61,888 bases of DNA from a virus, in IMG/VR virus record IMGVR_UViG_3300045243_000060, positions 1 to 61,888 of that record, one strand, 5' to 3'. The translations under genes and the position numbers were made by a program. How positions within the stretch are numbered: the stretch's first letter is position 1; each line of letters opens with the position of its first letter. The notes under the pieces were generated by a model. It had not been told where the DNA came from and made no database searches. It worked only from the letters and a program-made list of their open reading frames with translations. This document shows positions 1 through 61,888 of the stretch, piece after piece.

Positions 1-396
1 GCCGCCGAGTGCGCCGTGGAGCGGTGGCAGGACGCGCTCCATACGTTGCTCGTGCCGCAATGGCGCGCGTTCGCTGGCGCTCCGCCGCAACCTTGCCAGC
101 ACGACCGCGAGGGCATGCGCCGGGTCAGCAAGCTCGGCGCCGAGTTGGGCGTCAAGGTTCGGTACCACTGGTGCCACGCGGCGACCGGCGCGGAGGCGGA
201 CGGGTACATGACCCGCAACGACCAACTCGCGCTCAACTGCTCGCACCTCATCGCGTTCCCGGCCGGTCCGGACGAGGTACAGCGGAGCGGCGTTTGGGCG
301 ACCGTCCGGCGCGCAGCGCAGCGCCAGCGGCCCGTCAAGATCGTCCCGCTGGACGGTTCGGACGCGTACATCTACAGCCCGTCAGTGGGGCTGTGA
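1..396 (+). CDS. SLOG-fold (YAcAr/DUF2493-like) nucleotide-binding protein, 5' end missing
   Basis: The frame is open from base 1, so the true start lies outside the window; a GTG at 16 is only an internal possibility. The C-terminal two thirds has a pattern typical of SLOG/DprA-like proteins of the DUF2493 type: an RN..L motif, a hydrophobic strand ending in IAFPAG, then a segment resembling the GT...A phosphate-binding turn, here SGVWATVRRA. Such proteins are thought to bind nucleotides or nucleotide-derived signals, but no reaction can be assigned. The stop overlaps the next start (TGATG). Family assignment is by motif only. Confidence 0.55.
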   Translation, partial: AAECAVERWQDALHTLLVPQWRAFAGAPPQPCQHDREGMRRVSKLGAELGVKVRYHWCHAATGAEADGYMTRNDQLALNCSHLIAFPAGPDEVQRSGVWATVRRAAQRQRPVKIVPLDGSDAYIYSPSVGL

Positions 397-551
397 TGGG
401 GCGCGTGAGCCTGACGACCGTGGACCGGCAGACGTTCTGCATCTACTGCCAGCAGGACTTCAAGCGGCCGTCCGACCTGGCGTGGCACATTCTCAAGAAG
501 CACCCTGGAACGTACGCAGCGCACCACGTCGTCCGGCGCGTAACGCGCTAG
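396..551 (+). CDS. Single C2H2 zinc-finger protein, 51 aa
   Basis: The start ATG overlaps the upstream stop. The protein has a textbook classical C2H2 finger: C15 and C18, a phenylalanine and a leucine at the expected core positions, then H31 and H36, giving CX2CX12HX4H. The tail is basic. Single-finger proteins in phages are generally presumed to bind DNA, RNA or protein; no target is visible. It is the last gene before the intergenic region holding the helicase promoter. Confidence 0.7.
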   Translation: MGRVSLTTVDRQTFCIYCQQDFKRPSDLAWHILKKHPGTYAAHHVVRRVTR

Positions 552-586
552 CGCACCCACCGGCGGAAGGTGCCAAAACCGCCAAG

Positions 587-640
587 CATCCGTCCGCCGG
601 ATGGCCTATAGTTCCTAGTTGATGTTGGCTACTCAATCAA
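587..640 (+). promoter_or_regulatory. Phage promoter candidate upstream of the helicase
   Basis: The ten-mer CATCCGTCCG at 587-596 is followed after exactly 10 nt by TATAGT at 607-612, which looks like a -10 hexamer. The same arrangement recurs at other gene-block starts in the window. Downstream, TTGAT (619-623) and ATCAA (636-640) form an inverted repeat in the presumed leader, just before the ribosome binding site AAGGAG (643-648). Function is inferred from recurrence and position. Confidence 0.55.
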
Positions 641-657
641 CAAAGGAGTCGGATCAG

Positions 658-2670
658 ATGAGCGCAGCGAAGAACAGCACCCACCCCGTCGTCGCAGAGC
701 TTTCCCGCGACGGCGACCGGATCAACGTGACGTTCGATTACAGCCCGCAGCGGGTCAAGCTCGCCAAGCGGGTCAGCGGCTACACGTTCGTGAACAAGGA
801 GAAGGCTCGCGCAGCGGGTCTGACCGACGCGTTCTGGCGCTACCCGCTAGACCTAGTAACCGGCCGTCGACTCCGCGAGGTATTCGGCGACGAGCTAGGG
901 ATCGGCCCCAAGCTCCGCGCGTGGGGCAACAAGGAAGTCACCAAGGAGCAGAAGCTCGCGACCCTCAGTGACGCGGACGACGCCGACCTGAGCAGCGACG
1001 CGCTCCGCAAGCTCGTCAAGGGCACCAAGAACGAGAACGGCGACCCGTTCAAGCTCCGCCCCTATCAGAAGGCGGACATCAGGTTCGCCAGCGAGGGCAA
1101 GGCGGTCATCATCGCCAATCAGCCCCGGACGGGTAAGACCATCACGGCCATCGGCACGGTCATCGAGTCCGGTCTGGAGTACGGCTGGCACCTGGTGTTC
1201 GCGCCGGTCGCTAGCCTCCGGACCGTCTGGGAGGCTGGCATCAAGGACGCGTACCGGATGGCCGGTCTGGAAGAGCCGGTCGTGCTGACGGGCGACACGC
1301 CGAACGAGCGCAAGAAGGCGATCCAGAGGGCAGCCGAGATGGCTGACGCTGGCGAGTCGTTCTACCTCGTTCTGAACCCTTACCACGCGCGGCTCAAGCG
1401 AGTCAGCCACGGCAAGGGCGACCAGATCACGTTCACCCAGGAGCCGGTCAGCCCTGAGCTGATGGAGATCGACTGGGACAGCATGATCATTGACGAGTAC
1501 CACCTCATGGGCCTGTCGAATCCGATCACGCTCGGCGCGAAGGGTGTGAACGAGATCGCGACGACGACACAGCCTGAGCTAAGGCTCGCGCTGTCCGGTA
1601 CGCCCATGGGTGGCAAGCCCATCAAGCTCTGGGGCGCGCTGCACTTCCTCAACCCGGAGGAGTTCACGAGTCGCTGGAATTGGGCCAAGCACTGGCTGGT
1701 CGTCAAGTCGGAGTCGCATCCGGGCGGCAGCCACTCGGTCATCGAGGGCATCATGCCCGGCCGTGAGGTGGACTTCTACGATCACCTGAAGCCCTACCTC
1801 GTTCGACGGACTCAGCGCGAGGCGCTGCCGGGTCTGCCTGAGATGCCGAGGGTCAACGTCTGGTGCGACATGACGCCGCGTCAGTCGGATCAGTACCAGA
1901 CCTTCCTCACCGAGGCGGAGTGGCGGATGGACGACGCCGAGGAAGCCGGTCGCTTGACCGCGACGAACGTACTCGCGGAGTACACCCGCCTCAAGCAGTT
2001 CGCGGACGGGTTCTGCGAAGTCCACAAGACGGGCAAGGTGCTCGAGAACGGTCTGGACCAGCTGCGGGTCAGCCAGACGCCGGACAGCGGCAAGCTCATC
2101 CAGCTGGTCGAGAAGCTCCGCGAGGAGAACGTCATCACCGAGTCCGACGACGACGACGAGCCACGCTGCGCGCTGATCGCCAGCCAGTTCAACGACATGG
2201 TGAAGATGGTCGCCGGTGAACTGACCCGGATGGGCGTTCCGAACGCGATCATCGGGAAGTACGGCGCGAAGGGCGCGGAGCGCGACGCGCTGGTGAAGGC
2301 GTTCCAGGAGCAGACCGAGGGTGCGCCTCGCGTTCTGCTGATGAACACCCTGGCCGGTACCGCGTTGACCCTGGACCGGGCTAGCAGCGTCCACATGCTG
2401 GACGAGACCTGGGTGCCCGACAATCAGGAGCAGATGGAGAACCGGGCGACCGCTACCACGCAGGAAGCGATTGACCGGGGCTGCGGCGTCTACTACTACC
2501 GGACCCGCAACACCGTCGAGTCGGCCATCCAGAAGAAGGTCGCTGGTAAGGCGATGAACAATCACACCATCCTGGACCTGCGACGCGAGATGAAGCGTCA
2601 AGCGGAGCAGGAAGAGCGTCGGCTGGCGGGCGAGCGCGCCGACGACGGCAAGGCGATGCTGGCAGAGTAG
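658..2670 (+). CDS. SNF2/DEAD-type superfamily 2 helicase
   Basis: ATP-dependent DNA helicase or translocase of superfamily 2, about 670 aa. Walker A is NQPRTGKT (from about residue 154), motif II is DEYH (279-282) in place of DEAH, and a motif III-like SGTP follows. The C-terminal RecA domain ends with DETW and a glutamine/arginine-rich motif VI (QEQMENRATA), as in SNF2 proteins. The start ATG at 658 is chosen for the AAGGAG nine bases upstream; in-frame TTG 619 and ATG 622 lie inside the promoter leader and are less likely. A terminator hairpin follows. A role in replication or recombination fits the neighbouring nuclease and Sak4-like ATPase. Confidence 0.88.
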   Translation: MSAAKNSTHPVVAELSRDGDRINVTFDYSPQRVKLAKRVSGYTFVNKEKARAAGLTDAFWRYPLDLVTGRRLREVFGDELGIGPKLRAWGNKEVTKEQKLATLSDADDADLSSDALRKLVKGTKNENGDPFKLRPYQKADIRFASEGKAVIIANQPRTGKTITAIGTVIESGLEYGWHLVFAPVASLRTVWEAGIKDAYRMAGLEEPVVLTGDTPNERKKAIQRAAEMADAGESFYLVLNPYHARLKRVSHGKGDQITFTQEPVSPELMEIDWDSMIIDEYHLMGLSNPITLGAKGVNEIATTTQPELRLALSGTPMGGKPIKLWGALHFLNPEEFTSRWNWAKHWLVVKSESHPGGSHSVIEGIMPGREVDFYDHLKPYLVRRTQREALPGLPEMPRVNVWCDMTPRQSDQYQTFLTEAEWRMDDAEEAGRLTATNVLAEYTRLKQFADGFCEVHKTGKVLENGLDQLRVSQTPDSGKLIQLVEKLREENVITESDDDDEPRCALIASQFNDMVKMVAGELTRMGVPNAIIGKYGAKGAERDALVKAFQEQTEGAPRVLLMNTLAGTALTLDRASSVHMLDETWVPDNQEQMENRATATTQEAIDRGCGVYYYRTRNTVESAIQKKVAGKAMNNHTILDLRREMKRQAEQEERRLAGERADDGKAMLAE

Positions 2671-2696
2671 CCAACCTAGTCAGCATCGGAGCGCAG

Positions 2697-2719
2697 CGGC
2701 CCGCTACGGCGGGCCGTTT
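2697..2719 (+). terminator. Hairpin terminator after the helicase
   Basis: CGGCCCGC (2697-2704) pairs perfectly with GCGGGCCG (2709-2716) around a TACG tetraloop and is followed by a short T run. It lies 26 bases after the helicase stop. Confidence 0.75.
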
Positions 2720-3012
2720 GCGTTCCAGGGTAGCTACCCACGCGACCTTCTCACAGCCCACTAGACGGGCGGAGGTAGCACCTGGTGCCCTCCGAGTCGT
2801 TCACAGCAGCGGAGCTTAAGCGGTTGGGCTCTGAGTAGCCAGCCCTCTGTCCCTCCAGATCGGACGCCGATGCGCGACACGGCGCTCCGACCCGGACAGC
2901 CGGACCTGCGACTGCCCTCCATGCGTCGAGGTTCGGACCGCTCACCTGGTGCCGCCGAGTCGTTCGCTATAGTCCACGACCCCATCGGCTACGATCTCGC
3001 AGGAGGGCGAAG
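2720..3012. promoter_or_regulatory. Gene-free control region upstream of the nuclease gene
   Basis: No convincing gene lies here. It holds a perfect 12-bp palindrome GGGTAGCTACCC (2728-2739), a TCACAGCC motif at 2751, and a direct repeat of CACCTGGTGCC followed by GAGTCGTTC at 2779-2802 and 2943-2965. The second copy runs into a promoter-like TATAGT at 2968-2973. The ribosome binding site AGGAGGG lies just before GTG 3013. Operator function is inference. Confidence 0.5.
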
Positions 3013-4197
3013 GTGACACCGGCTACTCGGACCCGTCGCAAGGGCGCGACGAAGAAGCGGACAGCGACAACGCAGCGCGAGCGCAAGGGCAAGCCCAAGG
3101 CGTCGGCGCAGGTCGCTCAGGTCCGCACCAGCGAGCGCGCGAGTTGGAACGCTTGCCGCCAGCAGTGGGAGTGGGGGTGGGTCAAACACCTCAAGCCTCG
3201 CGAGACCAAGCCCGCGCTCCGGTTCGGCTCGCTGATCCACGAGGCTCTCGAGATGCGGTACCCGCCGGGCATCAAGCGTGGGCCGCTACCGGCGGAGTCG
3301 TTCGAGAAGCTGTACATCGAAGACCTGGCAGAGGCGGAGCAGACCTGGGGCTTCAGGGCGGACGACCAATGGGAGGACGCGCTTGACGTCGGCGTGGACA
3401 TGATGGAGCGGTACATCGACGAGTACGGCAAGGACGAGGACTGGAAGGTGATCGCCAGCGAGATGACATTCCAGGTGCCGGTGTTCGCGGTCGAGGCGGA
3501 GCCAGGGCTATGGGTTCCGGCGCAGCACGACACGGAGGGCGCCAAGCACCTGTTTGACTACGTCGGAACGATGGACGGCGTTTGGGAGAACCGGATGGAC
3601 GGCGGCATCCGGGTGAACGACTACAAGACTTGCAGCGGCGACCCGGTGAAGGAAGCAGCGTCCAAGTTCACGCTGGACGAGCAGACGACCGCCTACTGGA
3701 CCTGGGGTGTGGAGTGGCTTGAGGCGACGCGGATTCTCAGCCGCCAGCAGATGCAGAAGCTTGACGGGATGTTGTTCACGTTCATGCGCAAGGCGAAGTC
3801 GGACCCGCGACCGCAGGACGCGTTCGGCCGCTACCTCAACAAGCCAACGAAAGCTCAGGAGGAAGCGGGCGAACCCGGCGATGTCAGCAAGAGCCAGCCG
3901 CCACCGTACTTCCATCGTGAGGTGATGTACCGTTCCGACGCGGACCGGAGCAAAGCGCGCCAGCGGGCCATCCGCCAGTTCATCGAGATGGACGCCGCCA
4001 AGCGCCATCCGGAGCGGCTGGTGTACAAGCAGCCCGGTACCGGCTTCCCCCGGCAGGTCTGCGTGGGCTGTGAGTTTCGCGACATGTGCGAGCTACACGA
4101 GATTGACGCCGACTGGGAGAGCCAGCGCGACGCGACGATGACGACCTGGGACCCGTACGACGCCCACGAGGTAGAGCAGGAAGGGAAGTCCAAGTGA
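3013..4197 (+). CDS. PD-(D/E)XK exonuclease with Fe-S cysteine set (Cas4/AddB/RecB-like)
   Basis: A 394-aa nuclease of the RecB/Cas4 PD-(D/E)XK family, probably acting on DNA ends in recombination or replication. Catalytic candidates are D188 (in GTMDGV) and D203-Y-K205. One cysteine at C48 and a C-terminal group at C350, C353 and C359 (C-X2-C-X5-C) match the split four-cysteine arrangement that binds a 4Fe-4S cluster in Cas4 and AddB. The first 35 residues are lysine/arginine-rich. It starts at GTG after AGGAGGG. Next to a Sak4-like ATPase and an SSB-like protein, it looks like the nuclease of a phage recombination module. Confidence 0.85.
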   Translation: MTPATRTRRKGATKKRTATTQRERKGKPKASAQVAQVRTSERASWNACRQQWEWGWVKHLKPRETKPALRFGSLIHEALEMRYPPGIKRGPLPAESFEKLYIEDLAEAEQTWGFRADDQWEDALDVGVDMMERYIDEYGKDEDWKVIASEMTFQVPVFAVEAEPGLWVPAQHDTEGAKHLFDYVGTMDGVWENRMDGGIRVNDYKTCSGDPVKEAASKFTLDEQTTAYWTWGVEWLEATRILSRQQMQKLDGMLFTFMRKAKSDPRPQDAFGRYLNKPTKAQEEAGEPGDVSKSQPPPYFHREVMYRSDADRSKARQRAIRQFIEMDAAKRHPERLVYKQPGTGFPRQVCVGCEFRDMCELHEIDADWESQRDATMTTWDPYDAHEVEQEGKSK

Positions 4198-4490
4198 GCG
4201 GCGAAGCTACTACTAACTTGAGCAGCGGTCGGACGCTGCCGGTACACGAGAGGACAGATACAGTGATTGACCAACGGACAGCATTGGTGTTGGGGTGGCT
4301 CCGCCCGGAGCGCGAGCTACCAACCGCGACGATTGAGGCGGCATTCGCGCAGTCGCGCAGCCTCAGCCGGTCGCGCAGGTACATCAGTCGCCACGAGCGC
4401 GCGGCGACGCTTCAAACCTTTGGCATGATAGCTTGCTGCCTCGCGGTGCTAGCTATCTCGCTGACGTTCGCGCTAGCTGGCGTCCACTAG
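4194..4490 (+). CDS. Small membrane protein, unknown function
   Basis: 98 aa, starting at a GTG that overlaps the nuclease stop (GTGA); an alternative GTG at 4263 would shorten it by 23 residues. The middle is arginine/serine-rich. The C-terminus has one clear hydrophobic segment of about 20 residues (MIACCLAVLAISLTFALAG). I do not recognise a family. Confidence 0.6.
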   Translation: MSGEATTNLSSGRTLPVHERTDTVIDQRTALVLGWLRPERELPTATIEAAFAQSRSLSRSRRYISRHERAATLQTFGMIACCLAVLAISLTFALAGVH

Positions 4491-4491
4491 A

Positions 4492-5283
4492 GTGGCTAGC
4501 GCAACACCGCCCGCAAGCCTCCGCCCGGTCGGAGGAGAGGGGAAGCTGCGGCTTCTCGTGTTCGGCGTCGCTGGCGCCGGCAAGACGCGGCTAGCAGGCA
4601 CCGGGGCCAACTCGCTCATCATCCACCCGCCGACGGACAGCACGGCGAGCATCCACGAGTCCGACAACGTAGACGAGTTGGTCGTGGAGCACCACGTTGA
4701 TATGGCGGACGCGTTCGCGTACTGCCAGCAGGGTGGCGCCGACGAGTACGACTGGGTATGGCTGGACGGCATCACGCTCTGGGAGGACCACGGTCTGGAC
4801 GACGTGTTCCAGCAGGTCGTGGACCTGAAGCCTCAGCGCGAGGCGCACGGCCCGGACAAGGGCGAGTACGGCGTCAATCGGCGCCGCATCATGAAGTGGA
4901 TCAGGGACATGGTCGGGCTGGCGCAAGCTGGTCACTTCAACCTTGGAGTGACGGCGCTGCCCTGGAACGTCTATGACCCGGTCCGCGAGGACGACATCTG
5001 GATGCCGTCAGTCGGACCGCGCGACGGTAGCCTGAGCCACAAGCTCTGCGGCTACATGAACGTGGTCGCGTATCTCCGCATCGTGGAGCGCGACGACAAG
5101 CCCGCGACCCGCAAGCTGTACACGCAGGCACCGGGCTTCTACGGCAAGGATCAGATCAGTCCGGACGGCGAGTCGCTGAACGGGCTACCGGACCCAACGA
5201 TGACTAGCATCACGGCAGCATTGAACGGCGGCACCCAGACGGGTCGTCGCCGGACCAAACGACCGGCGCGCAAGCGTCGATAG
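4492..5283 (+). CDS. Sak4-like RecA-fold single-strand annealing ATPase
   Basis: 263 aa with Walker A GVAGAGKT at residues 25-32 near the N-terminus and a Walker B-like hydrophobic strand ending in WLDGI. The size, the N-terminal P-loop after a short leader and the position directly before a DUF669-type protein match phage Sak4/AAA_24 proteins, which promote strand annealing with an SSB partner. The C-terminus is very basic. It starts at GTG 4492, one base after the upstream stop. The exact subfamily is inferred from context as much as from motifs. Confidence 0.75.
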   Translation: MASATPPASLRPVGGEGKLRLLVFGVAGAGKTRLAGTGANSLIIHPPTDSTASIHESDNVDELVVEHHVDMADAFAYCQQGGADEYDWVWLDGITLWEDHGLDDVFQQVVDLKPQREAHGPDKGEYGVNRRRIMKWIRDMVGLAQAGHFNLGVTALPWNVYDPVREDDIWMPSVGPRDGSLSHKLCGYMNVVAYLRIVERDDKPATRKLYTQAPGFYGKDQISPDGESLNGLPDPTMTSITAALNGGTQTGRRRTKRPARKRR

Positions 5284-5302
5284 ATAAGGAGGCCACCACA
5301 AG

Positions 5303-6094
5303 GTGACCAAGCTCAGCTATGACATGACCGATGTCGAGGACAGCGGAGGCGACTTCACGCCGCTGCCGGTCGGCGTGTACAACTGCACCATCGACAGCCT
5401 GGAGCTAACCGAGTCGCAGGCTGGCAACGAGATGATCAAGGTGACCTACAAGGTCAAGGACGGCGAGCACGCCGGTCGCCTGATCTGGGACAACGTCGTC
5501 TTGTCCGTGGACTGGAAGTACCTCCAGTTCCTCAAGGCGGTCGGCGTCGTCACCCCGAACGGCAAGAAGCGCAAGGGCGAGTTCACCCTGGAGAGCTTCC
5601 AGGGCGACAAGGTCCAGGTCCGCGTCAAGCACGAGGCGGACAACCGCCCGGAGCAGAAGCAGGCGGACGGTACCTTCCCGCAGCGCCACCGCGTCCAGTC
5701 GGTGAACCCGATGCCCGACGACATCGACGACGATGACGACGAGCCAGACGCGACAGCGGACGACGGCGGCGACGAGGTATGGTCGTGGGCCGATCTGGAG
5801 GACGCGACGCTGGACGAGCTAACGGAGATCAACGAGGACGAGGAGTTGGGCGTCCGGATCACCAGCAAGTCCAAGGTCGAGACCGTCCGTGGCAAGGTCG
5901 CGGAGGCGTTGGGCGTCCTGGAGACGGAGACGGACGACGACGATGACGACGACGACGACGGGTACGACGACATGGACAAGGCGGCTCTGAAGGCAGAGGC
6001 CAAGGAGCGCAGCCTGTCCACGGCCGGTTCGGAGCGGACGCTCATCAGGCGTCTGCGGAAGGACGACGAGGGCGACGGTGGCGAACCTTTCTGA
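5303..6094 (+). CDS. DUF669-type single-stranded DNA binding-like protein with SAP-like tail
   Basis: 263 aa, GTG start. The first 110 residues resemble DUF669 proteins, with the opening PLPVGVYNCTI and the V.YKV.DGEHAGRLIWDN pattern seen in phage SSB-like partners of Sak4. A long aspartate-rich linker follows, including a run of nine aspartates encoded by a GAC/GAT microsatellite. The C-terminal 35 residues resemble a SAP or LEM-like helix-turn-helix DNA-binding motif. A role in coating or delivering single-stranded DNA is inferred. The end overlaps the next gene by 17 bases. Confidence 0.7.
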   Translation: MTKLSYDMTDVEDSGGDFTPLPVGVYNCTIDSLELTESQAGNEMIKVTYKVKDGEHAGRLIWDNVVLSVDWKYLQFLKAVGVVTPNGKKRKGEFTLESFQGDKVQVRVKHEADNRPEQKQADGTFPQRHRVQSVNPMPDDIDDDDDEPDATADDGGDEVWSWADLEDATLDELTEINEDEELGVRITSKSKVETVRGKVAEALGVLETETDDDDDDDDDGYDDMDKAALKAEAKERSLSTAGSERTLIRRLRKDDEGDGGEPF

Positions 6095-6347
6095 GCCATC
6101 GTCCTTCCGGACGCGCAACATGCTGCTAGCGACGTACCTCAGGCAACTGGGGTACGCCGCGCAGCTTGCGCGCGACGGCGACAACACGACGGGTGCCCCG
6201 GTCGGCGCTTGGGTGTTTGAGTCGTCACCGGAGCTTCTCGAGCAGGTGAAGGTGTTCCAGAAGGACGACGCGCGAGTTGAGCCAAGGTCGTTCTATCGGC
6301 TCGCCAAAGAGGTCCGGACCGGCATGCTCAAGTACCTGGGGTTATGA
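6078..6347 (+). CDS. DUF5659-like protein
   Basis: 89 aa from GTG 6078, overlapping the previous gene. It begins with the FRTRN and LLATYLRQLGY pattern, followed by WVFESSPELLEQVKVFQ and an RSFYRLAKEVR helix; this order is characteristic of DUF5659 proteins found in phages beside primase genes. Function is unknown. The stop directly abuts the next ATG. Confidence 0.6.
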   Translation: MANLSEPSSFRTRNMLLATYLRQLGYAAQLARDGDNTTGAPVGAWVFESSPELLEQVKVFQKDDARVEPRSFYRLAKEVRTGMLKYLGL

Positions 6348-7307
6348 ATGAATCATCCGGCAGCAACCGATGAGCAACTGGACGCGCTGGCGCCGTATGC
6401 CGGCGTGCCGGGCTCAGCGGAGATGAGGGCTATCGCGGAGCGTACGGGTGGCGAGATTGACCTGTACTGTCCGGTCCATCCGGACACCCGGCGCTCCGCG
6501 CAACTCAACCCCGCCAAGGGCGCGTTCTACTGCCACGCCGAGGGCAAGGGCCACTCGGTCCGCGTCCTCATTGAGCGACGTGACGAGTGGATCCCCGCGA
6601 CCGGCCGGGTGAAGCGGGTCCGGGTCAGCGACTTCAAGCCTCATAACGGCCACGACCCGCGCGCAGCACTCAGCCCGGACGACTGCGCCCGCTGGCATCG
6701 CGGGCTGTTGATGAATGAGGAGGCGCTGGACTGGCTCTGGTCGGAGCGCGGCATTGGCCTTCTCACAGCCAAGCGCGCGGGGCTAGGGCTGGACGGGCGG
6801 ATGCTCAAGATCCCGGTGTACGACCCGGACCGGAGCTTGGCGAACATCCGGACGTACGACCCGTCGCCACGAGCGGACCGGCGGAAGATTTGGAGCGTGA
6901 AGGGCTGCGGGTCGCCGCCACAGCTATACCCGGTCGGGGTATTGACCAGGCTGACGCGACCCGGCGCCAGCATCTTGTTCTGCGAGGGCGAGTGGGACGC
7001 GCTGTTAGCCCTACAGTCAGGTGTCATGGCTGTGACCAGGACGGCAGCCGCTCGGTCGCTCTGGCGCGAGGCGTGGAGTGACCTGTTCGTCGGGCGCCAT
7101 GTCTACGTCTGCCACGACGCGGACACACCGGGGCAGATGGGCAACGAGATCGTCGCCGAGTCGTTGCGAAGCTCAGCGGCCAGCGTCCACTACTGCCGGT
7201 TGCCCTACCCGGTACAGCCCAAGCACGGTAAGGACGTCAGCGACTTGATAATGGATCACGGGCCGATGGCCCTAGCTAGCGTCATGATTGACGCGGAGAG
7301 GATGTAA
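6348..7307 (+). CDS. DNA primase with zinc-binding and toprim domains
   Basis: 319 aa. The N-terminal zinc-binding module has C41, H44, C62 and a nearby histidine, as in DnaG-like primases. The C-terminal half has the toprim motifs: FCEGEWDAL around residue 210 carries the acidic E, and CHDADTPGQ around 257 carries the DxD. It is shorter than cellular DnaG and lacks an obvious helicase domain. It presumably synthesises primers for the phage DnaE-type polymerase, with the helicase supplied elsewhere. Confidence 0.8.
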   Translation: MNHPAATDEQLDALAPYAGVPGSAEMRAIAERTGGEIDLYCPVHPDTRRSAQLNPAKGAFYCHAEGKGHSVRVLIERRDEWIPATGRVKRVRVSDFKPHNGHDPRAALSPDDCARWHRGLLMNEEALDWLWSERGIGLLTAKRAGLGLDGRMLKIPVYDPDRSLANIRTYDPSPRADRRKIWSVKGCGSPPQLYPVGVLTRLTRPGASILFCEGEWDALLALQSGVMAVTRTAAARSLWREAWSDLFVGRHVYVCHDADTPGQMGNEIVAESLRSSAASVHYCRLPYPVQPKHGKDVSDLIMDHGPMALASVMIDAERM

Positions 7308-7310
7308 ACA

Positions 7311-7526
7311 TTGGATGTACAGGTCAGCATACATGTAAGATCGGCCGCCGCCAACCGGAGCGCCATCGTCAGCGCGGGGCCAACTAAGGAAGTTGACGTG
7401 AACGTCGAGATCGGCAATGAGCACACGGACTCATATGCGGCTGGACGAGTCAAGGAGATCACGCAAGCGGCGACGGACTGCGCCAGCAAGATCGAGTTCA
7501 TGCTCAGAGAGGAGACGAGCCAATGA
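7311..7526 (+). CDS. Small protein of unknown function, 71 aa
   Basis: Starts at TTG 7311 shortly after GAGAGGATG, which can serve as ribosome binding site. The sequence is a strand-rich N-terminal half (VQVSIHV, VDVNVEI) followed by a helix. It overlaps the next gene by 4 bases (ATGA). No family recognised. Confidence 0.6.
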   Translation: MDVQVSIHVRSAAANRSAIVSAGPTKEVDVNVEIGNEHTDSYAAGRVKEITQAATDCASKIEFMLREETSQ

Positions 7527-8341
7527 GGGTAGCGGTACTAGGATGCGGGCCAAGCGGATTGCTTGCGGCCCACGCAGCGGAGGAGTGGGGCCATGACGTC
7601 GTCGTCTACTCCAGGCGCCAGCGGAGCGACATCCATGGCGCCCAGTACATCCATGAGTCGATCCCAAGGCTCTGCGAGGAGGCGGACGCGCAGCCGGTCA
7701 GCTACGGCAAGATCGGCGAGGCATCGGGCTACGCAGCGAAGGTGTACTTGGACCCAGAGCATCCGACGAGTTGGGACAAGTTCCCGGTCGGCGTCGTGCC
7801 GGCGTGGCCGATGACCGGGGTGTACGCAACCCTTTGGTCGCGGTGGGAGTCGAGGATCGTCCCGACCGTCATCACGCCGGACTGGATCAGGAACGTGATG
7901 CTGTCGGACGGCGGCCGACTGGCGCCGGACGTGATGTTCAACTCGCTGCCGCGTAACCTGCTGTGCGAGCAGACCGTCGCCGGACCGGACGAGTTGGCCC
8001 ACCAGTTCCAGTCGGCGCCGGTCGTGTTTGAGCCAGACGCGAAGCTCGGCGGCGAGAACTACATCCTGTACAACGGCAAGACGGACGACGACTGGTACAG
8101 GACAAGCCGGTTGTTCGGCCACTCGTGGACGGAATACAGCGCGAGTCTGTTCGTCGGCGAGGCGCTGCGACCCGGATGGCTGGTCGGCATCAAGCCCACG
8201 CACACGGACTGCGACTGCCTCAACGACGAGCGGATGATCCGCATCGGCCGGTTCGGTCGGTGGGAGAAGGCGACGCTGGTGACGGACGCGTACCGCCAGG
8301 CTGTCGCTCGCTTTGAGCGCGAGAAGGTGTTGGCTCGATGA
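7523..8341 (+). CDS. Rossmann-fold FAD/NAD(P)-binding oxidoreductase-like protein
   Basis: 272 aa. It opens with a dinucleotide-binding beta-alpha-beta motif, G7-C-G9-P-S-G12, followed by an acidic/polar turn. The rest does not show a full set of motifs for a known flavin enzyme, so substrate and reaction are unknown. Similar GxGPSG proteins occur among actinophage replication genes. A role in modifying nucleotides or redox control is speculation. ATGA overlaps on both sides place it in the replication operon. Confidence 0.65.
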   Translation: MRVAVLGCGPSGLLAAHAAEEWGHDVVVYSRRQRSDIHGAQYIHESIPRLCEEADAQPVSYGKIGEASGYAAKVYLDPEHPTSWDKFPVGVVPAWPMTGVYATLWSRWESRIVPTVITPDWIRNVMLSDGGRLAPDVMFNSLPRNLLCEQTVAGPDELAHQFQSAPVVFEPDAKLGGENYILYNGKTDDDWYRTSRLFGHSWTEYSASLFVGEALRPGWLVGIKPTHTDCDCLNDERMIRIGRFGRWEKATLVTDAYRQAVARFEREKVLAR

Positions 8342-8646
8342 CTGTCATTTGGAAGTACCCGTTGGACATCCAGTATCAGCAAGGTGTTGCCATGCCACGC
8401 GGCGCGAAGATCCTGCGCACCGGCCTGATGCAGTACGACGACGACACCGGCACGCCGCTGATCTCCATCTGGGCGATGGTCGAGCCAAACGTGGAAAGGG
8501 TCAACCGCCGAATCTACATCCGTGGCACGGGCGGTGAACTGCCGTTGGAGTTGAACGGCGAGACCCAGTTCCATATCGCGACCGTGCCGATGGTCGTCAG
8601 CGGGCGAACGCTGATCTGGCATGTATTCGACGGAGGTGAACGATGA
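8338..8646 (+). CDS. DUF7352-like small protein
   Basis: 102 aa. The start (TVIWKYPLDI), the central WAMVEP segment and RIYIRGTGG resemble a small beta-rich family common in actinobacterial phages (DUF7352 by my recollection). Function is unknown. ATGA overlaps couple it to both neighbours. Confidence 0.55.
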   Translation: MTVIWKYPLDIQYQQGVAMPRGAKILRTGLMQYDDDTGTPLISIWAMVEPNVERVNRRIYIRGTGGELPLELNGETQFHIATVPMVVSGRTLIWHVFDGGER

Positions 8647-8825
8647 AGGCGACTGATATCGCAGACACGCTGGACGACATCGCCGAGATGATCCGGCAGA
8701 AAGGGCGCGCGAATCCGAACCTGTTTGTGTCGGCGACGATCCAACTCAACGAGGAGAGTCGGCTCGCGGTCCGGACGACGACGACCAAGAACGTCTGGCA
8801 TATGCAGTCGGGGATGGAACGATGA
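8643..8825 (+). CDS. Small protein of unknown function, 60 aa
   Basis: Mostly helical N-terminal half (ADTLDDIAEMIRQ), then beta-like segments. No recognised family. Overlaps both neighbours by 4 bases. Confidence 0.6.
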   Translation: MKATDIADTLDDIAEMIRQKGRANPNLFVSATIQLNEESRLAVRTTTTKNVWHMQSGMER

Positions 8826-9499
8826 GGTGCTCGGAGTGCAGCCGCGAGATCAAGCCGGTCGTCGCCATCGACATCGACGGTACGCTCGGCGACTTCCATA
8901 GCTATTTCCTCGCGTTCTCGCAGGCGTACATCGGCCAGCGGTTCGTCTTTGACTATGACGGGTCTGAGTCGTTCCGCGACTGGTGGTGCGAGGCGACGGG
9001 GTGCAGCGAGGAGGACTGGCGTGATGTCAAGCTCGCGTACCGCCAGGGCGGCATGAAGCGTTCGATGCCGATATACGACGACGCGGCGAAGCTCTGCCAC
9101 ACCGTCCAATGGGCTGGCGCGGAGCTTTGGCTCACCACCACCCGGCCGTACCTCCGGTTGGACAACATCGACCCGGATACACGCGCCTGGCTCAGCCGGT
9201 ACGGCATCCGATACGACGGGCTGTTGTACGATGAGTGGAAGTATGCGCGGTTGGCGAAGCTGATCGACCATGACCGTGTCGTCGCGGTGCTGGACGACCT
9301 GCCGGAGATGATGAGGCATGCAGCCGATCACTTTGGAACGACGGCGCCGATCTGGAGGCGGACGCAATGGAACGTCGGTGGTCAGTTGGTGAACACCATC
9401 GCGCGTACCAACGACCTATCGTCGGCGACGGCGATGATCCTGAACAGGCTACAGACATGGAAGGAACGACATGCCGAACAACACGCAGAGTCCGTCTGA
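8822..9499 (+). CDS. HAD-superfamily 5'-nucleotidase-like hydrolase
   Basis: 225 aa. The HAD motif I DIDGT (D17 nucleophile, D19 acid/base) comes after a small N-terminal CSEC knuckle. WLTTTRP fits motif II and the late AVLDDLPEM segment carries the acidic pair of motif IV. This layout resembles 5'-deoxyribonucleotidases (NT5C-like) of phages, which act on nucleoside monophosphates. Near MazG and ThyX it probably belongs to nucleotide-pool control. Confidence 0.75.
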   Translation: MRCSECSREIKPVVAIDIDGTLGDFHSYFLAFSQAYIGQRFVFDYDGSESFRDWWCEATGCSEEDWRDVKLAYRQGGMKRSMPIYDDAAKLCHTVQWAGAELWLTTTRPYLRLDNIDPDTRAWLSRYGIRYDGLLYDEWKYARLAKLIDHDRVVAVLDDLPEMMRHAADHFGTTAPIWRRTQWNVGGQLVNTIARTNDLSSATAMILNRLQTWKERHAEQHAESV

Positions 9500-9839
9500 G
9501 GTGGAGGCTCGGTCGCGCGCCGGACTGGCCCTGGAGGAGCTAGGGCTGCCGGTGAACGACGACATGATTGAGCAGATGCTGGTCTGCGCTCGCGCGCTGC
9601 TCATCTACTCGGACCGCGAGCGCCAGTATGGCTCCACCTGGAAGCAGTTTGATGCGAACGACGCGGCGCATCACGTCGTCCACAAGGCTGCCCGGATGGA
9701 CGCGACGGCGAACGCCCATCGAGGTAGCGGAGACAGCGAGACCATCGACATGATCACGAACGCAGCGGTGGACTCGGCGTTAGACGCGATCATCTACGCG
9801 GGTTTCTTCGTCCGCCACGTGGAGGGCAAGGCGTCATGA
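9471..9839 (+). CDS. Possible DUF1599-like nucleotide-modification-associated protein
   Basis: 122 aa, starting inside the end of the previous gene (29-base overlap). The RERQYG...W segment, the lysine/arginine AARMDAT helix and the late DSALDAIIYAGF helix resemble DUF1599/'nucleotide modification associated' proteins of phages. The match is by pattern only; an unknown helical protein is the alternative. Confidence 0.5.
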   Translation: MPNNTQSPSEVEARSRAGLALEELGLPVNDDMIEQMLVCARALLIYSDRERQYGSTWKQFDANDAAHHVVHKAARMDATANAHRGSGDSETIDMITNAAVDSALDAIIYAGFFVRHVEGKAS

Positions 9840-10003
9840 AGCTCTGGGTGCTCGAGATGTATGAGCCAAAGCGGCGCTGGTGGGTGTACCTCAGCAAGAA
9901 GCGGGCGTTGCGACGACTGGCCTGGCTGCGCGAGCATTCCACCAACTTCGCGTACACCACCGAGTTGGACCCACCACTACCGTTCACCAACGACCGGCCA
10001 TGA
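9836..10003 (+). CDS. Small tryptophan/arginine-rich protein, 55 aa
   Basis: ATG 9836 overlaps the upstream stop (ATGA) and its own stop overlaps an ATG at 10000. Aromatic and basic N-terminal half; no recognised family. Codon use matches its neighbours. Confidence 0.6.
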   Translation: MKLWVLEMYEPKRRWWVYLSKKRALRRLAWLREHSTNFAYTTELDPPLPFTNDRP

Positions 10004-10020
10004 CGCGCGGAAGGGCAGAC

Positions 10021-10365
10021 ATGACGACGATGAACGAGTACCAGGACGCGACGGACAGCACGGCGATCTATCGCCAGCGCATCCCGGACAGCGCGGGCCG
10101 GTTGAGCTACGCCGCCATGGGGCTGGCGGGCGAGTCGGGCGAGGTAGCGAACGAGGCCAAGCGGGTGCTGTCCAAGGACGGCGGGCTGCTTGACCCGGTG
10201 CGCGCCGACCGGATGGTGGAGGAGTTGGGCGACGTCCTCTGGTACGCAGCGGCGATGGCGCGCGAGTTGGGCGTCACCTTGGAGCAGGTCGCCGCCGATA
10301 ACCTCGCGAAGCTCGCCCACCGCCACGGACGGCCGAACGCTGCCACGCCGGACGTTCGTGGGTAG
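10021..10365 (+). CDS. MazG-type nucleoside triphosphate pyrophosphohydrolase
   Basis: 114 aa, one MazG module. The metal-binding pattern is clear: GESGEVANEAK supplies ExxE, and the helix EELGDVLWYAAAMA supplies ExxD. Enzymes of this class hydrolyse NTPs or dNTPs to monophosphate and pyrophosphate, cleaning or shifting the nucleotide pool; in some phages they act on (p)ppGpp metabolism. ATG 10021 is favoured by GGAAGGG upstream; ATG 10000, which overlaps the previous stop, would add 7 residues. Confidence 0.8.
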   Translation: MTTMNEYQDATDSTAIYRQRIPDSAGRLSYAAMGLAGESGEVANEAKRVLSKDGGLLDPVRADRMVEELGDVLWYAAAMARELGVTLEQVAADNLAKLAHRHGRPNAATPDVRG

Positions 10366-10433
10366 ACAGTGCCAGTGTAGCTACCCACGGCAGCACCTGA
10401 ATTCCCATTAGACACGCTTAGAGAGGGCCATAT
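10366..10433. promoter_or_regulatory. Operator-like region before the polymerase gene
   Basis: Holds GTAGCTACCCACG at 10377-10389, identical over 13 nt to 2730-2742, and a TTAGA direct repeat with 10-bp periodicity (10408-10412 and 10418-10422). In reverse complement the latter is the TCTAA-N5-TCTAA motif also found at 21744 and 58955. Regulation of the polymerase gene is inferred. Confidence 0.45.
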
Positions 10434-13400
10434 ATGCCTAAGAACGATGAGCCTGCGGGCGACCGGCGCGACGACATCCAGCGAGGGGAGGGCACCTACA
10501 AGACTAAGGTCGGCGCGTTCGAGAGGCGCCAGCGGGATCACGTCGCGTACCAACCCATCAGCGTCCGCGCTCGGCACCGGCAGGCAGCGTCCGCGAGGGC
10601 GCACCGCAACCTCAAGCCTATGCGGTTCGTCAGCCTGCACCACCACAGCACCTACTCGTTCTTGGACGGGTTCCAGCTACCGGAGGCGCACATCAGACGG
10701 GCCGCCGAGATCAACATGCCGGCGCTGGCGATGACCGAGCATGGCAACACGTTCAGTCACGTGAAGCTAGAGCAGGCGGCCGTCGCCGCCGGGGTCAAGC
10801 CCATCTTTGGCTGTGAGTTCTACGTCGGATGGACCGATGAGAAGCGACGAGCGCAGCGGAAGAATCACCTCACCGTCCTCGCGAAGAACGCGGAGGGCTA
10901 CCGCAACCTGTTGGAGCTAGTCAGCCGGTCGTGGCGCGAGGGCTTCTACTATGAGCCCACCGTCGATTGGCGTTGGCTGGTCGAGAGCCAGCGGGGATTG
11001 GTCGTGCTGTCCGGGTGTCAGGGTGGCGCGTTGTTCACAGCCATGGTAGGAGGGAAGCATGTCGCAGAGGAAGACGCTAGCTATCGGCGCGGGCTGTCTG
11101 TTGCTCGTTGGATGGCGGAACGGTTTGAGGATTTCTACATCGAGGTCCAGGCGTTCCCTGAACTCGAGAAGACGCGACTGGCCAATCCAATGTTGGCTAG
11201 GGTCGCACGGGCTGTGCATCGACCTTTGGTTGCGACGATGGATTGTCACTATACGGCTATTGAGGAAGCTGAGGTACAGCAGATCCTCCACAACGTCCGA
11301 CCCGGCGAGCAACGGACACTTGAGGACCAGGTCCGTGATTGGGGCTATGAGGTCCCGCTCTGCCACCCACCCACAGACAATACGGTTTACAGACGACTGG
11401 TAGCGACGGGGCTGACCAAGGCGGAGGCGACTGAGGCCATCGTGTCCACCGAGTCGATAGCGCAAGGGTGTACCGTCGAGTTGCCTCAGCTGCCCCACGT
11501 TGAGTTCCCGCTGCCGGACGGGTACGACTCGGCGATTGATCTATGGCGCGACTGGCTCCGCGAGGGCTGGCGCTACAGGGGCTGTGACCAACTTGCCAGC
11601 GACGAGCGCGAGCGGTACAAGGCGCAACTCGCCAAGGAGATGGAGGTCATCGAGGCGAAGGGCTACGTGGGATACTTCCTCATCGTCGCCGACGCCATCG
11701 TGTTCGCGAAGGGCGAGGGCATCCCGGTCGGACCGGCGCGCGGCAGCGCAGCGGCATCCATCTGCTGTTGGCTACTCCGGATCACGGAGGTCAACCCCAT
11801 GCTGTTCGACAACCTCGTGTTTGAGCGGTTCATCGACTGGAACCGCGAGGACATGCCGGACATCGACATCGACTTTGCGTCGTTCGGACGGGCGCGGGTC
11901 CGCGAGTACCTGCGGGGCAAGTACCCGGACGTCAACAACATCGGTACGTTCACCATGTACAAGTCCAAGCTCGCGCTGGACGACGTGGCCCGCGTCCACG
12001 GCATACCCAAGCGCGCCGTCGATACCGTGAAGGAGCTACTGGTGGAGCGGTCGTCGGGCGACTTGCGCGCCAGCGCGACCATCGAGGACACGGTGGACCA
12101 GTTCGACGCGGCGTATGAGGTCTTTGAGGAGCACCCGTCGCTGTCAGCGGCGATGGACCTGGAGGGCAACGCGAAGGGCTTTGGGGTCCACGCCGCCGGA
12201 CTCGTCATCAGCAACGGCCCCATCACGGAGGTAGCGAGCGTTCTCGAGCGGACCGTCAACGGTGAGGTGTACACCGTCGTGTCGATGGACAAGTACGACG
12301 CGGAGCGGCAGGGCTTGGAGAAGCTGGACTTCCTCGGACTGAGTACCATGGACATGATCCACGCCGCGCTCGGACAGATCGGCATGACCCTGGAGGACTT
12401 GTATGCGATACCGCTGGACGACGAGGCTACCATTGATGGGTTTCGCCGCAACGACGTTGTCGGCATTTTCCAGTTCGACGGCCGGGCCACGCGGATTGTC
12501 TGTGGTGCTCTCAAGCCGGATAACTTCCACGAGATCGTCTGCGTCAACGCACTATCGCGTCCAGGCCCACTTCACAACGGAGCGGTTCAGGGCTACGTCG
12601 CCGGCAAGTGGCACGCGGACCAGGCGCTTGATCTCAATGATCCGATCCATCCGGCGTTCTCTAAGGTCACCGCCGATACGCAGCACCAGATCATCTTCCA
12701 GGAACAGATCCTCCGGCTTGTACGCGAGGTCGGCGACTTCAGCTGGACCCACGCCGCCTACATCCGGAAGATCATCTCCAAGAAGCTCGGCGACGCCGAG
12801 TTCAACCGCCAGAAGGAGACGTTCCTAACCGGCGCCACCAAGGTCCACGAGCGCGACCCGGACGTGCCGCCTATGGACCGGGCTACAGCGGAGCGCATCT
12901 GGGGCATGTGCATTACCGCCGGTTCCTACGCGTTCAACGCAGCCCACGCGACGGCATACAGCACCATCGCCGTCTGGCAGATGTGGATCAAGCAGCACCA
13001 CCCCCAGGCGTTCTTCGCTGCGGCGCTGGCGGAGATGCCGGCCGGTCGGAGCGGCGCCGGGTCCGGAGGTATCGCCGGGGTGACGACGAGTCGCCAGCAG
13101 GACCTGCTCCGCGACGCCGTGAAGGGCAACGGCCCGCGACCCGGAGTTGAGGTGCTGCCGCCGGACGTGACGTCGGACGCCAAGTGGCGCGGCGAGTCGG
13201 TCACAGCCATCAGGGCAGGGTGGACGCAGATACCCGGCATCGCGTTGAAGACGGCGGAGAAGATCATCGCGCTGCGCGACGATGACGGATTGATGACCTA
13301 CAGCGACCTGGCGTCCGTCCACGGCATCGGCCCCAAGACCGTTGACAAGGTCGCGGAGTTTTGCGAGCGTGAGGACCCGTTCGGCATCTACGCGTTGGAG

Positions 13401-13859
13401 GACGCGCTGGCGGACGTGAAGGCGGACCTGGAGGACGGCATCTTGGACCGAAAGGGCGACCGGCTGCCGGTGCCGACCCACCGGGCGGACGGCATCTTTG
13501 AAGCTGACCCGAACGACACCATCATCTTCCTGGGACAGCCGATCCACCGCAACCTCCGCGATCTGTTCGAGAGCAACCGGGCCAAGACCGGCGAGGCGCT
13601 CAAGGAGTCGGAGGTACGGCGGGCGGACCTGAGCCAATGGTGCGTGCTGCTAGTCCGCGACGAGGACGAGCTAGCGAGCTTTGTCGTCAGCCGGTACAAG
13701 TACCCGCGCTTCAAGGACATGCTGTGGAAGGTCGAGCTAGGCGGCAGCGAGCTAATGCTCATCCGGGGTAACAAGGGGACGATGAAGGGCACGCTCGGCG
13801 ACCGTTCCGGTATAGTGTTCGTGGACGACATCTGGGTCCTGGACTCGGAGTCGGACTAA
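10434..13859 (+). CDS. dnaE: DNA polymerase III alpha subunit (DnaE type) with PHP domain
   Basis: 1141-aa C-family replicative polymerase. A basic N-terminal extension of about 63 residues precedes the PHP domain, which has an intact LHHHSTYS opening (about residues 67-74) and MTEHGN. The palm carries D476/D478/D480 in the PDIDIDF motif, and the third catalytic aspartate is likely D632 in KLDFLGL. The HAAGLVIS segment is present, and a helix-hairpin-helix (VHGIGPKTVD) and an OB-like tail follow. Length without the extension is close to cellular DnaE. The phage therefore appears to bring its own replicative polymerase. No beta clamp gene is recognised, so clamp use would rely on the host or on an unrecognised protein. 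Confidence 0.93.
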   Translation: MPKNDEPAGDRRDDIQRGEGTYKTKVGAFERRQRDHVAYQPISVRARHRQAASARAHRNLKPMRFVSLHHHSTYSFLDGFQLPEAHIRRAAEINMPALAMTEHGNTFSHVKLEQAAVAAGVKPIFGCEFYVGWTDEKRRAQRKNHLTVLAKNAEGYRNLLELVSRSWREGFYYEPTVDWRWLVESQRGLVVLSGCQGGALFTAMVGGKHVAEEDASYRRGLSVARWMAERFEDFYIEVQAFPELEKTRLANPMLARVARAVHRPLVATMDCHYTAIEEAEVQQILHNVRPGEQRTLEDQVRDWGYEVPLCHPPTDNTVYRRLVATGLTKAEATEAIVSTESIAQGCTVELPQLPHVEFPLPDGYDSAIDLWRDWLREGWRYRGCDQLASDERERYKAQLAKEMEVIEAKGYVGYFLIVADAIVFAKGEGIPVGPARGSAAASICCWLLRITEVNPMLFDNLVFERFIDWNREDMPDIDIDFASFGRARVREYLRGKYPDVNNIGTFTMYKSKLALDDVARVHGIPKRAVDTVKELLVERSSGDLRASATIEDTVDQFDAAYEVFEEHPSLSAAMDLEGNAKGFGVHAAGLVISNGPITEVASVLERTVNGEVYTVVSMDKYDAERQGLEKLDFLGLSTMDMIHAALGQIGMTLEDLYAIPLDDEATIDGFRRNDVVGIFQFDGRATRIVCGALKPDNFHEIVCVNALSRPGPLHNGAVQGYVAGKWHADQALDLNDPIHPAFSKVTADTQHQIIFQEQILRLVREVGDFSWTHAAYIRKIISKKLGDAEFNRQKETFLTGATKVHERDPDVPPMDRATAERIWGMCITAGSYAFNAAHATAYSTIAVWQMWIKQHHPQAFFAAALAEMPAGRSGAGSGGIAGVTTSRQQDLLRDAVKGNGPRPGVEVLPPDVTSDAKWRGESVTAIRAGWTQIPGIALKTAEKIIALRDDDGLMTYSDLASVHGIGPKTVDKVAEFCEREDPFGIYALEDALADVKADLEDGILDRKGDRLPVPTHRADGIFEADPNDTIIFLGQPIHRNLRDLFESNRAKTGEALKESEVRRADLSQWCVLLVRDEDELASFVVSRYKYPRFKDMLWKVELGGSELMLIRGNKGTMKGTLGDRSGIVFVDDIWVLDSESD

Positions 13860-13880
13860 GATGGCTACAGGAGGGCGCTC

Positions 13881-14015
13881 ATGAAGCGACGACGGACCGG
13901 ACAGCAGACGCGCCGGATCAACATCGACCCGCTGACGCGACAGCGGCGATTGGACTACAAGTCCAAGCGTCGCTCGGCGGGCAACTACCGAACGAGGAGG
14001 ACCAATGGCACGTAA
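13881..14015 (+). CDS. Small arginine-rich protein, 44 aa
   Basis: ATG 13881 follows AGGAGG at 13869-13874. Strongly basic (KRRRTGQQTRR, KSKRRS) and overlaps the next small gene. Probably binds nucleic acid, but no family is recognised. Confidence 0.55.
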   Translation: MKRRRTGQQTRRINIDPLTRQRRLDYKSKRRSAGNYRTRRTNGT

Positions 14016-14151
14016 AGGGCGCGGCAGTAGCAGCCGCCGGACCGGAGCCAAGCGCGATAAGCGGCGGCGACGGTTCGTGATCAAGAACGAGAACAAGTCG
14101 AGTCGGCGAGCTTTCAAAGGGCTTGCCGGGAAGCGAGGGCCAGTAACATGA
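14005..14151 (+). CDS. Small basic protein, 48 aa
   Basis: Starts inside the previous gene's end after an AGGAGG at 13995-14000. Rich in arginine, lysine, serine and glycine, with a KRRRRF patch. The ATGA overlap leads into the next gene. Nucleic-acid binding is plausible only from composition. Confidence 0.55.
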   Translation: MARKGRGSSSRRTGAKRDKRRRRFVIKNENKSSRRAFKGLAGKRGPVT

Positions 14152-14417
14152 CGGACAAGGAGACGCAAGAGGCGCTGGCGAAGCTCCGCGCGGAGCAGGA
14201 CCAGGCGAACGAGCAGATGAAGATGGGCGCGCAATCGGTCGCGCGGTTCCACCGCGAGCTAGTCGAGGGCGGCATGGAGCGCAGCGAGGCGACCCAGCTG
14301 ACAATCGTCTGGCTCCAACAGATGTTGGCGACGGCGAACGACCCGGCCACTGGGATCCTGAAGATGATCGCGGAGATAATGAACGCGGAGGAGGACGACG
14401 ATGCGAGCAAGGGTTAG
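14148..14417 (+). CDS. Helical protein of unknown function, 89 aa
   Basis: Predicted coiled, charged helices throughout (EALAKLRAEQDQANEQM). Overlaps ThyX by 17 bases. No recognised family. Confidence 0.6.
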   Translation: MTDKETQEALAKLRAEQDQANEQMKMGAQSVARFHRELVEGGMERSEATQLTIVWLQQMLATANDPATGILKMIAEIMNAEEDDDASKG

Positions 14418-15501
14418 GAAGCCGGACGACGAGCTACAGCCGGACACCAGCGACAAGCCCAAGGCGATCAAGGGTCGCCGGACCCGCCAGCTGATGGACT
14501 GGCTGCGGGCGAAGGGCTACAGCCCGTCACGGGCGGTATCGGATGACCTGCCTCGTCGACTGACCCGCGACTTCGCGTTCAACCGCAAGTCGATGCAGGA
14601 CGGCGAGCACGTGTCGCCGTTCGACAACGGCAACGTCAACATCGGCACCGACGACATCCGGGTGAAGCTGGTCCAGGGCATCGACGAGGCAGCGTTCAAG
14701 TCCACGCTGTCGCGCGCTACCAAGGCCACCATCGGCATTGAGCCGGGTAAGGTGGACGAGTCGGACTGGGAGGAAATGCTCAAGGGCGGACTCCAGACGG
14801 CTCTCGAGACCCAGGTGATCGTGTTTGAGGTCGCCGGGGTATCGCGGGCCTGTACGCACCAGTTGGTCCGGAGTCGGCGCGCGAGCTTCCACCAGCAGTC
14901 GATGCGCGCGAGCTACTACGGGCAGCGACCGGAGGCGCGCATGCCGGAGTCCATCTGGCGGAACGGTCGGGCGCGCTCAGCGTTTCTCACAGCCATGGCA
15001 TCGGCCCACGAGGCATACAACGTCGCTGTAGACGAGGACGTGAGCTACCAGGACGCTCGGTTCATTCTGCCGGAGGCGACGGCCAACTACATCCTGTTGG
15101 AGTACCCGGTCCGCGAGTTCCTGAACGTCTACGCGTACCGGGCCTGTTCGATGTTCCAATGGGAGATCGTGGCTGTGATGAGGCTCTGTCGGGCTGCGCT
15201 GGTCGAGGCGCACCCATGGATGGAGCCGTACGTCAAGATCTCCTGCGAGAAGACGAGCGGCGCTCTGGACGGACACGCAGCGGTTCCCGGCGAGCGCGGC
15301 GCTCACCATTGTACCTTCCAGGGGTGGGAGGCTGTCGAGGGCCAATGCGACTTCCCTTGGGCGCGCGAGTCCAACAGGTCGTTCCGGTCGGAGCGTCACG
15401 GCATCGAACGCAAGCCCGGTCCGCTACAGCAGATGGGCCAGGCGACCGTAGACGCTGGCAAGCGCGCCGGCATGAAGACGATTGGGAAGGACGACTCATG
15501 A
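14401..15501 (+). CDS. thyX: Flavin-dependent thymidylate synthase ThyX
   Basis: 366 aa. ThyX converts dUMP to dTMP with methylenetetrahydrofolate, FAD and NADPH. The signature RHRX7S appears here as R157-S-R159, then seven residues to S167 and R169, preceded by HQLV; the usual histidine is replaced by serine. The later segment ILPEATANYI matches the ThyX core where substrate and flavin contacts lie. N- and C-terminal extensions make it longer than most ThyX (about 220-300 aa). It supplies thymidine for phage replication. Confidence 0.85.
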   Translation: MRARVRKPDDELQPDTSDKPKAIKGRRTRQLMDWLRAKGYSPSRAVSDDLPRRLTRDFAFNRKSMQDGEHVSPFDNGNVNIGTDDIRVKLVQGIDEAAFKSTLSRATKATIGIEPGKVDESDWEEMLKGGLQTALETQVIVFEVAGVSRACTHQLVRSRRASFHQQSMRASYYGQRPEARMPESIWRNGRARSAFLTAMASAHEAYNVAVDEDVSYQDARFILPEATANYILLEYPVREFLNVYAYRACSMFQWEIVAVMRLCRAALVEAHPWMEPYVKISCEKTSGALDGHAAVPGERGAHHCTFQGWEAVEGQCDFPWARESNRSFRSERHGIERKPGPLQQMGQATVDAGKRAGMKTIGKDDS

Positions 15502-15764
15502 CGCGATGGATTGACATCACCCACAAGGAGTGTAGGGCGCGGGCCGCACGGTTGGCGCAGGAGATCAATCGGTTGGAGCGGTTGGAGCAAGACGCTGCCG
15601 CTCAGTGGGAGATGTACGGCGACCAGGCGAAGCTACAGGAGCGCGCCGAGGCAGCGGAGGCGGTATGCCATTCGCTAGTCCGGTGGGGCCGGGGCGACAC
15701 CATCGACCTGGTGGCGCTCGCTGGCATCCGTCGCAAGGCTCAAGAGATCGTCGGCAAGCCATGA
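15498..15764 (+). CDS. Helical protein of unknown function, 88 aa
   Basis: ATG 15498 overlaps the ThyX stop (ATGA), which decides this start; the frame is open further upstream inside ThyX but without coding character. Sequence is helical and alanine/glutamate-rich, including a probable coiled coil (AQEINRLERLEQD). No family recognised. Confidence 0.6.
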   Translation: MTRWIDITHKECRARAARLAQEINRLERLEQDAAAQWEMYGDQAKLQERAEAAEAVCHSLVRWGRGDTIDLVALAGIRRKAQEIVGKP

Positions 15765-15880
15765 GCCTCCGGGCGGCAGCGTTCTACATCGGGCTGGCGA
15801 CGGCCATAGCGGTCGCCGTCGCGCTCGAGATGGAACGGCGCGAGCGGAGGGTCAACAACGACGTAAGGAGGATGACGTGA
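15761..15880 (+). CDS. Tiny single-pass membrane protein, 39 aa
   Basis: ATGA overlap with the previous gene. One N-terminal hydrophobic segment (AAFYIGLATAIAVAVAL) is followed by a basic tail, so the C-terminus is probably cytoplasmic. Unknown function. Confidence 0.55.
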   Translation: MSLRAAAFYIGLATAIAVAVALEMERRERRVNNDVRRMT

Positions 15881-16104
15881 ATGACAGCATGAGACACCGG
15901 AAGCACTACCCGCTCGGCGCCGATCCGGGGACGCCTAAAGGCGTGCGGCTGCTAACCGGCGTACTGGATGCGGAGTGGCACAGCCACGGCCTAGATGGGC
16001 CGGTACGTGTCCTCTACACGGACAGCGGCGGACGGCAGCGCGAGCTAATGATCACCGAGGAGGTCGAGCATGGATCAGACGGTCAGCATCACACCGGGCT
16101 TTGA
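15877..16104 (+). CDS. Small protein of unknown function, 75 aa
   Basis: GTG start overlapping the previous stop (GTGA). Beta-rich appearance with a GLDGPVRVLYTDSGG segment. No family recognised. Overlaps the next gene by 35 bases. Confidence 0.55.
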   Translation: MNDSMRHRKHYPLGADPGTPKGVRLLTGVLDAEWHSHGLDGPVRVLYTDSGGRQRELMITEEVEHGSDGQHHTGL

Positions 16105-16246
16105 GCCCATCGACGAGTACGACGACGCCGGGTTCACCGTCGAGTCGAACAACCTCATCAGCGCGGTCGGCGGCATGATGGCCGCTGGCGCGTCCTCCAA
16201 GGACATCGCGGAGGCTGTGTCGAACGGGATCGAGAACTACGCATGA
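16070..16246 (+). CDS. Small acidic protein, 58 aa
   Basis: ATG 16070 with AGGAGG at 16058-16063 as ribosome binding site. It ends in an ATGA overlap with the next gene. Glycine/alanine/methionine stretch in the middle; no recognised family. Confidence 0.55.
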   Translation: MDQTVSITPGFEPIDEYDDAGFTVESNNLISAVGGMMAAGASSKDIAEAVSNGIENYA

Positions 16247-16605
16247 GCGAGACACGACGCTGGACGATCAGCAAGGGCCGCGATCATCGAGGGCACCCGT
16301 ACTCGGAGATCCAGGGACCGGAGACAGCCGAACGAGAAGTCGTGGACGCTTCCCTGCTCAACGAAGCCCTAGAAGCGATGGAGGGCGATTGGCTGCCCGC
16401 TAAAGCATTACGGGAAACCGCCCAGCGCATCCGCCAACAGCTATCCCCCGATGAACATGGCGAATCCGCTCAGGAACGCATGGCGCAGGCGGTCGCGGAT
16501 GCGGTCGCGCAGATGGGCGGTCTTGGCGCGAGTCCGGCAGCGGCAGAGCTTGGAGCGGCGTGGCGACAGCTATCCCCCGGGAGGAAGGAGCAGCGCATTG
16601 ATTGA
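16243..16605 (+). CDS. Protein of unknown function, 120 aa
   Basis: Charged, helical sequence with glutamine/alanine-rich C-terminal half. ATGA start overlap. Some codons (CCC, GAA, GCT) are unlike the immediate neighbours, which may mean a different origin. No family recognised. Confidence 0.55.
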   Translation: MSETRRWTISKGRDHRGHPYSEIQGPETAEREVVDASLLNEALEAMEGDWLPAKALRETAQRIRQQLSPDEHGESAQERMAQAVADAVAQMGGLGASPAAAELGAAWRQLSPGRKEQRID

Positions 16606-16783
16606 GAACATGATCATTCTCAAGTACCTGTTCAAGCGTCCGACGTTCGACCAGGCGATGACCGAGTGCATGAAGGCGTACATCCGGAACGTCGAACCGG
16701 AGACGGTCGCGCCGTTGGAGGCGCTGCTAGCGACGGCCCGCGCGGAGATCGCTCATGAGGCCAAGGATCGGAAGTCCACATGA
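16598..16783 (+). CDS. Small helical protein, 61 aa
   Basis: TTG 16598 is chosen because GAGGAAGGAG lies 7 bases upstream; ATG 16610 in the same frame is the alternative. Helical sequence with no recognised family. Overlaps both neighbours. Confidence 0.5.
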   Translation: MIENMIILKYLFKRPTFDQAMTECMKAYIRNVEPETVAPLEALLATARAEIAHEAKDRKST

Positions 16784-16980
16784 ATCAGACAGCGCGCTTC
16801 ACCGTCTACGTCCAAGGTGATAGCTACATCAGGGCGGCCGTCGTCGCGAAGCTCCGCGAGTTTGATTCCGCGTACGACATGCACGTCTGGCGATGGGACT
16901 GGACGGCAACGCCGGTCGAGACGTACGGCGGAACGATCATCCACTGGGAAGTGGACGTCACGGCGAGGAGGGCCGGATGA
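16780..16980 (+). CDS. Small beta-rich protein, 66 aa
   Basis: ATGA overlaps on both sides. Alternating hydrophobic pattern (ARFTVYVQGD) suggests a small beta-alpha-beta fold. No recognised family. Confidence 0.55.
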   Translation: MNQTARFTVYVQGDSYIRAAVVAKLREFDSAYDMHVWRWDWTATPVETYGGTIIHWEVDVTARRAG

Positions 16981-17177
16981 ACGACGACAGCCAGAACACA
17001 CGCGACCGGCTGGCGGAGGCGAAGGGCCAGATGTCGCTGTCAGCCGGAATGGACTATCGGACGGCCAACTGTCCGGAGTGCGGGCTACTCAAGACCAAGC
17101 GCGAGTTGGAGACGGGCTTTTGGGGCTTGTGTCGCGACTGCGAGGAAGAGAGGATCCAAGATGTTTGCGCGGGCTAG
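16977..17177 (+). CDS. Zinc-ribbon-like small protein, 66 aa
   Basis: ATG 16977 overlaps the previous stop. Two cysteine knuckles, CPEC and CRDC, about 23 residues apart, indicate a zinc ribbon. Likely a nucleic-acid or protein adaptor; nothing more specific is visible. Confidence 0.6.
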   Translation: MNDDSQNTRDRLAEAKGQMSLSAGMDYRTANCPECGLLKTKRELETGFWGLCRDCEEERIQDVCAG

Positions 17178-17320
17178 GCGTTGGGTCGGCTGTCGGCTCC
17201 ACGGCCACGACTTCAGGGGCATCATCACGTACCCCGAGAAGCAGCACACATTGGTTCACCCTACGGGCGCAAATCTATCTAGCCCGCTCCGCCCTCGCAC
17301 AAGAACAGGAGAGCGCATGA
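17161..17320 (+). CDS. Small gene with an apparent +1 frame break
   Basis: ATG 17161 follows GAGAGGA and opens with MFARARRWVGCRLHGHDFRG, which has normal codon use to about 17250. From 17252 the coding character shifts one base forward: W-F-T-L-R-A-Q-I-Y-L-A-R-S-A-L-A-Q-E and then TGA at 17318-17320, which overlaps the next ATG as ATGA. Staying in the first frame gives rare codons and would run into the MazG gene as an extension. Either a one-base insertion, a programmed +1 shift or a misjudged reading explains this. Confidence 0.4.
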
Positions 17321-17742
17321 ACCAGCACTCGGTACAGCGCGACGTAGAGGACTTCCACCGGGCGCTCGATGTTCCGGTTGGAGAGACACCGGCTATCCGC
17401 CGCCCGGAGTTGCGGGCCGCCCTGATCCGCGAGGAGGTCGAGGAAACGCTTGACGCCATCGAGCGGCGCGATCTAGTCGAGGCGATCGACGGCATGTGCG
17501 ACGTGCTCTGCGTCGTCTACGGGACCGCCGTGGAGTTCGGCGTCGATCTGGCCCCGTTCTGGGATGAGGTTCACCGGACGAATATGGCGAAGCAGGGAGG
17601 GCCGGTACGCGAGGACGGGAAGCGCCTCAAGCCTCCGGGTTGGGAGCCGCCGCAAATTGCTGCCCTACTTGCCGCCGAACAGGAGCGGTGTTACCGCTGC
17701 GGCCGGTACCGGACGGCCATCGACAAAACTCCTACCGAATAG
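17317..17742 (+). CDS. MazG-like pyrophosphohydrolase, second copy
   Basis: 141 aa starting at ATG 17317, which has CAGGAGAG upstream and overlaps the preceding stop. The helical core LIREEVEETLDAIERRDLVEAIDGMCDVLCVVYG carries an EExxE and ExxD metal-binding pattern of the MazG/phosphoribosyl-ATP pyrophosphatase fold. The C-terminus ends with a CYRCG knuckle. It probably hydrolyses a nucleotide substrate and is distinct in sequence from the MazG at 10021. Confidence 0.7.
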   Translation: MNQHSVQRDVEDFHRALDVPVGETPAIRRPELRAALIREEVEETLDAIERRDLVEAIDGMCDVLCVVYGTAVEFGVDLAPFWDEVHRTNMAKQGGPVREDGKRLKPPGWEPPQIAALLAAEQERCYRCGRYRTAIDKTPTE

Positions 17743-17745
17743 CGG

Positions 17746-18774
17746 GTGAAACGTATGCTCAGCAGACAGACGAAACAGGGCACCGGCGCGTACCCTATCA
17801 AGCCCATGCGCGAGCTTGACAATGAGCCGCCGATCAACTGGCTGGTGAAGGATTGGATAGCGGACCGCGAGTTCTCGGTGTTCTGGGGCGACGCTGGCGC
17901 GGGCAAGTCGTTCGTCGCCCAAGGTCTGAGCCTCCAACTGTCGTGGTCCGGCCGCCGAGTCGTCTACGCGGCAGCGGAAGGAAGCTCCGGATTGGCGGCG
18001 AGGGTCCACGCGTGGAACGCGTTGAACATCGGCAACCCGTACAAGCATTCCCACCATTGGTGGTACATGCCGACGAACGTCAACATGGACGTTGAGGAAG
18101 ACTGGAAGACGTTCTCCAACTCGGTCAACGACGCGCTGGACGAGCGGCCCGACCTTGTCGTGCTCGACACGCTGGCGCGCAACTTCTCCGGTGACGAGAA
18201 CTCGGCCCGCGACATGGGCCAGTTCATCGAGGGCGTCGAGACGTTCCGCCGCGACAACGAGTGCGCCGTCTGGGTCATCCATCACGCGAACATGAGCCAG
18301 GAGAACAAGCGCGAGCGCGGCAGCACGTCGCTCCGGGCGGCGACGTTCGGGATGTACAAGTGCAGCGATGCTCGGCGGACGAACGAGGGCGCTAGCCTCC
18401 GGTTTGAATGCGACCGTCTGAAGGATGGCAATCCCCCGGACCCGGTACGGGTCGATCTCAAGGCTGTGGAGCTAGACGCCGACATGGACGGCATCATCCA
18501 CCGGCGCTCGCTGGCGATGAAGGCGTTCCCGCAGCACGCTCGGCCCGCTGGCGACAGCGACGAACCGGACAGCGAGCTACCGCACCCCACAGCCAAGCAG
18601 ACGAACGACGATGACACGATTGACCTTATACGTGATCGCGACGGCGGCATGACCGGCATCGAGTTAGCGGAGGCCACTGGATGGACAGTCAAGGCAGCGA
18701 ACCGGCACCTGTACCGTCTGCAGCGCGAGGGTCGTTTGAAGAAGCGTGAGGACGGTGTGTATGTTGTCGCATAG
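17746..18774 (+). CDS. RepA/AAA_25-type hexameric ATPase, replicative helicase or loader candidate
   Basis: 342 aa. The RecA-like ATPase has Walker A GDAGAGKS at residues 48-55, Walker B-like LVVLDTL and the WVIHHANMS segment that resembles the RepA/DnaB sensor strand. It ends with a winged-helix-like module (GGMTGIELAEATGWTVKAANRHLYRL) that could bind DNA. This architecture matches AAA_25 ATPases related to plasmid RepA and DnaB. It is the best candidate for a replicative helicase or loader here. GTG 17746 is used; ATG 17755 is an alternative. Confidence 0.78.
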   Translation: MKRMLSRQTKQGTGAYPIKPMRELDNEPPINWLVKDWIADREFSVFWGDAGAGKSFVAQGLSLQLSWSGRRVVYAAAEGSSGLAARVHAWNALNIGNPYKHSHHWWYMPTNVNMDVEEDWKTFSNSVNDALDERPDLVVLDTLARNFSGDENSARDMGQFIEGVETFRRDNECAVWVIHHANMSQENKRERGSTSLRAATFGMYKCSDARRTNEGASLRFECDRLKDGNPPDPVRVDLKAVELDADMDGIIHRRSLAMKAFPQHARPAGDSDEPDSELPHPTAKQTNDDDTIDLIRDRDGGMTGIELAEATGWTVKAANRHLYRLQREGRLKKREDGVYVVA

Positions 18775-18784
18775 CCTCGCGCGG

Positions 18785-18821
18785 GCGCGCGACGCGCGCG
18801 TGCCTCCCCCTAAAGGGGGAG
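18785..18821 (+). terminator. Two tandem GC hairpins
   Basis: GCGCGC-GAC-GCGCGC (18785-18799) is followed by CTCCCCC-TAAA-GGGGGAG (18804-18821). They lie just after the ATPase stop and before the resolvase gene. There is no U tract, so an attenuator or RNA-processing role is equally possible. Confidence 0.5.
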
Positions 18822-18867
18822 AGGGATGGCCTGGGAGGGCCACCCTCGGAGGGCAGGGGGACACGCC

Positions 18868-19383
18868 ATGAGCGGCGCAGCGGTACCGGAGGGCGTTCAC
18901 GCGGTGTTCACCGTCGATCCCGGAGGCACCACCGGCGTATTCGCTGGATGGGTGGAGTTGAAGTCCACGCGACGCGAGACGCTGACGGACGGGCTACTGA
19001 AGTCCAAGTCCACGGAGGTAACGGGCGACTACATCAAGCAAGCACGGACGCTGCTTGCCCTCTTGTACAGGTTCAACTTCGCGTGCAACGAGGCGAATCT
19101 CCCGCTGCAACGCCGGCACGTCGTCGTCGAGGACTTCCAAGCTCGGCCGGATCAGTTCACCCATCACCTGACGTCGTGTTGGGTCGGCGGAGCGTTCGCT
19201 ATGGCCTATGAGATGAGCGGGCTTGGCAAGGCAGCTGACATCACCTGGCAACAGCCGAGTGACGCCAAGCGGCTGGCGACGAACGAGCGGTTGCGGTCAT
19301 GGGGGCTGTGGCAAGTCGGCTCGGACCACAAGCGCGACGCTGCCCGTCACTTTGTACTGAAGGTGGACAAGCTGGTCGGCTAG
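18868..19383 (+). CDS. RuvC-like Holliday junction resolvase (RNase H fold)
   Basis: 171 aa. The first acidic site is D17 in FTVDPGGTTG, the second is the E of VVVEDF, and HKRDAARH near the end supplies the last acidic residue; this order matches RuvC-type resolvases of phages. It would cut branched DNA produced by recombination or replication before packaging. ATG 18868 is preferred with the GGAGGG-containing region upstream; an in-frame ATG at 18826 lies in the hairpin region. Confidence 0.8.
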   Translation: MSGAAVPEGVHAVFTVDPGGTTGVFAGWVELKSTRRETLTDGLLKSKSTEVTGDYIKQARTLLALLYRFNFACNEANLPLQRRHVVVEDFQARPDQFTHHLTSCWVGGAFAMAYEMSGLGKAADITWQQPSDAKRLATNERLRSWGLWQVGSDHKRDAARHFVLKVDKLVG

Positions 19384-19391
19384 CGCAACAA

Positions 19392-19417
19392 CATCCGTCC
19401 GCTGGATGCGCTAGGGT
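19392..19417 (+). promoter_or_regulatory. Promoter candidate of the CATCCGTCCG family
   Basis: CATCCGTCCG (19392-19401) is followed after 10 nt by TAGGGT (19412-19417), the same geometry as at 587. It lies between the resolvase stop and the next start at 19455. The -10 hexamer is weaker than at the other sites. Confidence 0.5.
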
Positions 19418-19454
19418 TCCCGCTACTCCACCCACCAACACGGAGGACGCTAAG

Positions 19455-20222
19455 ATGAGTCGGACCGATCTACACGAGCTTGACAAGGTCGCTGAGGCGA
19501 TCAAGAACGAGCTTGGCGAGTACCACGTCACGTACGACAAGCCCCAGTCCACCTGGGACCACGAGACGACCCGGACGCTCACGCACATGGTCGGCTCAAG
19601 CCCAAGGTCGCTCGACATCCGCGTGGACCGCTACAGCTACCGCGAGGGCTTCACGTGGACGCTGACGGGCGACGACCCGGACGGGTCCAACCCCGCTCAC
19701 TTCCGGTACGACGCCGACCTTTACAACGCGGCGGCTGCGCTGGCGGACGCCTTCAACAAGCACATGGCAGCGACCCGCGCGGAGCGCGAGCGCAAGGAGG
19801 CGGAAGCACGCGAGCGGTACGCCGAGGAAGAGCGCAAGCGGCGCGAGGCAGCGGCGGCAGCGCGCGAGGCTCGCGCCAAGGTCGTGGCGGAGCGCGAGGA
19901 ACGCCTGTTGACCGAGTTCATGGGCGAGAACGTCCGCGTCCGCGTCGGCGGCTACCGGAGCGCGGTCAAGGCGACCGTAGACGCTCGGCCCGTCCAGGAG
20001 TACAAGGCTGGCGAGGGCTACGTGGACACCGGCAAGTTCAAGGTCGTCATCGAGTACGTGAACGAGAACGACTGGAACCGGCCCAACCGCGTCGGCGACA
20101 TCGAACGACTTGAGGTCAAGGTCGGCTCGCGCTATGAGCTGGTCTGGGACGACAACCCTGACGCAATCGGGTCCGGAGCGCGCGACGTGAAGGCGTATGA
20201 CGGCGCGCTGGACAACGACTAG
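19455..20222 (+). CDS. Coiled-coil protein of unknown function, 255 aa
   Basis: ATG 19455 after CGGAGG. The N-terminal 100 residues look globular. A strongly charged Glu/Arg/Ala coiled coil lies at about residues 105-155, and a C-terminal beta-rich domain follows. It is the first gene after a promoter candidate. No family recognised. Confidence 0.65.
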   Translation: MSRTDLHELDKVAEAIKNELGEYHVTYDKPQSTWDHETTRTLTHMVGSSPRSLDIRVDRYSYREGFTWTLTGDDPDGSNPAHFRYDADLYNAAAALADAFNKHMAATRAERERKEAEARERYAEEERKRREAAAAAREARAKVVAEREERLLTEFMGENVRVRVGGYRSAVKATVDARPVQEYKAGEGYVDTGKFKVVIEYVNENDWNRPNRVGDIERLEVKVGSRYELVWDDNPDAIGSGARDVKAYDGALDND

Positions 20223-20243
20223 ACGACAACCGGAGGTACTACC

Positions 20244-20780
20244 ATGAAGAAGCGAACGTATCACTACAGCGGACAGCGGTTCGGGCGGATGAGCTACCTT
20301 GTCAGCCCCGGCCACTTCAGTCGCTCGGAGCGGCAGCGGACCTGCATCGGCATCATCGACGGCGGCCGCAATCACTACGTCGCGAGGGCAATGGGCAGCG
20401 ATGGCTCATTCACGTGGTGCCGGAGGCTCGGACCCTTCGCGACGCGCGACAAGGCAGCCGACGCCATCGTTGACTACCTCAGCGGCTACAAGTACGGGCG
20501 CGAGCTTCTCGAGCGCATCGGCTGGATGCCGACGCGTGACATGAAGCGGCGCTGGTCGCTGCCGCCGGGTTGGCCCCATGTCCACCAGGCTGCGCTCAGC
20601 CGCCTGCTCCACCGGCGTGAGCCGACGAGCTATGAGGTACTGGCGGAGGCGGAGGACTGGTGGGAGGTCCGGCTGGACTTCGCGTTTGACGGCGCGCTGG
20701 CGAACGCTGGCGGGACGTCGGAGATCTGGCTGTGGCGGTTCGGCGCCGGCACGCAGATGCTGAGTCTGGACGCGGGCTGA
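20244..20780 (+). CDS. Protein of unknown function, 178 aa
   Basis: ATG 20244 with CGGAGG upstream. Basic N-terminus, several tryptophans and a central region (RDKAADAIVDYL) resembling small phage-specific domains. Its stop overlaps the next ATG (TGATG). Unknown function. Confidence 0.6.
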   Translation: MKKRTYHYSGQRFGRMSYLVSPGHFSRSERQRTCIGIIDGGRNHYVARAMGSDGSFTWCRRLGPFATRDKAADAIVDYLSGYKYGRELLERIGWMPTRDMKRRWSLPPGWPHVHQAALSRLLHRREPTSYEVLAEAEDWWEVRLDFAFDGALANAGGTSEIWLWRFGAGTQMLSLDAG

Positions 20781-21172
20781 TGGACAAGCACATGCCAATG
20801 GAAGGTCCCACTGTGCTGCCGGACAGCGAGGCGCAGTGGGACGCGTACCGGGAGATCGGCGGTCGCGTTCGCGGCGTCGAGTTCAAGACAACACGACACA
20901 AGGAGGACCCGATGTACCCGTTCGTGTACTACCGATACAGCGGCAGCGACCGATGGACGCCGTTCAACTACCTGTCGGCCGGTTACGACGCGCCATGGGA
21001 GGGCAACTGGCACGGTTGGGTCGCCGACCTAGCGCGCCGAGGCAGCCTGAGCGCAGCCGGTCGGACGTTCCACATGTTCATCGGCACCAACAAGATGGCA
21101 TATGAGTACATGGCCACCGTTGAGCCAGCGCAGCCGGTGGAGCCAATCGTCCATGTGGAGCGGGTACTGTGA
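20780..21172 (+). CDS. Protein of unknown function, 130 aa
   Basis: The start overlaps the preceding stop. Rich in aromatic residues (YPFVYYRYSG, WEGNWHGW). No recognised domain. Confidence 0.6.
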   Translation: MDKHMPMEGPTVLPDSEAQWDAYREIGGRVRGVEFKTTRHKEDPMYPFVYYRYSGSDRWTPFNYLSAGYDAPWEGNWHGWVADLARRGSLSAAGRTFHMFIGTNKMAYEYMATVEPAQPVEPIVHVERVL

Positions 21173-21192
21173 GCAACAACCGGAGGTACATC

Positions 21193-21351
21193 ATGAGGAA
21201 GCTCAACATCATCGCGGTCATCGTCGGGCTGGCGCTGCCATCGGCAGCGTCGGCGGCGACTCCGCCGCAGCCCAGTCCACCACGGCCGCACGCCGTCCGG
21301 GTACCAAGCGTCCCGAACACGTGTCCGTGCTACTACCCGCCACGGCCATGA
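21193..21351 (+). CDS. Small secreted proline-rich protein, 52 aa
   Basis: ATG 21193 is chosen for CGGAGG at 21181-21186; an upstream in-frame GTG 21169 would spoil the signal peptide. Residues 1-21 form a clear signal peptide (MRKLNIIAVIVGLALPSAASA) ending in an AxA-type site. The mature part is short, proline-rich, with one CPC pair. Unknown role, outside the membrane. Confidence 0.6.
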   Translation: MRKLNIIAVIVGLALPSAASAATPPQPSPPRPHAVRVPSVPNTCPCYYPPRP

Positions 21352-21584
21352 AGCGGTTCATTGTCGAGATCGACACGCGCGACCCGGCAGCCGGTCGGAT
21401 CACGCCGGGGCTGATCGGCGATGCCGTCCGCGAAGTCCTTGACGCTGAGGACGTCGCGTACGGCCGGGTGGCCGTCGATACAGCGGACGACCGGGTCAAG
21501 CCCATCAGCGACGACATCGCTAAGGCGGTCGCTGGCGACGAGCGCGACCTTGGCCCCGACCTGGGAGGGTCGCCGAATCGGTAG
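21348..21584 (+). CDS. Small protein of unknown function, 78 aa
   Basis: ATG 21348 overlaps the previous stop. Beta-alpha pattern (RFIVEIDTRD ... GLIGDAVREVLD) and acidic C-terminus. No family recognised. A strong terminator follows. Confidence 0.6.
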   Translation: MKRFIVEIDTRDPAAGRITPGLIGDAVREVLDAEDVAYGRVAVDTADDRVKPISDDIAKAVAGDERDLGPDLGGSPNR

Positions 21585-21645
21585 CCTTCTCACAGCGCAG
21601 CCTACACGCGCAGCCGCGTCCTACTGGTGGGTTGGAGCGGCAAGG

Positions 21646-21698
21646 CGGCCCGGTAGCGGGGTATCTGATCCGACTCCCCCGCTCCGGGCCGTCGCTTT
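21646..21698 (+). terminator. Strong hairpin terminator
   Basis: CGGCCCGG plus AGCGGGG (21646-21661, one-base bulge) pairs with CCCCGCT plus CCGGGCCG (21677-21691), a 15-bp stem, followed by GTCGCTTT. It closes the transcription unit that began near 19392. Confidence 0.8.
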
Positions 21699-21743
21699 GG
21701 CTGTGACCTGGCCAAGCCGGTCTAGGCGCACGGTTTCAAGCGT

Positions 21744-21758
21744 TCTAAGCGTGTCTAA
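21744..21758 (+). promoter_or_regulatory. TCTAA-N5-TCTAA operator-like repeat
   Basis: Two TCTAA copies start exactly 10 bp apart (21744-21748 and 21754-21758) just upstream of GTG 21768. The same arrangement is at 58955-58969 and, inverted, at 10408-10422. Confidence 0.45.
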
Positions 21759-21767
21759 GGGGAGGGC

Positions 21768-22151
21768 GTGGTCGTGATCATCCTGGAGATGGACTATGAG
21801 CGCGACGCTGCGCGCGGACCGATGGTGCGCCTGTTGACGGTAGACGGCGCCGAGTGGGTCTACCTCAGCGACGTTGAGCGCGAGTGCGACCCGGAGTTGG
21901 CCCGGAGCCATTACAAGGTCGTCGGCGAAGTCCAGGAGGCGCTCAGCGACAACGTGGTGTTGGTCCGCGACGTTCGGACCGGCGGCGAGTACCGGCTATG
22001 GACGGAACGCGAGCATCAGTTGCTCCACACGGACCGTCCGGCGCAGACGTGGCCGGACCTTGCCCCCGGCGACATCGTCGAGTTCAACACCAACGCTGGC
22101 GAGCAAGCGGAGTACCGGGGCGAGCAAGGTTCCGGCGCCGCCGGACAGTAG
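21768..22151 (+). CDS. Protein of unknown function, 127 aa
   Basis: GTG 21768 after GGGGAGGG. Beta-rich acidic protein with repeated short strands (WVYLSDVERE, VVLVRDVRTGGEYRLW). First gene after a terminator and the TCTAA repeat, so it may have its own promoter. Unknown function. Confidence 0.6.
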   Translation: MVVIILEMDYERDAARGPMVRLLTVDGAEWVYLSDVERECDPELARSHYKVVGEVQEALSDNVVLVRDVRTGGEYRLWTEREHQLLHTDRPAQTWPDLAPGDIVEFNTNAGEQAEYRGEQGSGAAGQ

Positions 22152-22169
22152 CGCGGGCTGTGACCAACT

Positions 22170-22195
22170 CAACCGTCTGACGAGCGCGCTATAGT
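22170..22195 (+). promoter_or_regulatory. Promoter candidate of the CATCCGTCCG family
   Basis: CAACCGTCTG at 22170-22179 (8 of 10 identical to CATCCGTCCG) is followed after 10 nt by TATAGT at 22190-22195. It precedes the H1-like gene. Confidence 0.5.
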
Positions 22196-22262
22196 TCCTG
22201 ACGAGTTGAACGACCAACCCACTACCCGGAGCCGAACGGCCCGGACTGGAGGAATCAATAAG

Positions 22263-22757
22263 ATGGCAAAGCGGAAGGGCATGAAGGGTCAGAACGACCC
22301 GCCCAACGACAAGGTCAGGCGCGAGGACACGCGCTCCACCGACACCTGTCAACGCTGCGGCGCGAAGCACGCGCTCAAGGACCAGTACGTCGTCCAGCTG
22401 CGTGGCGAGGGTCACGGCAGCCCCGGCAAGGCGCGGGTCGAGAAGTCCAAGGGCGCGAAGCCCGGCAAGTCGCACTACTGCGGCGACTGCGGCGACACCC
22501 GGAAGGGCGAGCTACAGCGGCAGCTGGACGCCGAGGTCAAGGGCACGCGCGGCAAGGGCAAGGCGAAGCCCAAGCCCAAGGCCAAGGCGAAGTCGGCGAA
22601 GGGCGCCGGCAAGTCCAAGGCCAAGCCCAAGGCGAAGTCGCCCAAGGCCAAGGCCAAGCCTCGCGCCAAGGCGACCAAGCGGACCGCTGGCGTCAAGCGG
22701 ACCGGCGGAGCCAAGGCAGCCCGCAAGGAGACCACCGCGTCGGCGGACCCGTTCTAG
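22263..22757 (+). CDS. Histone H1-like Lys/Ala/Pro-rich protein with zinc knuckles
   Basis: 164 aa. ATG 22263 after GGAGGA. Residues 30-85 contain CQRC and, later, CGDC, a likely zinc-binding pair. Residues 95-150 are low-complexity KAKPKAK-type repeats rich in lysine, alanine and proline, like the tails of histone H1 and bacterial HU-type/Hc1 proteins. It probably binds DNA broadly. It has its own promoter candidate upstream and terminator downstream, so it may be strongly expressed as a separate unit. Confidence 0.7.
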   Translation: MAKRKGMKGQNDPPNDKVRREDTRSTDTCQRCGAKHALKDQYVVQLRGEGHGSPGKARVEKSKGAKPGKSHYCGDCGDTRKGELQRQLDAEVKGTRGKGKAKPKPKAKAKSAKGAGKSKAKPKAKSPKAKAKPRAKATKRTAGVKRTGGAKAARKETTASADPF

Positions 22758-22849
22758 GGTCGCCGCTCCGGTAGCGGGAGACTCACCGAGCAGAGGCGAT
22801 ATTCGCTCGACAACAAGTCGCCAGTCAGACGCGCAAGGCGCGCAGCGAG

Positions 22850-22880
22850 CACCCCGGAACGCCACCGGGGTGTTCGTCGT
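22850..22880 (+). terminator. Hairpin terminator after the H1-like gene
   Basis: CACCCCGG (22850-22857) pairs with CCGGGGTG (22865-22872) around a 7-nt loop, followed by a T-rich stretch. Confidence 0.75.
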
Positions 22881-22890
22881 TCTAGGGGCG

Positions 22891-22939
22891 CATCCGTCCG
22901 TCAAATGTAGTAGTATTGACAGCGTCAATCGGCTACTAC
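22891..22939 (+). promoter_or_regulatory. Promoter candidate of the CATCCGTCCG family, TAGTAT subtype
   Basis: CATCCGTCCG (22891-22900), 10 nt, then TAGTAT (22911-22916). Immediately downstream TTGAC (22916-22920) and GTCAA (22924-22928) form an inverted repeat. It lies between a terminator and GGAGG before ATG 22951. The AGTAGTATTGAC string recurs at 28553. Confidence 0.55.
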
Positions 22940-22950
22940 GGAGGAACGGA

Positions 22951-23082
22951 ATGACCAACGCGGAGATCACCAGGAAGCTCGAGAAGGCAGCGGAGCGCGA
23001 GGCGAAGGTGCTCGCGTACCGGACGCGTACCGGCTCCACCATCGCAGCCGCGCGGGTCGCGATCCAGGCGGAGGGCGAGTGA
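22951..23082 (+). CDS. Small helical protein, 43 aa
   Basis: ATG 22951, with GGAGG 9 bases upstream. Short, charged, helical. No recognised family. First gene behind a promoter candidate. Confidence 0.6.
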   Translation: MTNAEITRKLEKAAEREAKVLAYRTRTGSTIAAARVAIQAEGE

Positions 23083-23083
23083 C

Positions 23084-23362
23084 ATGACGATCACCCCCGT
23101 CGAGAACGGCCGGAAGTTCAAGCTCACGCAGCGCGAAGTCAACTCGTTCGTCGGCGTCATCGACTTCCACAAGGGTCCGCGCGGCGGCCGGTTCCGGTCG
23201 ATTCGGACCGAGCTTTGCCGGACGCTGGACGAGGCGATTGAGGCGACCGAGAAGCTCGCGTCGCGCACGTGGGGTCGGCGCAGCGGCCAGGTCGTCGCCG
23301 TCCGCGACACCGACGTTTGCCAGGTCGATTCGCTCGGCCGGGAGGTCGTCGTCAGCGAGTAG
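23084..23362 (+). CDS. Small protein of unknown function, 92 aa
   Basis: ATG 23084, one base after the preceding stop. Basic N-terminal half with a GPRGGRFRSIR loop, then a helix and beta strand. No recognised family. Followed by a terminator and a direct repeat. Confidence 0.6.
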   Translation: MTITPVENGRKFKLTQREVNSFVGVIDFHKGPRGGRFRSIRTELCRTLDEAIEATEKLASRTWGRRSGQVVAVRDTDVCQVDSLGREVVVSE

Positions 23363-23375
23363 CCCAGACTTGACG

Positions 23376-23447
23376 GGTGTTCGTCCGAGATACGGAACGG
23401 CCCGACAGCGCCAAGCCCCGGTGTTCGTCCCGAGACACGGAACGGCC
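23376..23447. repeat. Direct repeat of about 27 bp flanking the terminator stem
   Basis: The units at 23376-23402 and 23420-23447 share GGTGTTCGTCC, GAGA and ACGGAACGGCC, differing by one inserted C and one T/C change. The second unit sits inside the loop of the terminator at 23413-23456. It may be a duplicated attenuator or operator. Confidence 0.6.
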
Positions 23448-23456
23448 GGGGCTTTT
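23413..23456 (+). terminator. Hairpin terminator
   Basis: AAGCCCCGG (23413-23421) pairs with CCGGGGCTT (23446-23454) and ends in TTTT. The long loop holds the second copy of the direct repeat. Confidence 0.7.
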
Positions 23457-23480
23457 CGCTGCCCAAGGTACACTCCGCCC

Positions 23481-23726
23481 ATGGCGAGGGTACATACGCG
23501 GCAGCTAGTCAGCCGGTCCAAGGACATGGTGACGTACTACGTCGGCTCATTCGGCTGCTACCGGATAGACAGGGTCGTCAAGTTCAGGGTAGCGAACCGC
23601 CAGGCGTACAACGTCAAGGTCGCGCTCAACTGCCCCTGCGGAGCGATACACGCCGTCGAGAACCCGCAATGGCGTCCGCTGCGCGAGGGCGAGGAGGTGG
23701 ACGTAGTTGTCCACGAGGCGGACTGA
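23481..23726 (+). CDS. Small protein of unknown function, 81 aa
   Basis: ATG 23481. Basic beta-rich N-terminal half and a CPCGA pair in the middle. No recognised family; directly precedes the HNH gene. Confidence 0.55.
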   Translation: MARVHTRQLVSRSKDMVTYYVGSFGCYRIDRVVKFRVANRQAYNVKVALNCPCGAIHAVENPQWRPLREGEEVDVVVHEAD

Positions 23727-24071
23727 ATGCCCAGGGCGAAGCAAGCCTGCTCCGACCCGCGCTGTCCTAACGTCAAGCCCTGTCCAGACCACCCTGATGT
23801 ACCTGGCTGGACTCGCGATGGGCCTGGCCCGCGTCGGCGTCGTCGCCGCCTATCTGGTTGGGCCGAACAGAAGCGGTCCAAGCGGGTCATCGAGAGGGAC
23901 GAGGGCATCTGCTACCTCTGCGGGCTACCCGGAGCGGACGAGGCTGACCACGTTGACCCGAACGGGCCGGACGACGAGACGAACCTGAGAGCGGTACACG
24001 AGTCATGCCACAAGACAAAGACGCAACGCGAGGCAGCGACAGCGAGGCAGCGGACGAGGCAGAGCGGTTAG
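23727..24071 (+). CDS. HNH endonuclease
   Basis: 114 aa. The HNH core is ERDEGICYLCGLPGADEADHVDPNGPDDETNLRAVHESCHKTKTQ (from about residue 58): CYLC zinc knuckle, DHV first histidine, N of TNL and the late CHKTKT. HNH nucleases next to terminase genes are needed for packaging in HK97-like phages, which suits its position. The N-terminus is basic and cysteine-rich, as in many actinophage versions. Confidence 0.88.
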   Translation: MPRAKQACSDPRCPNVKPCPDHPDVPGWTRDGPGPRRRRRRLSGWAEQKRSKRVIERDEGICYLCGLPGADEADHVDPNGPDDETNLRAVHESCHKTKTQREAATARQRTRQSG

Positions 24072-24211
24072 TCCGGGTAGCGAGGGCTGACCAAGCAGCG
24101 GACTTCTATGTGCGCCTAGTCGAACGAGGGGTGTACCAAGACCACGCAAGGGATATCACCGTAACCTACCTGGAGCACGAGCTATCAAAGGAGGACGAGT
24201 CGAGTGAGTGA
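24005..24211 (+). CDS. Small acidic protein, 68 aa
   Basis: Overlaps the HNH gene by 67 bases; ATG 24005 is the only ATG, while an internal GTG near 24110 would avoid the overlap. Its end overlaps the next start. Acidic and helical; no recognised family. Confidence 0.45.
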   Translation: MPQDKDATRGSDSEAADEAERLVRVARADQAADFYVRLVERGVYQDHARDITVTYLEHELSKEDESSE

Positions 24212-24395
24212 CAATCAGACCATCCACGTCTACAAGGCGGCCGATGGATACCGTTGGCGCAAGGTGACGTCGAGCGACGTCACGGCGGACAGCGGCGAGG
24301 CGTACGACGAGAAGGCAGACGCTGTTGAGGCTGCCGAGTCGGAGGCGGAGGGGACGCCGTACACGGTAGTGATCGACCCGTCAGCGGTGGAGTAG
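24204..24395 (+). CDS. YegP/DUF1508-like small protein
   Basis: 63 aa from GTG 24204, with AAGGAGG upstream. The pattern HVYKAADGYRWRKVTSSDVTADSGEAY followed by a helix ending AAESE matches DUF1508/YegP proteins, small beta-beta-beta-alpha domains of unknown biochemical role. Confidence 0.65.
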   Translation: MSDNQTIHVYKAADGYRWRKVTSSDVTADSGEAYDEKADAVEAAESEAEGTPYTVVIDPSAVE

Positions 24396-24444
24396 CCTAT
24401 CAGGTCGCTAGCTAGCTCAGCGACCGAGGAGGTCTCAACAGCGG

Positions 24445-24651
24445 ATGACCTGGACAACGCACAACGAGGGCGTTTGCCTGGCTGACACGAGTGACGTCAG
24501 CGCAGGGGACGCCAAGCTGGACGCCGCACACGGACGCGATCAGAGGCCAGGCAGCCTGGCTTACTCCGCGTCGGCGCTGTCAGCGTCCACGAACACCGGC
24601 ACGATCCATCACAAGGGCGTGCTCAGGTCCCAGCCAAGCAAGGTGTCGTGA
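24445..24651 (+). CDS. Small protein of unknown function, 68 aa
   Basis: ATG 24445 with GAGGAGG 12 bases upstream, and an end that overlaps the next GTG (GTGA). The coupling and third-position bias support it, but the protein is low-complexity Ser/Ala/Thr and matches nothing I know. Confidence 0.45.
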   Translation: MTWTTHNEGVCLADTSDVSAGDAKLDAAHGRDQRPGSLAYSASALSASTNTGTIHHKGVLRSQPSKVS

Positions 24652-25061
24652 CCGAGGGTCCGATCACCGTAGGGCTTCGCTTTGAGCGTCGCGACGCCAC
24701 CCGGCTCGCGGCGCTCGGCGGAGTTCCTGGGGCCAACCCGGTACTGGCCAGGAGGGTGGCGGAGGACGCCGCTAAGGGAGAGCCTACCATCATCACGGCA
24801 GCGAACATCGATGAGGTGAAGCAGGTCGCGGCGTCGTTCGCTGTTGTCGGCGTGAACCCTCCCAGCATTGAGGTGCTGTCCGGCGGCGAGGCTGTGATGA
24901 AGCGGGAGGACCCGCTTGGGCAATCGGTTGTCGGCAAGCGAGGCGCGTTGTACCTGCCAGCGTCGGCGGAGGTAGCGGCGGAGGATGCACGTCGCGCTGA
25001 GGTTGAGCCTGCCGACGACGGCGCGCAGCGTTCGGAGTCCGACAAGGGGGAGGGGGAGTGA
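24648..25061 (+). CDS. Protein of unknown function, 137 aa
   Basis: GTG 24648 overlapping the previous stop. An alternating helix/strand core (NIDEVKQVAASFAVVGVNPPSIEVLSGG) suggests a small alpha/beta domain. The C-terminus is acidic and repetitive. Its position beside the small terminase suggests a packaging accessory, without direct evidence. Confidence 0.6.
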   Translation: MTEGPITVGLRFERRDATRLAALGGVPGANPVLARRVAEDAAKGEPTIITAANIDEVKQVAASFAVVGVNPPSIEVLSGGEAVMKREDPLGQSVVGKRGALYLPASAEVAAEDARRAEVEPADDGAQRSESDKGEGE

Positions 25062-25228
25062 CCCCCGGAGGCGGAAATGCAGGGCCGGTGGGCCAGTCGC
25101 TTCGCCACGTGTACGGGTTGGACGCAACGCTGCTTGATAAGGTCAAGTACAACGTCGGGGTACGGGCGGTCAGGCGCCGGATTCTCACAGCCACGGCGTC
25201 GGGGCGGCGACCGCGAGGCGAGGGCTAG
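25058..25228 (+). CDS. Small basic protein, 56 aa
   Basis: GTG 25058 overlaps the previous stop, and its TAG overlaps GTG 25228 (TAGTG). The frame reads TPGGGNAGPVGQSLRHVYGL and ends in a basic tail. Double overlap and codon bias support it. Function unknown. Confidence 0.6.
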   Translation: MTPGGGNAGPVGQSLRHVYGLDATLLDKVKYNVGVRAVRRRILTATASGRRPRGEG

Positions 25229-25692
25229 TGTCCGGTCCGGCGCCCAAGCCTGTCAACGAACGGAGGCGGACGAACGAGCCACGGCGCGGCGAGTGGGTGG
25301 ACTTGCCGGAGGAGGGTTCGTTCAAGCTCGTGCTGCCCGCGCTGACGGCGAAGATGCCGGACGGTTCGACGTGGCCTGCGGCGACCAAGCGAGCGTACAA
25401 GGCGTGGCGGGCGGACCCGGCGTCGAGTCAGCTGTCGGTCGCCGACATCGACTATGTCCTGGAGACGGCCGTCATCCACGCGTACTGGGTAGACGAGCCA
25501 TACAAGTATGAGAAGCACCTGACGGCCCGGTTGGACAAGCTCGGATTCACCCCCAAGGGCAAGCGCGACTTGCGCTACAGGCTGCCCGTCTACGCTCAGG
25601 CCCAGGAAGCGGGCGAGCGCAAGCGGACGCAGCGGAAGACAGCGACCGAACGGCGCGCGAGACTCAGCGTCGTTGAAGGAGGCGCGGAGTGA
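25228..25692 (+). CDS. Terminase small subunit candidate (P27-like)
   Basis: 154 aa from GTG 25228. It opens GPAPKP and an arginine-rich stretch, then RRGEWVDLPEEG, then helical DNA-binding-like segments (ATKRAYKAWRADP, DIDYVLETAVIHAYW) and a basic C-terminal helix. This matches P27-family small terminase subunits, which recognise phage DNA for packaging. It is separated from the large subunit by a fibre-like gene, an unusual order. Confidence 0.7.
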   Translation: MSGPAPKPVNERRRTNEPRRGEWVDLPEEGSFKLVLPALTAKMPDGSTWPAATKRAYKAWRADPASSQLSVADIDYVLETAVIHAYWVDEPYKYEKHLTARLDKLGFTPKGKRDLRYRLPVYAQAQEAGERKRTQRKTATERRARLSVVEGGAE

Positions 25693-26876
25693 TCACCATC
25701 GAGGCAGCCGACGCGAAGGGCGCGAGCGGCACGACGAGTCGGACCAAGAAGTTCTCGGTCAAGCTGAACAAGAACGGCGTGACGCTACTCAGCGTCGCCG
25801 CCTGGCCCTCCGCTGGCAAGTGGGCTGTGACGTGGCCAAAGGCGCTGGCGGCCGGCACCTACAACGTCGTGGCCGGTACCGGCTCCAAGGTGTTCACGGT
25901 CGCGGAGGCGCCGCCACCACCGAGCAAGCTGTTCCCCGACAGCCCATTCTGGGTTCCGGTCGGCGGCAGCCCCAAGATCGACCCTAACTCGGCGGCGTAC
26001 GTCGCCCATCTGCTCGGCCAGGGTCCGTGGGGCAACGGCGTCCGGGGTACCGAGTTGACCAAGGCGGACTGGACGCGACCCTACTATGAGGCGACCGCGA
26101 GCGACCCAACGCACGTCGTGGACGGCGGCATGGGCGGCTCGTGGACGGAGCCACCGCCGATTGAGGGCGCGACGATCCACGTACCCGCTGGCGCGCGACC
26201 TGCTGGTGGTCAGTACGCGTTGGCGAACGACGGCGGCGTGTTCATCCTCCAACCGGACCGCAAGCTGTTCTCGGCGTGGCGCTCGGTAGACCCGGTGGAC
26301 GGACGCGCGTACCAGTGGAACATGATCAACGGCAACGGCAGCGGCGTACCCGGCGGAGGCGAGGGCGGCATCGGCCAGGCGAAGCTCGGCCCGCGCATCG
26401 GCCAGGTGACGTACGACGACCTGGTGGTGTCGAAGGAGATACCGCACGCGCTCGTCTTTGAAGTGAATCAGTGGCACGGCCGCCGGTGGCCCGGTTGGCC
26501 GGGCGACGCGAAGGACCCGGACCGGGGCGGCTACACCAGCAACACGAACGCTCCGCCGATGGGCGCCCACTTCTGGCTGTCGATGTCGCCGACCGAGATC
26601 GACGCGCTGCCCGTCAAGGACTGGAAGAAGGTCATCCTCCGGGCGATGGCGGTCTATGGCATGTACACGTACGACAACGGCGGGGCTGCGCGCTCGCTGG
26701 ACTGGGAGTCGGCGATCCCCCAGATGGGCGGTGACCCGAACGGACCCAACAGGTGGGTCGAGTGGTGCCAGAGCATCGGCGCCCCAAGCCACTTCGACGG
26801 CAACGCCGGCAAGACCGTCTGGTCGCTGGACATCCAGAGCGACGTTCCCTGGGATCGGCTCAAGGTCGTCGTCTAG
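25689..26876 (+). CDS. Fibre-like protein sharing a domain with the long fibre at 50867
   Basis: 395 aa. An Ig/beta-sandwich-like N-terminus of about 75 residues is followed by a proline-rich hinge and a domain of about 315 residues. The domain shares ordered motifs with residues 250-585 of the protein at 50867: SPF after the hinge, IPHA followed by W-H-G-R, APPMGA, and YGMY...DNGG (versus YGAYIGDNGG). I associate the domain with secreted Actinobacteria proteins of unknown biochemical role. Its place between the terminase subunits is odd for a virion or receptor-binding protein. ATGA-type overlap with the small terminase gene implies co-translation. Confidence 0.65.
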   Translation: MITIEAADAKGASGTTSRTKKFSVKLNKNGVTLLSVAAWPSAGKWAVTWPKALAAGTYNVVAGTGSKVFTVAEAPPPPSKLFPDSPFWVPVGGSPKIDPNSAAYVAHLLGQGPWGNGVRGTELTKADWTRPYYEATASDPTHVVDGGMGGSWTEPPPIEGATIHVPAGARPAGGQYALANDGGVFILQPDRKLFSAWRSVDPVDGRAYQWNMINGNGSGVPGGGEGGIGQAKLGPRIGQVTYDDLVVSKEIPHALVFEVNQWHGRRWPGWPGDAKDPDRGGYTSNTNAPPMGAHFWLSMSPTEIDALPVKDWKKVILRAMAVYGMYTYDNGGAARSLDWESAIPQMGGDPNGPNRWVEWCQSIGAPSHFDGNAGKTVWSLDIQSDVPWDRLKVVV

Positions 26877-26882
26877 CGCGCC

Positions 26883-28511
26883 GTGACGCTGCCGCCGATC
26901 CACTTCCCGACGTTGGGTTGGCAGGTCATCGACTGGATTGAGGAGTACCTGCCCCACGGACCGGGCGATGTCCAGGGCGACCCCATCGCGATAGACGACG
27001 AGATCGCGGCGCACCTGTGTTGGCTGTACCGCGTGTGGCCGCAGGGGCACCAGCTAGAGGGCAGGAGGCTTGTTCAGCGGGGAGTTCTCAGTCGGCCCAA
27101 GGGTAGGGCCAAGTCCGAGACCGCCGGGGAGCTAGTGTGTGCGGAGCTAGTCGGGCCAGTTCGGTGCGACGGGTTTGACGCGAACGGCGAGCCAGTCGGC
27201 GTCCCGGTCAAGCGGCCGTTCATCCGCTGTCTGGCGACCGAGGAGGACCAGGCGGGCAACACGTATGACAACGTCGTCTACATGCTCCAGGAGGGCAAGG
27301 TCGCGGACGAGTACCCGCTTGACGTCGGGCTGACGCGGACGTTCCTCAAGGGCGGCGACGGCGGCGAGGTACGACCGAGCACCGCTGCTAGCGCCAGCAA
27401 GGACGGCGGTCTCGAGAGCTTTGCGGTCGCGGACGAGACCCACCTGTACATCCAACGCAGCCACCGCCAGATGTACCGGACGGTCGCGCGCAACACCGGC
27501 AAGCGGAAGCTCGCGCAGCCCTGGATGTACGATACAACGACGGCGTGGGAACCCGGCGAGAACTCCATCGCCGAGCAGACGGCGGACCGCCACGCTCACC
27601 TGCCCGCTGATGAGGCTGTGACCAAGCACGGCGTTCTGTATGATCACCGACAGGGCGACGAGCCAAAGATGTTCGGCTCGGACGCGAGCTTGATCAAGGC
27701 GATGAAGGTCGGCTATGGTCCGGCCGCCGAGTGGATGGACTTCCACCGCATCGTCCGGATCATCCGCGACTCGGAGGACCCAGAGGCGGAGGCGTACCGC
27801 TACTTCCTCAACCGGGCCAAGGCGCCGGCATCGCATTGGCTGGCGCCGGACGACATCCAGGAGGCGCTGGTCCACGAGTCGATATGGGACAAGGGCATCC
27901 CGGTTGCTGCGGGCTTTGACGGGTCGCTGACGGACGACCATACGGCGCTATGGGTCTGCAACAAGCAGGGCATCATCCGGCCGGTCGGCATCTGGGCGCC
28001 GCAGGAGGGCCACGAGGAGGGTTGGGAGGTAGACGACGACGACGTGAGCCGAGCGGTCGATTGGATGTTTGAGCAGTTCCGCGTCGTCCGGTTCAACTGC
28101 GACCCGGCGTGGTGGCAGGCTGCTATCGGTAGTTGGGCGGAGCGTCACGGTTCACCGCCGGTCGTCGAGTGGTGGACCAACAAGGAGTCGCGGATGGCGG
28201 TCGCGACGGGCGCGCTCCGGACCGACATCCGGAAGGGCGACGTCAAGATTGATCCGATGCCGATGCTCACGGACCCGCAGACGCGAGCGAACAAGCCGCT
28301 GGCGGTCTGGCACTTTGAGAACGCGAGGGTGAAGAAGGTCGTCATCAGGCTTGACGACAAGGCGGAGGAAGCCTACATCACCCGCAAGGAACGGAAGGGC
28401 AGCCCGCTCAAGATCGACAGCGTGCCGGCGGCTGTCCTTGCGTACCGGGCGAGGCTGGACGGGCTGTCGGAGTTTGATGAACCGGAGTACACGAGCGTGT
28501 CCTGGCAATGA
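26883..28511 (+). CDS. Terminase large subunit
   Basis: 542 aa, GTG start. Packaging motor ATPase and headful nuclease. The ATPase has the actinophage-type Walker A RPKGRAKSET (from about residue 73) and a downstream acidic segment ATEEDQ. The RNase H-like nuclease opens with GFDGSLTDDHTAL, giving the first catalytic aspartate, and later acidic residues lie around IDSVPA. The length is typical. It would cut concatemers and drive DNA through the portal encoded next. Confidence 0.9.
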   Translation: MTLPPIHFPTLGWQVIDWIEEYLPHGPGDVQGDPIAIDDEIAAHLCWLYRVWPQGHQLEGRRLVQRGVLSRPKGRAKSETAGELVCAELVGPVRCDGFDANGEPVGVPVKRPFIRCLATEEDQAGNTYDNVVYMLQEGKVADEYPLDVGLTRTFLKGGDGGEVRPSTAASASKDGGLESFAVADETHLYIQRSHRQMYRTVARNTGKRKLAQPWMYDTTTAWEPGENSIAEQTADRHAHLPADEAVTKHGVLYDHRQGDEPKMFGSDASLIKAMKVGYGPAAEWMDFHRIVRIIRDSEDPEAEAYRYFLNRAKAPASHWLAPDDIQEALVHESIWDKGIPVAAGFDGSLTDDHTALWVCNKQGIIRPVGIWAPQEGHEEGWEVDDDDVSRAVDWMFEQFRVVRFNCDPAWWQAAIGSWAERHGSPPVVEWWTNKESRMAVATGALRTDIRKGDVKIDPMPMLTDPQTRANKPLAVWHFENARVKKVVIRLDDKAEEAYITRKERKGSPLKIDSVPAAVLAYRARLDGLSEFDEPEYTSVSWQ

Positions 28512-28533
28512 GCAAGCATCCGACGGCGGGCCT

Positions 28534-28583
28534 CTTTTTCGTGGCGTATCCAGTAGTATTGACGGCAGTTGGCTACTATACTA
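28534..28583 (+). promoter_or_regulatory. Promoter candidate with AGTAGTATTGAC motif
   Basis: TAGTAT (28554-28559) overlaps TTGACG (28559-28564), and GGCTACTAT follows, as at 22911. The 20-nt upstream element is poorly conserved here. It lies directly after the large terminase and before AGGAGG and ATG 28594, so it may drive the head genes. Confidence 0.45.
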
Positions 28584-28593
28584 GGAGGGCACT

Positions 28594-28801
28594 ATGGATC
28601 AGAACGAGATCGACCGCATTCGTCGGCATCCGCTTGGAGCCGGCACCGGCGCCCGACAGCCTGACCGACCCGGTCTTGGTCGTCGAGTTCTCGGTGGAGG
28701 CGCCGACGTTCGCGGAGGCAGCGAACGTCGCCGAGGGCGAGGCGGACCGGCAGGGGCGCGGACCCGTCGAGTTTGTGAATGTGAAGCTCCGCGCGCTGTA
28801 G
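28594..28801 (+). pseudogene. Small gene with an apparent +1 frame break
   Basis: It has a promoter candidate, AGGAGG and ATG 28594, and opens MDQNEIDRI in the ATG frame. From 28619 the frame one base forward carries all the coding character: FVGIRLEPAPAPDSLTDPV, then an acidic VVEFSVEAPTF segment, ending at TAG 28801. Removing one base near 28618 joins them into a protein of about 68 aa. This is either a one-base insertion (mutation or sequencing) or a +1 recoding event. The long ATG-frame and 28508-start readings lack coding bias in part and were not chosen. Confidence 0.5.
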
Positions 28802-28836
28802 ACTCGGCGACGGGCGCGCATCTGATGGACAGACGG

Positions 28837-28860
28837 ACGGCCCGCCATCCGGCGGGTCGT
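28837..28860 (+). terminator. Hairpin terminator before the portal gene
   Basis: ACGGCCCGCC (28837-28846) pairs over 10 bp, with one G-T, to GGCGGGTCGT (28851-28860) around ATCC, followed by a short TCGCGTT stretch. It resembles the terminator at 2697. Confidence 0.6.
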
Positions 28861-28891
28861 TCGCGTTCCGGGGTATAAGCTAGGAGGCAGC

Positions 28892-30355
28892 GTGGCAATA
28901 AAGGGCGTTCCCGACGACATCTCCGCCATCCTCGCGCGGCTCGGCGGCCACCTTGACCGGAGGCGCAAGGAGCACGTCAGTCTGCTGCGCTACCGCGACG
29001 GCGGCAGCCCGATCCCGGCGGCCGTCTCGCGAGCGCGAGTGACCAAGGCGTACCGGATGCTCATGCCGATGGCGGAGGCGCCGTGGGCCGACCTAGTGGT
29101 TGGGTCTACGATGGACCGGCTTGAGATCAACGGCGTGAACGACCCGGACAACAAGCAGCTAGCGGACAAGGCGTGGGGGCTGTGGCAAGAGAACGCGATG
29201 GACAACGAGTCCAAGATCGCGCACGACACGATCCTCACGGACGGTCGCGCTTGCGCGCTGGTCTGGAAGGAACCCGGCGAGGACTCGGCGGAGATCTACC
29301 TTGACAGCATGGCGACGACCATCGTGGAGTACGCGCCAGGCTCGCGGCGGAGGCGGACGGCAGCGATGCGCTACTGGATCGACGGTACGACGCCGTACGC
29401 GAACATCTACACGGACACCGGCATCTACAAGTTCAAGGGACCGCCCAACAGCGCCAGCCCGCTTGGCACCCAGTGGGAGCGGTACCAACCGGAGGGCGAT
29501 CAGGAATGGCCGGTGACCCATGAGCTTGGCGAGGTTCCGGTTGTCGAGATCGGGATCAACCGGCGCCTGAAGCCGGGACGCTACCCGTTCGCTCGCGGCG
29601 AGTATGAACACTGTCTGGGGCTGATCGACCGCATCAACTTGCTGACGTTCCTGGGGCTGGTCGTCGCGTTCTGGATGGGGTTCCCGCTGCGGGGCGTGAT
29701 CGGCCAGCGAGTCCTCAAGGACGACAACGGTGACGTCATCCCACCGTTCGATTCGACGGCGGGCGGCATCTTCCAGTTGGAGAACCCGGAGGCGAAGCTT
29801 GGCGAGTTTGCGGCCGCCGACCGGAGCAACCTGAGCGTGTTCAGCGAGCTTGCTCAGCTGGCCATGATCACCAAGACGCCGCGCCACTACTTCCCGATGG
29901 AGGGCGGACTGGTCAACCTCTCCGCCGACGCCATCCGCGCCAGCGAGGGCGCGCTACACGCGAAGGTCGCCAACTACCAACCGCAACTCGGTGAGGGTTG
30001 GATCGACGTGATGCGGCTCCAGACCAAGTGGGAGGGCGACGGCGTACTGTCGCCACGAGCGTCCATCCAGTGGGCCGACAAGGAGTCGCGTTCGCTGGCG
30101 GAGCGCGCCGACGCCGCGAGCAAGCTCAAGGACATCCTCCCCGGCGTCGCCATCGCGGAGCGCATCATGGGCTTCAGTCGCGACGACTGGCGCGGCTGGC
30201 AGTCCGAGACGAGCGGCAACGCGATCACCAACCTCATGCAGCAAGTCGCGAACGGCAGCCAGCCCGTGACCATCCAAGTTGGTCACAGCCAGCCGAACGG
30301 CAAGGGCGCTCCGGGCCTGCCAACTGGTCAGCCCGATGGCAAGCCAACTAGCTGA
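28892..30355 (+). CDS. Portal protein (SPP1 gp6-like)
   Basis: 487 aa from GTG 28892 after TAGGAGG. Forms the dodecameric DNA channel at the capsid vertex. The order of features fits SPP1-type portals: an N-terminal helical region, the YANIYTDTGIYKF beta clip, an EYEHCLGLIDRIN helix, and TKTPRHYFPMEGGLVNLSADAIRASEGAL, a segment found in most portals of this family. The C-terminus is glycine/proline-rich. The next gene starts 20 bases before its stop. Confidence 0.88.
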   Translation: MAIKGVPDDISAILARLGGHLDRRRKEHVSLLRYRDGGSPIPAAVSRARVTKAYRMLMPMAEAPWADLVVGSTMDRLEINGVNDPDNKQLADKAWGLWQENAMDNESKIAHDTILTDGRACALVWKEPGEDSAEIYLDSMATTIVEYAPGSRRRRTAAMRYWIDGTTPYANIYTDTGIYKFKGPPNSASPLGTQWERYQPEGDQEWPVTHELGEVPVVEIGINRRLKPGRYPFARGEYEHCLGLIDRINLLTFLGLVVAFWMGFPLRGVIGQRVLKDDNGDVIPPFDSTAGGIFQLENPEAKLGEFAAADRSNLSVFSELAQLAMITKTPRHYFPMEGGLVNLSADAIRASEGALHAKVANYQPQLGEGWIDVMRLQTKWEGDGVLSPRASIQWADKESRSLAERADAASKLKDILPGVAIAERIMGFSRDDWRGWQSETSGNAITNLMQQVANGSQPVTIQVGHSQPNGKGAPGLPTGQPDGKPTS

Positions 30356-32213
30356 CGCGCACGCCAAAGAACAGCGGCTGTTGCGACAGACCATCGCCGA
30401 CGAGGTTGTCAGGCTTTGGAACGGGCTGCCGGATCACAGCGACGCGGGCCTGGCGGAGTTCATGCGGGTCGCGCTGCCGCTCATCGACGCTGGACAGCGC
30501 CACGCCATCAGCCTGACGGACGCGTACTACGCCCAAGAGATGGAGCGGCGGCCGTACGGCATCGACGCTGACGCGATCATCGCCGGCATCAGGGGTGACG
30601 TCCGACCGGAGGAGGTCTACAGGCGAGGGTTCGTCACCCTCTGGACGGTGTTCAAGAACCGGGCCGGAACGTACGACACGGTCAACCCCGGAGTCGTCCG
30701 TGACATCGTCGCGCGGGTCAAGTTGGACCTGCTGCTAGCGGCGACCCACACAAGCCGGTACATCGCGACTCGCGACCCACACATCTATGGCACCTGGCGG
30801 GTCGTCAGCGGGACTTGCGACCTATGCATCGACGCGTTGTCTAACGCGACTCCTCAGACGGGCCTGCAGCCCGTACACCCTGGCTGTGAGTGTGCGTTTG
30901 AGCCCATTACGTCGTCGCGTACGGCGCGACAGGTGCTTCCTACGTCGCGAGCGATGGCGCAACAGAACCTCCGGGTGACGTCGATCAAGCAGCACGGCGA
31001 GTACGGCCCGGAGCTAGTCGATGACGCCAAGCTCAAGAAGGGCAAGGGCTTTGAGGGCAATCTGGACGATGAGCCAGCGAGTAGCATGTCAGCGGTCGGG
31101 CGCATCCAGGTCAAGCCTCCGACGACGACAGCGCGCCACGCCATCAGCGATGTCAACTCTGTCCATCGGCTACCGGAGGGCGCGCACCGGCTGACGGTTG
31201 GCACCGAGACGCGGGGCGGTCGGTCGCTGTCGAGTAATGCCGGCGCGTACTATGCCCCGGACGCTTGGGTGGCTCGGCTCGCCAAGGGCGGACTCCGGAT
31301 GGGCGTCGACTATCAAGAGGCTGCTATGCAGCACGAGTTTGGGCACTACCTGGACAACGTGTTCGCCAAGATGCTGCGCGACGAGCTTGGCATGGACGCG
31401 CAGCATCTCCGGTGGACCTATCCGGGCGGACGGATGTTCTACCTGTCCACGATGCGGACGGACTTGGAGCGGATGGCAGGAACAAGCGCGAGCATGGACG
31501 CGAAGTTGTCAGCCGAGATGCGCCAGCTAGCAGCCGACTCGCAAGAGATCATGTCGGCGCTCCGGGCGAGCAAGGAGTGGAACGGCCCGCTGGACGCCTA
31601 CTGCGGCAACAGTAGTGCCAAGATCGCGCACTACAAGAGCGACTTTGAGACCTGGGCGCGAGCTTACAACGAGTACATCTCCCTGAAGCGCGGCGACGAC
31701 TTGGTGACCGCTGCGCTCGGCGCGGACCCTATTGAGATCGGCAAGGGCATCCAGTGGGACCCGGTTTGGTTTGAGAAGAACATCAGCCCGTTGTTTGACA
31801 AGCTGCTACGGAACATGGGCCTGCTCAAGGAGGCTGCCGAGGAAACGCTCAAGGGCGGCCCCAAGCCGGTCGTCGGCGGAGGGCGCGCGGCAGCGGCCGT
31901 CGATGTAGACGAGATCGTTGTCAAGGCGGCGCGGCTCCGGAAGGAAGGGCGGACCTGGGATGAGGTTCGGAGTCAGCTTGGGGTGACGTGGACCGATACC
32001 AAGTTTCGGAACGGCATGCGCAAGGTCGGCTATGACACGAGCGGAGCGTTTGGCGGCACAGCGGAGCAAGCAGCCGGCATCATGGCAACGCTACGTCGCG
32101 CCGGGTCCACCTGGCAGTACGTCCGCGACGCGTTCGGCGAGTCGTGGACCGACACCAAGATGCGGAAGATGTTGAAGGACTGGGGCTACAACAGCAACGG
32201 CGAAAGGGGTTGA
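30336..32213 (+). CDS. MuF-type minor head protein fused to an HExxH metalloprotease domain
   Basis: 625 aa from ATG 30336. Residues 1-195 match MuF/SPP1 gp7-like proteins, with the closing VSGTCDLCIDALSNAT...HPGCECAFEPI cysteine motif. A long middle region contains H333-E-F-G-H337 in QHEFGHYLDN, a zincin zinc-binding motif; a third ligand could be one of the later E or H residues. The C-terminus carries two copies of a 40-residue helix-turn-helix-like unit (RTWDEVRSQLGVTWTDTKFR and STWQYVRDAFGESWTDTKMR). MuF proteins with toxin-like C-terminal domains are known in temperate phages. P22-type coats need no protease, so this domain may act elsewhere, perhaps in the host. Confidence 0.8.
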   Translation: MASQLADAHAKEQRLLRQTIADEVVRLWNGLPDHSDAGLAEFMRVALPLIDAGQRHAISLTDAYYAQEMERRPYGIDADAIIAGIRGDVRPEEVYRRGFVTLWTVFKNRAGTYDTVNPGVVRDIVARVKLDLLLAATHTSRYIATRDPHIYGTWRVVSGTCDLCIDALSNATPQTGLQPVHPGCECAFEPITSSRTARQVLPTSRAMAQQNLRVTSIKQHGEYGPELVDDAKLKKGKGFEGNLDDEPASSMSAVGRIQVKPPTTTARHAISDVNSVHRLPEGAHRLTVGTETRGGRSLSSNAGAYYAPDAWVARLAKGGLRMGVDYQEAAMQHEFGHYLDNVFAKMLRDELGMDAQHLRWTYPGGRMFYLSTMRTDLERMAGTSASMDAKLSAEMRQLAADSQEIMSALRASKEWNGPLDAYCGNSSAKIAHYKSDFETWARAYNEYISLKRGDDLVTAALGADPIEIGKGIQWDPVWFEKNISPLFDKLLRNMGLLKEAAEETLKGGPKPVVGGGRAAAAVDVDEIVVKAARLRKEGRTWDEVRSQLGVTWTDTKFRNGMRKVGYDTSGAFGGTAEQAAGIMATLRRAGSTWQYVRDAFGESWTDTKMRKMLKDWGYNSNGERG

Positions 32214-32214
32214 C

Positions 32215-32394
32215 GTGGCAGACGAGTTGACGCAGCGAGAAGCGATCCTGCTCAAGCGGCTGGACGCCGCGAAGAACGACGACGCGGCAGCGGACAAGAT
32301 CATCGAGGAGTACGCGAAGTCGGAGGGCATCAGCGTCGGAGCGGCCCGGATGTTCATTGGGCATCTCCAGGCGCCGCCTGAAATAACGGTGTAA
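32215..32394 (+). CDS. Small helical protein, 59 aa
   Basis: GTG 32215, right after the MuF stop. Charged helices (ELTQREAILLKRLDAAKND). No recognised family. Lies between MuF and scaffold. Confidence 0.55.
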   Translation: MADELTQREAILLKRLDAAKNDDAAADKIIEEYAKSEGISVGAARMFIGHLQAPPEITV

Positions 32395-32486
32395 TGACTT
32401 GGCTTGCTGCGGCGTCGCGGTAGGCTATTCCGCGTGAACCCACTACAACGAGCTACCGAACGGTGCTCAAGGAGGTCGGCCGAACG

Positions 32487-33329
32487 GTGACCCGATTCAT
32501 GGAGGCTGTGAGAAGGCGACTCCGGTACATCTGGCTAGGGCTGACGCTCAAGCCAATGTCCGGCGCCGACGACGCCGAGGGCGAAGGCAAGCCCGACGAC
32601 GGCGACGGCAAGCCCGACGACAAGGGCGGCGAAGGCAAGCCCGCTGAGGGCGACGGCGAGGACAAGCCATTTGACCGCGAGTCAGAGGGCGACGACGACG
32701 ACGCCAGGCATTGGAAGTCGATGTCACGCCGGAACGAGAACGAGGCGAAGCGGCTCAAGAAGGAGAACGAGCGTCTCGCAAAGGAAGCGAAGGAACGCGC
32801 CGACAAGGACAAGTCGGAGCAAGAGAAGGCGATTGAGGCGGCACGCGCCGAGGGCGAGCAAAAGGCGTCCAAGGCAGCGGAGTCCTCAAGGCGTCAGGAC
32901 CGGCTCGAGAACGCCGTGATCCGCTCGGCCGCAAAGGGCGTGAAGGTCACGGAGGGAAAGGGCGATGACGCGAAGGAAGTCACCGTCCGGTTCCGCGACC
33001 CGGAGGACGCGTTGCTCCATTTGCAGCGAGCCATCCGGAACGGTGACGTCAACGAGGACGACATCTTCAACAGCGAAGGGCGAGTGAACGACAGCGAAGT
33101 GCAGAGCGCGCTAGCTGAGTTGCTCTCCGACAAGACGTACCTCCGCGCTGGCGGCGAGGAAGGCGGAAAGCCATCCAAGCCAGAGCCGAAAGGCAGCGGC
33201 GACGGCGGCAAGGGCGGTGAAGGGTCCGATGAGAAGACTCTGGACAACATGACTCCGGAGGAACACTTCAATCGGATTCGGAAGCACGGCCCGCAAACCG
33301 GCGAGACCGTAAGGTCTGTCGGCCCGTAG
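32487..33329 (+). CDS. Scaffold protein
   Basis: 280 aa from GTG 32487, with AAGGAGG 11 bases upstream; GTG 32463 in frame is an alternative. Residues 25-80 are acidic and repetitive (GKPDDGDGKPDD type), 85-145 form a long charged coiled coil, and the C-terminus is a lysine-containing helix (NMTPEEHFNRIRKHG) that could bind coat. This is the standard scaffold layout, and it sits directly before the coat gene. Confidence 0.8.
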   Translation: MTRFMEAVRRRLRYIWLGLTLKPMSGADDAEGEGKPDDGDGKPDDKGGEGKPAEGDGEDKPFDRESEGDDDDARHWKSMSRRNENEAKRLKKENERLAKEAKERADKDKSEQEKAIEAARAEGEQKASKAAESSRRQDRLENAVIRSAAKGVKVTEGKGDDAKEVTVRFRDPEDALLHLQRAIRNGDVNEDDIFNSEGRVNDSEVQSALAELLSDKTYLRAGGEEGGKPSKPEPKGSGDGGKGGEGSDEKTLDNMTPEEHFNRIRKHGPQTGETVRSVGP

Positions 33330-33397
33330 TAGCGCAGCGGGCTTCACCGAACGGTGGCCTACACCCTGACAAACGACGGAAAGGAATCGTAGGTCAC

Positions 33398-34300
33398 ATG
33401 GCCAATACGTTCATCACACCGACAGTCATCAGCGCAACTGGGCTGGCGACTCTGTACAACACGATGGTCCTCGCACCGCTTGTCTGGAGGGACTTCGAGT
33501 CCGACTTCAACAACAAGCAGGGCGACACCATCAACGTCCGCAAGCCCGCGACGTTCACTGCTGAGGTATTCAACCGCAGCAACGGGATCGACCTGCAGGA
33601 CGCGACGGAAGACACCATCGCGCTGACGCTGGACACGATTGCCAACGTCAGCTTCGCGGTCACCGACGAGCAGATGACGCTGGAGATCCAGGACTTCTCC
33701 AATCAGCTGCTCACCCCGGCGATGGAGGCAATCGCGCAGAAGATCGACGGCGACCTGGCAGACGAGTTGGTCGCTGCCGCTGTCGCTGCCGGTCAAGTCG
33801 CCCACGCAACGGAGAGCCTTGCCAACAAGGCGTTCCGGGCGGCACGCGCGGCGCTGTCCCGCAACAAGCACCCGATCACCGACCGTTACGCGGTGCTCTC
33901 CCCGGAGGGCACGAGCGCGGCGCTCGGCGACGACCTGCTCATCTCCGCCAACCGCGCCGGCACCACCGACGCGCTGCGCGAGGCGAACATCGGTCGTCTG
34001 CTCGGATTCGACACCTATGAGACACAGGTGCTCGGAGTCGGGCCTGGCGCCAAGGGGATGGCGGACGGCGTGGCGTTCCACCGCACGGCGGTGACGCTGG
34101 CGGTTCGTCCGCTCGACACCCCCAAGGGGCTGGCCGCATCACAGGCGAGCGTCCAGTCCTACAAGGGCGTCTCCATGCGAACGGTCTACGCGTACAACAA
34201 CACCTACAAGCAGGACGAGGTCAGCATCGACGTCCTGTACGGGGTGGACACCACGCGTCAGAACGCAGCGGTGGAGATCGATCTGGGCCAGGGTAGCTAA
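33398..34300 (+). CDS. Major capsid protein, P22 coat-like
   Basis: 300 aa, ATG with AAAGGAA upstream. The opening MANTFITPTVISATGLATLYNTMVLAP, followed by GDTINVRKPATF, is typical of the P22 gp5-like family of HK97-fold coat proteins. Length is shorter than P22 (430 aa), consistent with a smaller or absent insertion domain. Such coats assemble on a scaffold without proteolytic maturation, in line with the missing prohead protease. Confidence 0.88.
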   Translation: MANTFITPTVISATGLATLYNTMVLAPLVWRDFESDFNNKQGDTINVRKPATFTAEVFNRSNGIDLQDATEDTIALTLDTIANVSFAVTDEQMTLEIQDFSNQLLTPAMEAIAQKIDGDLADELVAAAVAAGQVAHATESLANKAFRAARAALSRNKHPITDRYAVLSPEGTSAALGDDLLISANRAGTTDALREANIGRLLGFDTYETQVLGVGPGAKGMADGVAFHRTAVTLAVRPLDTPKGLAASQASVQSYKGVSMRTVYAYNNTYKQDEVSIDVLYGVDTTRQNAAVEIDLGQGS

Positions 34301-34329
34301 CCCGGCTCACCGACACCAGTTGAGCTAGC

Positions 34330-34364
34330 GACCCGCTCCGGTTCCTCGATGGCCGGGGCGGGTC
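34330..34364 (+). terminator. Hairpin after the coat gene
   Basis: GACCCGCTCCGG (34330-34341) pairs over 12 bp, with one G-T, to CCGGGGCGGGTC (34353-34364), with no T tract. It may reduce read-through from the highly expressed coat gene or stabilise its mRNA. Confidence 0.5.
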
Positions 34365-34389
34365 CGGCTCAGCGGAAGGAGACGACACC

Positions 34390-34896
34390 TTGTCAATCGT
34401 TGCATCGGACATCAAGTACCGGCTCAGCGGAGGATCGGGCAACACCACCCCCGATGCTTCGCTCGGCGGAGCGAAGTCCTCCACCGCGATCACGGACAAC
34501 ACCGACAACAACCTGTTCGATGACGTCAGCGGCAACGAGCACACCGCAGGCGACACCGAGTACCGCTGCATCTACATCCACAACAATCACGGTTCGCTGA
34601 CGCTGACGAGCGCGGTCGTCTGGGTTCAGTCGCCAACGTCCGGCGCTGACGACGAGATCGCCATTGGCGTCGGAACGGCGGCCGTGAACGGCACCGAGCA
34701 GACGGTGGCCGACGATAGCAGCGCGCCAAGCGGCGTGTCGTTCTCGGCGCCCGCCAGTCGGGCGGCCGGTCTGGCGCTCGGCGACATCCCCGCCGGTCAG
34801 CACAAGGCCGTGTGGATTCGGCGGATTGTCAGCGCGGGTTCAACGCCACAGTCGGCGGACACCTGTCAGATTCAGGCTGGCGGCGACACACTCTAG
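34390..34896 (+). CDS. Head decoration-like or minor virion protein
   Basis: 168 aa, TTG start after GGAAGGAG. Beta-rich Ser/Thr/Gly protein with the pattern ITDNTDNNLFDDVSG, EYRCIYIHNNH and LGDIPAGQHKAVWIRR. I have seen this arrangement in phage virion proteins encoded just after the coat. A role as decoration or head-surface protein is likely but not proven. Confidence 0.6.
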   Translation: MSIVASDIKYRLSGGSGNTTPDASLGGAKSSTAITDNTDNNLFDDVSGNEHTAGDTEYRCIYIHNNHGSLTLTSAVVWVQSPTSGADDEIAIGVGTAAVNGTEQTVADDSSAPSGVSFSAPASRAAGLALGDIPAGQHKAVWIRRIVSAGSTPQSADTCQIQAGGDTL

Positions 34897-34915
34897 CCAG
34901 CGGAGATAACGGGCT

Positions 34916-36766
34916 ATGGCCCGTATGCTGACAGACGGGGCGGAGCACCAGAAGGCTCCATCCACGACAGCGGGCGAGGACGGTTCCGGCGAGTTCATCT
35001 CTTGCGCCGGAACGGTCGGCATCAACACCACGAACCCGCGCAGCGGAGCGGCGTGCTACTCGTGCGCGCCATCCGCCGCCAACTACTGGCAGAAGCCAAC
35101 TCTGTTGGTGGCGCTCGCCAACAGCTACTTCCTGCGCTTCGCGTTCCGGTTCGACGCGACGCCATCGCAGGCGTGTACCATCGCGGGGCTACACAACGGG
35201 ACGGCGTTCTGCTTTCAGGTCCACCTGAACACCAGCAAGCAGCTAGGTCTGCTTGATACATCGGGCGCGCTGATCGGCTCGAGAACGTCGGCGCTGACGG
35301 TCAACAACTGGTACGTGGTCGAGGTATCGTGGCAGCAAAAGGCGTCAGGGAACGGCATCGTAGCGTGGAGGATCGCGGACACCGTGACAAACCTCCTCAC
35401 CGACGTCATCACCCTGGCGAACGCTGACATCAACAACACCGTCGCCGACCGGATGAGGATCGGCCACATCACGGCGGGGGAGACAGCGATGACGGTCCTC
35501 CTAGACGACATCGCGATCAACGACACGAGCACTTCTGACCAGAACAGCTGGTGCGACTGGCGCGGCAAGATCCTTCACGCGCTGCCGGTTAGCGACAACT
35601 CGGTTGGCACCGGGTGGCTAACGGCAGCGGGTGGCAGCACCAACCTCTTCAACGACGTTGACAACGTACCGCCGACCGGCGTGGCAGCGACGCCGACGAC
35701 CGGACAGACGCAGATCAAGAACGCAGACGCGACAGCGGGACAGTTGAACTACGTCGCGAACGTCCAGAGCTACACGACCGTTGGCGTACCGTCCGGCGCC
35801 ACCATCGCTTGGGTTCGTTCCGGCTGGCGCTGCGCTGGAAGCTCAATCACCGGCACCAACAACGCGCTTCTCACGCTACTGTCGAACCCGGCCGATGCGG
35901 GAGCCAGCACGTTCACCGATGGCTTTGACCCGGTGGCATCGGCGGAGTCGGCGGGTGCCGGCTCCAACACCTGGCGCACCGGGCTGACGCCATACAACTA
36001 CAGCCCATCGGTCACGCGTGGGACACAGCCCACCATCCGGCTAGGCAAGAACTCCGCCAGCACTCGTGTCGCGATGGCGGACCAGGCGTGGGTCCAGATT
36101 GAGTACGTCCCGACGAACGTAGACGCGACGGCGGCGACCCTCAAGTGGGACCTGCCAGCGGCGGTGAACGCGTCGGCGGACTCGCTGCTATGGGACTTGA
36201 GGACGGCCGTCAACTCTGCGGCGGAGTCGCTGTTGTGGGATCTCCGGTCGCAGGTGGACTCGGCCGCCGAGTCGCTGCTATGGGACCTGCGGTCGCTTGT
36301 CAACGCAGCGGCGGACTCGCTGCTATGGGACCTGCGTGGAGCGGTCGGCCAGACGCTGACGCTGGACTGGGACTTGGGCGAGGCTATCAACGGTCTGACG
36401 TCGATGCTCAAGTGGGACCTGGCCGCCGAGGTAGACCAGACGCAAACGTTCCTCTGGGACATGATCGCGCAGGTCAACGCCGACGCGGAGCGGCTGCTAT
36501 GGGACTTGCCGATCCCGGTCAACTCGCTGGCGGAGTCGTTCGTTTGGGACATCCCTGGCGTCGCCAACGCGGACCCGCTACGGATTCTCTGGGACCTTCG
36601 CGGGGCTGTGAGCAACCCGGCGACGTTCCAATGGGGCCTGGCGAGTACGCTGGACGCCGAGGCGCTGACGCTGCTATGGAGGCTGTGGGGCTTTGAGCAT
36701 CGCACCCGTCCGTTCATGACGTCGGCTCTGGACCTAGAGTCGGCGATACACTTGAGGAGGACTTAG
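34916..36766 (+). CDS. Virion protein with LamG-like domain and tandem WDL repeats
   Basis: 616 aa. Residues 1-230 resemble a concanavalin/LamG-like beta-sandwich (FRFDATPSQ, LDTSGALIG, LLDDIAIND), suggesting glycan or surface binding. A second beta-rich domain follows to about 405. From about 410 to 590 there are 12 consecutive units of 14-15 residues, each starting WDL or a variant and containing a VN/VD turn and a hydrophobic end (WDLRTAVNSAAESLL). Such a repeat could form an elongated fibre or solenoid. It is between the decoration-like and connector genes. Confidence 0.7.
   Translation: MARMLTDGAEHQKAPSTTAGEDGSGEFISCAGTVGINTTNPRSGAACYSCAPSAANYWQKPTLLVALANSYFLRFAFRFDATPSQACTIAGLHNGTAFCFQVHLNTSKQLGLLDTSGALIGSRTSALTVNNWYVVEVSWQQKASGNGIVAWRIADTVTNLLTDVITLANADINNTVADRMRIGHITAGETAMTVLLDDIAINDTSTSDQNSWCDWRGKILHALPVSDNSVGTGWLTAAGGSTNLFNDVDNVPPTGVAATPTTGQTQIKNADATAGQLNYVANVQSYTTVGVPSGATIAWVRSGWRCAGSSITGTNNALLTLLSNPADAGASTFTDGFDPVASAESAGAGSNTWRTGLTPYNYSPSVTRGTQPTIRLGKNSASTRVAMADQAWVQIEYVPTNVDATAATLKWDLPAAVNASADSLLWDLRTAVNSAAESLLWDLRSQVDSAAESLLWDLRSLVNAAADSLLWDLRGAVGQTLTLDWDLGEAINGLTSMLKWDLAAEVDQTQTFLWDMIAQVNADAERLLWDLPIPVNSLAESFVWDIPGVANADPLRILWDLRGAVSNPATFQWGLASTLDAEALTLLWRLWGFEHRTRPFMTSALDLESAIHLRRT
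36143..36700 (+). repeat. Tandem coding repeats of about 45 bp
   Basis: Twelve units encode WDL(R)xxVN...SLL. DNA copies near 36143-36340 remain very similar (for example TCGCTGCTATGGGACCT at several units), while later units are diverged, suggesting recent expansion at the left end. Confidence 0.75.
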
Positions 36767-37243
36767 ATGGCATTCGCGACCGTACCAGACATCGCCAACC
36801 GGCTCGGCCGGGAGTTGACGGACTCGGAGCAAGCGTATGCGACGGACGCGCTGATCACCGCTGCGAGCATCATCGGCGAGGCAGCGGGCAAGGACGACGC
36901 CTGGGCCGACGCTCTGGACCCGGTACCTCGCGTCCTCCGCGAGCTAAGCATTGACATGGTCGTCCGCGCCGGACAGAACCCGGAAGGGCTACAGTCAACG
37001 ACGGAGACGCTCGGACAGTACAGTGTCACGGAGCGGTTCAACGTCGGGGACTCCGCCGGTCCGGGTACGTTGTTCCTCAGCGACGAGGAAAGCCGGATGT
37101 GTCGCCGGGTCATCAACGGTCCGGGTAGCAGCACGGCGCTGCTACCGGGTCTGATTGATGCCATCCCGGAGCAACCGCTTCCTCCCCAGATGATGCCGCC
37201 GCTGATCGACACTCTGTCTGGGGCGGATGACTCCGACTGTTAG
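36767..37243 (+). CDS. Head-tail connector / adaptor protein
   Basis: 158 aa. It opens FATVPDIANRLGRELTDSEQAYATDALITAASIIGEAAG, which matches HK97 gp6/SPP1 gp15-like adaptors found after the head genes of actinophages. These join the portal to the tail. The end overlaps the first glycosyltransferase by 17 bases. Confidence 0.75.
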   Translation: MAFATVPDIANRLGRELTDSEQAYATDALITAASIIGEAAGKDDAWADALDPVPRVLRELSIDMVVRAGQNPEGLQSTTETLGQYSVTERFNVGDSAGPGTLFLSDEESRMCRRVINGPGSSTALLPGLIDAIPEQPLPPQMMPPLIDTLSGADDSDC

Positions 37244-37916
37244 CATCATCGTTCCGACCCTCCGCCGTGCGCAAGGGCTAATCCCTTTTGTTGACAGCAT
37301 CCGGAGGACGTCGCCGCTCGGCGAGTACCGGATTGTGTTCGTCACCGACCCGGACGATGACCAGACGCTCGGCGTCATCCAGACGATGGTGTCGGGGCTG
37401 GACGTGGACCGGATTGACAAGGGCGGCACCTTCCCGGTCAAGGTCAACGCAGCGGTAGCGGCGACCGACACGCCGCTCATGCTGGTCTGCGGCGACGACA
37501 CCGTGTTCAAGCCGGGGTGGTACGACGCGATGATGGCGGCTCGCGGACCCGGCGTGATCGGAACAAACGACCTGACGCCGAGGACCAAGGACAAGAATCA
37601 CGCGACGGCCCAGGTGTTGGAGCGCGAGTATGTCGATGATCCGGGCGCAGCGTGGAACGAACCGGGCCACGCGTTCCACGAGGGCTACCATCACAACTAC
37701 GCCGACGACGAGCTTTGCCGGCTGGCGATCTATCGGGGCGAGTTTGTCTTTGCGGACGACTGCGTCATTGAACACCATCACCCGATCTGGGGCACCAAGG
37801 AGTGGGATGATGTCTATGCGATTGGCGAGCGGAACGCGAAGCGCGACCGCGCGTTGTATTCGGAGCGGAGGCGAGCATGGGTGATCGGCACCCGGCGGAA
37901 GATGCGTTCACGGTAG
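37227..37916 (+). CDS. Glycosyltransferase family 2-like, first of four
   Basis: 229 aa. GT-A fold opening VSIIVPTLRRAQGL, then CGDD as the DXD-like metal/nucleotide-sugar motif and WYDAMMAA. The C-terminus has an HEGYHHNYADDELCRLA block typical of the acceptor half. It would transfer a sugar to an unknown acceptor. It starts inside the connector gene, so it is translated with virion genes. Confidence 0.78.
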   Translation: MTPTVSIIVPTLRRAQGLIPFVDSIRRTSPLGEYRIVFVTDPDDDQTLGVIQTMVSGLDVDRIDKGGTFPVKVNAAVAATDTPLMLVCGDDTVFKPGWYDAMMAARGPGVIGTNDLTPRTKDKNHATAQVLEREYVDDPGAAWNEPGHAFHEGYHHNYADDELCRLAIYRGEFVFADDCVIEHHHPIWGTKEWDDVYAIGERNAKRDRALYSERRRAWVIGTRRKMRSR

Positions 37917-38521
37917 TTGTCGGAACATTCGGCGAGGACGTCTGGCGCAAGCTCGCTGTCCGACGTGCGATCCCGTCAGCGCGTGAGCAAGGCGCTCGCG
38001 TCATTCACAAACACGCCGGCACGCTGGCGGAGGCGCGCAACGCTGGTCTGGCGGAGGTTGAGACCGAGTTCACCATCCACCTGGACGCTGACGACGCGCT
38101 CGCTCCGGGGTATCTCACAGCCATGGCGAACGGGTCCGGCGATCTGCGCCCGCCGATGGTCAAGATGCACTACAGCAACTTCAGGGCCACGGACCCGTAC
38201 TGGCCCCACGTCTATGCTCACGACGATCACGATTGCGTCGGCGACTGCCTCCGGTACGGCAACTGGATGGTCATCGGCACCGCCGTCCGGACCGAGTTGG
38301 CGCGCAGCGTCGGCGGTTGGGAGGAGTGGGGCTGGTCGGAGGACTGGGCGCTATGGGCGCGCTGTTGGCGTGCCGGCGCGACGATTGAGCGGGTACCGGA
38401 CGCGGTGTACACGGCGTACAGACGACCCGGCTCGCGCAACCGGCAGGCGAACAAGGTCACCGTCGATTGGCACCGCCAGATTGAAGCGGCCGTCTGGCCG
38501 GATGAGGCGAGCGTCCTATGA
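37877..38521 (+). CDS. Glycosyltransferase family 2-like, second
   Basis: 214 aa. VVVGTFGEDVWRKL opening, AEARNAGLAEVETEF, then HLDADDALAPGYL with the DXD motif, and WGWSEDWALWARC acceptor-side motif. This is a compact GT2 enzyme. It overlaps the first by 40 bases. Confidence 0.78.
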   Translation: MGDRHPAEDAFTVVVGTFGEDVWRKLAVRRAIPSAREQGARVIHKHAGTLAEARNAGLAEVETEFTIHLDADDALAPGYLTAMANGSGDLRPPMVKMHYSNFRATDPYWPHVYAHDDHDCVGDCLRYGNWMVIGTAVRTELARSVGGWEEWGWSEDWALWARCWRAGATIERVPDAVYTAYRRPGSRNRQANKVTVDWHRQIEAAVWPDEASVL

Positions 38522-38742
38522 TGGCCGACGAGGGCGAGCGACTTGCCCGGATGGAAGAGAGGCAACGTAACATGGAGTACGACATACGTGAGATCAGAGC
38601 GGACATCAAGAGCATCGAGGCGTCGGCCAACGCGAGGGTCGCGGGGCTATCGCGACCGGAGAAGATCGCGCTATGGGCCAGCGGCTCGGCGGTCGTCGGG
38701 GCGATCCTCGGCATCGTGACGCTATTGAGCGGAGGTCACTGA
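38518..38742 (+). CDS. Small coiled-coil membrane protein, XhlA-like
   Basis: 74 aa. An N-terminal charged coiled coil (ERLARMEERQRNMEYDIREI) is followed by one C-terminal transmembrane segment (IALWASGSAVVGAILGIVTLL). The layout resembles hemolysin XhlA-type proteins that accompany holins. Here it lies among glycan enzymes rather than lysis genes, so a scaffold or membrane anchor for them is an alternative. Confidence 0.6.
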   Translation: MMADEGERLARMEERQRNMEYDIREIRADIKSIEASANARVAGLSRPEKIALWASGSAVVGAILGIVTLLSGGH

Positions 38743-39179
38743 TGGAGGGCCGCAAACGGAGCATGTTTGACAACTGGGTGGAGAAGATCTTTCGCGACTG
38801 GAAGGTGCCGATGGCGATGACGGCGGCTCTGGTGTTCGTCGCGCTGTTCCTGAGCGTGTTCCTGTACGTCCGGGCGCTCAATCAGGCGAGCGACATCCGC
38901 GACTCGCAAGTGGAGACCTGCCAGACGGTCGCGGCGAAGATCGAGAACATCATCACCACGCTGTCGGAGCGCCAGCTGCGGCGGGCGGAGGCGGCCATTG
39001 CCGTCAGTCGCGCGCTCCGCACGGAGCTTCGCGGGCTGTCCATCGGCCCGCTGCCGCCGGACCTGATCATTGCTATGCACAACTCGGTCGAGGCGGCCAA
39101 GGCGCAGCTTGCCGACAAGTCGATCATCGAGGACCTGCGTGATCTGCCGCCGTGCGCCGAAAGGTTCCCGGCGCCGTGA
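38742..39179 (+). CDS. Membrane protein with periplasmic-side coiled coil, unknown function
   Basis: 145 aa, starting where the previous gene stops (TGATG). One transmembrane segment at about residues 24-43 (MAMTAALVFVALFLSVFLYV) is followed by helical regions and a CAERFPAP end. Unknown function. Confidence 0.6.
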   Translation: MEGRKRSMFDNWVEKIFRDWKVPMAMTAALVFVALFLSVFLYVRALNQASDIRDSQVETCQTVAAKIENIITTLSERQLRRAEAAIAVSRALRTELRGLSIGPLPPDLIIAMHNSVEAAKAQLADKSIIEDLRDLPPCAERFPAP

Positions 39180-39787
39180 TCGTCGTCAGCACCCATCTGG
39201 ATGACGCCGTCTGGAGCGCAGCGGGGCTGTGTGAAGGCTCAACCGTCGTCACCATCTGCGCCGGGGTACCTCCGGAGGGTGCGGCGCCGAGTACGTTCGA
39301 CGTAGCGAGCGGGTTCGAGACTGGCGCCGACGCCATGCTCCAGAGGCGCGTAGAAGATCGCTACGCCGCGCGCCTGCTTAGGGCCACCCCGCTACACTGC
39401 GACGTGTTAGACGGCGCGTACGGGCGCGAGAACGGCGCGGTGTGCGAGGCGGTCGAGAAGGCGTTGTTCAGCGTCCGGAGTGAGGAGGTCGCCGGACCGC
39501 TCGGCATCGGCCACCCGGACCACCGCGAGGTAGCGTCGGCGTTCATCGGCATCAGCCGCGAGCGCGGGTTGGACGCCTGGCTGTACGCGGACCTGCCGTA
39601 CACCCGGATGGCGGAGCACCAGCATGAGTTCAGGGCGAAGCTCAGCGAGCTTGGCATCACCCGGTCGCGGGGCAACCGCATCCCGGAGGAGTTGAAGCGG
39701 GCAGCGGTGACGGCGTACAAGTCGCAGATACGACCGAGTACCCATCTGCGTGAGATCCTCGGTAGCGAGTTGTACCTGAAGCTATGA
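39176..39787 (+). CDS. PIG-L/LmbE-type N-acetylglucosamine deacetylase
   Basis: 203 aa from GTG 39176 (GTGA overlap); GTG 39152 would add 8 residues. The zinc motif is STHLDDAVWS near the N-terminus, equivalent to PHPDD, and GHPDHREV supplies the second set. Family members remove N-acetyl groups from glycans (GlcNAc-PI, mycothiol precursors, teicoplanin). Together with the glycosyltransferases it suggests synthesis of a de-N-acetylated amino sugar decoration. Confidence 0.8.
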   Translation: MIVVSTHLDDAVWSAAGLCEGSTVVTICAGVPPEGAAPSTFDVASGFETGADAMLQRRVEDRYAARLLRATPLHCDVLDGAYGRENGAVCEAVEKALFSVRSEEVAGPLGIGHPDHREVASAFIGISRERGLDAWLYADLPYTRMAEHQHEFRAKLSELGITRSRGNRIPEELKRAAVTAYKSQIRPSTHLREILGSELYLKL

Positions 39788-40344
39788 GCGACGAGACCAT
39801 CTACACGGACCCGGAGTTGTATGAGCGGCAGCGGTTGCCGGACAACTACTACATGCGGACCCTGAACGAGATCATCGTCAAGTACGACGTGAAGACGGCG
39901 CTGGACTTGGGGTGCGGACTCGGCGTAGACGTAGCGATGATGTTGGAGGCGGACTTGGACGTGTACGGGGTAGACGGCGCGGAGTTGCTGCGCGAGGCGG
40001 TGTTGTTCCCTCCGGAGCGGTACATCGTCCGCGACCTGACGCACAACCTGTCGCTGTCGGCCGATCTGATCTGGTGCCGCGAGGTAGCGGAGCACATCGA
40101 ACCGCGACACGCATCGACGCTGGTGACCAACATCACCAACTCGGCCGCCAAGGTGATCTACTTCACGGCAGCCCATCCGGGCCAGGTCGGACACCGGCAT
40201 GTGAACCTCCGCCCACGGAAGTATTGGACCCGGCGGTTCAACAACCGGGGCTGGCGCGTGGACACGGAGCTAACCGAGTTGAACCGCGAGCACCCCAACG
40301 AGGACGACCGGCTGAACGGAATGGTGCTATGCCCCGTGACGTAG
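39784..40344 (+). CDS. SAM-dependent methyltransferase
   Basis: 186 aa. Class I fold with the SAM-binding motif ALDLGCGLGVDV, then YGVDGAEL and a WCREVAEHI segment like sugar or small-molecule methyltransferases of the methyltransf_11 type. The acceptor is unknown; a sugar hydroxyl is plausible from context. Confidence 0.8.
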   Translation: MSDETIYTDPELYERQRLPDNYYMRTLNEIIVKYDVKTALDLGCGLGVDVAMMLEADLDVYGVDGAELLREAVLFPPERYIVRDLTHNLSLSADLIWCREVAEHIEPRHASTLVTNITNSAAKVIYFTAAHPGQVGHRHVNLRPRKYWTRRFNNRGWRVDTELTELNREHPNEDDRLNGMVLCPVT

Positions 40345-41087
40345 TTGCCATCACCCTCGTCAAGGACGAGGCGGACATCATCGAGCGGACGATCACCTGG
40401 ATGGCGGGCCAGGTGGACTGCGTCATCGCCATCGACAACGGTTCGACGGACGGCACGCGCGAGCTTCTCGAGGACTTGCCCTGTTGGGTCGGCGACGACC
40501 CGGACCCGGCCCACTGGCAGGCGCGGAAGATCACAGCCCTGGCGCGCGAGGTTGGCGGAGGGTTCATCGTGCCGTTCGACGCGGATGAGATTTGGTACGC
40601 GACGGACCGCGACCTGACCGTGGCGGACGCGATCAGGGCGAACCCACGCGGATGGATATGGACGGCGGAGTTGATCACTCACGTTCCGACCGATCATCCG
40701 GGGGACCATCCGTTCGACAGGCTCGCGTACCGGCAGCGGACCGCAAGCCCGCTGTCCAAGGTCGCTGCGCGTTGGGCGGAGAACATGACCTTCACGGAGG
40801 GCGCTCACTCGGTCCATTACGACGGCGAGTATCCATCGACGCTCAACTACAAGTTGGAGATACGGCACTTCCCCTATCGGTCGCCGAGTCAGTTCATCAG
40901 CAAGGCGCTGAACGGGTACCGAGGGCGGATGCTCACGACGCTGCCGGACGACATCAGCCCGCACCTGCGACAGTTCGGAGCGATCCACGCGGAGGGCGGC
41001 GACGAGGCGCTCCAAGACTTCTACTGGACCAACTTGTACAAGGAGACGTCGGACCCGGAGTTGATCAAGGACCCATGCCCCGCGTAG
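40329..41087 (+). CDS. Glycosyltransferase family 2-like, third
   Basis: 252 aa, starting inside the methyltransferase gene. VAITLVKDEADIIERTITWM and AIDNGSTDGTRELL are classic GT2 openings, and VPFDADEIW is the DXD motif. A C-terminal half with H-F-P-Y-R-S-P suits the acceptor domain. Confidence 0.82.
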   Translation: MPRDVVAITLVKDEADIIERTITWMAGQVDCVIAIDNGSTDGTRELLEDLPCWVGDDPDPAHWQARKITALAREVGGGFIVPFDADEIWYATDRDLTVADAIRANPRGWIWTAELITHVPTDHPGDHPFDRLAYRQRTASPLSKVAARWAENMTFTEGAHSVHYDGEYPSTLNYKLEIRHFPYRSPSQFISKALNGYRGRMLTTLPDDISPHLRQFGAIHAEGGDEALQDFYWTNLYKETSDPELIKDPCPA

Positions 41088-41746
41088 TCATCCCCTGGAG
41101 CGCCAACAACGGCCCGGAGCGGAGGCGGGCGCTGCGTTGGATCGTGAAGCAGTATGAGCGTTGGCACCCGGACTGGTCCATCGACATCCGGACCGGCGAC
41201 GAGGGCGAGTGGCGCAAGGGTGCCATCGTCAACGCCGGCATCGCCGACGCTCCACCCGGAGTCGTCATCGTCGCGGACGCGGATTGCTGGACGACGGGCT
41301 TGGCCCGGTCGGTGATGGCTGTGACCTGCGGCGCAGCGGAGTGGGCCATTCCTCACTTCAACGTCTATCGGCTGTCGCCCAAGGGCACCGAGGTACTGAT
41401 AGCCAGCGGAGTGTTCAAGGCGGAGGACGCGGCTCGGAAGTATGAGGGGCTTGCTGGCGGAGGGTTCGTCGTCGCGGAGCGGCAGACGCTGTTGGATGTA
41501 CCGATGGATGAGCGGTTCGTCGGATGGGGCCAGGAGGACGAGTCGTGGGGCTTTGCTCTAAGGACGCTAGCGGGCAGCCCGGAGCGCGGACAGGCCAACC
41601 TACTGCACCTGTGGCATCCGTCCCCGGAGCGACAGGATAGGCGCGTAGGGAACCCGGACGGATGGCGCCTGATGAAGAGCTACGGTATGCTTGCCAAGGC
41701 GAACGACGCGGACGGCATGAAGGAGCTAGTAAGTGGCGCTCATTGA
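41075..41746 (+). CDS. Glycosyltransferase, galactosyltransferase-like, fourth
   Basis: 223 aa. WSIDIRTGDEGEWRKGAIVNAGI, VIVADADCW (DXD) and GWGQEDESWGF match the Glyco_transf_7C/chondroitin-polymerase-like GT2 group, whose WGxEDxD loop binds the acceptor. It ends 14 bases inside the next neck gene, so the island is translationally tied to structural genes. Confidence 0.8.
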   Translation: MPRVVIPWSANNGPERRRALRWIVKQYERWHPDWSIDIRTGDEGEWRKGAIVNAGIADAPPGVVIVADADCWTTGLARSVMAVTCGAAEWAIPHFNVYRLSPKGTEVLIASGVFKAEDAARKYEGLAGGGFVVAERQTLLDVPMDERFVGWGQEDESWGFALRTLAGSPERGQANLLHLWHPSPERQDRRVGNPDGWRLMKSYGMLAKANDADGMKELVSGAH

Positions 41747-42110
41747 TCACCTGACCAAGACCGCGACCCTCATCCAGCGCGACGGGTCCGGCGAGGTAGA
41801 CGAGCTTGGCAACGAGATCAAGGTGCCAACAGCGATCACCGTCCACTGCGAGGTACAGCAACAACAGCGGGAGGAGCCGGTAGCAGCGGGCGAGGCGAGC
41901 ATCACGACCTGGCTCGTCATCTTCTCGCCGGGTACCGTCGTCCGGACCGGCGACGCGCTCCGGGGCGTCTTCAACGAGCGGACCGGAACGGACATGGGCG
42001 ACTTTGAGTTCGTCGGCGACTCGTGGCAAGCAGAGTCCGGCGGCGAACAGGTCTGGCACGTTGAGGCGACCGCCAAGCAGACGCGGGTGCCCGGAACGGA
42101 GGCGAGTTGA
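41733..42110 (+). CDS. Head-tail stopper-like protein
   Basis: 125 aa from GTG 41733. Beta-barrel pattern ATLIQRDGSGEVDELGNEI ... ITVHCEVQQQQ ... WHVEATAKQ resembles SPP1 gp16/HK97-type stoppers encoded after adaptors. It would seal DNA in the head and hold the tail. Confidence 0.65.
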   Translation: MALIDHLTKTATLIQRDGSGEVDELGNEIKVPTAITVHCEVQQQQREEPVAAGEASITTWLVIFSPGTVVRTGDALRGVFNERTGTDMGDFEFVGDSWQAESGGEQVWHVEATAKQTRVPGTEAS

Positions 42111-42307
42111 GCGCGTACGCGGACTTGGCGGAGTTGAAGGCGTCGGACGAGTACCAAGCGGCCGGGGTCATCGGGCGGGAGAACCTCGTGCGGCTCTACT
42201 TTCCGGACGAGTTTGCCACCTGGAGCAGCGACTCGCGGCAGCACCTGATGGACGTGGCATACGACGAGGAGGACGTTGGCGCTCCGATTGAGGAGGAGGA
42301 AGCATGA
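42107..42307 (+). CDS. Small acidic protein, 66 aa
   Basis: TTG 42107 overlapping the previous stop. Acidic C-terminus (EEDVGAPIEEEEA). Unknown; position suggests a neck accessory. Confidence 0.5.
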   Translation: MSAYADLAELKASDEYQAAGVIGRENLVRLYFPDEFATWSSDSRQHLMDVAYDEEDVGAPIEEEEA

Positions 42308-42753
42308 GCGATCTGACGCTTGACCCGTACATGATGAAGGTCGTCAGCGACTTCCTGCGCTCCAACCTGGACGGCATCCGGGTCGTCAGCGACCCGCCAC
42401 CGGAGGACCGGCGGACCGAGGCTTGGGTTGAGGTCGTCCAACTCAACGTCGCCAGCAACACGAGCGATCCGGCAGACAGGGTCAAGGAGTACCTGATGCA
42501 GTTCAACTGCTACGCTGGCGCCGAGGGCGGCAAACCGGAGGCGGAGCGGCTGTCGCGAACGGTCTATGCGCTACTGCGAACGGACTTCCCCGGTGAGGTG
42601 TACGACGCGCCGACCGACGAGGACGACGACGTGGCTGTGAGCTACGTGTCACGCGGTACCGGCCCGATGTCTATGCCGGATAGCGATGGTTTCGAGCCAT
42701 CACGAGATCGGTTCGTGCTGGACGCGGTAATCTATGCCTACACTATCACCTGA
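42304..42753 (+). CDS. Tail terminator or minor tail protein candidate
   Basis: 149 aa. Opening MMKVVSDFLRSNLDGIRVVSDPP and beta-rich VEVVQLNV...KEYLMQFNCYAG fit tail-completion/terminator proteins. Order in the neck block supports this. ATGA and TGATG overlaps. Confidence 0.6.
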   Translation: MSDLTLDPYMMKVVSDFLRSNLDGIRVVSDPPPEDRRTEAWVEVVQLNVASNTSDPADRVKEYLMQFNCYAGAEGGKPEAERLSRTVYALLRTDFPGEVYDAPTDEDDDVAVSYVSRGTGPMSMPDSDGFEPSRDRFVLDAVIYAYTIT

Positions 42754-43052
42754 TGGCCTTCTCATTCAACATGCTCAACGTCGAGGCGATTGCCAAGGGC
42801 ATCGCCGGGGAAGCAGCGTTCCAGGCGTTCGCGGGATCGACGGCCAAGGACGTCGCGGACCACGCCAAGGAGATCGCGCCGGGTGATGAGGATCAGTACA
42901 TCCGTTCGGAGGGCGACCGGGTCTTGTACCAGAACCCACGAGGCGTCTGGCACATCGTAGAGTTTGGATCGGTCAACAATCCAGCTTACAGTCCGCTGAG
43001 GCGGGCTGTGGTAGCGGCCGGGCTGCGGCTCGAGAACGCTCCCAAACCGTAA
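42753..43052 (+). CDS. HK97 gp10-like neck/tail protein
   Basis: 99 aa. The pattern ...AFAGSTAKDVADHAKEIAPGDEDQY...VWHIVEFGSVNNPAYSPLRRAV matches HK97 gp10-family proteins (the EFGS and P-x-x-P-L-R features). These act in head-tail or tail completion. Confidence 0.7.
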   Translation: MAFSFNMLNVEAIAKGIAGEAAFQAFAGSTAKDVADHAKEIAPGDEDQYIRSEGDRVLYQNPRGVWHIVEFGSVNNPAYSPLRRAVVAAGLRLENAPKP

Positions 43053-43121
43053 CACGATAGCGCGCCTGCGGGCCAAGCATAGACATCAACAAAGCCCTGC
43101 GGGGCGATTGGAGAAGGCGAC

Positions 43122-43706
43122 TTGGCCTTTGACTCTGAGGAGCTAGTCGTCGCGATCTCCGGCAATGTCCGGCTCGCGAACCTAGCAGACAACCCGACCA
43201 TGCCCACGAACGCAGGCGGCCCGACAGCGACCCTGTCGGACTTCTCGGACCTGGGCTACACGACCGAGGACGGCGTCACCTTCACGGCGACTCCGACCGT
43301 GGACGACATCATGGCCTGGCAGAAGGCGACGCCGGTTCGTCGTCTGGTGACTGCCAGGCAGCTCACCGCTGCGTTCCAACTGGAGCAGTGGAATCAGGAC
43401 AACTTCGCGCTCGCCTTTGGCGGCGGGGAGTGGTCCGAACCGGCAGCTGGGGTCTTCCGGTACGACCCGCCAGCGGACACCGCTGCCCTCGCGGACTATG
43501 CCCTGGTCATCGACTTTGTCGATGGCGACCGGCATTGCCGCATCGTCGTCTACCGTGGCAACGTCACGGAGGCGGTCGAGACCACCCTGGTCCGGACCGG
43601 CATCGCCGTCCTGCCCATCACGTTCGGCGCGCTGTCGCCGGACAACAAGGACCGCAGCTGGTACTTCGTCGGCGACGACGAGCTTGCTTTCGGGAACTTC
43701 TCCTGA
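43122..43706 (+). CDS. Major tail (tube) protein
   Basis: 194 aa, TTG 43122 with GGAGAAGG upstream. Beta-rich protein placed immediately before the chaperone pair, as tube proteins are in siphoviruses. FTATPTVDDIMAWQKATPVRRLVTARQLTAAFQLEQW and ADYALVIDFVDGDRHCRIVVYRG look like the tube beta-barrel. High expression is expected. Confidence 0.78.
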   Translation: MAFDSEELVVAISGNVRLANLADNPTMPTNAGGPTATLSDFSDLGYTTEDGVTFTATPTVDDIMAWQKATPVRRLVTARQLTAAFQLEQWNQDNFALAFGGGEWSEPAAGVFRYDPPADTAALADYALVIDFVDGDRHCRIVVYRGNVTEAVETTLVRTGIAVLPITFGALSPDNKDRSWYFVGDDELAFGNFS

Positions 43707-44086
43707 TGGCAACCGCCAGCAAGGCAAAGGCTGCCGCGCCAAGCAACGGCGCGGCGGCCAACGCCGCCCAAGAGGAAGGCTCCGATCAGGAGCACATCAT
43801 CGAGTGGATGGGGCTGGAGATCGTTCTGCCCCCAAAGCTCCGCGAGTCGGTCATCTGGAGGTTCGGCATCCTCCGCGACAACGACTTCCAGGGGCAGGCT
43901 CGTCTCATCGAGTCGGTCATCGGCGCCGAGCAGTTCGCGAAGGTGCTGGACCATCTCGATGAGGAGGACGTCTACGCGGACCCGGAAAACGAGGACAGCA
44001 AGTCGCCGATGGCGGAGCTAATCGACGACGCGCTCGGAGCGTACGGGTTGATCACGGGGGAATCTGGAGCCTCAACGGACTCCTAG
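43706..44086 (+). CDS. Tail assembly chaperone, short form (G)
   Basis: 126 aa, TGATG start overlap with the tube gene. An Ala-rich N-terminus precedes IIEWMGLEIVLPPKLRESVIWRF and a helical body, typical of gpG-like chaperones that coat the tape measure protein. A slippery site at its end allows a longer product. Confidence 0.8.
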   Translation: MATASKAKAAAPSNGAAANAAQEEGSDQEHIIEWMGLEIVLPPKLRESVIWRFGILRDNDFQGQARLIESVIGAEQFAKVLDHLDEEDVYADPENEDSKSPMAELIDDALGAYGLITGESGASTDS

Positions 44087-44487
44087 CAGACCGATGGAAT
44101 CTGCTTGAGGCTTCCTTCCAACAGTTCTATGGCATCAACCTCGCAGACGAGTGGGGCAAGCTCGGCGTCCGACGCATCTGGGCGCTGGTCCAAGGGCTGC
44201 CCGCTGAGGCACCGTTGTGGCGCGAGGAGTACGACGATGCTCAGTCGTGGACGAACGCGAACGAGTTGGCAGCGATCCAATGCGAGCTTACGGATGCGTG
44301 GAGCCGACTCATCTTCACCGCGCTCGGAGGTAAGCCCAAGGGCAAGCCTCTCACGATCCAACGACCGGAACACTTCACAGCCAAGGCGGCTGCGGAGTCG
44401 GAACAACGTACCCGGAACAAAGTGACATCGCTGTCTGACATGTCGGCGCTGGCATCGTTCTTTGGACGGACGGGTGAGGTGCTCTAG
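43706..44487 (+). CDS. Tail assembly chaperone, frameshifted long form (GT)
   Basis: At the five-G run 44056-44060 the upstream frame reads ACG-GGG-GAA. A -1 slip gives ACG-GGG-GGA-ATC-TGG and continues through LLADRWNLLEASFQQFYGINLADEW to TAG 44485-44487. The second part (T) has no good start of its own. The fused product is about 260 aa. The -1 frameshift between G and T before the tape measure gene is nearly universal in long-tailed phages, so this assignment is strong. Confidence 0.83.
44056..44062 (+). promoter_or_regulatory. -1 ribosomal frameshift slippery site GGGGGAA
   Basis: The run of five G followed by AA sits in codons GGG (44057-44059) and GAA (44060-44062). Slipping back one base leaves the glycine tRNA on GGG and brings GGA into the A site. 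It lies 24 bases before the zero-frame stop. Confidence 0.78.
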
Positions 44488-44490
44488 CTC

Positions 44491-47400
44491 GTGGCACTGA
44501 CCAAGGTCGGCACCGGCTATGTAGACATCATCGGCAACTTCGCTCCGCTGATGAAGCAGGCGAAGTCCTCAACGCTGCGGTCGCGACTCGCTGCCGTCGG
44601 AAAGGTCGGCGCGGTCGCGGTCGCTGCGATTGGCGTTGCGGCTGTGAAGAGCGCAGCCGAGTTTCAACACTCCATGCAGCAGATCAGTACCCAGGCGGGC
44701 GCGAGCAAGTCGGAGGTCAACAAGCTCAGCGGCGCCGTACTAGACCTGTCGCGCAAGTCCACCTTCTCGCCGAACGATCTAGCCAACGCTCTGTTCCACA
44801 TCGAGTCGGCTGGACAGCACGGCGCCAAGGCGATGAAGACCCTCAACGCGGCGCAAAAGCTCGCGACGGTCGGCCAGTCCGACCTAGAGTCCACGACGTA
44901 CGCGTTGGTGTCCGCCATCGAGACCGGCATCAAGGGCACCGGCAACCTTGACAAGACCATCGGTACTCTGAACGCGACGGTCGGCCACGGCGACCTGCGG
45001 ATGGAGGACCTGACGTCGGCGCTGTCTACCGGCATCCTGCCCTCCGCAAAGGCGGCCGGACTCAGCCTACACGACGTGGGCGCTGCGCTGGACGTCATGA
45101 CCGCTCGCGGCGTTCCGGCGCAGCAGGCAGCTACCCGCCTGCGAATGACCTTCTCGCTGCTAGGGGCGCAGACGGATAAGGCCAAGGCTGCTCTCGAGAC
45201 CATCGGTATCAAGCAAGGGCAGCTGGGCGAGATGATGCAGCACAAGGGGCTGGTGCCGTCCGTCCAGTTGCTCGCGGACCACCTCAAGGAAGCGGGCGAT
45301 AAGGCGCAGCAGTTCCAGTTGATCAATGACGCGTTCGGTGGCGGCCGTACGTCGTCCGGCATCCTGACCCTGATCCAGAACGTCGGCGACCTGAAGACGA
45401 GGTATGACGAGGTTGGCAAGACGGCGGGCGACTTCAACGAGAAGCTCAAGGAGGCTCGCGCCGACCCAATCAATCAGCTACACAACGCGCTGGCGAACGT
45501 CGATGCGATGCTCATCACCCTTGGCACCGACGCGGCGCCGGCATTGGCGGGCGCGCTACAGGACGTCACCAAGGTCGTCACCGATCCACACATGGGCTTC
45601 GCGGAGAAGATCACCAAGCTGTCCGACATGATCGCAGGCGCCGTCGCGAACGCTGGGCCAAAGGTCGCGGAGGCAGCGGTGAAGATCGGCGCGACGGCGA
45701 CGAGCGGATTCATCAAGGGCTTCATCGACGCGGACCCGCTCGGCAAGCTCGCCATCAGCGCGGCGCTCATCAAGCTGTTTGCACCGGCCGGCACCTTCAG
45801 GCGGATGGGTGCATCGATGGGCAACACCATCGGCAAGGCGATACCTCCGGCAATCAGCAAGGAGGTCACGAGTCCGGCAGCGGTGAAGAGCACCAGCACC
45901 GCGATCCAGAAGTCCGTTGGGGCCAAGGTCGCTGCGACGACGGCGGCCCAGACGTTCGGCGGGCGCTTCACCCAGACGCTCCAGACGAGCATCGGCAAGG
46001 CGCGCGGCGCGATGTCGAGTTACTTCGCTGGTGTCGGCAATCGGATGGGCGGCGCGATGATGATCGCGTTGGGCGGGCAGATCGCGGCGTCGGTGCTACC
46101 GGGCGGACGGATCTCTCAGGACATCAGCGACTTCAGTTCGTCGGCGGCGCTCGGATTCCTCATCAAGAGGGGATGGGGCGCGCTCGGCGGCGTAGCAATC
46201 CAAGGGTTCGCTGAGGGCATTAGCAGTGCGATCAACGGACGTGACATCGCCGGTGAGAGCGGGGTCGCGACGGGCCTGCGGGACTTCTACTCAAGCCTGC
46301 CGATAGTCGGCGGCCCGTTCGCTCAGCTAGCGGGCGGCGACTCGGCCGACATATTCAAGAAGCAGTTCGCCGATCAGATGAAGACCGGACTCGCTCACGG
46401 CGGCACCGCGCTGACGGAGGTCTTGGGCGGCGAGGGTCTGGGCCAGGTGGATATCAAGACAGCGGCAGCGATCACGCGCAAGGCCAAGTTCATGGCCCAC
46501 GACACCTGGGTCGCGTTCCACCGCGCGACAGCGGACGAGAACTTTGGTGACGTCTGGCAGGGCATGACGCCGGACGAGAAGAAGCTAGGTCGGCAGGTCA
46601 ACGCGGCGGCCAACGTAGCGGCTCGGCTCGCGGCGAAGCAGGGCGTGGTCATTCCGGGCAACATGTTCACGGTCGATCCCAAGACGTCCGAGAAGCTCGG
46701 TCGCCAGCTGAACGCAGCCCTGGTGAAGCTCCGGTCCGGCGTGCTCGTGAACATGTCGGACATCAAGCACGTGTTCAGCGACGCGCTGAAGACCATCGAC
46801 CAACTCTTCCCCAATCACGGCAAGCGGTGGCGCGAGGCCACAGCCCAGTCGATGCGGGCTATGGCGGAGGCAATCGGTCGGGGCATGAAGTCCGGCGCCA
46901 TTCCGGAGACCAAGGCGAATCTGCAGAAGGTACAGCAGCTGATCCATGACGCCGATCTGCGCGACCCGTCCGCTCACTTCGCTGCCGGGTTCGGCAAGTC
47001 GCTCGCTGCCGGAATGAAGAACGGCAGGAACATCACCAAGGACGGCGTGTCCAACGTGTTGAAGGAACTCGGCAAGATGCCGGACGGCGCGCGCCAGATC
47101 GCGGTCAAGACGCTGCTAGGCCAGGTGAAGGAAACGGCCCAGGGCAACAAGAAGCTGATGGGCGAGTACCGCGACTTGCGCTCCAACATCTTTGGTACGT
47201 TCGATGACATCGGGCTAGGGTCGCAGAAGAAGGCAGCGTTCATGGCGGGCGGCATGGCCAACATTTGGAAGTCGATGGTGGACGTCATATCGGGCAGCGG
47301 CGGGATGGGGACGCTCGGTAAGAACGTCAACTCGGCGCTCAAGGCGTTCGGCGTCAGCAAGAACATCAGCTTCAAGATCGCCAAGGCGGCTGTCGGGGCG

Positions 47401-50124
47401 CTCGCGCAGCCCAAGACCGGCAAGGGTCAGACGGGCGGCTTCCTAGTACCGGGCCACGGTACCGGCGACACGTTCGAGACGATGTTGCCGCACGGCAGCG
47501 TCGTTGTCAACAAGAAGGCGGCTCCGATGGTCCCGGTCGCGTTGGAGCCTGGTGAGCTAGCGGTGCTGCCGGACGCGGTGCAGAAGATCGGTCCCAAGAA
47601 GCTACTCGGCATCAACAAGATGCGCAAGCGGTTCGCTGGCGGAGGTACGGTCGGCGGCAGCGGATTGGACTTCGCGCTCGGACCCTACACCGTTCCGCCG
47701 ATCACGTACGACCCGGACCACGCGGGCGCTAACTCACACGTCCACATCTCGGCGTTCTCGATCCCGTGGCTCATCAACATCGGCCATCAGCTACAGCAGA
47801 TGGGCAACAGCGTCGGCGAGTTTCAGACGACGAGCTTTGGCAACCCGTTCCACTTTGGCCCGGTCACGACAAGCTCGCACGCGCACTATCCGACTGATCA
47901 CTATTCGGGCCACGCGGTCGATGTCAACTCGCTGTCGTCCCCGGAGAACAAGGCCTGGGTCGCGTCGATTGCCAGGGTACTCGGCGGCGCGGGAGTCGGC
48001 GGCGCGATGGCCGAGAAGATCGCGCGCCTGATCTTGCAGGGTCCGGACGGTCCGATCAAGGATACTGGCCAGGGCGCGCTCGACAAGGTCCGCAACGCGG
48101 CCAACTCGTTCCTGTCCAAGTTTGCGCCGATGGATCCCGGCGTCGGCTCCGGTACCTTCCCCGCCGAACCGGGCGGATGGTTCCGCGTCGGAGCGACGGC
48201 GGAGGGTCTGGACGGTCAGCAGGGCGCGTACGGCACCGTTGGCGGGATGGGCTTCGCGGAGTTGCTGCTTGCCGGCGCCAACGCCGGTATGCATCCGAAC
48301 CTTGAGGACGTACTCGGTACGCGTATCCCGCCGATGGGCAAGGTTCAGTTCAAGATGCCCAACTCCAACCGGGCTGCGCTGGCGGTGAAGAATGACATCG
48401 GCTCCGGACAGGCTGGCGACGGCCACTACCTCGTGGATATCCAGACCGGACTCGCGAACGCGATTGGCTGGCATCCGAACGAGGATGTGGACGTCAAGAA
48501 GGCGATGGAAGGCGGGCTGATCGGACTGAAGAAGGGCGGCAAGGTTCACGGTGGCGCCGGACCGCCGGGCGGACACGGCCACGGACAGGGCGAGGGCGGC
48601 AGCCCCGGAGCGGGACGCCATAGCCACCACGGTCACCCGCCGATCAAGTTGCCCGACCCGTTCCCCGCCGGCAAGCACGCGAAGAAGCGGATCAAGAAGA
48701 TCCAGAAGCACATCGGCAAGCTCGGTAAGAACCTGTTGCTCAGCGACAAGACGGAGAAGGCTCTGAAGGACGGACAGTTCGCCATCGACCTAGACGACGA
48801 GCTTGCGGGGCGCGCGGAGTCGCTGACACCGGACTTCACGATGGGTATCTTCAAGGACATGACGCCGGGTAACGCGACGCCGTATGAAGTCCGCGACGAG
48901 GACGACAAGCTCATCGGCGCGTACGCGACCGAGAAGGAAGCGCAGGCGAAGTGGACGGAGCTATTCACCGCCAACCTGGTGGCTGTGAGAGGTAAGACAG
49001 AGCCAGGTTGGCTCGGCTCGGAGCTAGCAGAGTTGGGCAGCTACCGCAACGTGGTGCTCGGCGCTGGCGAGGAGGCGGACCATAAGCGGAAGAAGGGCGA
49101 GAAGCTCGAGAAGCGCGTGGCCGCCGAGGTCAAGAAATGGCAGAAGTACATCAAGCGAATCGGCGGCCAGGAAGACGACCTGAAGGCGAAGAAGCGCCAC
49201 CTTGACTCCCAGCTGGACGACGCGAAGAAGGCAGCCGGAAAGATCCCTAAGACCAAGGGCGGCGCCGTGAAGAAGTTCATGGACCAACTCGCGAGCGCCA
49301 ATGATCAGTTCGGTAGGGCGAAGGACAACAAGGACCGTAAGCTTGCGACGACCCGGCTCCGCAACATCATGGACGACCTGCGGGGCTACGGCGGACCCGG
49401 AGCGGCGACGTTGCGCGACCTGGCGCGAGTCTACATCGCCGAGGCTGACAACTCGTTGCGGATGGGCGAGCTTGGCGACGAGAAGGGCGGGCTGTCCAAG
49501 CTGCTGCCCAAGCTCAAGGATCAGGACGGCAAGATCAAGGGGCGTATCAGCGGACTCAAGCAGCGGTACCAAGACTTGGTCGGCAAGAACGGTTCGACGC
49601 TCGTGGACATCCAGGGGCTGGATGGACCGATGGGGCACAAGACGGTGCTGCCGCCGTACGGGTTCCTTGGTGGCGAGATATTCGACGTACAACAGCGGCT
49701 CAAGGACATCCAGGCGGAGCTACCGAAAACTGAGATCAAGGACTACAATGCACCGGCTGCGCTGGACATCGCGGGGCTGGTGGACTTCGCGAATCTGGTC
49801 CGCGCCGGGGCGTTCCGCGTGGACCCGTTCGGCACGCTACCCGGCGGCCCTCCGATCCCCGTAGCGCACGCTGGCGGGACGTATCGTGCTCCGATCCCCG
49901 GCGGGGAGGGTCCGGTCTTGCTAGCGGACCGGGAGACTGTACTCCCGGCGGAGGGCGGCAGCATCGAACCGCTCGGCAGCGGCAGCGGCGGCGACGTAGT
50001 GCTCAACGGTCCGCTGTACCTGAACGGCGATAAGATCGGCGACATCATGGACGCCAGGCTGGAAGTCCGCGACCGCAAGCAGCACCTTCAGTTGAAGCGT
50101 AACTTGAGGTTCCCGCGCTCTTGA
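44491..50124 (+). CDS. Tape measure protein with embedded M15-like peptidase
   Basis: 1877 aa from GTG 44491; sets tail length. The N-terminus has the TMP pattern ASKSEVNKLSGAVLDLSRKSTFSPNDLANALFHIESAGQHG (phage TMP region, residues 60-200). Helical and membrane-like regions follow (GAVAVAAIGVAAV, and around residue 510). Around residue 1125-1150, HAHYPTDHYSGHAVDVNS resembles the metal-binding motif of M15-type D-Ala-D-Ala peptidases. A Gly/His-rich linker lies near 1355-1385. The C-terminal third is lysine-rich coiled coil. The peptidase may open the cell wall for DNA entry. Confidence 0.88.
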   Translation: MALTKVGTGYVDIIGNFAPLMKQAKSSTLRSRLAAVGKVGAVAVAAIGVAAVKSAAEFQHSMQQISTQAGASKSEVNKLSGAVLDLSRKSTFSPNDLANALFHIESAGQHGAKAMKTLNAAQKLATVGQSDLESTTYALVSAIETGIKGTGNLDKTIGTLNATVGHGDLRMEDLTSALSTGILPSAKAAGLSLHDVGAALDVMTARGVPAQQAATRLRMTFSLLGAQTDKAKAALETIGIKQGQLGEMMQHKGLVPSVQLLADHLKEAGDKAQQFQLINDAFGGGRTSSGILTLIQNVGDLKTRYDEVGKTAGDFNEKLKEARADPINQLHNALANVDAMLITLGTDAAPALAGALQDVTKVVTDPHMGFAEKITKLSDMIAGAVANAGPKVAEAAVKIGATATSGFIKGFIDADPLGKLAISAALIKLFAPAGTFRRMGASMGNTIGKAIPPAISKEVTSPAAVKSTSTAIQKSVGAKVAATTAAQTFGGRFTQTLQTSIGKARGAMSSYFAGVGNRMGGAMMIALGGQIAASVLPGGRISQDISDFSSSAALGFLIKRGWGALGGVAIQGFAEGISSAINGRDIAGESGVATGLRDFYSSLPIVGGPFAQLAGGDSADIFKKQFADQMKTGLAHGGTALTEVLGGEGLGQVDIKTAAAITRKAKFMAHDTWVAFHRATADENFGDVWQGMTPDEKKLGRQVNAAANVAARLAAKQGVVIPGNMFTVDPKTSEKLGRQLNAALVKLRSGVLVNMSDIKHVFSDALKTIDQLFPNHGKRWREATAQSMRAMAEAIGRGMKSGAIPETKANLQKVQQLIHDADLRDPSAHFAAGFGKSLAAGMKNGRNITKDGVSNVLKELGKMPDGARQIAVKTLLGQVKETAQGNKKLMGEYRDLRSNIFGTFDDIGLGSQKKAAFMAGGMANIWKSMVDVISGSGGMGTLGKNVNSALKAFGVSKNISFKIAKAAVGALAQPKTGKGQTGGFLVPGHGTGDTFETMLPHGSVVVNKKAAPMVPVALEPGELAVLPDAVQKIGPKKLLGINKMRKRFAGGGTVGGSGLDFALGPYTVPPITYDPDHAGANSHVHISAFSIPWLINIGHQLQQMGNSVGEFQTTSFGNPFHFGPVTTSSHAHYPTDHYSGHAVDVNSLSSPENKAWVASIARVLGGAGVGGAMAEKIARLILQGPDGPIKDTGQGALDKVRNAANSFLSKFAPMDPGVGSGTFPAEPGGWFRVGATAEGLDGQQGAYGTVGGMGFAELLLAGANAGMHPNLEDVLGTRIPPMGKVQFKMPNSNRAALAVKNDIGSGQAGDGHYLVDIQTGLANAIGWHPNEDVDVKKAMEGGLIGLKKGGKVHGGAGPPGGHGHGQGEGGSPGAGRHSHHGHPPIKLPDPFPAGKHAKKRIKKIQKHIGKLGKNLLLSDKTEKALKDGQFAIDLDDELAGRAESLTPDFTMGIFKDMTPGNATPYEVRDEDDKLIGAYATEKEAQAKWTELFTANLVAVRGKTEPGWLGSELAELGSYRNVVLGAGEEADHKRKKGEKLEKRVAAEVKKWQKYIKRIGGQEDDLKAKKRHLDSQLDDAKKAAGKIPKTKGGAVKKFMDQLASANDQFGRAKDNKDRKLATTRLRNIMDDLRGYGGPGAATLRDLARVYIAEADNSLRMGELGDEKGGLSKLLPKLKDQDGKIKGRISGLKQRYQDLVGKNGSTLVDIQGLDGPMGHKTVLPPYGFLGGEIFDVQQRLKDIQAELPKTEIKDYNAPAALDIAGLVDFANLVRAGAFRVDPFGTLPGGPPIPVAHAGGTYRAPIPGGEGPVLLADRETVLPAEGGSIEPLGSGSGGDVVLNGPLYLNGDKIGDIMDARLEVRDRKQHLQLKRNLRFPRS

Positions 50125-50867
50125 CCGTCATCACGACAAGGCCATCGGCGACGAGGTACATCAGCCAGGGCGCTCACGGGTTCACCGTCGTCGGCGGAGG
50201 CGGGGGCGCCCAGGGCGCGCTGAACGACGACAGCGACGCTAGCTATCTGAGTCTGGGTGGCGGCGACGAGGGTTGGCTGGTCGTGAGATTCGGCGTCCCG
50301 GCCGTTCCGACCGGAGCAATCATCACCCAAGACCTCATCGCTATGCGGCTGGCGTCCGTCTCCCCGCCGGATATCCCGCCGGACCCGGACGGCGCGCCAG
50401 GCATTCACTATGAGCCTTTCCCATTCCGACTTGTCAACATGTGGATGTATCCATCGGGCGACGGCGGCGCGGACCCGGCGTCAACTAGTCCACCGGAGGA
50501 CGCGCAGCACCTTGAGAAGAAGATTGCGCGCATCGACTATTTGAACACGGCGCCCAAGACCCTGTACGCTGCGGTGGCGTCGAGTCGCAGTGACAAGTAC
50601 CCGCTCGGATTCCCACACACCAACCCGGAGCTTTGGATGCATTGGCGGATGTTCGGCAACTACACGGACGGGTACCGAGGGCGCTTGTACGAGATCGTCT
50701 GGGGTACGCAATACGTCCGGCAGCCCACCCTGACGGTCAACGACCCTACAGGCTCGGTCACGGACGACGACACCCCGCCGATCCATTGGGACAACGACTT
50801 GGACGAGGCGGGCGGCGGACAGACTAGCTTCAGGTGGAAGGCGTTTGACTCCGGAGCGTTCAGCTAA
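50121..50867 (+). CDS. Tail protein, distal tail-like position
   Basis: 248 aa from TTG 50121 (TTGA overlap with the tape measure stop). Beta-rich Gly/Pro protein without a recognised family. Directly after the tape measure gene, where distal tail or minor tail proteins usually lie. Confidence 0.6.
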   Translation: MTVITTRPSATRYISQGAHGFTVVGGGGGAQGALNDDSDASYLSLGGGDEGWLVVRFGVPAVPTGAIITQDLIAMRLASVSPPDIPPDPDGAPGIHYEPFPFRLVNMWMYPSGDGGADPASTSPPEDAQHLEKKIARIDYLNTAPKTLYAAVASSRSDKYPLGFPHTNPELWMHWRMFGNYTDGYRGRLYEIVWGTQYVRQPTLTVNDPTGSVTDDDTPPIHWDNDLDEAGGGQTSFRWKAFDSGAFS

Positions 50868-53557
50868 TGGCAGCCCCGGCCGTCCTGACCAACCTGGGCA
50901 TCTCCAAGGGCAAGCGCGACCCGGCGACCGGAGGCTTCTTCACCGCCGATCCGATTAGCGTTGGGTCGAGTGGTACGCCGAAAGCTCTTCTCCTGGCTGT
51001 GTCCGTCCGGATGCCGTACAACGGGCTTGGCGACATCACGTCGAACATGGTCATCGCGGACAGCGAGGGCAACAGCTACACCCAAGCCATCGGCATGTGG
51101 TGGAGTCCGGCTGGCACCGCCGTCGGCGAGGCAGCGTCCATCTGGTACTGCAACGACCCGAATCCAATCACGACTGGAACGGTTTGGGGCATTACCTCCG
51201 GAATGGCCGGTGTTCCGGTACTCGGTTCTTACGTCATGCGCGTTCTCGAGCTTGATATGGAAGTCGCGCCGGTTCCATTCAGCGAGCGAAAGCAAAACCT
51301 CAACTTTGATACGGCGCCGACGGAGATCTCCGGCACCCCCGCTGGCGCGACTGACATGCTCTGGGTCGGGCTGCATACGCTACTCGGACCGGACACCGAC
51401 ACCGACACGATCACGTCCACCGGGTTCACGCTGTTGCCAGCGGGTACGGCGGTGTACGGAACGGCCGGTGACACGGCGGCATCGAACGTGACGCAGAAGC
51501 TCGGTTACAAACAGGTCACAGCCAGCGCAGCGCAGCAGACCTTCAATGGCACGCTCGGAGTGGCACGCTCGTGGAACGCTGTCATCATCGCGTTCAAGTC
51601 GAATCCTCCGCCACCGAGCACCCCAACTGCCTGGTACCCAAGCAGTCCGTTCAACGACACCGTCGCGTCGAGTTCCCCGGCGGACCGCGCCGACTCGGAC
51701 CAGATCATCACCAGCATGTTCAGTCGCGGCAACGGGCTGGTGTCCGCGCTGACGGTCGGCCAGGAAGACTCAGTCAAGGACTTCAAGCACCCCATCTACT
51801 TCGCGAGCGGAGGCGACCCGCAGTTCACGCTGTCCGGCGGATGGGACCCGACTTTCACTATTGCCGGCGCCCAGTGGGACAACCCGGACATCGCGGGCGA
51901 CGTGATCCGGATTCCGGCCGGGGCTGTACCGGCTGGTGGCTCGGACTCATCGATGTTCGTCGTCCAACCGGACGGCACCGAGTACGACCTGTGGGATTGC
52001 CAGCACACCAGGCCTGGTGGCGTCCAGAAGTTTGGGTTTGGTACCAAGGGCGTGTTCACCGGGTCCGGCGACGACGGGCTTGGCGTCACGGTCGGCACTA
52101 ACCGACGCGGGGGCATTACGGCAGCGGGCTTCCTCGGCGGACTCGGCGTTATCCGGTACGCGGAGCTTGCCAGCGGTAACATCCCGCACGCCATGTTCGC
52201 GGCGATCAACGGTTGGCACGGTCGCGTCTGGCCGTCGATGCTCAGCGGCGGAGGTACCGGCGACATCGGCGCCGGTCACAACGCTCCGCCGATGGGTGCC
52301 TGGCTCCAGTACGACCGGCCCGTCTCGGAGATCAACGCGCTGGCGGTACCGGACTGGATCAAGACGATCCTGAAGTGTCTGCAGAAGTACGGCGCCTACA
52401 TCGGCGACAACGGCGGCAGCACCCTCGCGTTCCAGTTTGAGTCCGGCGACGACTACACCTACAACGGTGGCACCAACCCTTGGATTCAGTACGCGCAAGC
52501 TCAGGGCATCTATTCGGAGATCGACGCGGACACCGGCTTCCTGACCTACTACTTTGGCTTGGACACGCCGACGCTCGGCCCGATCATCGACTGGAAGAAC
52601 TACCTGAAGGTCTTGGACCCGTCGGCCATCGCTCCGCCACCACCGGACGACTTCGATCCCGACACCGCCGATCCAATCGACAGCGGCAGCGGCAACGGCG
52701 CGGCGACGACCGACAACATCCACGTGAACCTCCCGGACGACGACTACAGGGTGTATGTGAAGACGGCGCAGAACGTCGGCGGCACCAAGTATGAGTCGGA
52801 TTGGGCGTACAGTGCATTCACGATCCAGACGTTGCGGCCGTCGATACCGAACCTTGCGGCCGATCCGAACGACACCGAGGCTCGGATTGAGATCGACGTC
52901 ACGCACGGCAGCGGCGGCGACGTCAATACGACCTACATCCAGATACAGCGGTCCACCGACGACGGCGACACCTGGGTGGACATCCGGACGCTACTCGGCG
53001 GTGGCCTGGTCCTCGCGCCGGACCCGCTGGACTACGACTATGATGTCGGCAACGGCGAGCTTGCGCTGTACCGGGCGCGCGGCGTCCACCAGTTTGTATC
53101 AGGCACGCTGTCGCACTCCGATTGGCAGGTGACTCCGGACCCGGTGGCCTGGGAGTCGGACAGCGCGTGGATCAAGCACGCGACCGAACCGGGCTTGAAC
53201 ATGGCGGTCGGCGTCATCTCACAGCCAGGCAATACGCGGGCAGCGCGGGAGTCCGCTGTGCGGGTCATGGAGCGCGAGCACCCGGTGTTCAGCGGCGACG
53301 TACGCGACGGGCCAACCGGCGAGATCACGTTCGACGTACCAAAGGGCAGCCTGGCGGAGTTCAACGACCTGATCAGCGGCGTTGGCCCGTTCCTGATCCA
53401 GATGCCCCGGACCTGGGAGTGGGCCGACCGTTGGGTGGTGTTCGGCGACCTGGACAGCCAGCGGCCAGCGGACCGGGCTTGGGTGCCGGTGAACTTCAAG
53501 AACCTGACGTGGACCGAGGTTGACACCCCGACCGCAAACCTGTTGGCGTGGACGTAG
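50867..53557 (+). CDS. Large tail fibre/minor tail protein with repeated fibre domain
   Basis: 896 aa. Residues 1-240 form a beta-rich minor tail-like domain. Residues 250-585 are homologous to the fibre-like protein at 25689, with IPHA, NGWHGRVWPS, APPMGAWLQY and YGAYIGDNGG. A Pro-rich hinge and an Fn3-like section (VYVKTAQNVGGTKYESDWAYSAF) follow. The last 200 residues (EREHPVFSGDVRDGPTGEITFDVPKGS) resemble tail-hub-associated domains of actinophages. It probably contacts the cell surface. The end overlaps the next gene by 10 bases. Confidence 0.72.
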   Translation: MAAPAVLTNLGISKGKRDPATGGFFTADPISVGSSGTPKALLLAVSVRMPYNGLGDITSNMVIADSEGNSYTQAIGMWWSPAGTAVGEAASIWYCNDPNPITTGTVWGITSGMAGVPVLGSYVMRVLELDMEVAPVPFSERKQNLNFDTAPTEISGTPAGATDMLWVGLHTLLGPDTDTDTITSTGFTLLPAGTAVYGTAGDTAASNVTQKLGYKQVTASAAQQTFNGTLGVARSWNAVIIAFKSNPPPPSTPTAWYPSSPFNDTVASSSPADRADSDQIITSMFSRGNGLVSALTVGQEDSVKDFKHPIYFASGGDPQFTLSGGWDPTFTIAGAQWDNPDIAGDVIRIPAGAVPAGGSDSSMFVVQPDGTEYDLWDCQHTRPGGVQKFGFGTKGVFTGSGDDGLGVTVGTNRRGGITAAGFLGGLGVIRYAELASGNIPHAMFAAINGWHGRVWPSMLSGGGTGDIGAGHNAPPMGAWLQYDRPVSEINALAVPDWIKTILKCLQKYGAYIGDNGGSTLAFQFESGDDYTYNGGTNPWIQYAQAQGIYSEIDADTGFLTYYFGLDTPTLGPIIDWKNYLKVLDPSAIAPPPPDDFDPDTADPIDSGSGNGAATTDNIHVNLPDDDYRVYVKTAQNVGGTKYESDWAYSAFTIQTLRPSIPNLAADPNDTEARIEIDVTHGSGGDVNTTYIQIQRSTDDGDTWVDIRTLLGGGLVLAPDPLDYDYDVGNGELALYRARGVHQFVSGTLSHSDWQVTPDPVAWESDSAWIKHATEPGLNMAVGVISQPGNTRAARESAVRVMEREHPVFSGDVRDGPTGEITFDVPKGSLAEFNDLISGVGPFLIQMPRTWEWADRWVVFGDLDSQRPADRAWVPVNFKNLTWTEVDTPTANLLAWT

Positions 53558-54690
53558 CGGAACGCGAGCGGCTGTTCTCCTCCCCGGACGCGGTGTCGGA
53601 GCGGTTCGTGGACGCCGTGAATAACGTCCACCGGGTCGCGAGCTACTTTGAGGTGATGGACGGCGACGACGTACTGGCGACCATCGAGGCCATCGACGGC
53701 AGCGTTACGTACGACGCGCAGGCGGAGGTTCGGTCGTCGCTAGACTTGCAGGTGGCTGTGACCAACGATGACATCATCCCGGTCGATGCCGACTCGCTGC
53801 TTGTGCCTTATGGCAACGACATCCGGGCCTGGAGCGGCATCCGGTTCGACGACTTGGACGAGTTGATCCCGATGGGACGATACCGCATCCAGACGGCATC
53901 GGTCAGCGATACCGGCAGCGACCTGACACTCCAGGTATCGGGCCAGGATCGTTCGTGTCGAATCATCGAGGCAGCGTTTGAGCAGGACATGACCTGGCTG
54001 GCCGGGTCGCAGACGGCTCTCGAGATCGTACGTGGCATCATCTCCGGCATCTACCCAGACGCGGACATGGACACCTTCTTCACCATCGACGACTTCGCTA
54101 CGCCATCCATCCAGGCGTCCGCTGGCGACGACCCTTGGGCCTTTGTCCAGGGCATCGCTACGTCCGTTGGGGCGGAGGCGTACTTCAACGATGACGGCGT
54201 GCCGGTCATGACGCCGACGCCGACAGCGACCGGCGACCCGGACCGGCACTTCAACGAGGGTGAGGTCTTGACGGCGGCTGGCAAGGAGTGGACCCGCGAG
54301 GGAATCGCAAACAAGGTGTTGGTGACCGGCGATAGCGGCTCGCTGACGACGCCGATCACCGGGACGGCGCTGGACAACAACCCCAACTCGCCCACTTACT
54401 ACTACGGCAAGTTTGGCAAGGTGCCGTTCTTCTACTCGTCTCAGTTCATCACGACCGACATCCAGGCGGGCGACGCAACGAGCGGGATCCTCCAGACGAA
54501 GATCGGACTGGACCAACAGATCGACTTTGGCTCGCTGATCGACCCGCGAGCGCGGGCGCTTGACATCATCGGCATCAGCCGCGAGCGTATCGGCGTCGAT
54601 GAGACGCACGTACTAGACGCCGTATCCATCCCCCTAATGGGCGACGGTACGATGACCGGGCAGACGCGCAAGACCCAGGTGTTCTCATGA
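53548..54690 (+). CDS. Tail hub/baseplate protein (DUF5047-like)
   Basis: 380 aa from GTG 53548. Opening ...FEVMDGDDVLATIEAIDGSVTYDAQAEVRSSLDLQV and VPYGNDIRAWSGIRF are typical of DUF5047-like proteins, related to the gp27/gpD hub that caps the tail. LIDPRARALDIIGISRERIGV near the end supports it. Confidence 0.75.
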   Translation: MDVAERERLFSSPDAVSERFVDAVNNVHRVASYFEVMDGDDVLATIEAIDGSVTYDAQAEVRSSLDLQVAVTNDDIIPVDADSLLVPYGNDIRAWSGIRFDDLDELIPMGRYRIQTASVSDTGSDLTLQVSGQDRSCRIIEAAFEQDMTWLAGSQTALEIVRGIISGIYPDADMDTFFTIDDFATPSIQASAGDDPWAFVQGIATSVGAEAYFNDDGVPVMTPTPTATGDPDRHFNEGEVLTAAGKEWTREGIANKVLVTGDSGSLTTPITGTALDNNPNSPTYYYGKFGKVPFFYSSQFITTDIQAGDATSGILQTKIGLDQQIDFGSLIDPRARALDIIGISRERIGVDETHVLDAVSIPLMGDGTMTGQTRKTQVFS

Positions 54691-57131
54691 CAGCGGGTAC
54701 GGCAGCGATGGAGAACGTCGGGCGCCGACTCGCTGCGCTTGAGCAGCAGGTCACCAAGCTCAAGTTGACTTCTCGCGCTGGTGGCGGCGACCCGCATAGC
54801 AAGAACACCGATCCCCGGCGGAGGAACTTCGTCGTGGACTTTGGCGGCGAGGGCATCATCGGCGCCGATAACCTGGGCGCCTGGAACAAAGCCATCGATA
54901 GCTACAACGCTGGCGAGTACGACGAGCTTTGGTGTCCGGCCGGACGGTACGTCCAGAGCGGCATACCAAAAGCTTGGCTGGCGACGGGTGACCCTCCGAT
55001 CCAAGGCGTACAGCAACAGGCATTGCGCGGTTGGATTCACGGCGCGGGCCAGGCGACGGAGCTTGTCATGTCGGGCGGCGCCGGTACGTTCTTCACGGTG
55101 GGGTCTGGTAAGGAAACGTTCTTGGACTTCGCGCTCACCCAAAAGGACCCGCCGTTCCGGGGCATGTCATACTTCTCCATCAGCGACTTCAAGCTCACCT
55201 GTACCGATGAGAACAGCGTCGAGGGCGAAGTGTCGGCGATAGTAACTGGTACCAATCGGGTCTACCTGAGCAGCGTCGCGGGCTTGCACGTCGGAGACCC
55301 CATCAAGTTCTACGGACCCGGCTTCGCCGTCGATAACACGGGCGCGATCTCGTCGCCGACCGGGATCGCATCGGAATACTTCGACAGCACTCAGCACAAC
55401 GCGACGACGTACTACATCGCGGGGATCTTGCCCGCGAGCGATCCGACCGACCCCAACTCGATCACGCTCAGCACAGCCCCGCCCCCCGGCGGAGCGACGG
55501 TCACGATCTCGCGGTCGATCATCACCGGCGCCGGCAATGGCGCTGCGGTCGGATCGTTCGTCCGGCTGAACACAGCCACCACGCCGTCGGGCGGGCAGAA
55601 CCCCATCGTGTTGAACAAGGGCGGCCACCTGACCGTCGAGAACATCACCTGCAACAAGACGAGCGGCATCGTCTCGGTCGGCACCGGCGACCTGAACGAC
55701 GTCAACGAACCGTACGGCGTCAACCCCAGTCGCGCGATGGACAATCCAATAGCGACAGCGGCCCGGACGATCACGGCCGTGGACACCGGGTTGGAGAAGC
55801 TGACCACCGGCGCCGCGCATGGCCTGGCTGTGAACGACCCGGTGGTCTTCACCGATGACCACCCGCTGCCGGGGAACATCGTAGACGGGCTGGACGGCGG
55901 CTATGCGCCGTACTTGGTCGAGACGGTACCAAGTCCGACGACCTTCACCCTCAAGAACCGCCAGGACAACGTCGGCGCGGCTCGCGGAGCGCAGCACAAC
56001 ATCAGTACTGCTGTGACCGGAGGTACGTTCTACACCGGCAGCTATGACGCGCGGGTCCAGAGGTACTGGGTCAGCAACGTCATCGGCTCGCTGAACGGCG
56101 GCACTCCGACGGCGAACCGGATTGACATCGAGAATGGTACGTCCGGACACTATGACAACGTCCAGTGCGCGACGAGCGACCTTGGCGGAGGGCGAGTCAT
56201 CTACTGTCACCCGCCAGGCAGCCCTGGAGCTTCCAACAACGACCAACATTGGTTCACCGACGTGTTCGTTCAGGGCGGCGAGTCGTTCTGGATTGACATC
56301 GACGTAACGTACGGCGACTGCTTCAACTGGAACCTGAAGGGCTGCGTCATGGACGGCGCGACGAACGGCACCGTGTACGCTCACGCTAGCAGCGGCGGCA
56401 CCGGCAACACGATCACCGACCTATGGCTTGACCATTGCCACTGTAGCTCGCGGGCTGGCGTGACGCTCCACTTTGACAAGAGCGATACGACCGGCATCTG
56501 GCGCAACATCGAGATCAACGGAGGGCGCTACAAGTTCCAGGACAACTTGGGGTTGTACATGCACGGCGCCGGACTCAGCGGCGTCCAGACGTTCCTTGCG
56601 CATGACGTCGCCTTCCTCCAGGATCAGATCACGATCATCGACAGCATCGCCAACTCCAACGAGCTAGTTTCGACAGCGGGCAACGACGGTACGGGCCACG
56701 ACCTACAGGTTGGCGATCTCATTCGGTTCTCTACGGTGAGCCATACCTTTGGGGCGAACGTAACCGCCGGTCCGACGTATTGCGTGAAGGAGGTCACCAG
56801 CAAGACGCGCTTCACCGTGACGACCAATCAGACGGGCGGAGGCGTCGGCCCACGAGCGGACATCACCGCCAACGGCGGCGCCGGGGTGCTGCGGGGTAAG
56901 CTGGACGCGGCAGCGATCCTCAACGGCGCCGCGAATGATGTCCGGATTCACGACTGCGAGTTCAACGGGTTCAACTCAGCGTACATGGAGTGCGGCAACG
57001 CGATCCAAGCTACGTCGCTGGCGAGCTACAACGTCCATGACAACAACGCGACCGGGCTTAGGACGGCGACGTTCGCGACCGGACTCACGGACACCGCCGC
57101 GCATCCGTTCCACCACAACAGTCTCAACTAG
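54687..57131 (+). CDS. Tailspike with right-handed beta-helix (pectate-lyase-like)
   Basis: 814 aa. An N-terminal short coiled coil (ENVGRRLAALEQQVTKLKL) suits trimerisation. The RNFVVDFGGEGIIGADNLGAWNKAIDSYNAG segment is the classical entry to pectate-lyase-like helices. A long region of short strands (VRVRDCEFNG-like; DVRIHDCEFNGFNSAYMECGNA) makes the helix. It probably binds or depolymerises a surface polysaccharide; catalytic residues cannot be picked out. Confidence 0.75.
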   Translation: MTAGTAAMENVGRRLAALEQQVTKLKLTSRAGGGDPHSKNTDPRRRNFVVDFGGEGIIGADNLGAWNKAIDSYNAGEYDELWCPAGRYVQSGIPKAWLATGDPPIQGVQQQALRGWIHGAGQATELVMSGGAGTFFTVGSGKETFLDFALTQKDPPFRGMSYFSISDFKLTCTDENSVEGEVSAIVTGTNRVYLSSVAGLHVGDPIKFYGPGFAVDNTGAISSPTGIASEYFDSTQHNATTYYIAGILPASDPTDPNSITLSTAPPPGGATVTISRSIITGAGNGAAVGSFVRLNTATTPSGGQNPIVLNKGGHLTVENITCNKTSGIVSVGTGDLNDVNEPYGVNPSRAMDNPIATAARTITAVDTGLEKLTTGAAHGLAVNDPVVFTDDHPLPGNIVDGLDGGYAPYLVETVPSPTTFTLKNRQDNVGAARGAQHNISTAVTGGTFYTGSYDARVQRYWVSNVIGSLNGGTPTANRIDIENGTSGHYDNVQCATSDLGGGRVIYCHPPGSPGASNNDQHWFTDVFVQGGESFWIDIDVTYGDCFNWNLKGCVMDGATNGTVYAHASSGGTGNTITDLWLDHCHCSSRAGVTLHFDKSDTTGIWRNIEINGGRYKFQDNLGLYMHGAGLSGVQTFLAHDVAFLQDQITIIDSIANSNELVSTAGNDGTGHDLQVGDLIRFSTVSHTFGANVTAGPTYCVKEVTSKTRFTVTTNQTGGGVGPRADITANGGAGVLRGKLDAAAILNGAANDVRIHDCEFNGFNSAYMECGNAIQATSLASYNVHDNNATGLRTATFATGLTDTAAHPFHHNSLN

Positions 57132-57139
57132 GAGGCGAC

Positions 57140-57754
57140 ATGCCCAAGGGTAAGCATCAGCACGACGGCGCTGACGGTCCGCAACAGCGGTACAAATGGG
57201 GCGGCTACGGGTCCGTCTGGCGGTGGGCGCTAGGCCACGGCATCCACCGATGGATCAAGGCTCGCAACTGGGCGCGCCGTCGAGCGAAGCAGGCGAAGAA
57301 TCCCGCCGGGTTCAAGAAGGCGGACGAGGCGTACACCAAGCGCATCAAGTGGATTCGCGAACACAACGACCCCAAGCCTCCGCATTCGGACGGCAGCCTC
57401 ATCGTGACGGTCGATGGCAAGCCGGTCGCCGGTTGGATCGGTCGCGCTGCGCTCGCGGCTCGCGCCGCTGGCGCTTGGAGTGGCGTGATGCTGTCCGGGT
57501 TCCGGTCGCCGGAATACAGCGAGCAGCTTTGCTACGGCATCTGCGGCCAGCCCTCTTGCCCTGGGCTGTGTGCAGGCCGTGCGAGCAATCACAGTTGCCC
57601 GCCGACGGCGACCTGTAAGCCCTATGAGGGCGCTGGCGACTTCACCGACGCGGCGAGGCTCTGCGCCTGGTGTCGAGCGCACGGCATCCCGCTCCACGGC
57701 GGAGGCGAGTTCCTGCCCAACGACGTCAATCACTGTAGCTACAGTGGGAGGTAG
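57140..57754 (+). CDS. Endolysin candidate, M15-like D-Ala-D-Ala peptidase
   Basis: 204 aa, AGGAGG before ATG 57140. The basic N-terminus is followed by a hedgehog/M15-type fold: SGFRSPEYSEQLC...CGQPSCPGLCAGRASNHSC, then GAGDFTDAARLCAWCRAHGIPLHG and NDVNHCSY. SNH, GAGD and VNH would supply the zinc ligands H, D and H. I associate this cysteine-rich version with actinobacterial prophages. It probably cleaves the peptidoglycan stem peptide. Confidence 0.75.
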   Translation: MPKGKHQHDGADGPQQRYKWGGYGSVWRWALGHGIHRWIKARNWARRRAKQAKNPAGFKKADEAYTKRIKWIREHNDPKPPHSDGSLIVTVDGKPVAGWIGRAALAARAAGAWSGVMLSGFRSPEYSEQLCYGICGQPSCPGLCAGRASNHSCPPTATCKPYEGAGDFTDAARLCAWCRAHGIPLHGGGEFLPNDVNHCSYSGR

Positions 57755-57758
57755 ATAG

Positions 57759-57830
57759 ATGCTCATCACCATACTGCTCATCATCGTTCTCGTGCTGTTG
57801 GTCGTCTACCTCTGGCAGCGTGTCCGATGA
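57759..57830 (+). CDS. Tiny membrane protein, 23 aa
   Basis: ATG 57759 to TGA 57830; sequence MLITILLIIVLVLLVVYLWQ and a basic end. One transmembrane helix. The preceding GGGAGG and the ATGA overlap with the next gene support it. It sits in the lysis cassette and may be a lysis accessory or holin-like factor. Confidence 0.6.
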   Translation: MLITILLIIVLVLLVVYLWQRVR

Positions 57831-58303
57831 GCGAGTCCCGCAATCATTACCTACACGATCTCAACGACGCGCTCGGCGTACCGCTGTCGCGCCGCAAGAC
57901 TGTCGCTCGCGCGGAGATGGCCTGGTGGCAAAGCGAGGGCGGAGCGACTAGCTCGGAGGACTTGCACGGCGCGATCCCTCCGGGCCATGAGACGGACTGG
58001 AACGCGTTCAACACGACAAAGGTCTGGGGCGCTTCTCACAGCCAACCCGGCAACTCGGTCCCGGTCCAGGTCTACGCGAACCGGGCGGACGGCATCGCCG
58101 CGACGGTGTCCACGCTGCGCGAACCGCGCTACGCCGATCTGATGAAGGCGATCATGACACCGGGCGTCCACGCCAAGACGATCTGTAAGCGCATCGTCGA
58201 GTCCGACTGGGGGACGGTCGAGCATCCGATGTACGACGTGCTGGACGACATCGTCAAGCGCGGGCTGTACGACAGCTACAACCTCCGGGTCTACCCGTCA
58301 TGA
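57827..58303 (+). CDS. Lysozyme-like phage lysin component
   Basis: 158 aa. WWQSEGGATSS with an acidic residue, FNTTKVWGASHSQPGNSVPVQVYANRADGIAATVSTL and the Y.D.....TPG helix resemble the lysozyme-like domain found in actinophage tail lysins and endolysins, in which the first glutamate is catalytic. The ATGA overlap with the next gene makes it part of the lysis operon. Confidence 0.65.
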   Translation: MSESRNHYLHDLNDALGVPLSRRKTVARAEMAWWQSEGGATSSEDLHGAIPPGHETDWNAFNTTKVWGASHSQPGNSVPVQVYANRADGIAATVSTLREPRYADLMKAIMTPGVHAKTICKRIVESDWGTVEHPMYDVLDDIVKRGLYDSYNLRVYPS

Positions 58304-58746
58304 AGAAGGTACGACGCAACCGGCAGATAGTCGTCCACCGACCGGGCCAGGTGCTGACGCTTTGGTCGCGCCGTCCGCTCGGTCCGTGGACGCGCGTCAA
58401 GAACTACAACATCAGTACCGGAGTCGCCGGTCTCGAGACGCCAGCGGGTCGCTATGAGATCATCAACGGGTCGCGCTGTCCGGAGTACCAGTACCCGGAC
58501 TCGGACTGGGTACCCCCGGAGCTTCGCGGAGTCCGGTTCCCTTGCGGCGCGAAGGACAACCCCATCGTGGACCGATGGCTCGGACTCGGCGGTGACGAGG
58601 ACATCGCCAACATCGGCATCCACGGCACCCGGACCGTCGAGTTGATCGGCGAGCAGGCCAGTCACGGCTGCATCCGGATGAAGGGCGAGGCGGTCTGCGA
58701 CCTGTACGACCGGGTGGGCCTTCAAACAACCGTACTAATCGTCTAG
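58300..58746 (+). CDS. L,D-transpeptidase, YkuD domain
   Basis: 148 aa. The catalytic block S-H122-G-C124-I-R is intact in SHGCIRMKGEAVCDLYDRVG, preceded by IGIHGT. These enzymes form 3-3 cross-links or attach proteins at diaminopimelate residues of peptidoglycan. No signal peptide is seen. In the lysis cassette it may act as a carboxypeptidase-like hydrolase, compete with cross-link formation, or remodel the wall. Confidence 0.85.
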   Translation: MKKVRRNRQIVVHRPGQVLTLWSRRPLGPWTRVKNYNISTGVAGLETPAGRYEIINGSRCPEYQYPDSDWVPPELRGVRFPCGAKDNPIVDRWLGLGGDEDIANIGIHGTRTVELIGEQASHGCIRMKGEAVCDLYDRVGLQTTVLIV

Positions 58747-58761
58747 GGGAAGGAGGTTCAA

Positions 58762-58941
58762 TTGGACGTCATCACGGAGCATCTCACGACGATCCTGACG
58801 TTGGTGCTGGCAGTCGGCGCGATCATCGCGCTGGCGAATCACAGCATCGACTTCACTCAGTTCGCGATCTCGCTCGGCGCGGGCAGCGGCGGGCTCGGCG
58901 CGCTCGGCGTCGCACGCTCGCTGCACCAGAACGGGCGCTAG
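58762..58941 (+). CDS. Holin candidate
   Basis: 59 aa from TTG 58762, with AGGAGG 5 bases upstream. Two hydrophobic segments, ILTLVLAVGAIIALA and FAISLGAGSGGLGALGVA, with a short charged tail. Size, two membrane segments and position between wall hydrolases and a strong terminator fit a holin. No sequence family is recognised. Confidence 0.6.
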   Translation: MDVITEHLTTILTLVLAVGAIIALANHSIDFTQFAISLGAGSGGLGALGVARSLHQNGR

Positions 58942-58954
58942 TACCAGGACGCGT

Positions 58955-58969
58955 TCTAAGCGCGTCTAA
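58955..58969 (+). promoter_or_regulatory. TCTAA-N5-TCTAA repeat
   Basis: TCTAA at 58955-58959 and 58965-58969, 10 bp apart, sits between the holin stop and the terminator, so it may be read with the terminator rather than as a promoter operator. Confidence 0.45.
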
Positions 58970-58971
58970 CG

Positions 58972-59020
58972 GCCGCCGATCCTCCCGCATACGGTCTACT
59001 GCGGGTGGGTCGGCGGTCCT
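58972..59020 (+). terminator. Strong two-part hairpin terminator after the lysis genes
   Basis: GCCGCCGATCC (58972-58982) pairs with GGGTCGGCGGT (59007-59017, two G-T pairs), and CCCGC (58984-58988) pairs with GCGGG (59001-59005) above it around a 12-nt loop. CCTC follows. This ends the late operon. Confidence 0.8.
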
Positions 59021-59176
59021 CTATTCGGGGGCGACGGCGCCCCTAGCGGCTAGACTTTCGTGGTGACCGTAGTAAGCGACCGGAGGTAACTCCCAGAGCC
59101 GAATCGTGCAGCCCTGAGCATCCGTACCGGACCGGCTGCGCGCGATCAATCCAACGAGAGAAAGGACAGGCCACCC
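59021..59176. other. Gene-free stretch before the secreted lysozyme-fold gene
   Basis: No gene seen. GGCTAGACTTTC around 59049 has a -10-like TAGACT, without a recognisable partner element. AAGGACAGG near 59161 can serve as ribosome binding site for GTG 59177. Confidence 0.4.
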
Positions 59177-59686
59177 GTGAGGATGACCCGCCCAGTTCTC
59201 GCTGCACTCGCGTTGTTCGCGGGCGCGGCGTTCATAGTGCCAAGCAGCGCGACCGCCGTTCCGATCCATCAGCACATCACCATCAATACGCCGGTCGGAC
59301 CGGACATCACGGTGACACGCGTCGTCAACGTCGCTCCAAAGGACAGCGACGACGACGGGTGCGCGGACTCGGATGACGACTACAACGGACCCGGTTGCCA
59401 TCCGCCGCCACCGCCACCGCTACCGGCGGCATTGCCGACGACGGCACCGGCGTCGAGTACCGAGTCAACAGCGACCGGCGGCTACACGATCCCCGACTAC
59501 ATCGTTCAATGCGAGTCGGGCGGCGACTACAACGCGCAGAACGCGTCCGGCGCGTATGGCGCGTACCAGATCATGCCGGACACCGCCAGCAACTATGGCT
59601 GTGACCTGTCGTCGCCAGCCGGACAGGACGCATGCGCTGCCGACATCTACGCCGACGTGGGCACGTCCGCGTGGGACTGCGGATGA
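59177..59686 (+). CDS. Secreted lysozyme-fold (Rpf/transglycosylase-like) protein
   Basis: 169 aa; GTG 59177 or ATG 59183. Signal peptide (MRMTRPVLAALALFAGAAFIVPSSATA), a calcium-binding-like acidic stretch (DSDDDGCADSDDDYNGPGC), a Pro/Thr hinge, and a compact C-terminal domain YIVQCESGGDYNAQNASGAYGAYQIMPDTASNYGC. The E of CESGG is the expected catalytic acid, as in resuscitation-promoting factors and transglycosylases. It is exported and acts on peptidoglycan. Confidence 0.75.
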   Translation: MRMTRPVLAALALFAGAAFIVPSSATAVPIHQHITINTPVGPDITVTRVVNVAPKDSDDDGCADSDDDYNGPGCHPPPPPPLPAALPTTAPASSTESTATGGYTIPDYIVQCESGGDYNAQNASGAYGAYQIMPDTASNYGCDLSSPAGQDACAADIYADVGTSAWDCG

Positions 59687-59700
59687 GCTAAGCTCCGCGT

Positions 59701-59763
59701 GCCTCGGACGCTCAGCCGGTAGTCATGACACCGGCTCTGGGGTTGGATTCCCCGGCGAGGTTG
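59701..59763 (+). other. tRNA-like relic
   Basis: The 60-odd bases contain GCTCAGCCGGTAG, which matches a tRNA D-loop (AG..GGTA), a TGGGG-TTGGATT-CCCCG T-arm-like hairpin, and CCTCG/CGAGG ends that could pair as an acceptor stem. The anticodon arm is too short and the T-loop has one change, so it is not a normal tRNA. The alternative fold is a hairpin AGCCGGT...ACCGGCT. Confidence 0.25.
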
Positions 59764-59846
59764 CCGAGTTGATCCGGCCGGACCTGTCGATGGAGACGAT
59801 GGTCCGGCCGGGTCGCTCATCCACCGGCTACTACCAGGAGGGGCAC

Positions 59847-60047
59847 ATGCGCAACATCGAGGCGAAGGTCAAGCGGACGGAACGCGGCGACGGTATCACT
59901 TGCGGGTACGACGACTGCGGCTCCAAGTTCATCGTCAACCTCAAGCGGCTGCGCGCGATGCAGCGCGACCCGGATGAGCCAGCGGCGTACCTGAACGGCG
60001 TCTGCTGCCCGTACTGCGCTCGCGTCAATCAGCTACCGGACTCGTGA
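59847..60047 (+). CDS. Zinc-ribbon-like small protein, 66 aa
   Basis: ATG 59847 with AGGAGGGG upstream. Knuckles CGYDDCG and CCPYC about 32 residues apart indicate a zinc ribbon. Function unknown. Confidence 0.6.
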   Translation: MRNIEAKVKRTERGDGITCGYDDCGSKFIVNLKRLRAMQRDPDEPAAYLNGVCCPYCARVNQLPDS

Positions 60048-60196
60048 TCACCCGCTGGCGAATCGGGCTAGACGATGAGCCTGACGTCGTCATCGAGAAC
60101 GAGGCAGCGGACTGGGCGACGCTGGACGCGCTCGCGTTCGACTTTGTCTATTGGCCGTGGCGTCTACCGCTACCACCGGAGGCTTGGCAAGCCTGA
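60044..60196 (+). CDS. Small protein of unknown function, 50 aa
   Basis: GTG 60044 overlaps the previous stop (GTGA). Acidic, with an aromatic FDFVYWPW stretch. No family recognised. Confidence 0.5.
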   Translation: MITRWRIGLDDEPDVVIENEAADWATLDALAFDFVYWPWRLPLPPEAWQA

Positions 60197-60200
60197 CTAG

Positions 60201-60251
60201 CGTTCCGCCGCTGGATGCCCTATAGTTCTTGGTGTTGAGCACTACTATCAA
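60201..60251 (+). promoter_or_regulatory. Promoter candidate of the CATCCGTCCG family
   Basis: CGTTCCGCCG (60201-60210), 10 nt, then TATAGT (60221-60226), followed by TTGA (60235-60238) and TCAA (60248-60251) as a leader inverted repeat, then AAGGAG. Nearly the same as the helicase promoter at 587. Confidence 0.55.
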
Positions 60252-60263
60252 GAAGGAGTCGGA

Positions 60264-60929
60264 ATGAGCCTCTCACCCACCACCAACGACCGCCCCGCCA
60301 GCGACAAGCAGGTCAGCTACATCCGCGACCTGTTTGACAAGGCGGACCTGTTCGCGGACTCGGAGTTCTTTGACCGGGTCAACGCGATGGACGCGACCGA
60401 GTACGCCGCCTACATCGAGCACCTCAAGGATCAGGTCGGCGACCCGGACGACATCAGCAAGCCCCGCATCGGACGCGCTCGCGCCAGCCAGATCATCGAG
60501 CGGCTCAAGGCGCTGCCGCGTAAGCGCGAGGCGCAGTCGTTCCGGAAGGGCAACCGCGACGAGGACATCGTCAACTGGCGAGTCGGCATGTACGTCCACG
60601 AGGGTCCGGACGGACTCGGTGACGTGTTCCGCGTCTACCTCGGACAGCAGAGCGGCAAGAACCTCGTCAAGCAGCTAGTCGATACCGGCCAGCCGCACCC
60701 GGAGGACGACCGCATCACCCTCCACGACTGGCAGTACGTCGGCGCGGCAGCGGGCTACAAGGGTCAGCGGGCGCTACGTGGCGCGAGGCTGATGACGCTG
60801 GCGGAGGCGAAGGAGTACGGGCGCATGACCGGCTCATGCTGCCGCTGCGGGCGGAGGCTGGACGTTCCGGAGTCCGTCGAGGCGGGTATCGGCCCGGTCT
60901 GCGCCGGCAAGGTCGAGGAGTGGGCATGA
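60264..60929 (+). CDS. DUF6011-containing protein
   Basis: 221 aa. The C-terminus has the DUF6011 zinc motif CCRCGRRLDVPESVEAGIGPVCAGK. The N-terminal part is DKQVSYIRDLFDKADL, a helical motif seen in phage early proteins. A promoter of the family used upstream of the helicase precedes it, so early expression is likely. Biochemical role unknown. Confidence 0.75.
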   Translation: MSLSPTTNDRPASDKQVSYIRDLFDKADLFADSEFFDRVNAMDATEYAAYIEHLKDQVGDPDDISKPRIGRARASQIIERLKALPRKREAQSFRKGNRDEDIVNWRVGMYVHEGPDGLGDVFRVYLGQQSGKNLVKQLVDTGQPHPEDDRITLHDWQYVGAAAGYKGQRALRGARLMTLAEAKEYGRMTGSCCRCGRRLDVPESVEAGIGPVCAGKVEEWA

Positions 60930-61093
60930 ACACCTACCGGCGACGTACCTTCAACCGGATGGTCTGCCAGCTTCGCGCCGGCACGCGACCAAGCAAGATC
61001 GTCGGCGACCGCGACATCCTCCAGTACGCGATGGAGTACGTGGAGGGCGAGCGGTACGCGGCGGAGCGGCGCAAGGCGAAGGAGGCATCATGA
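60926..61093 (+). CDS. Small basic helical protein, 55 aa
   Basis: ATGA overlaps both neighbours. Arginine/lysine-rich; unknown. Confidence 0.6.
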   Translation: MNTYRRRTFNRMVCQLRAGTRPSKIVGDRDILQYAMEYVEGERYAAERRKAKEAS

Positions 61094-61494
61094 CGCTGAC
61101 GCCGGAACAACGAGCGGCCATCTACCACGACAACATCAAGAAGGCGGACTGCGGCGTGATCGCGCTCCAGTCCGTCACCGGGCTGACGTACGCGGAGGCG
61201 GACGAGCTTCTCACAGCCCATGGCTACAAGGGCGGAGCGGCGGCGATGGAAGGCACGCCGCGAGGCACCATTGAGAAGTCGCTGCGCTCCATCGGCTACG
61301 GCGTCCAGACGGTCGCTGTCGAGGAAGGGTCCACGCCGAGCATCTTCTGGATGGAGCGGCATCCGGGCCGGTTCCTACTCTACACGCCGGGTCACGTCAG
61401 CACCATTGTGGACGGACGACCTTACAACGCAGGTATCGGCGGTAGCCCTCTCGAGAGCGTCGTCAAAATAACCCCACCCAAGGAGGACGACTAG
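61090..61494 (+). CDS. Papain-like (C39-type) cysteine peptidase fold protein
   Basis: 134 aa. KADCGVIALQSVTGLTYAEADELL puts C21 at the start of a helix, and GHVSTIVDGRPYN gives H102 and a nearby N/D, the order expected of C39-like or papain-fold enzymes. Similar proteins are found in many phage genomes without known substrate. Cleavage of a host protein or peptide is possible. Confidence 0.6.
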   Translation: MTLTPEQRAAIYHDNIKKADCGVIALQSVTGLTYAEADELLTAHGYKGGAAAMEGTPRGTIEKSLRSIGYGVQTVAVEEGSTPSIFWMERHPGRFLLYTPGHVSTIVDGRPYNAGIGGSPLESVVKITPPKEDD

Positions 61495-61495
61495 C

Positions 61496-61783
61496 ATGAG
61501 CTACAAGATCGGTAGCAGCGAGTTGGAGGCGGTCTGCGGTCCGCCACCCGGACCGGCAGCGACCAAGAAGGAGCGCGAGCGGTACCTGGAGGACCTGACG
61601 CTCGCGCGACTCGCGCGCATCCCGGAGTCCGTCTACCGGACCCTCAAGGACAACGGCGTCTGGATCAGTGACACGCCGGTCGAGGACACGCCGGTGTCCA
61701 CGCTGGCGCTCAAGCGCAAGCGGAGCGACGCGAGCAAGCGCGCCAAGGCGCGGCAAAAGGCCAAGGCGGAGGCGGCGTCCTAA
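61496..61783 (+). CDS. Basic helical protein of unknown function, 95 aa
   Basis: Lysine/arginine-rich C-terminus (KRKRSDASKRAKARQKAKA) suggests nucleic-acid binding. ATG 61496 follows AAGGAGG. Its stop overlaps the next ATG. Confidence 0.6.
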   Translation: MSYKIGSSELEAVCGPPPGPAATKKERERYLEDLTLARLARIPESVYRTLKDNGVWISDTPVEDTPVSTLALKRKRSDASKRAKARQKAKAEAAS

Positions 61784-61888
61784 TGGGCGCCGTCACCGTC
61801 AGCTTCACCGTCGAGGACAAGCTCACGCGCGAGCGGCGAGCGATCATCCACGACACCGTGGACGCGATCAAGGGCGCACCGTTCGCGT
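61783..61888 (+). CDS. Start of a gene cut by the window end
   Basis: ATG 61783 overlaps the preceding stop (TAATG). The 35 visible residues start GAVTVSFTVEDKLTRERR; too little for identification. Confidence 0.5.
   Translation, partial: MGAVTVSFTVEDKLTRERRAIIHDTVDAIKGAPFA

What the first reader, a model, noticed from the sequence alone, without database searches (positions are those of the whole stretch)
389..61218. The 8-mer GGCTGTGA recurs about 35 times on both strands
Reading by eye I found about 20 GGCTGTGA (389, 4066, 7028, 10809, 11580, 15171, 21699, 22156, 24890, 25823, 27614, 30883, 32504, 36604, 41317, 42633, 44640, 48981, 53754, 55826, 59597) and about 14 TCACAGCC (2751, 6763, 11035, 13201, 14987, 25185, 30283, 38115, 40531, 44375, 51516, 53219, 58036, 61211). 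At this GC content a given 8-mer of this composition should occur only one or two times per strand. Inside genes it often uses codons otherwise uncommon here (CTC-ACA-GCC, GCT-GTG). It is spread through all regions, with a gap at 15.2-21.7 kb. It could be a Chi-like or anti-nuclease site, a stoperator-like regulator site, a packaging or segregation motif, or a methylation target.
Basis: partly seen in the sequence, partly recalled or inferred. Interest (0 to 1): 0.78.

Follow-up and report, generated by a model that had tools for sequence, protein, structure and literature searches.

The report
Clade-specific phage genome-wide octamer
This soil bacteriophage carries 35 copies of one 8-letter DNA word, GGCTGTGA, spread over both strands and mostly inside genes; the word is selected as DNA and not as protein, and related phages carry drifted versions of it, so a protein of the phage's own DNA-copying and recombination machinery probably reads it as a signpost.

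Summary
GGCTGTGA occurs 21 times on + and 14 on -, and ranks first among 8-mers by order-2 Markov expectation (35 vs 2.4). Synonymous-codon shuffles give 6.3-6.6 (maximum 12 in 1000). Inside genes it is 30 vs about 2.0-2.6, in excess in all six frames, so selection acts on the DNA. Flanks carry more signal (T at -1; A/T at +10, 30/35). Near-variants are not enriched, positions turn over between relatives, and in several phages spacing is more even than random. Relatives sharing only the replication/recombination module (SNF2 helicase, AddB/Cas4-type Fe-S nuclease, Sak4, RuvC-like resolvase, DnaE) carry GGCTGTG; relatives sharing only structural genes do not. Along the DnaE tree the word drifts: GGCTGTGA/C, GGCTGCGT, perhaps GGGCAGTG and CGGGCTGA; distant cousins have CTGGCGGA, TGGCGGG, GGCGGGGT. 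CTGGCGGA occurs in related phages of three host genera but not in other M. smegmatis phages. Best reading: a Chi-like site read by a phage-encoded recombination or replication protein. The reader protein and the mechanism are inferred; the host is unknown.

The parts
389..396 (+). GGCTGTGA site (overlaps a stop codon TGA)
2751..2758 (-). GGCTGTGA site, intergenic
4066..4073 (+). GGCTGTGA site in nuclease gene (encodes part of the Fe-S cysteine motif, GCEF)
6763..6770 (-). GGCTGTGA site
7028..7035 (+). GGCTGTGA site
10809..10816 (+). GGCTGTGA site in dnaE
11035..11042 (-). GGCTGTGA site in dnaE
11580..11587 (+). GGCTGTGA site in dnaE
13201..13208 (-). GGCTGTGA site in dnaE
14987..14994 (-). GGCTGTGA site
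15171..15178 (+). GGCTGTGA site
21699..21706 (+). GGCTGTGA site, intergenic
22156..22163 (+). GGCTGTGA site, intergenic
24890..24897 (+). GGCTGTGA site
25185..25192 (-). GGCTGTGA site, intergenic
25823..25830 (+). GGCTGTGA site
27614..27621 (+). GGCTGTGA site in terminase gene
30283..30290 (-). GGCTGTGA site
30882..30889 (+). GGCTGTGA site (reader gave 30883)
32504..32511 (+). GGCTGTGA site
36604..36611 (+). GGCTGTGA site
38115..38122 (-). GGCTGTGA site
40531..40538 (-). GGCTGTGA site (core conserved in relative G001)
41317..41324 (+). GGCTGTGA site (core conserved in relative G001)
42633..42640 (+). GGCTGTGA site
44375..44382 (-). GGCTGTGA site
44640..44647 (+). GGCTGTGA site (core conserved in relative G001)
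48981..48988 (+). GGCTGTGA site
51516..51523 (-). GGCTGTGA site
53219..53226 (-). GGCTGTGA site
53754..53761 (+). GGCTGTGA site
55826..55833 (+). GGCTGTGA site
58036..58043 (-). GGCTGTGA site
59597..59604 (+). GGCTGTGA site
61211..61218 (-). GGCTGTGA site
658..2670 (+).
   Evidence: Pfam PF00176; shared with motif-bearing relatives
3013..4197 (+). PD-(D/E)XK nuclease of AddB/Cas4 type with C48, C350, C353, C359 (C-x2-C-x5-C) Fe-S pattern (candidate reader)
   Evidence: PF12705, phrog_1218 exonuclease, cysteines
4558..5283 (+). Sak4-like recombinase (RecA family)
   Evidence: phrog_124
5303..6094 (+). DUF669/SAP protein, accessory of the module
6348..7307 (+). DNA primase (candidate reader in the rival reading)
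   Evidence: phrog_47
10434..13859 (+). DnaE-like DNA polymerase III alpha, used for the tree
   Evidence: phrog_405
17755..18774 (+). RecA/DnaB-like ATPase with C-terminal winged helix
   Evidence: AAA_25, HTH_24
18826..19383 (+). RuvC-like resolvase (homologue of ShakeNBake gp36)

Best explanation
GGCTGTGA (weakly extended to T-GGCTGTGA-N2-W-R) is a real DNA-level signal kept at about one site per 1.8 kb on both strands. Shown: it is selected as DNA in every reading frame; it turns over in position while its density is kept; near-variants are not enriched; it is tied to the phage's replication/recombination module and not to its capsid/tail genes; and its sequence changes along the phage DnaE tree. 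Inferred: a phage-encoded protein of that module reads it. Most likely it works like Chi for the phage's own end-processing machinery: the AddB/Cas4-type Fe-S nuclease with the SNF2 helicase resects DNA ends until it meets the asymmetric, G-rich site, then stops degrading or switches and leaves a 3' end on which Sak4 starts strand exchange for recombination-dependent replication; RuvC-like resolvase and DnaE finish. Sites on both strands at fairly even spacing would protect either end of a broken or packaged molecule.
For: Codon shuffle and six-frame excess. Stringent core with extended flank. Turnover of positions. G010 and G013 share the replication module and carry GGCTGTG (30 vs 9.8; 38 vs 13.1); G042 and G046 share the structural module and do not (25 vs 19.6; 8 vs 6.1). 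G056 (DnaE 66%) has GGCTGTG 28 vs 7.3, and G051 (58%) has GGCTGCG 44 vs 12.3. Motif identity follows supported clades of the DnaE tree. CTGGCGGA is enriched in Butterscotch/G014 (Mycobacterium), G011, whose 67,383-base length matches Corynebacterium phage C3PO, and Gordonia phages Suzy and Gibbin, but is below expectation in TM4 (2 vs 11.9), D29 (3 vs 7.0) and Che8 (4 vs 7.0). No enrichment in four actinobacterial plasmids used as host stand-ins. Spacing is more even than random in several bearers. All the words are G-rich and asymmetric, except ShakeNBake's palindrome. The nuclease has the Fe-S cysteine pattern; Cas4-like nucleases are homologous to the RecB/AddB nuclease domains (PMC5704561).
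Against: No site-protein interaction has been shown. Some phages with the same module show no clear motif (G049, Hager, Wollypog, G057, G059, G060), so the module alone does not predict one. The footprint reaches past 8 bp (A/T at +10), which suits a duplex-binding protein as well as a Chi-type reader. No phage-encoded Chi system is known to me. The host is unknown, so host reading is excluded only by analogy.
Confidence: 0.42

Rival explanations
1. A phage-encoded DNA-binding protein (repressor, stoperator-type elongation blocker or nucleoid-like protein) binds the sites and silences or organises the genome.
For: Asymmetric about 12-bp footprint with a W at +10 shared by GGCTGTG phages; numbers (about 30) and drift of the motif with phage kinship resemble cluster A stoperators (PMC6550527); many small genes at 16-25 kb have no Pfam match.
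Against: Stoperators mostly point one way relative to transcription (PMC6550527); here orientation is 21:14 (P 0.31) and 30 of 35 sites are intragenic. No integrase or repressor found among the proteins scanned. D29's own stoperators, counted as a control, do not appear in the all-frame screen.
Confidence: 0.2
2. Primase or other replication-initiation sites: the phage primase starts lagging-strand primers at the motif, so sites are needed on both strands at kilobase spacing.
For: A primase gene lies in the shared module; spacing of 1.2-1.8 kb and even distribution suit Okazaki-sized steps.
Against: Known primase sites are 3-5 nt (own knowledge); a strict 8-mer with a +10 preference is far longer. 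The bearers with CTGGCGGA and GGCGGGGT showed no clear homologue of this primase (their primases may be of another type).
Confidence: 0.1
3. A Chi site of the host's own RecBCD/AdnAB/AddAB, kept by the phage for protection, as in E. coli phages.
For: Over-represented Chi in phages is established for E. coli (PMC3784561); the word is a G-rich octamer; the GGCTGTG phages could share a host.
Against: The parallel word CTGGCGGA is found in related phages of Mycobacterium, Corynebacterium and Gordonia but not in other M. smegmatis phages, and neither word is enriched on actinobacterial plasmids. The word changes among relatives of 51-66% DnaE identity. The below-expectation counts of CTGGCGGA in other phages could still be Chi avoidance as in PMC3784561, so this is not excluded.
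Confidence: 0.13
4. By-product of codon context and of strong avoidance of restriction-like words, without a function of its own.
For: This genome avoids many 6-mers (CCGCGG 0 vs 113, GAGCTC 0 vs 59, CCGAAG 0 vs 49), which distorts neighbouring words such as CGCTGGCG; GCT-GTG context is mildly favoured in other phages too.
Against: About 12-fold excess in genes in all six frames; single-base neighbours are at or below expectation except at the last base; the flank preference at +10/+11 is seen on both strands and in different frames.
Confidence: 0.04

Closest known systems
Chi sites (E. coli GCTGGTGG and equivalents) as over-represented in phages (PMC3784561)
   Same: Short asymmetric G-rich octamer, over-represented in the phage, both strands, inside genes, strict core; phage carries recombination functions.
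   Different: The word follows phage kinship and the phage's own replication/recombination module rather than a host; it drifts between related phages; no host enrichment seen by proxy; the footprint extends to about 12 bp.
Stoperators of cluster A mycobacteriophages (GGTGGMTGTCAAG; PMC6550527, PMC9283540)
   Same: About 30 asymmetric sites spread over a phage genome, motif specificity drifting with phage kinship; the 7-mer TGGCTGT is in both.
   Different: Mostly inside genes, both orientations, no repressor or integrase recognised; the match ends after TGGCTGT.
Repeated intergenic motifs of actinophages (cluster K SAS/ESAS, Microbacterium clusters EC, EF, EG, EI; PMC7302621)
   Same: Short asymmetric or inverted words repeated in one actinophage cluster.
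   Different: Those are 5-12 copies in small intergenic gaps upstream of genes; these are 35 copies, mostly intragenic, on both strands.
DNA uptake sequences (Neisseria, Pasteurellaceae; own knowledge)
   Same: Genome-wide strict core with weaker flanks, both strands, at tolerated codons.
   Different: Those are a property of naturally competent bacteria; this is in a phage clade.

Membership tests
Chi site | short asymmetric over-represented word on both strands | tested here: met
Chi site | recognised by a RecBCD/AddAB-type helicase-nuclease that then changes activity | not testable with these tools
   phage encodes an AddB/Cas4-type Fe-S nuclease and a helicase, no assay
Chi site | enriched in the host chromosome | tested here: inconclusive
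   host unknown; actinobacterial plasmids show no excess
Chi site | same word in unrelated phages of one host | tested here: not met
   tested on the parallel motif CTGGCGGA: absent in TM4, D29, Che8, Papyrus, Patience, Predator; not testable for GGCTGTGA itself because the host is unknown
Stoperator (cluster A) | 13-bp GGTGGMTGTCAAG-type site | tested here: not met
   only TGGCTGT is shared; D29 control has 15 true stoperators
Stoperator (cluster A) | mostly one orientation relative to transcription, short intergenic positions | tested here: not met
   21:14 and 30/35 intragenic
Stoperator (cluster A) | cognate immunity repressor encoded in the phage | tested here: inconclusive
   none among the proteins scanned, but many small genes have no match
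Primase recognition site | RNA priming at the word | not testable with these tools
   primase gene present
Restriction/methylation site | cognate methyltransferase or restriction enzyme in the phage; avoidance of the word | tested here: not met
   word is enriched; no methyltransferase among the proteins scanned

The most novel reading that the evidence does not exclude
A large group of actinobacterial phages with a DnaE/SNF2/Cas4-like/Sak4/RuvC-like replication module runs a phage-encoded Chi-like system: each lineage has its own strict, evenly spaced octamer, and the word and its reader protein co-evolve, from GGCTGTGA here through GGCTGCGT and possibly GGGCAGTG to CTGGCGGA, TGGCGGG and GGCGGGGT in cousins.
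Probability: 0.35. Interest if true: 0.88.

Novelty: new variant of a known kind. Interest (0 to 1): 0.7.

Why it matters
If a phage protein reads these words, it would be the first Chi-like recognition system I know of that belongs to a virus and evolves with it. It would let specificity be compared across many natural variants of one reader, and in well-studied relatives (cluster D mycobacteriophages with CTGGCGGA in M. smegmatis) it can be tested at once. It would also explain a large, until now unremarked constraint on codon use across these genomes.

Tried and rejected
Nucleotide search against known phages found nothing. Search of genome contigs for a prophage or host gave only two Paenibacillus DnaE hits at 32%, so the host stays unknown, and without an actinobacterial centre genome the phylum-wide count of the word could not be run. 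Attempts to fetch L5, PG1 and Cjw1 failed. Gapped and degenerate word search mostly returned compositional words (TM4, GTE5 and Samy score as high), so only exact 7- and 8-mers were used. Max-order Markov z-scores at k=8 were useless because the 7-mers are dominated by the motif itself. Strand pattern around an origin: no consistent switch seen in the window. The 15.2-21.7 kb gap: chance. Copies as part of longer repeats: rejected, flanks differ. Motif calls for G052, G054, G055 and G058 are tentative (scores 5-9, near the level of some controls); G053's best single 7-mer is GCTTGGC, with GGCTGCGT second among 8-mers; G001's excess of GGCTGTG is only in two frames. In the matched-word spacing control several genomes had too few control words to use.

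Full report
1. Observation. GGCTGTGA occurs 21 times on the + strand and 14 times on the - strand. All listed coordinates hold, with 30883 corrected to 30882. An order-2 Markov model expects 2.4, and no other 8-mer deviates as much. Permuting synonymous codons over the genome gives 6.3 +/- 1.4 (max 11 in 400), keeping flanking dinucleotides 6.5 +/- 1.6, and permuting within genes 6.6 +/- 1.45 (max 12 in 1000). Five of the real sites are intergenic and stay fixed in these shuffles. Inside genes the count is 30 against 2.0-2.6.

2. It is a DNA signal. Split by frame, observed/expected is 5/0.7, 1/0.1, 13/0.4 on the sense strand and 1/0.2, 8/0.4, 2/0.2 on the antisense strand: excess in every frame, with the largest numbers where the word spells Ala-Val or Thr-Ala. 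Several genes accept a rare cysteine (Gly-Cys-Glu/Asp) or, at 389, a stop codon. Single-base variants of the word are at or below expectation except for weak excess of T and G at the last base. Flanks differ between copies, so this is no long repeat, but T is preferred at -1 (22/35), A/T at +10 (30/35, P 1e-9) and purine at +11 (30/35). A/T at +10 is also seen in GGCTGTG relatives G001 and G013 and more weakly in G056 and G010.

3. What the genome is. It is a tailed actinophage: TerL, portal, capsid and tape-measure relatives are in Mycobacterium, Gordonia, Streptomyces and Arthrobacter phages, and the left part carries SNF2 helicase, PD-(D/E)XK nuclease, Sak4, DUF669, primase, DnaE, ThyX, a DnaB-like ATPase and a RuvC-like resolvase. 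The nuclease has the C48...C350-x2-C353-x5-C359 pattern, typical of AddB/Cas4 Fe-S nucleases (own knowledge; homology stated in PMC5704561). No integrase, repressor or methyltransferase was recognised in the proteins scanned, but many small genes have no match.

4. Relatives separate the module that matters. G010 and G013 (DnaE 66-67% identical) share with the window its replication/recombination module, and beyond it only a weak tape-measure match; G042 and G046 share only structural genes. GGCTGTG is in excess in the first pair (30 vs 9.8, 38 vs 13.1) and not in the second (25 vs 19.6, 8 vs 6.1). The words in G010 and G013 are spread over the whole contigs. Aligned positions are mostly not conserved (4 of 9, 1 of 6, 1 of 6): the density is kept while the places turn over.

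5. The word drifts with the phage tree. Ten further relatives and a DnaE tree (most forks well supported) give: window GGCTGTGA; G013, G056, G010 GGCTGTG(C); their sister pair G051, G053 GGCTGCGT; then, more weakly, G052 and G054 GGGCAGT, and G058 CGGGCTGA. In the other half of the tree: CTGGCGGA (G014, G011, Suzy, Gibbin), TGGCGGG (Patience; Patience itself is not in the tree), GGCGGGGT (G012); and, nearer to the window's half, the palindrome TGCCGGCA (ShakeNBake). The strongest cases, by excess in the five weaker frames, are the window (13.5), G012 (15.9) and ShakeNBake (27, counted twice as a palindrome); control phages and plasmids reach 3-9, apart from the Tsukamurella plasmid, which has a strong word of its own, CGACGGTG. 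Some phages with the module show no clear word (G049, Hager, Wollypog, G057, G059, G060).

6. Host or phage? The host of the window phage is unknown. The parallel word CTGGCGGA answers by analogy: it is shared by related phages of Mycobacterium, Corynebacterium and Gordonia (G011 is taken to be Corynebacterium phage C3PO from its identical length of 67,383 bases) and is below expectation in TM4 (2 vs 11.9), D29 (3 vs 7.0), Che8 (4 vs 7.0), Papyrus, Patience and Predator, mostly phages of M. smegmatis. Neither word is enriched on Tsukamurella, Rhodococcus, Streptomyces and Euzebya plasmids. A host Chi kept by some phages and avoided by others, as described for E. coli (PMC3784561), remains possible.

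7. Spacing. Gaps between sites are more even than random in the window (GGCTGTG P 0.016), G013 (0.012), G056 (0.032), G014 (0.015) and G012 (<0.001), borderline in G011 and Gibbin, and not in G051 or ShakeNBake. Words of similar count in the same genome are usually less even. This suits a function that needs a site within reach everywhere.

8. Mechanism. Shown: DNA-level selection, strict core with extended flank, turnover, link to the replication/recombination module, drift with phage kinship. Inferred: a phage-encoded reader in that module; a Chi-like effect on resection by the AddB/Cas4-type nuclease and helicase, feeding Sak4 recombination. Rivals are a stoperator-like or nucleoid-like DNA-binding protein, primase sites, a host Chi, and a codon-context by-product, weighted in the rival list. 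Membership as Chi or as stoperator is not claimed: for each, at least one tested feature was not met.

9. Limits. Gene calls come from a simple own gene finder, so frame counts may shift slightly. The relatives are metagenomic fragments. The motif calls in the more distant relatives are post hoc. No protein-DNA evidence exists.

Noticed in passing
window, whole: Very strong avoidance of many 6-mers against codon shuffles: CCGCGG 0 vs 113, GTCGAC 6 vs 95, CGATCG 2 vs 86, CCCGGG 2 vs 71, GAGCTC 0 vs 59, CCGAAG 0 vs 49, AGCGCT 0 vs 42, GGGCCC 0 vs 41, ACCGGT 0 vs 34; looks like broad restriction-site avoidance, including non-palindromic words.
   Followed up: partly
window, whole: Second over-represented word CGCTGNCG (154 vs 46 in genes), mostly on the sense strand, with CGCCGGCG completely absent (0 vs 19): perhaps a by-product of the avoidance above.
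   Followed up: partly
L107 (Streptomyces phage ShakeNBake, 1-50000): Palindrome TGCCGGCA 27 times, in genes about 20-fold over codon shuffle and in all frames.
   Followed up: partly
G012 (L069-L072): GGCGGGGT 34 times in a 49% G+C phage, in excess in all frames, GGCGGGG very evenly spaced (CV 0.55).
   Followed up: partly
L172-L176 (Tsukamurella tyrosinosolvens plasmid): CGACGGTG 114 vs 30 in 100 kb of a Mycobacteriales megaplasmid, in excess in all frames: a possible host-side Chi or other genome-wide word.
   Followed up: no
window 18826-19383: No Pfam match, but homologous to ShakeNBake's annotated RuvC-like resolvase and conserved across DnaE phages.
   Followed up: partly
window 1-25 kb versus 25-62 kb: Clear mosaic: left module related to G010/G013, right (structural) module to G001/G042/G046, with little overlap.
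   Followed up: yes
L166 (Mycobacterium phage D29): Known stoperators are found (GGTGGMTGTCAAG, 11 + 4) but do not rise to the top in an all-frame 8-mer screen, a useful control.
   Followed up: yes
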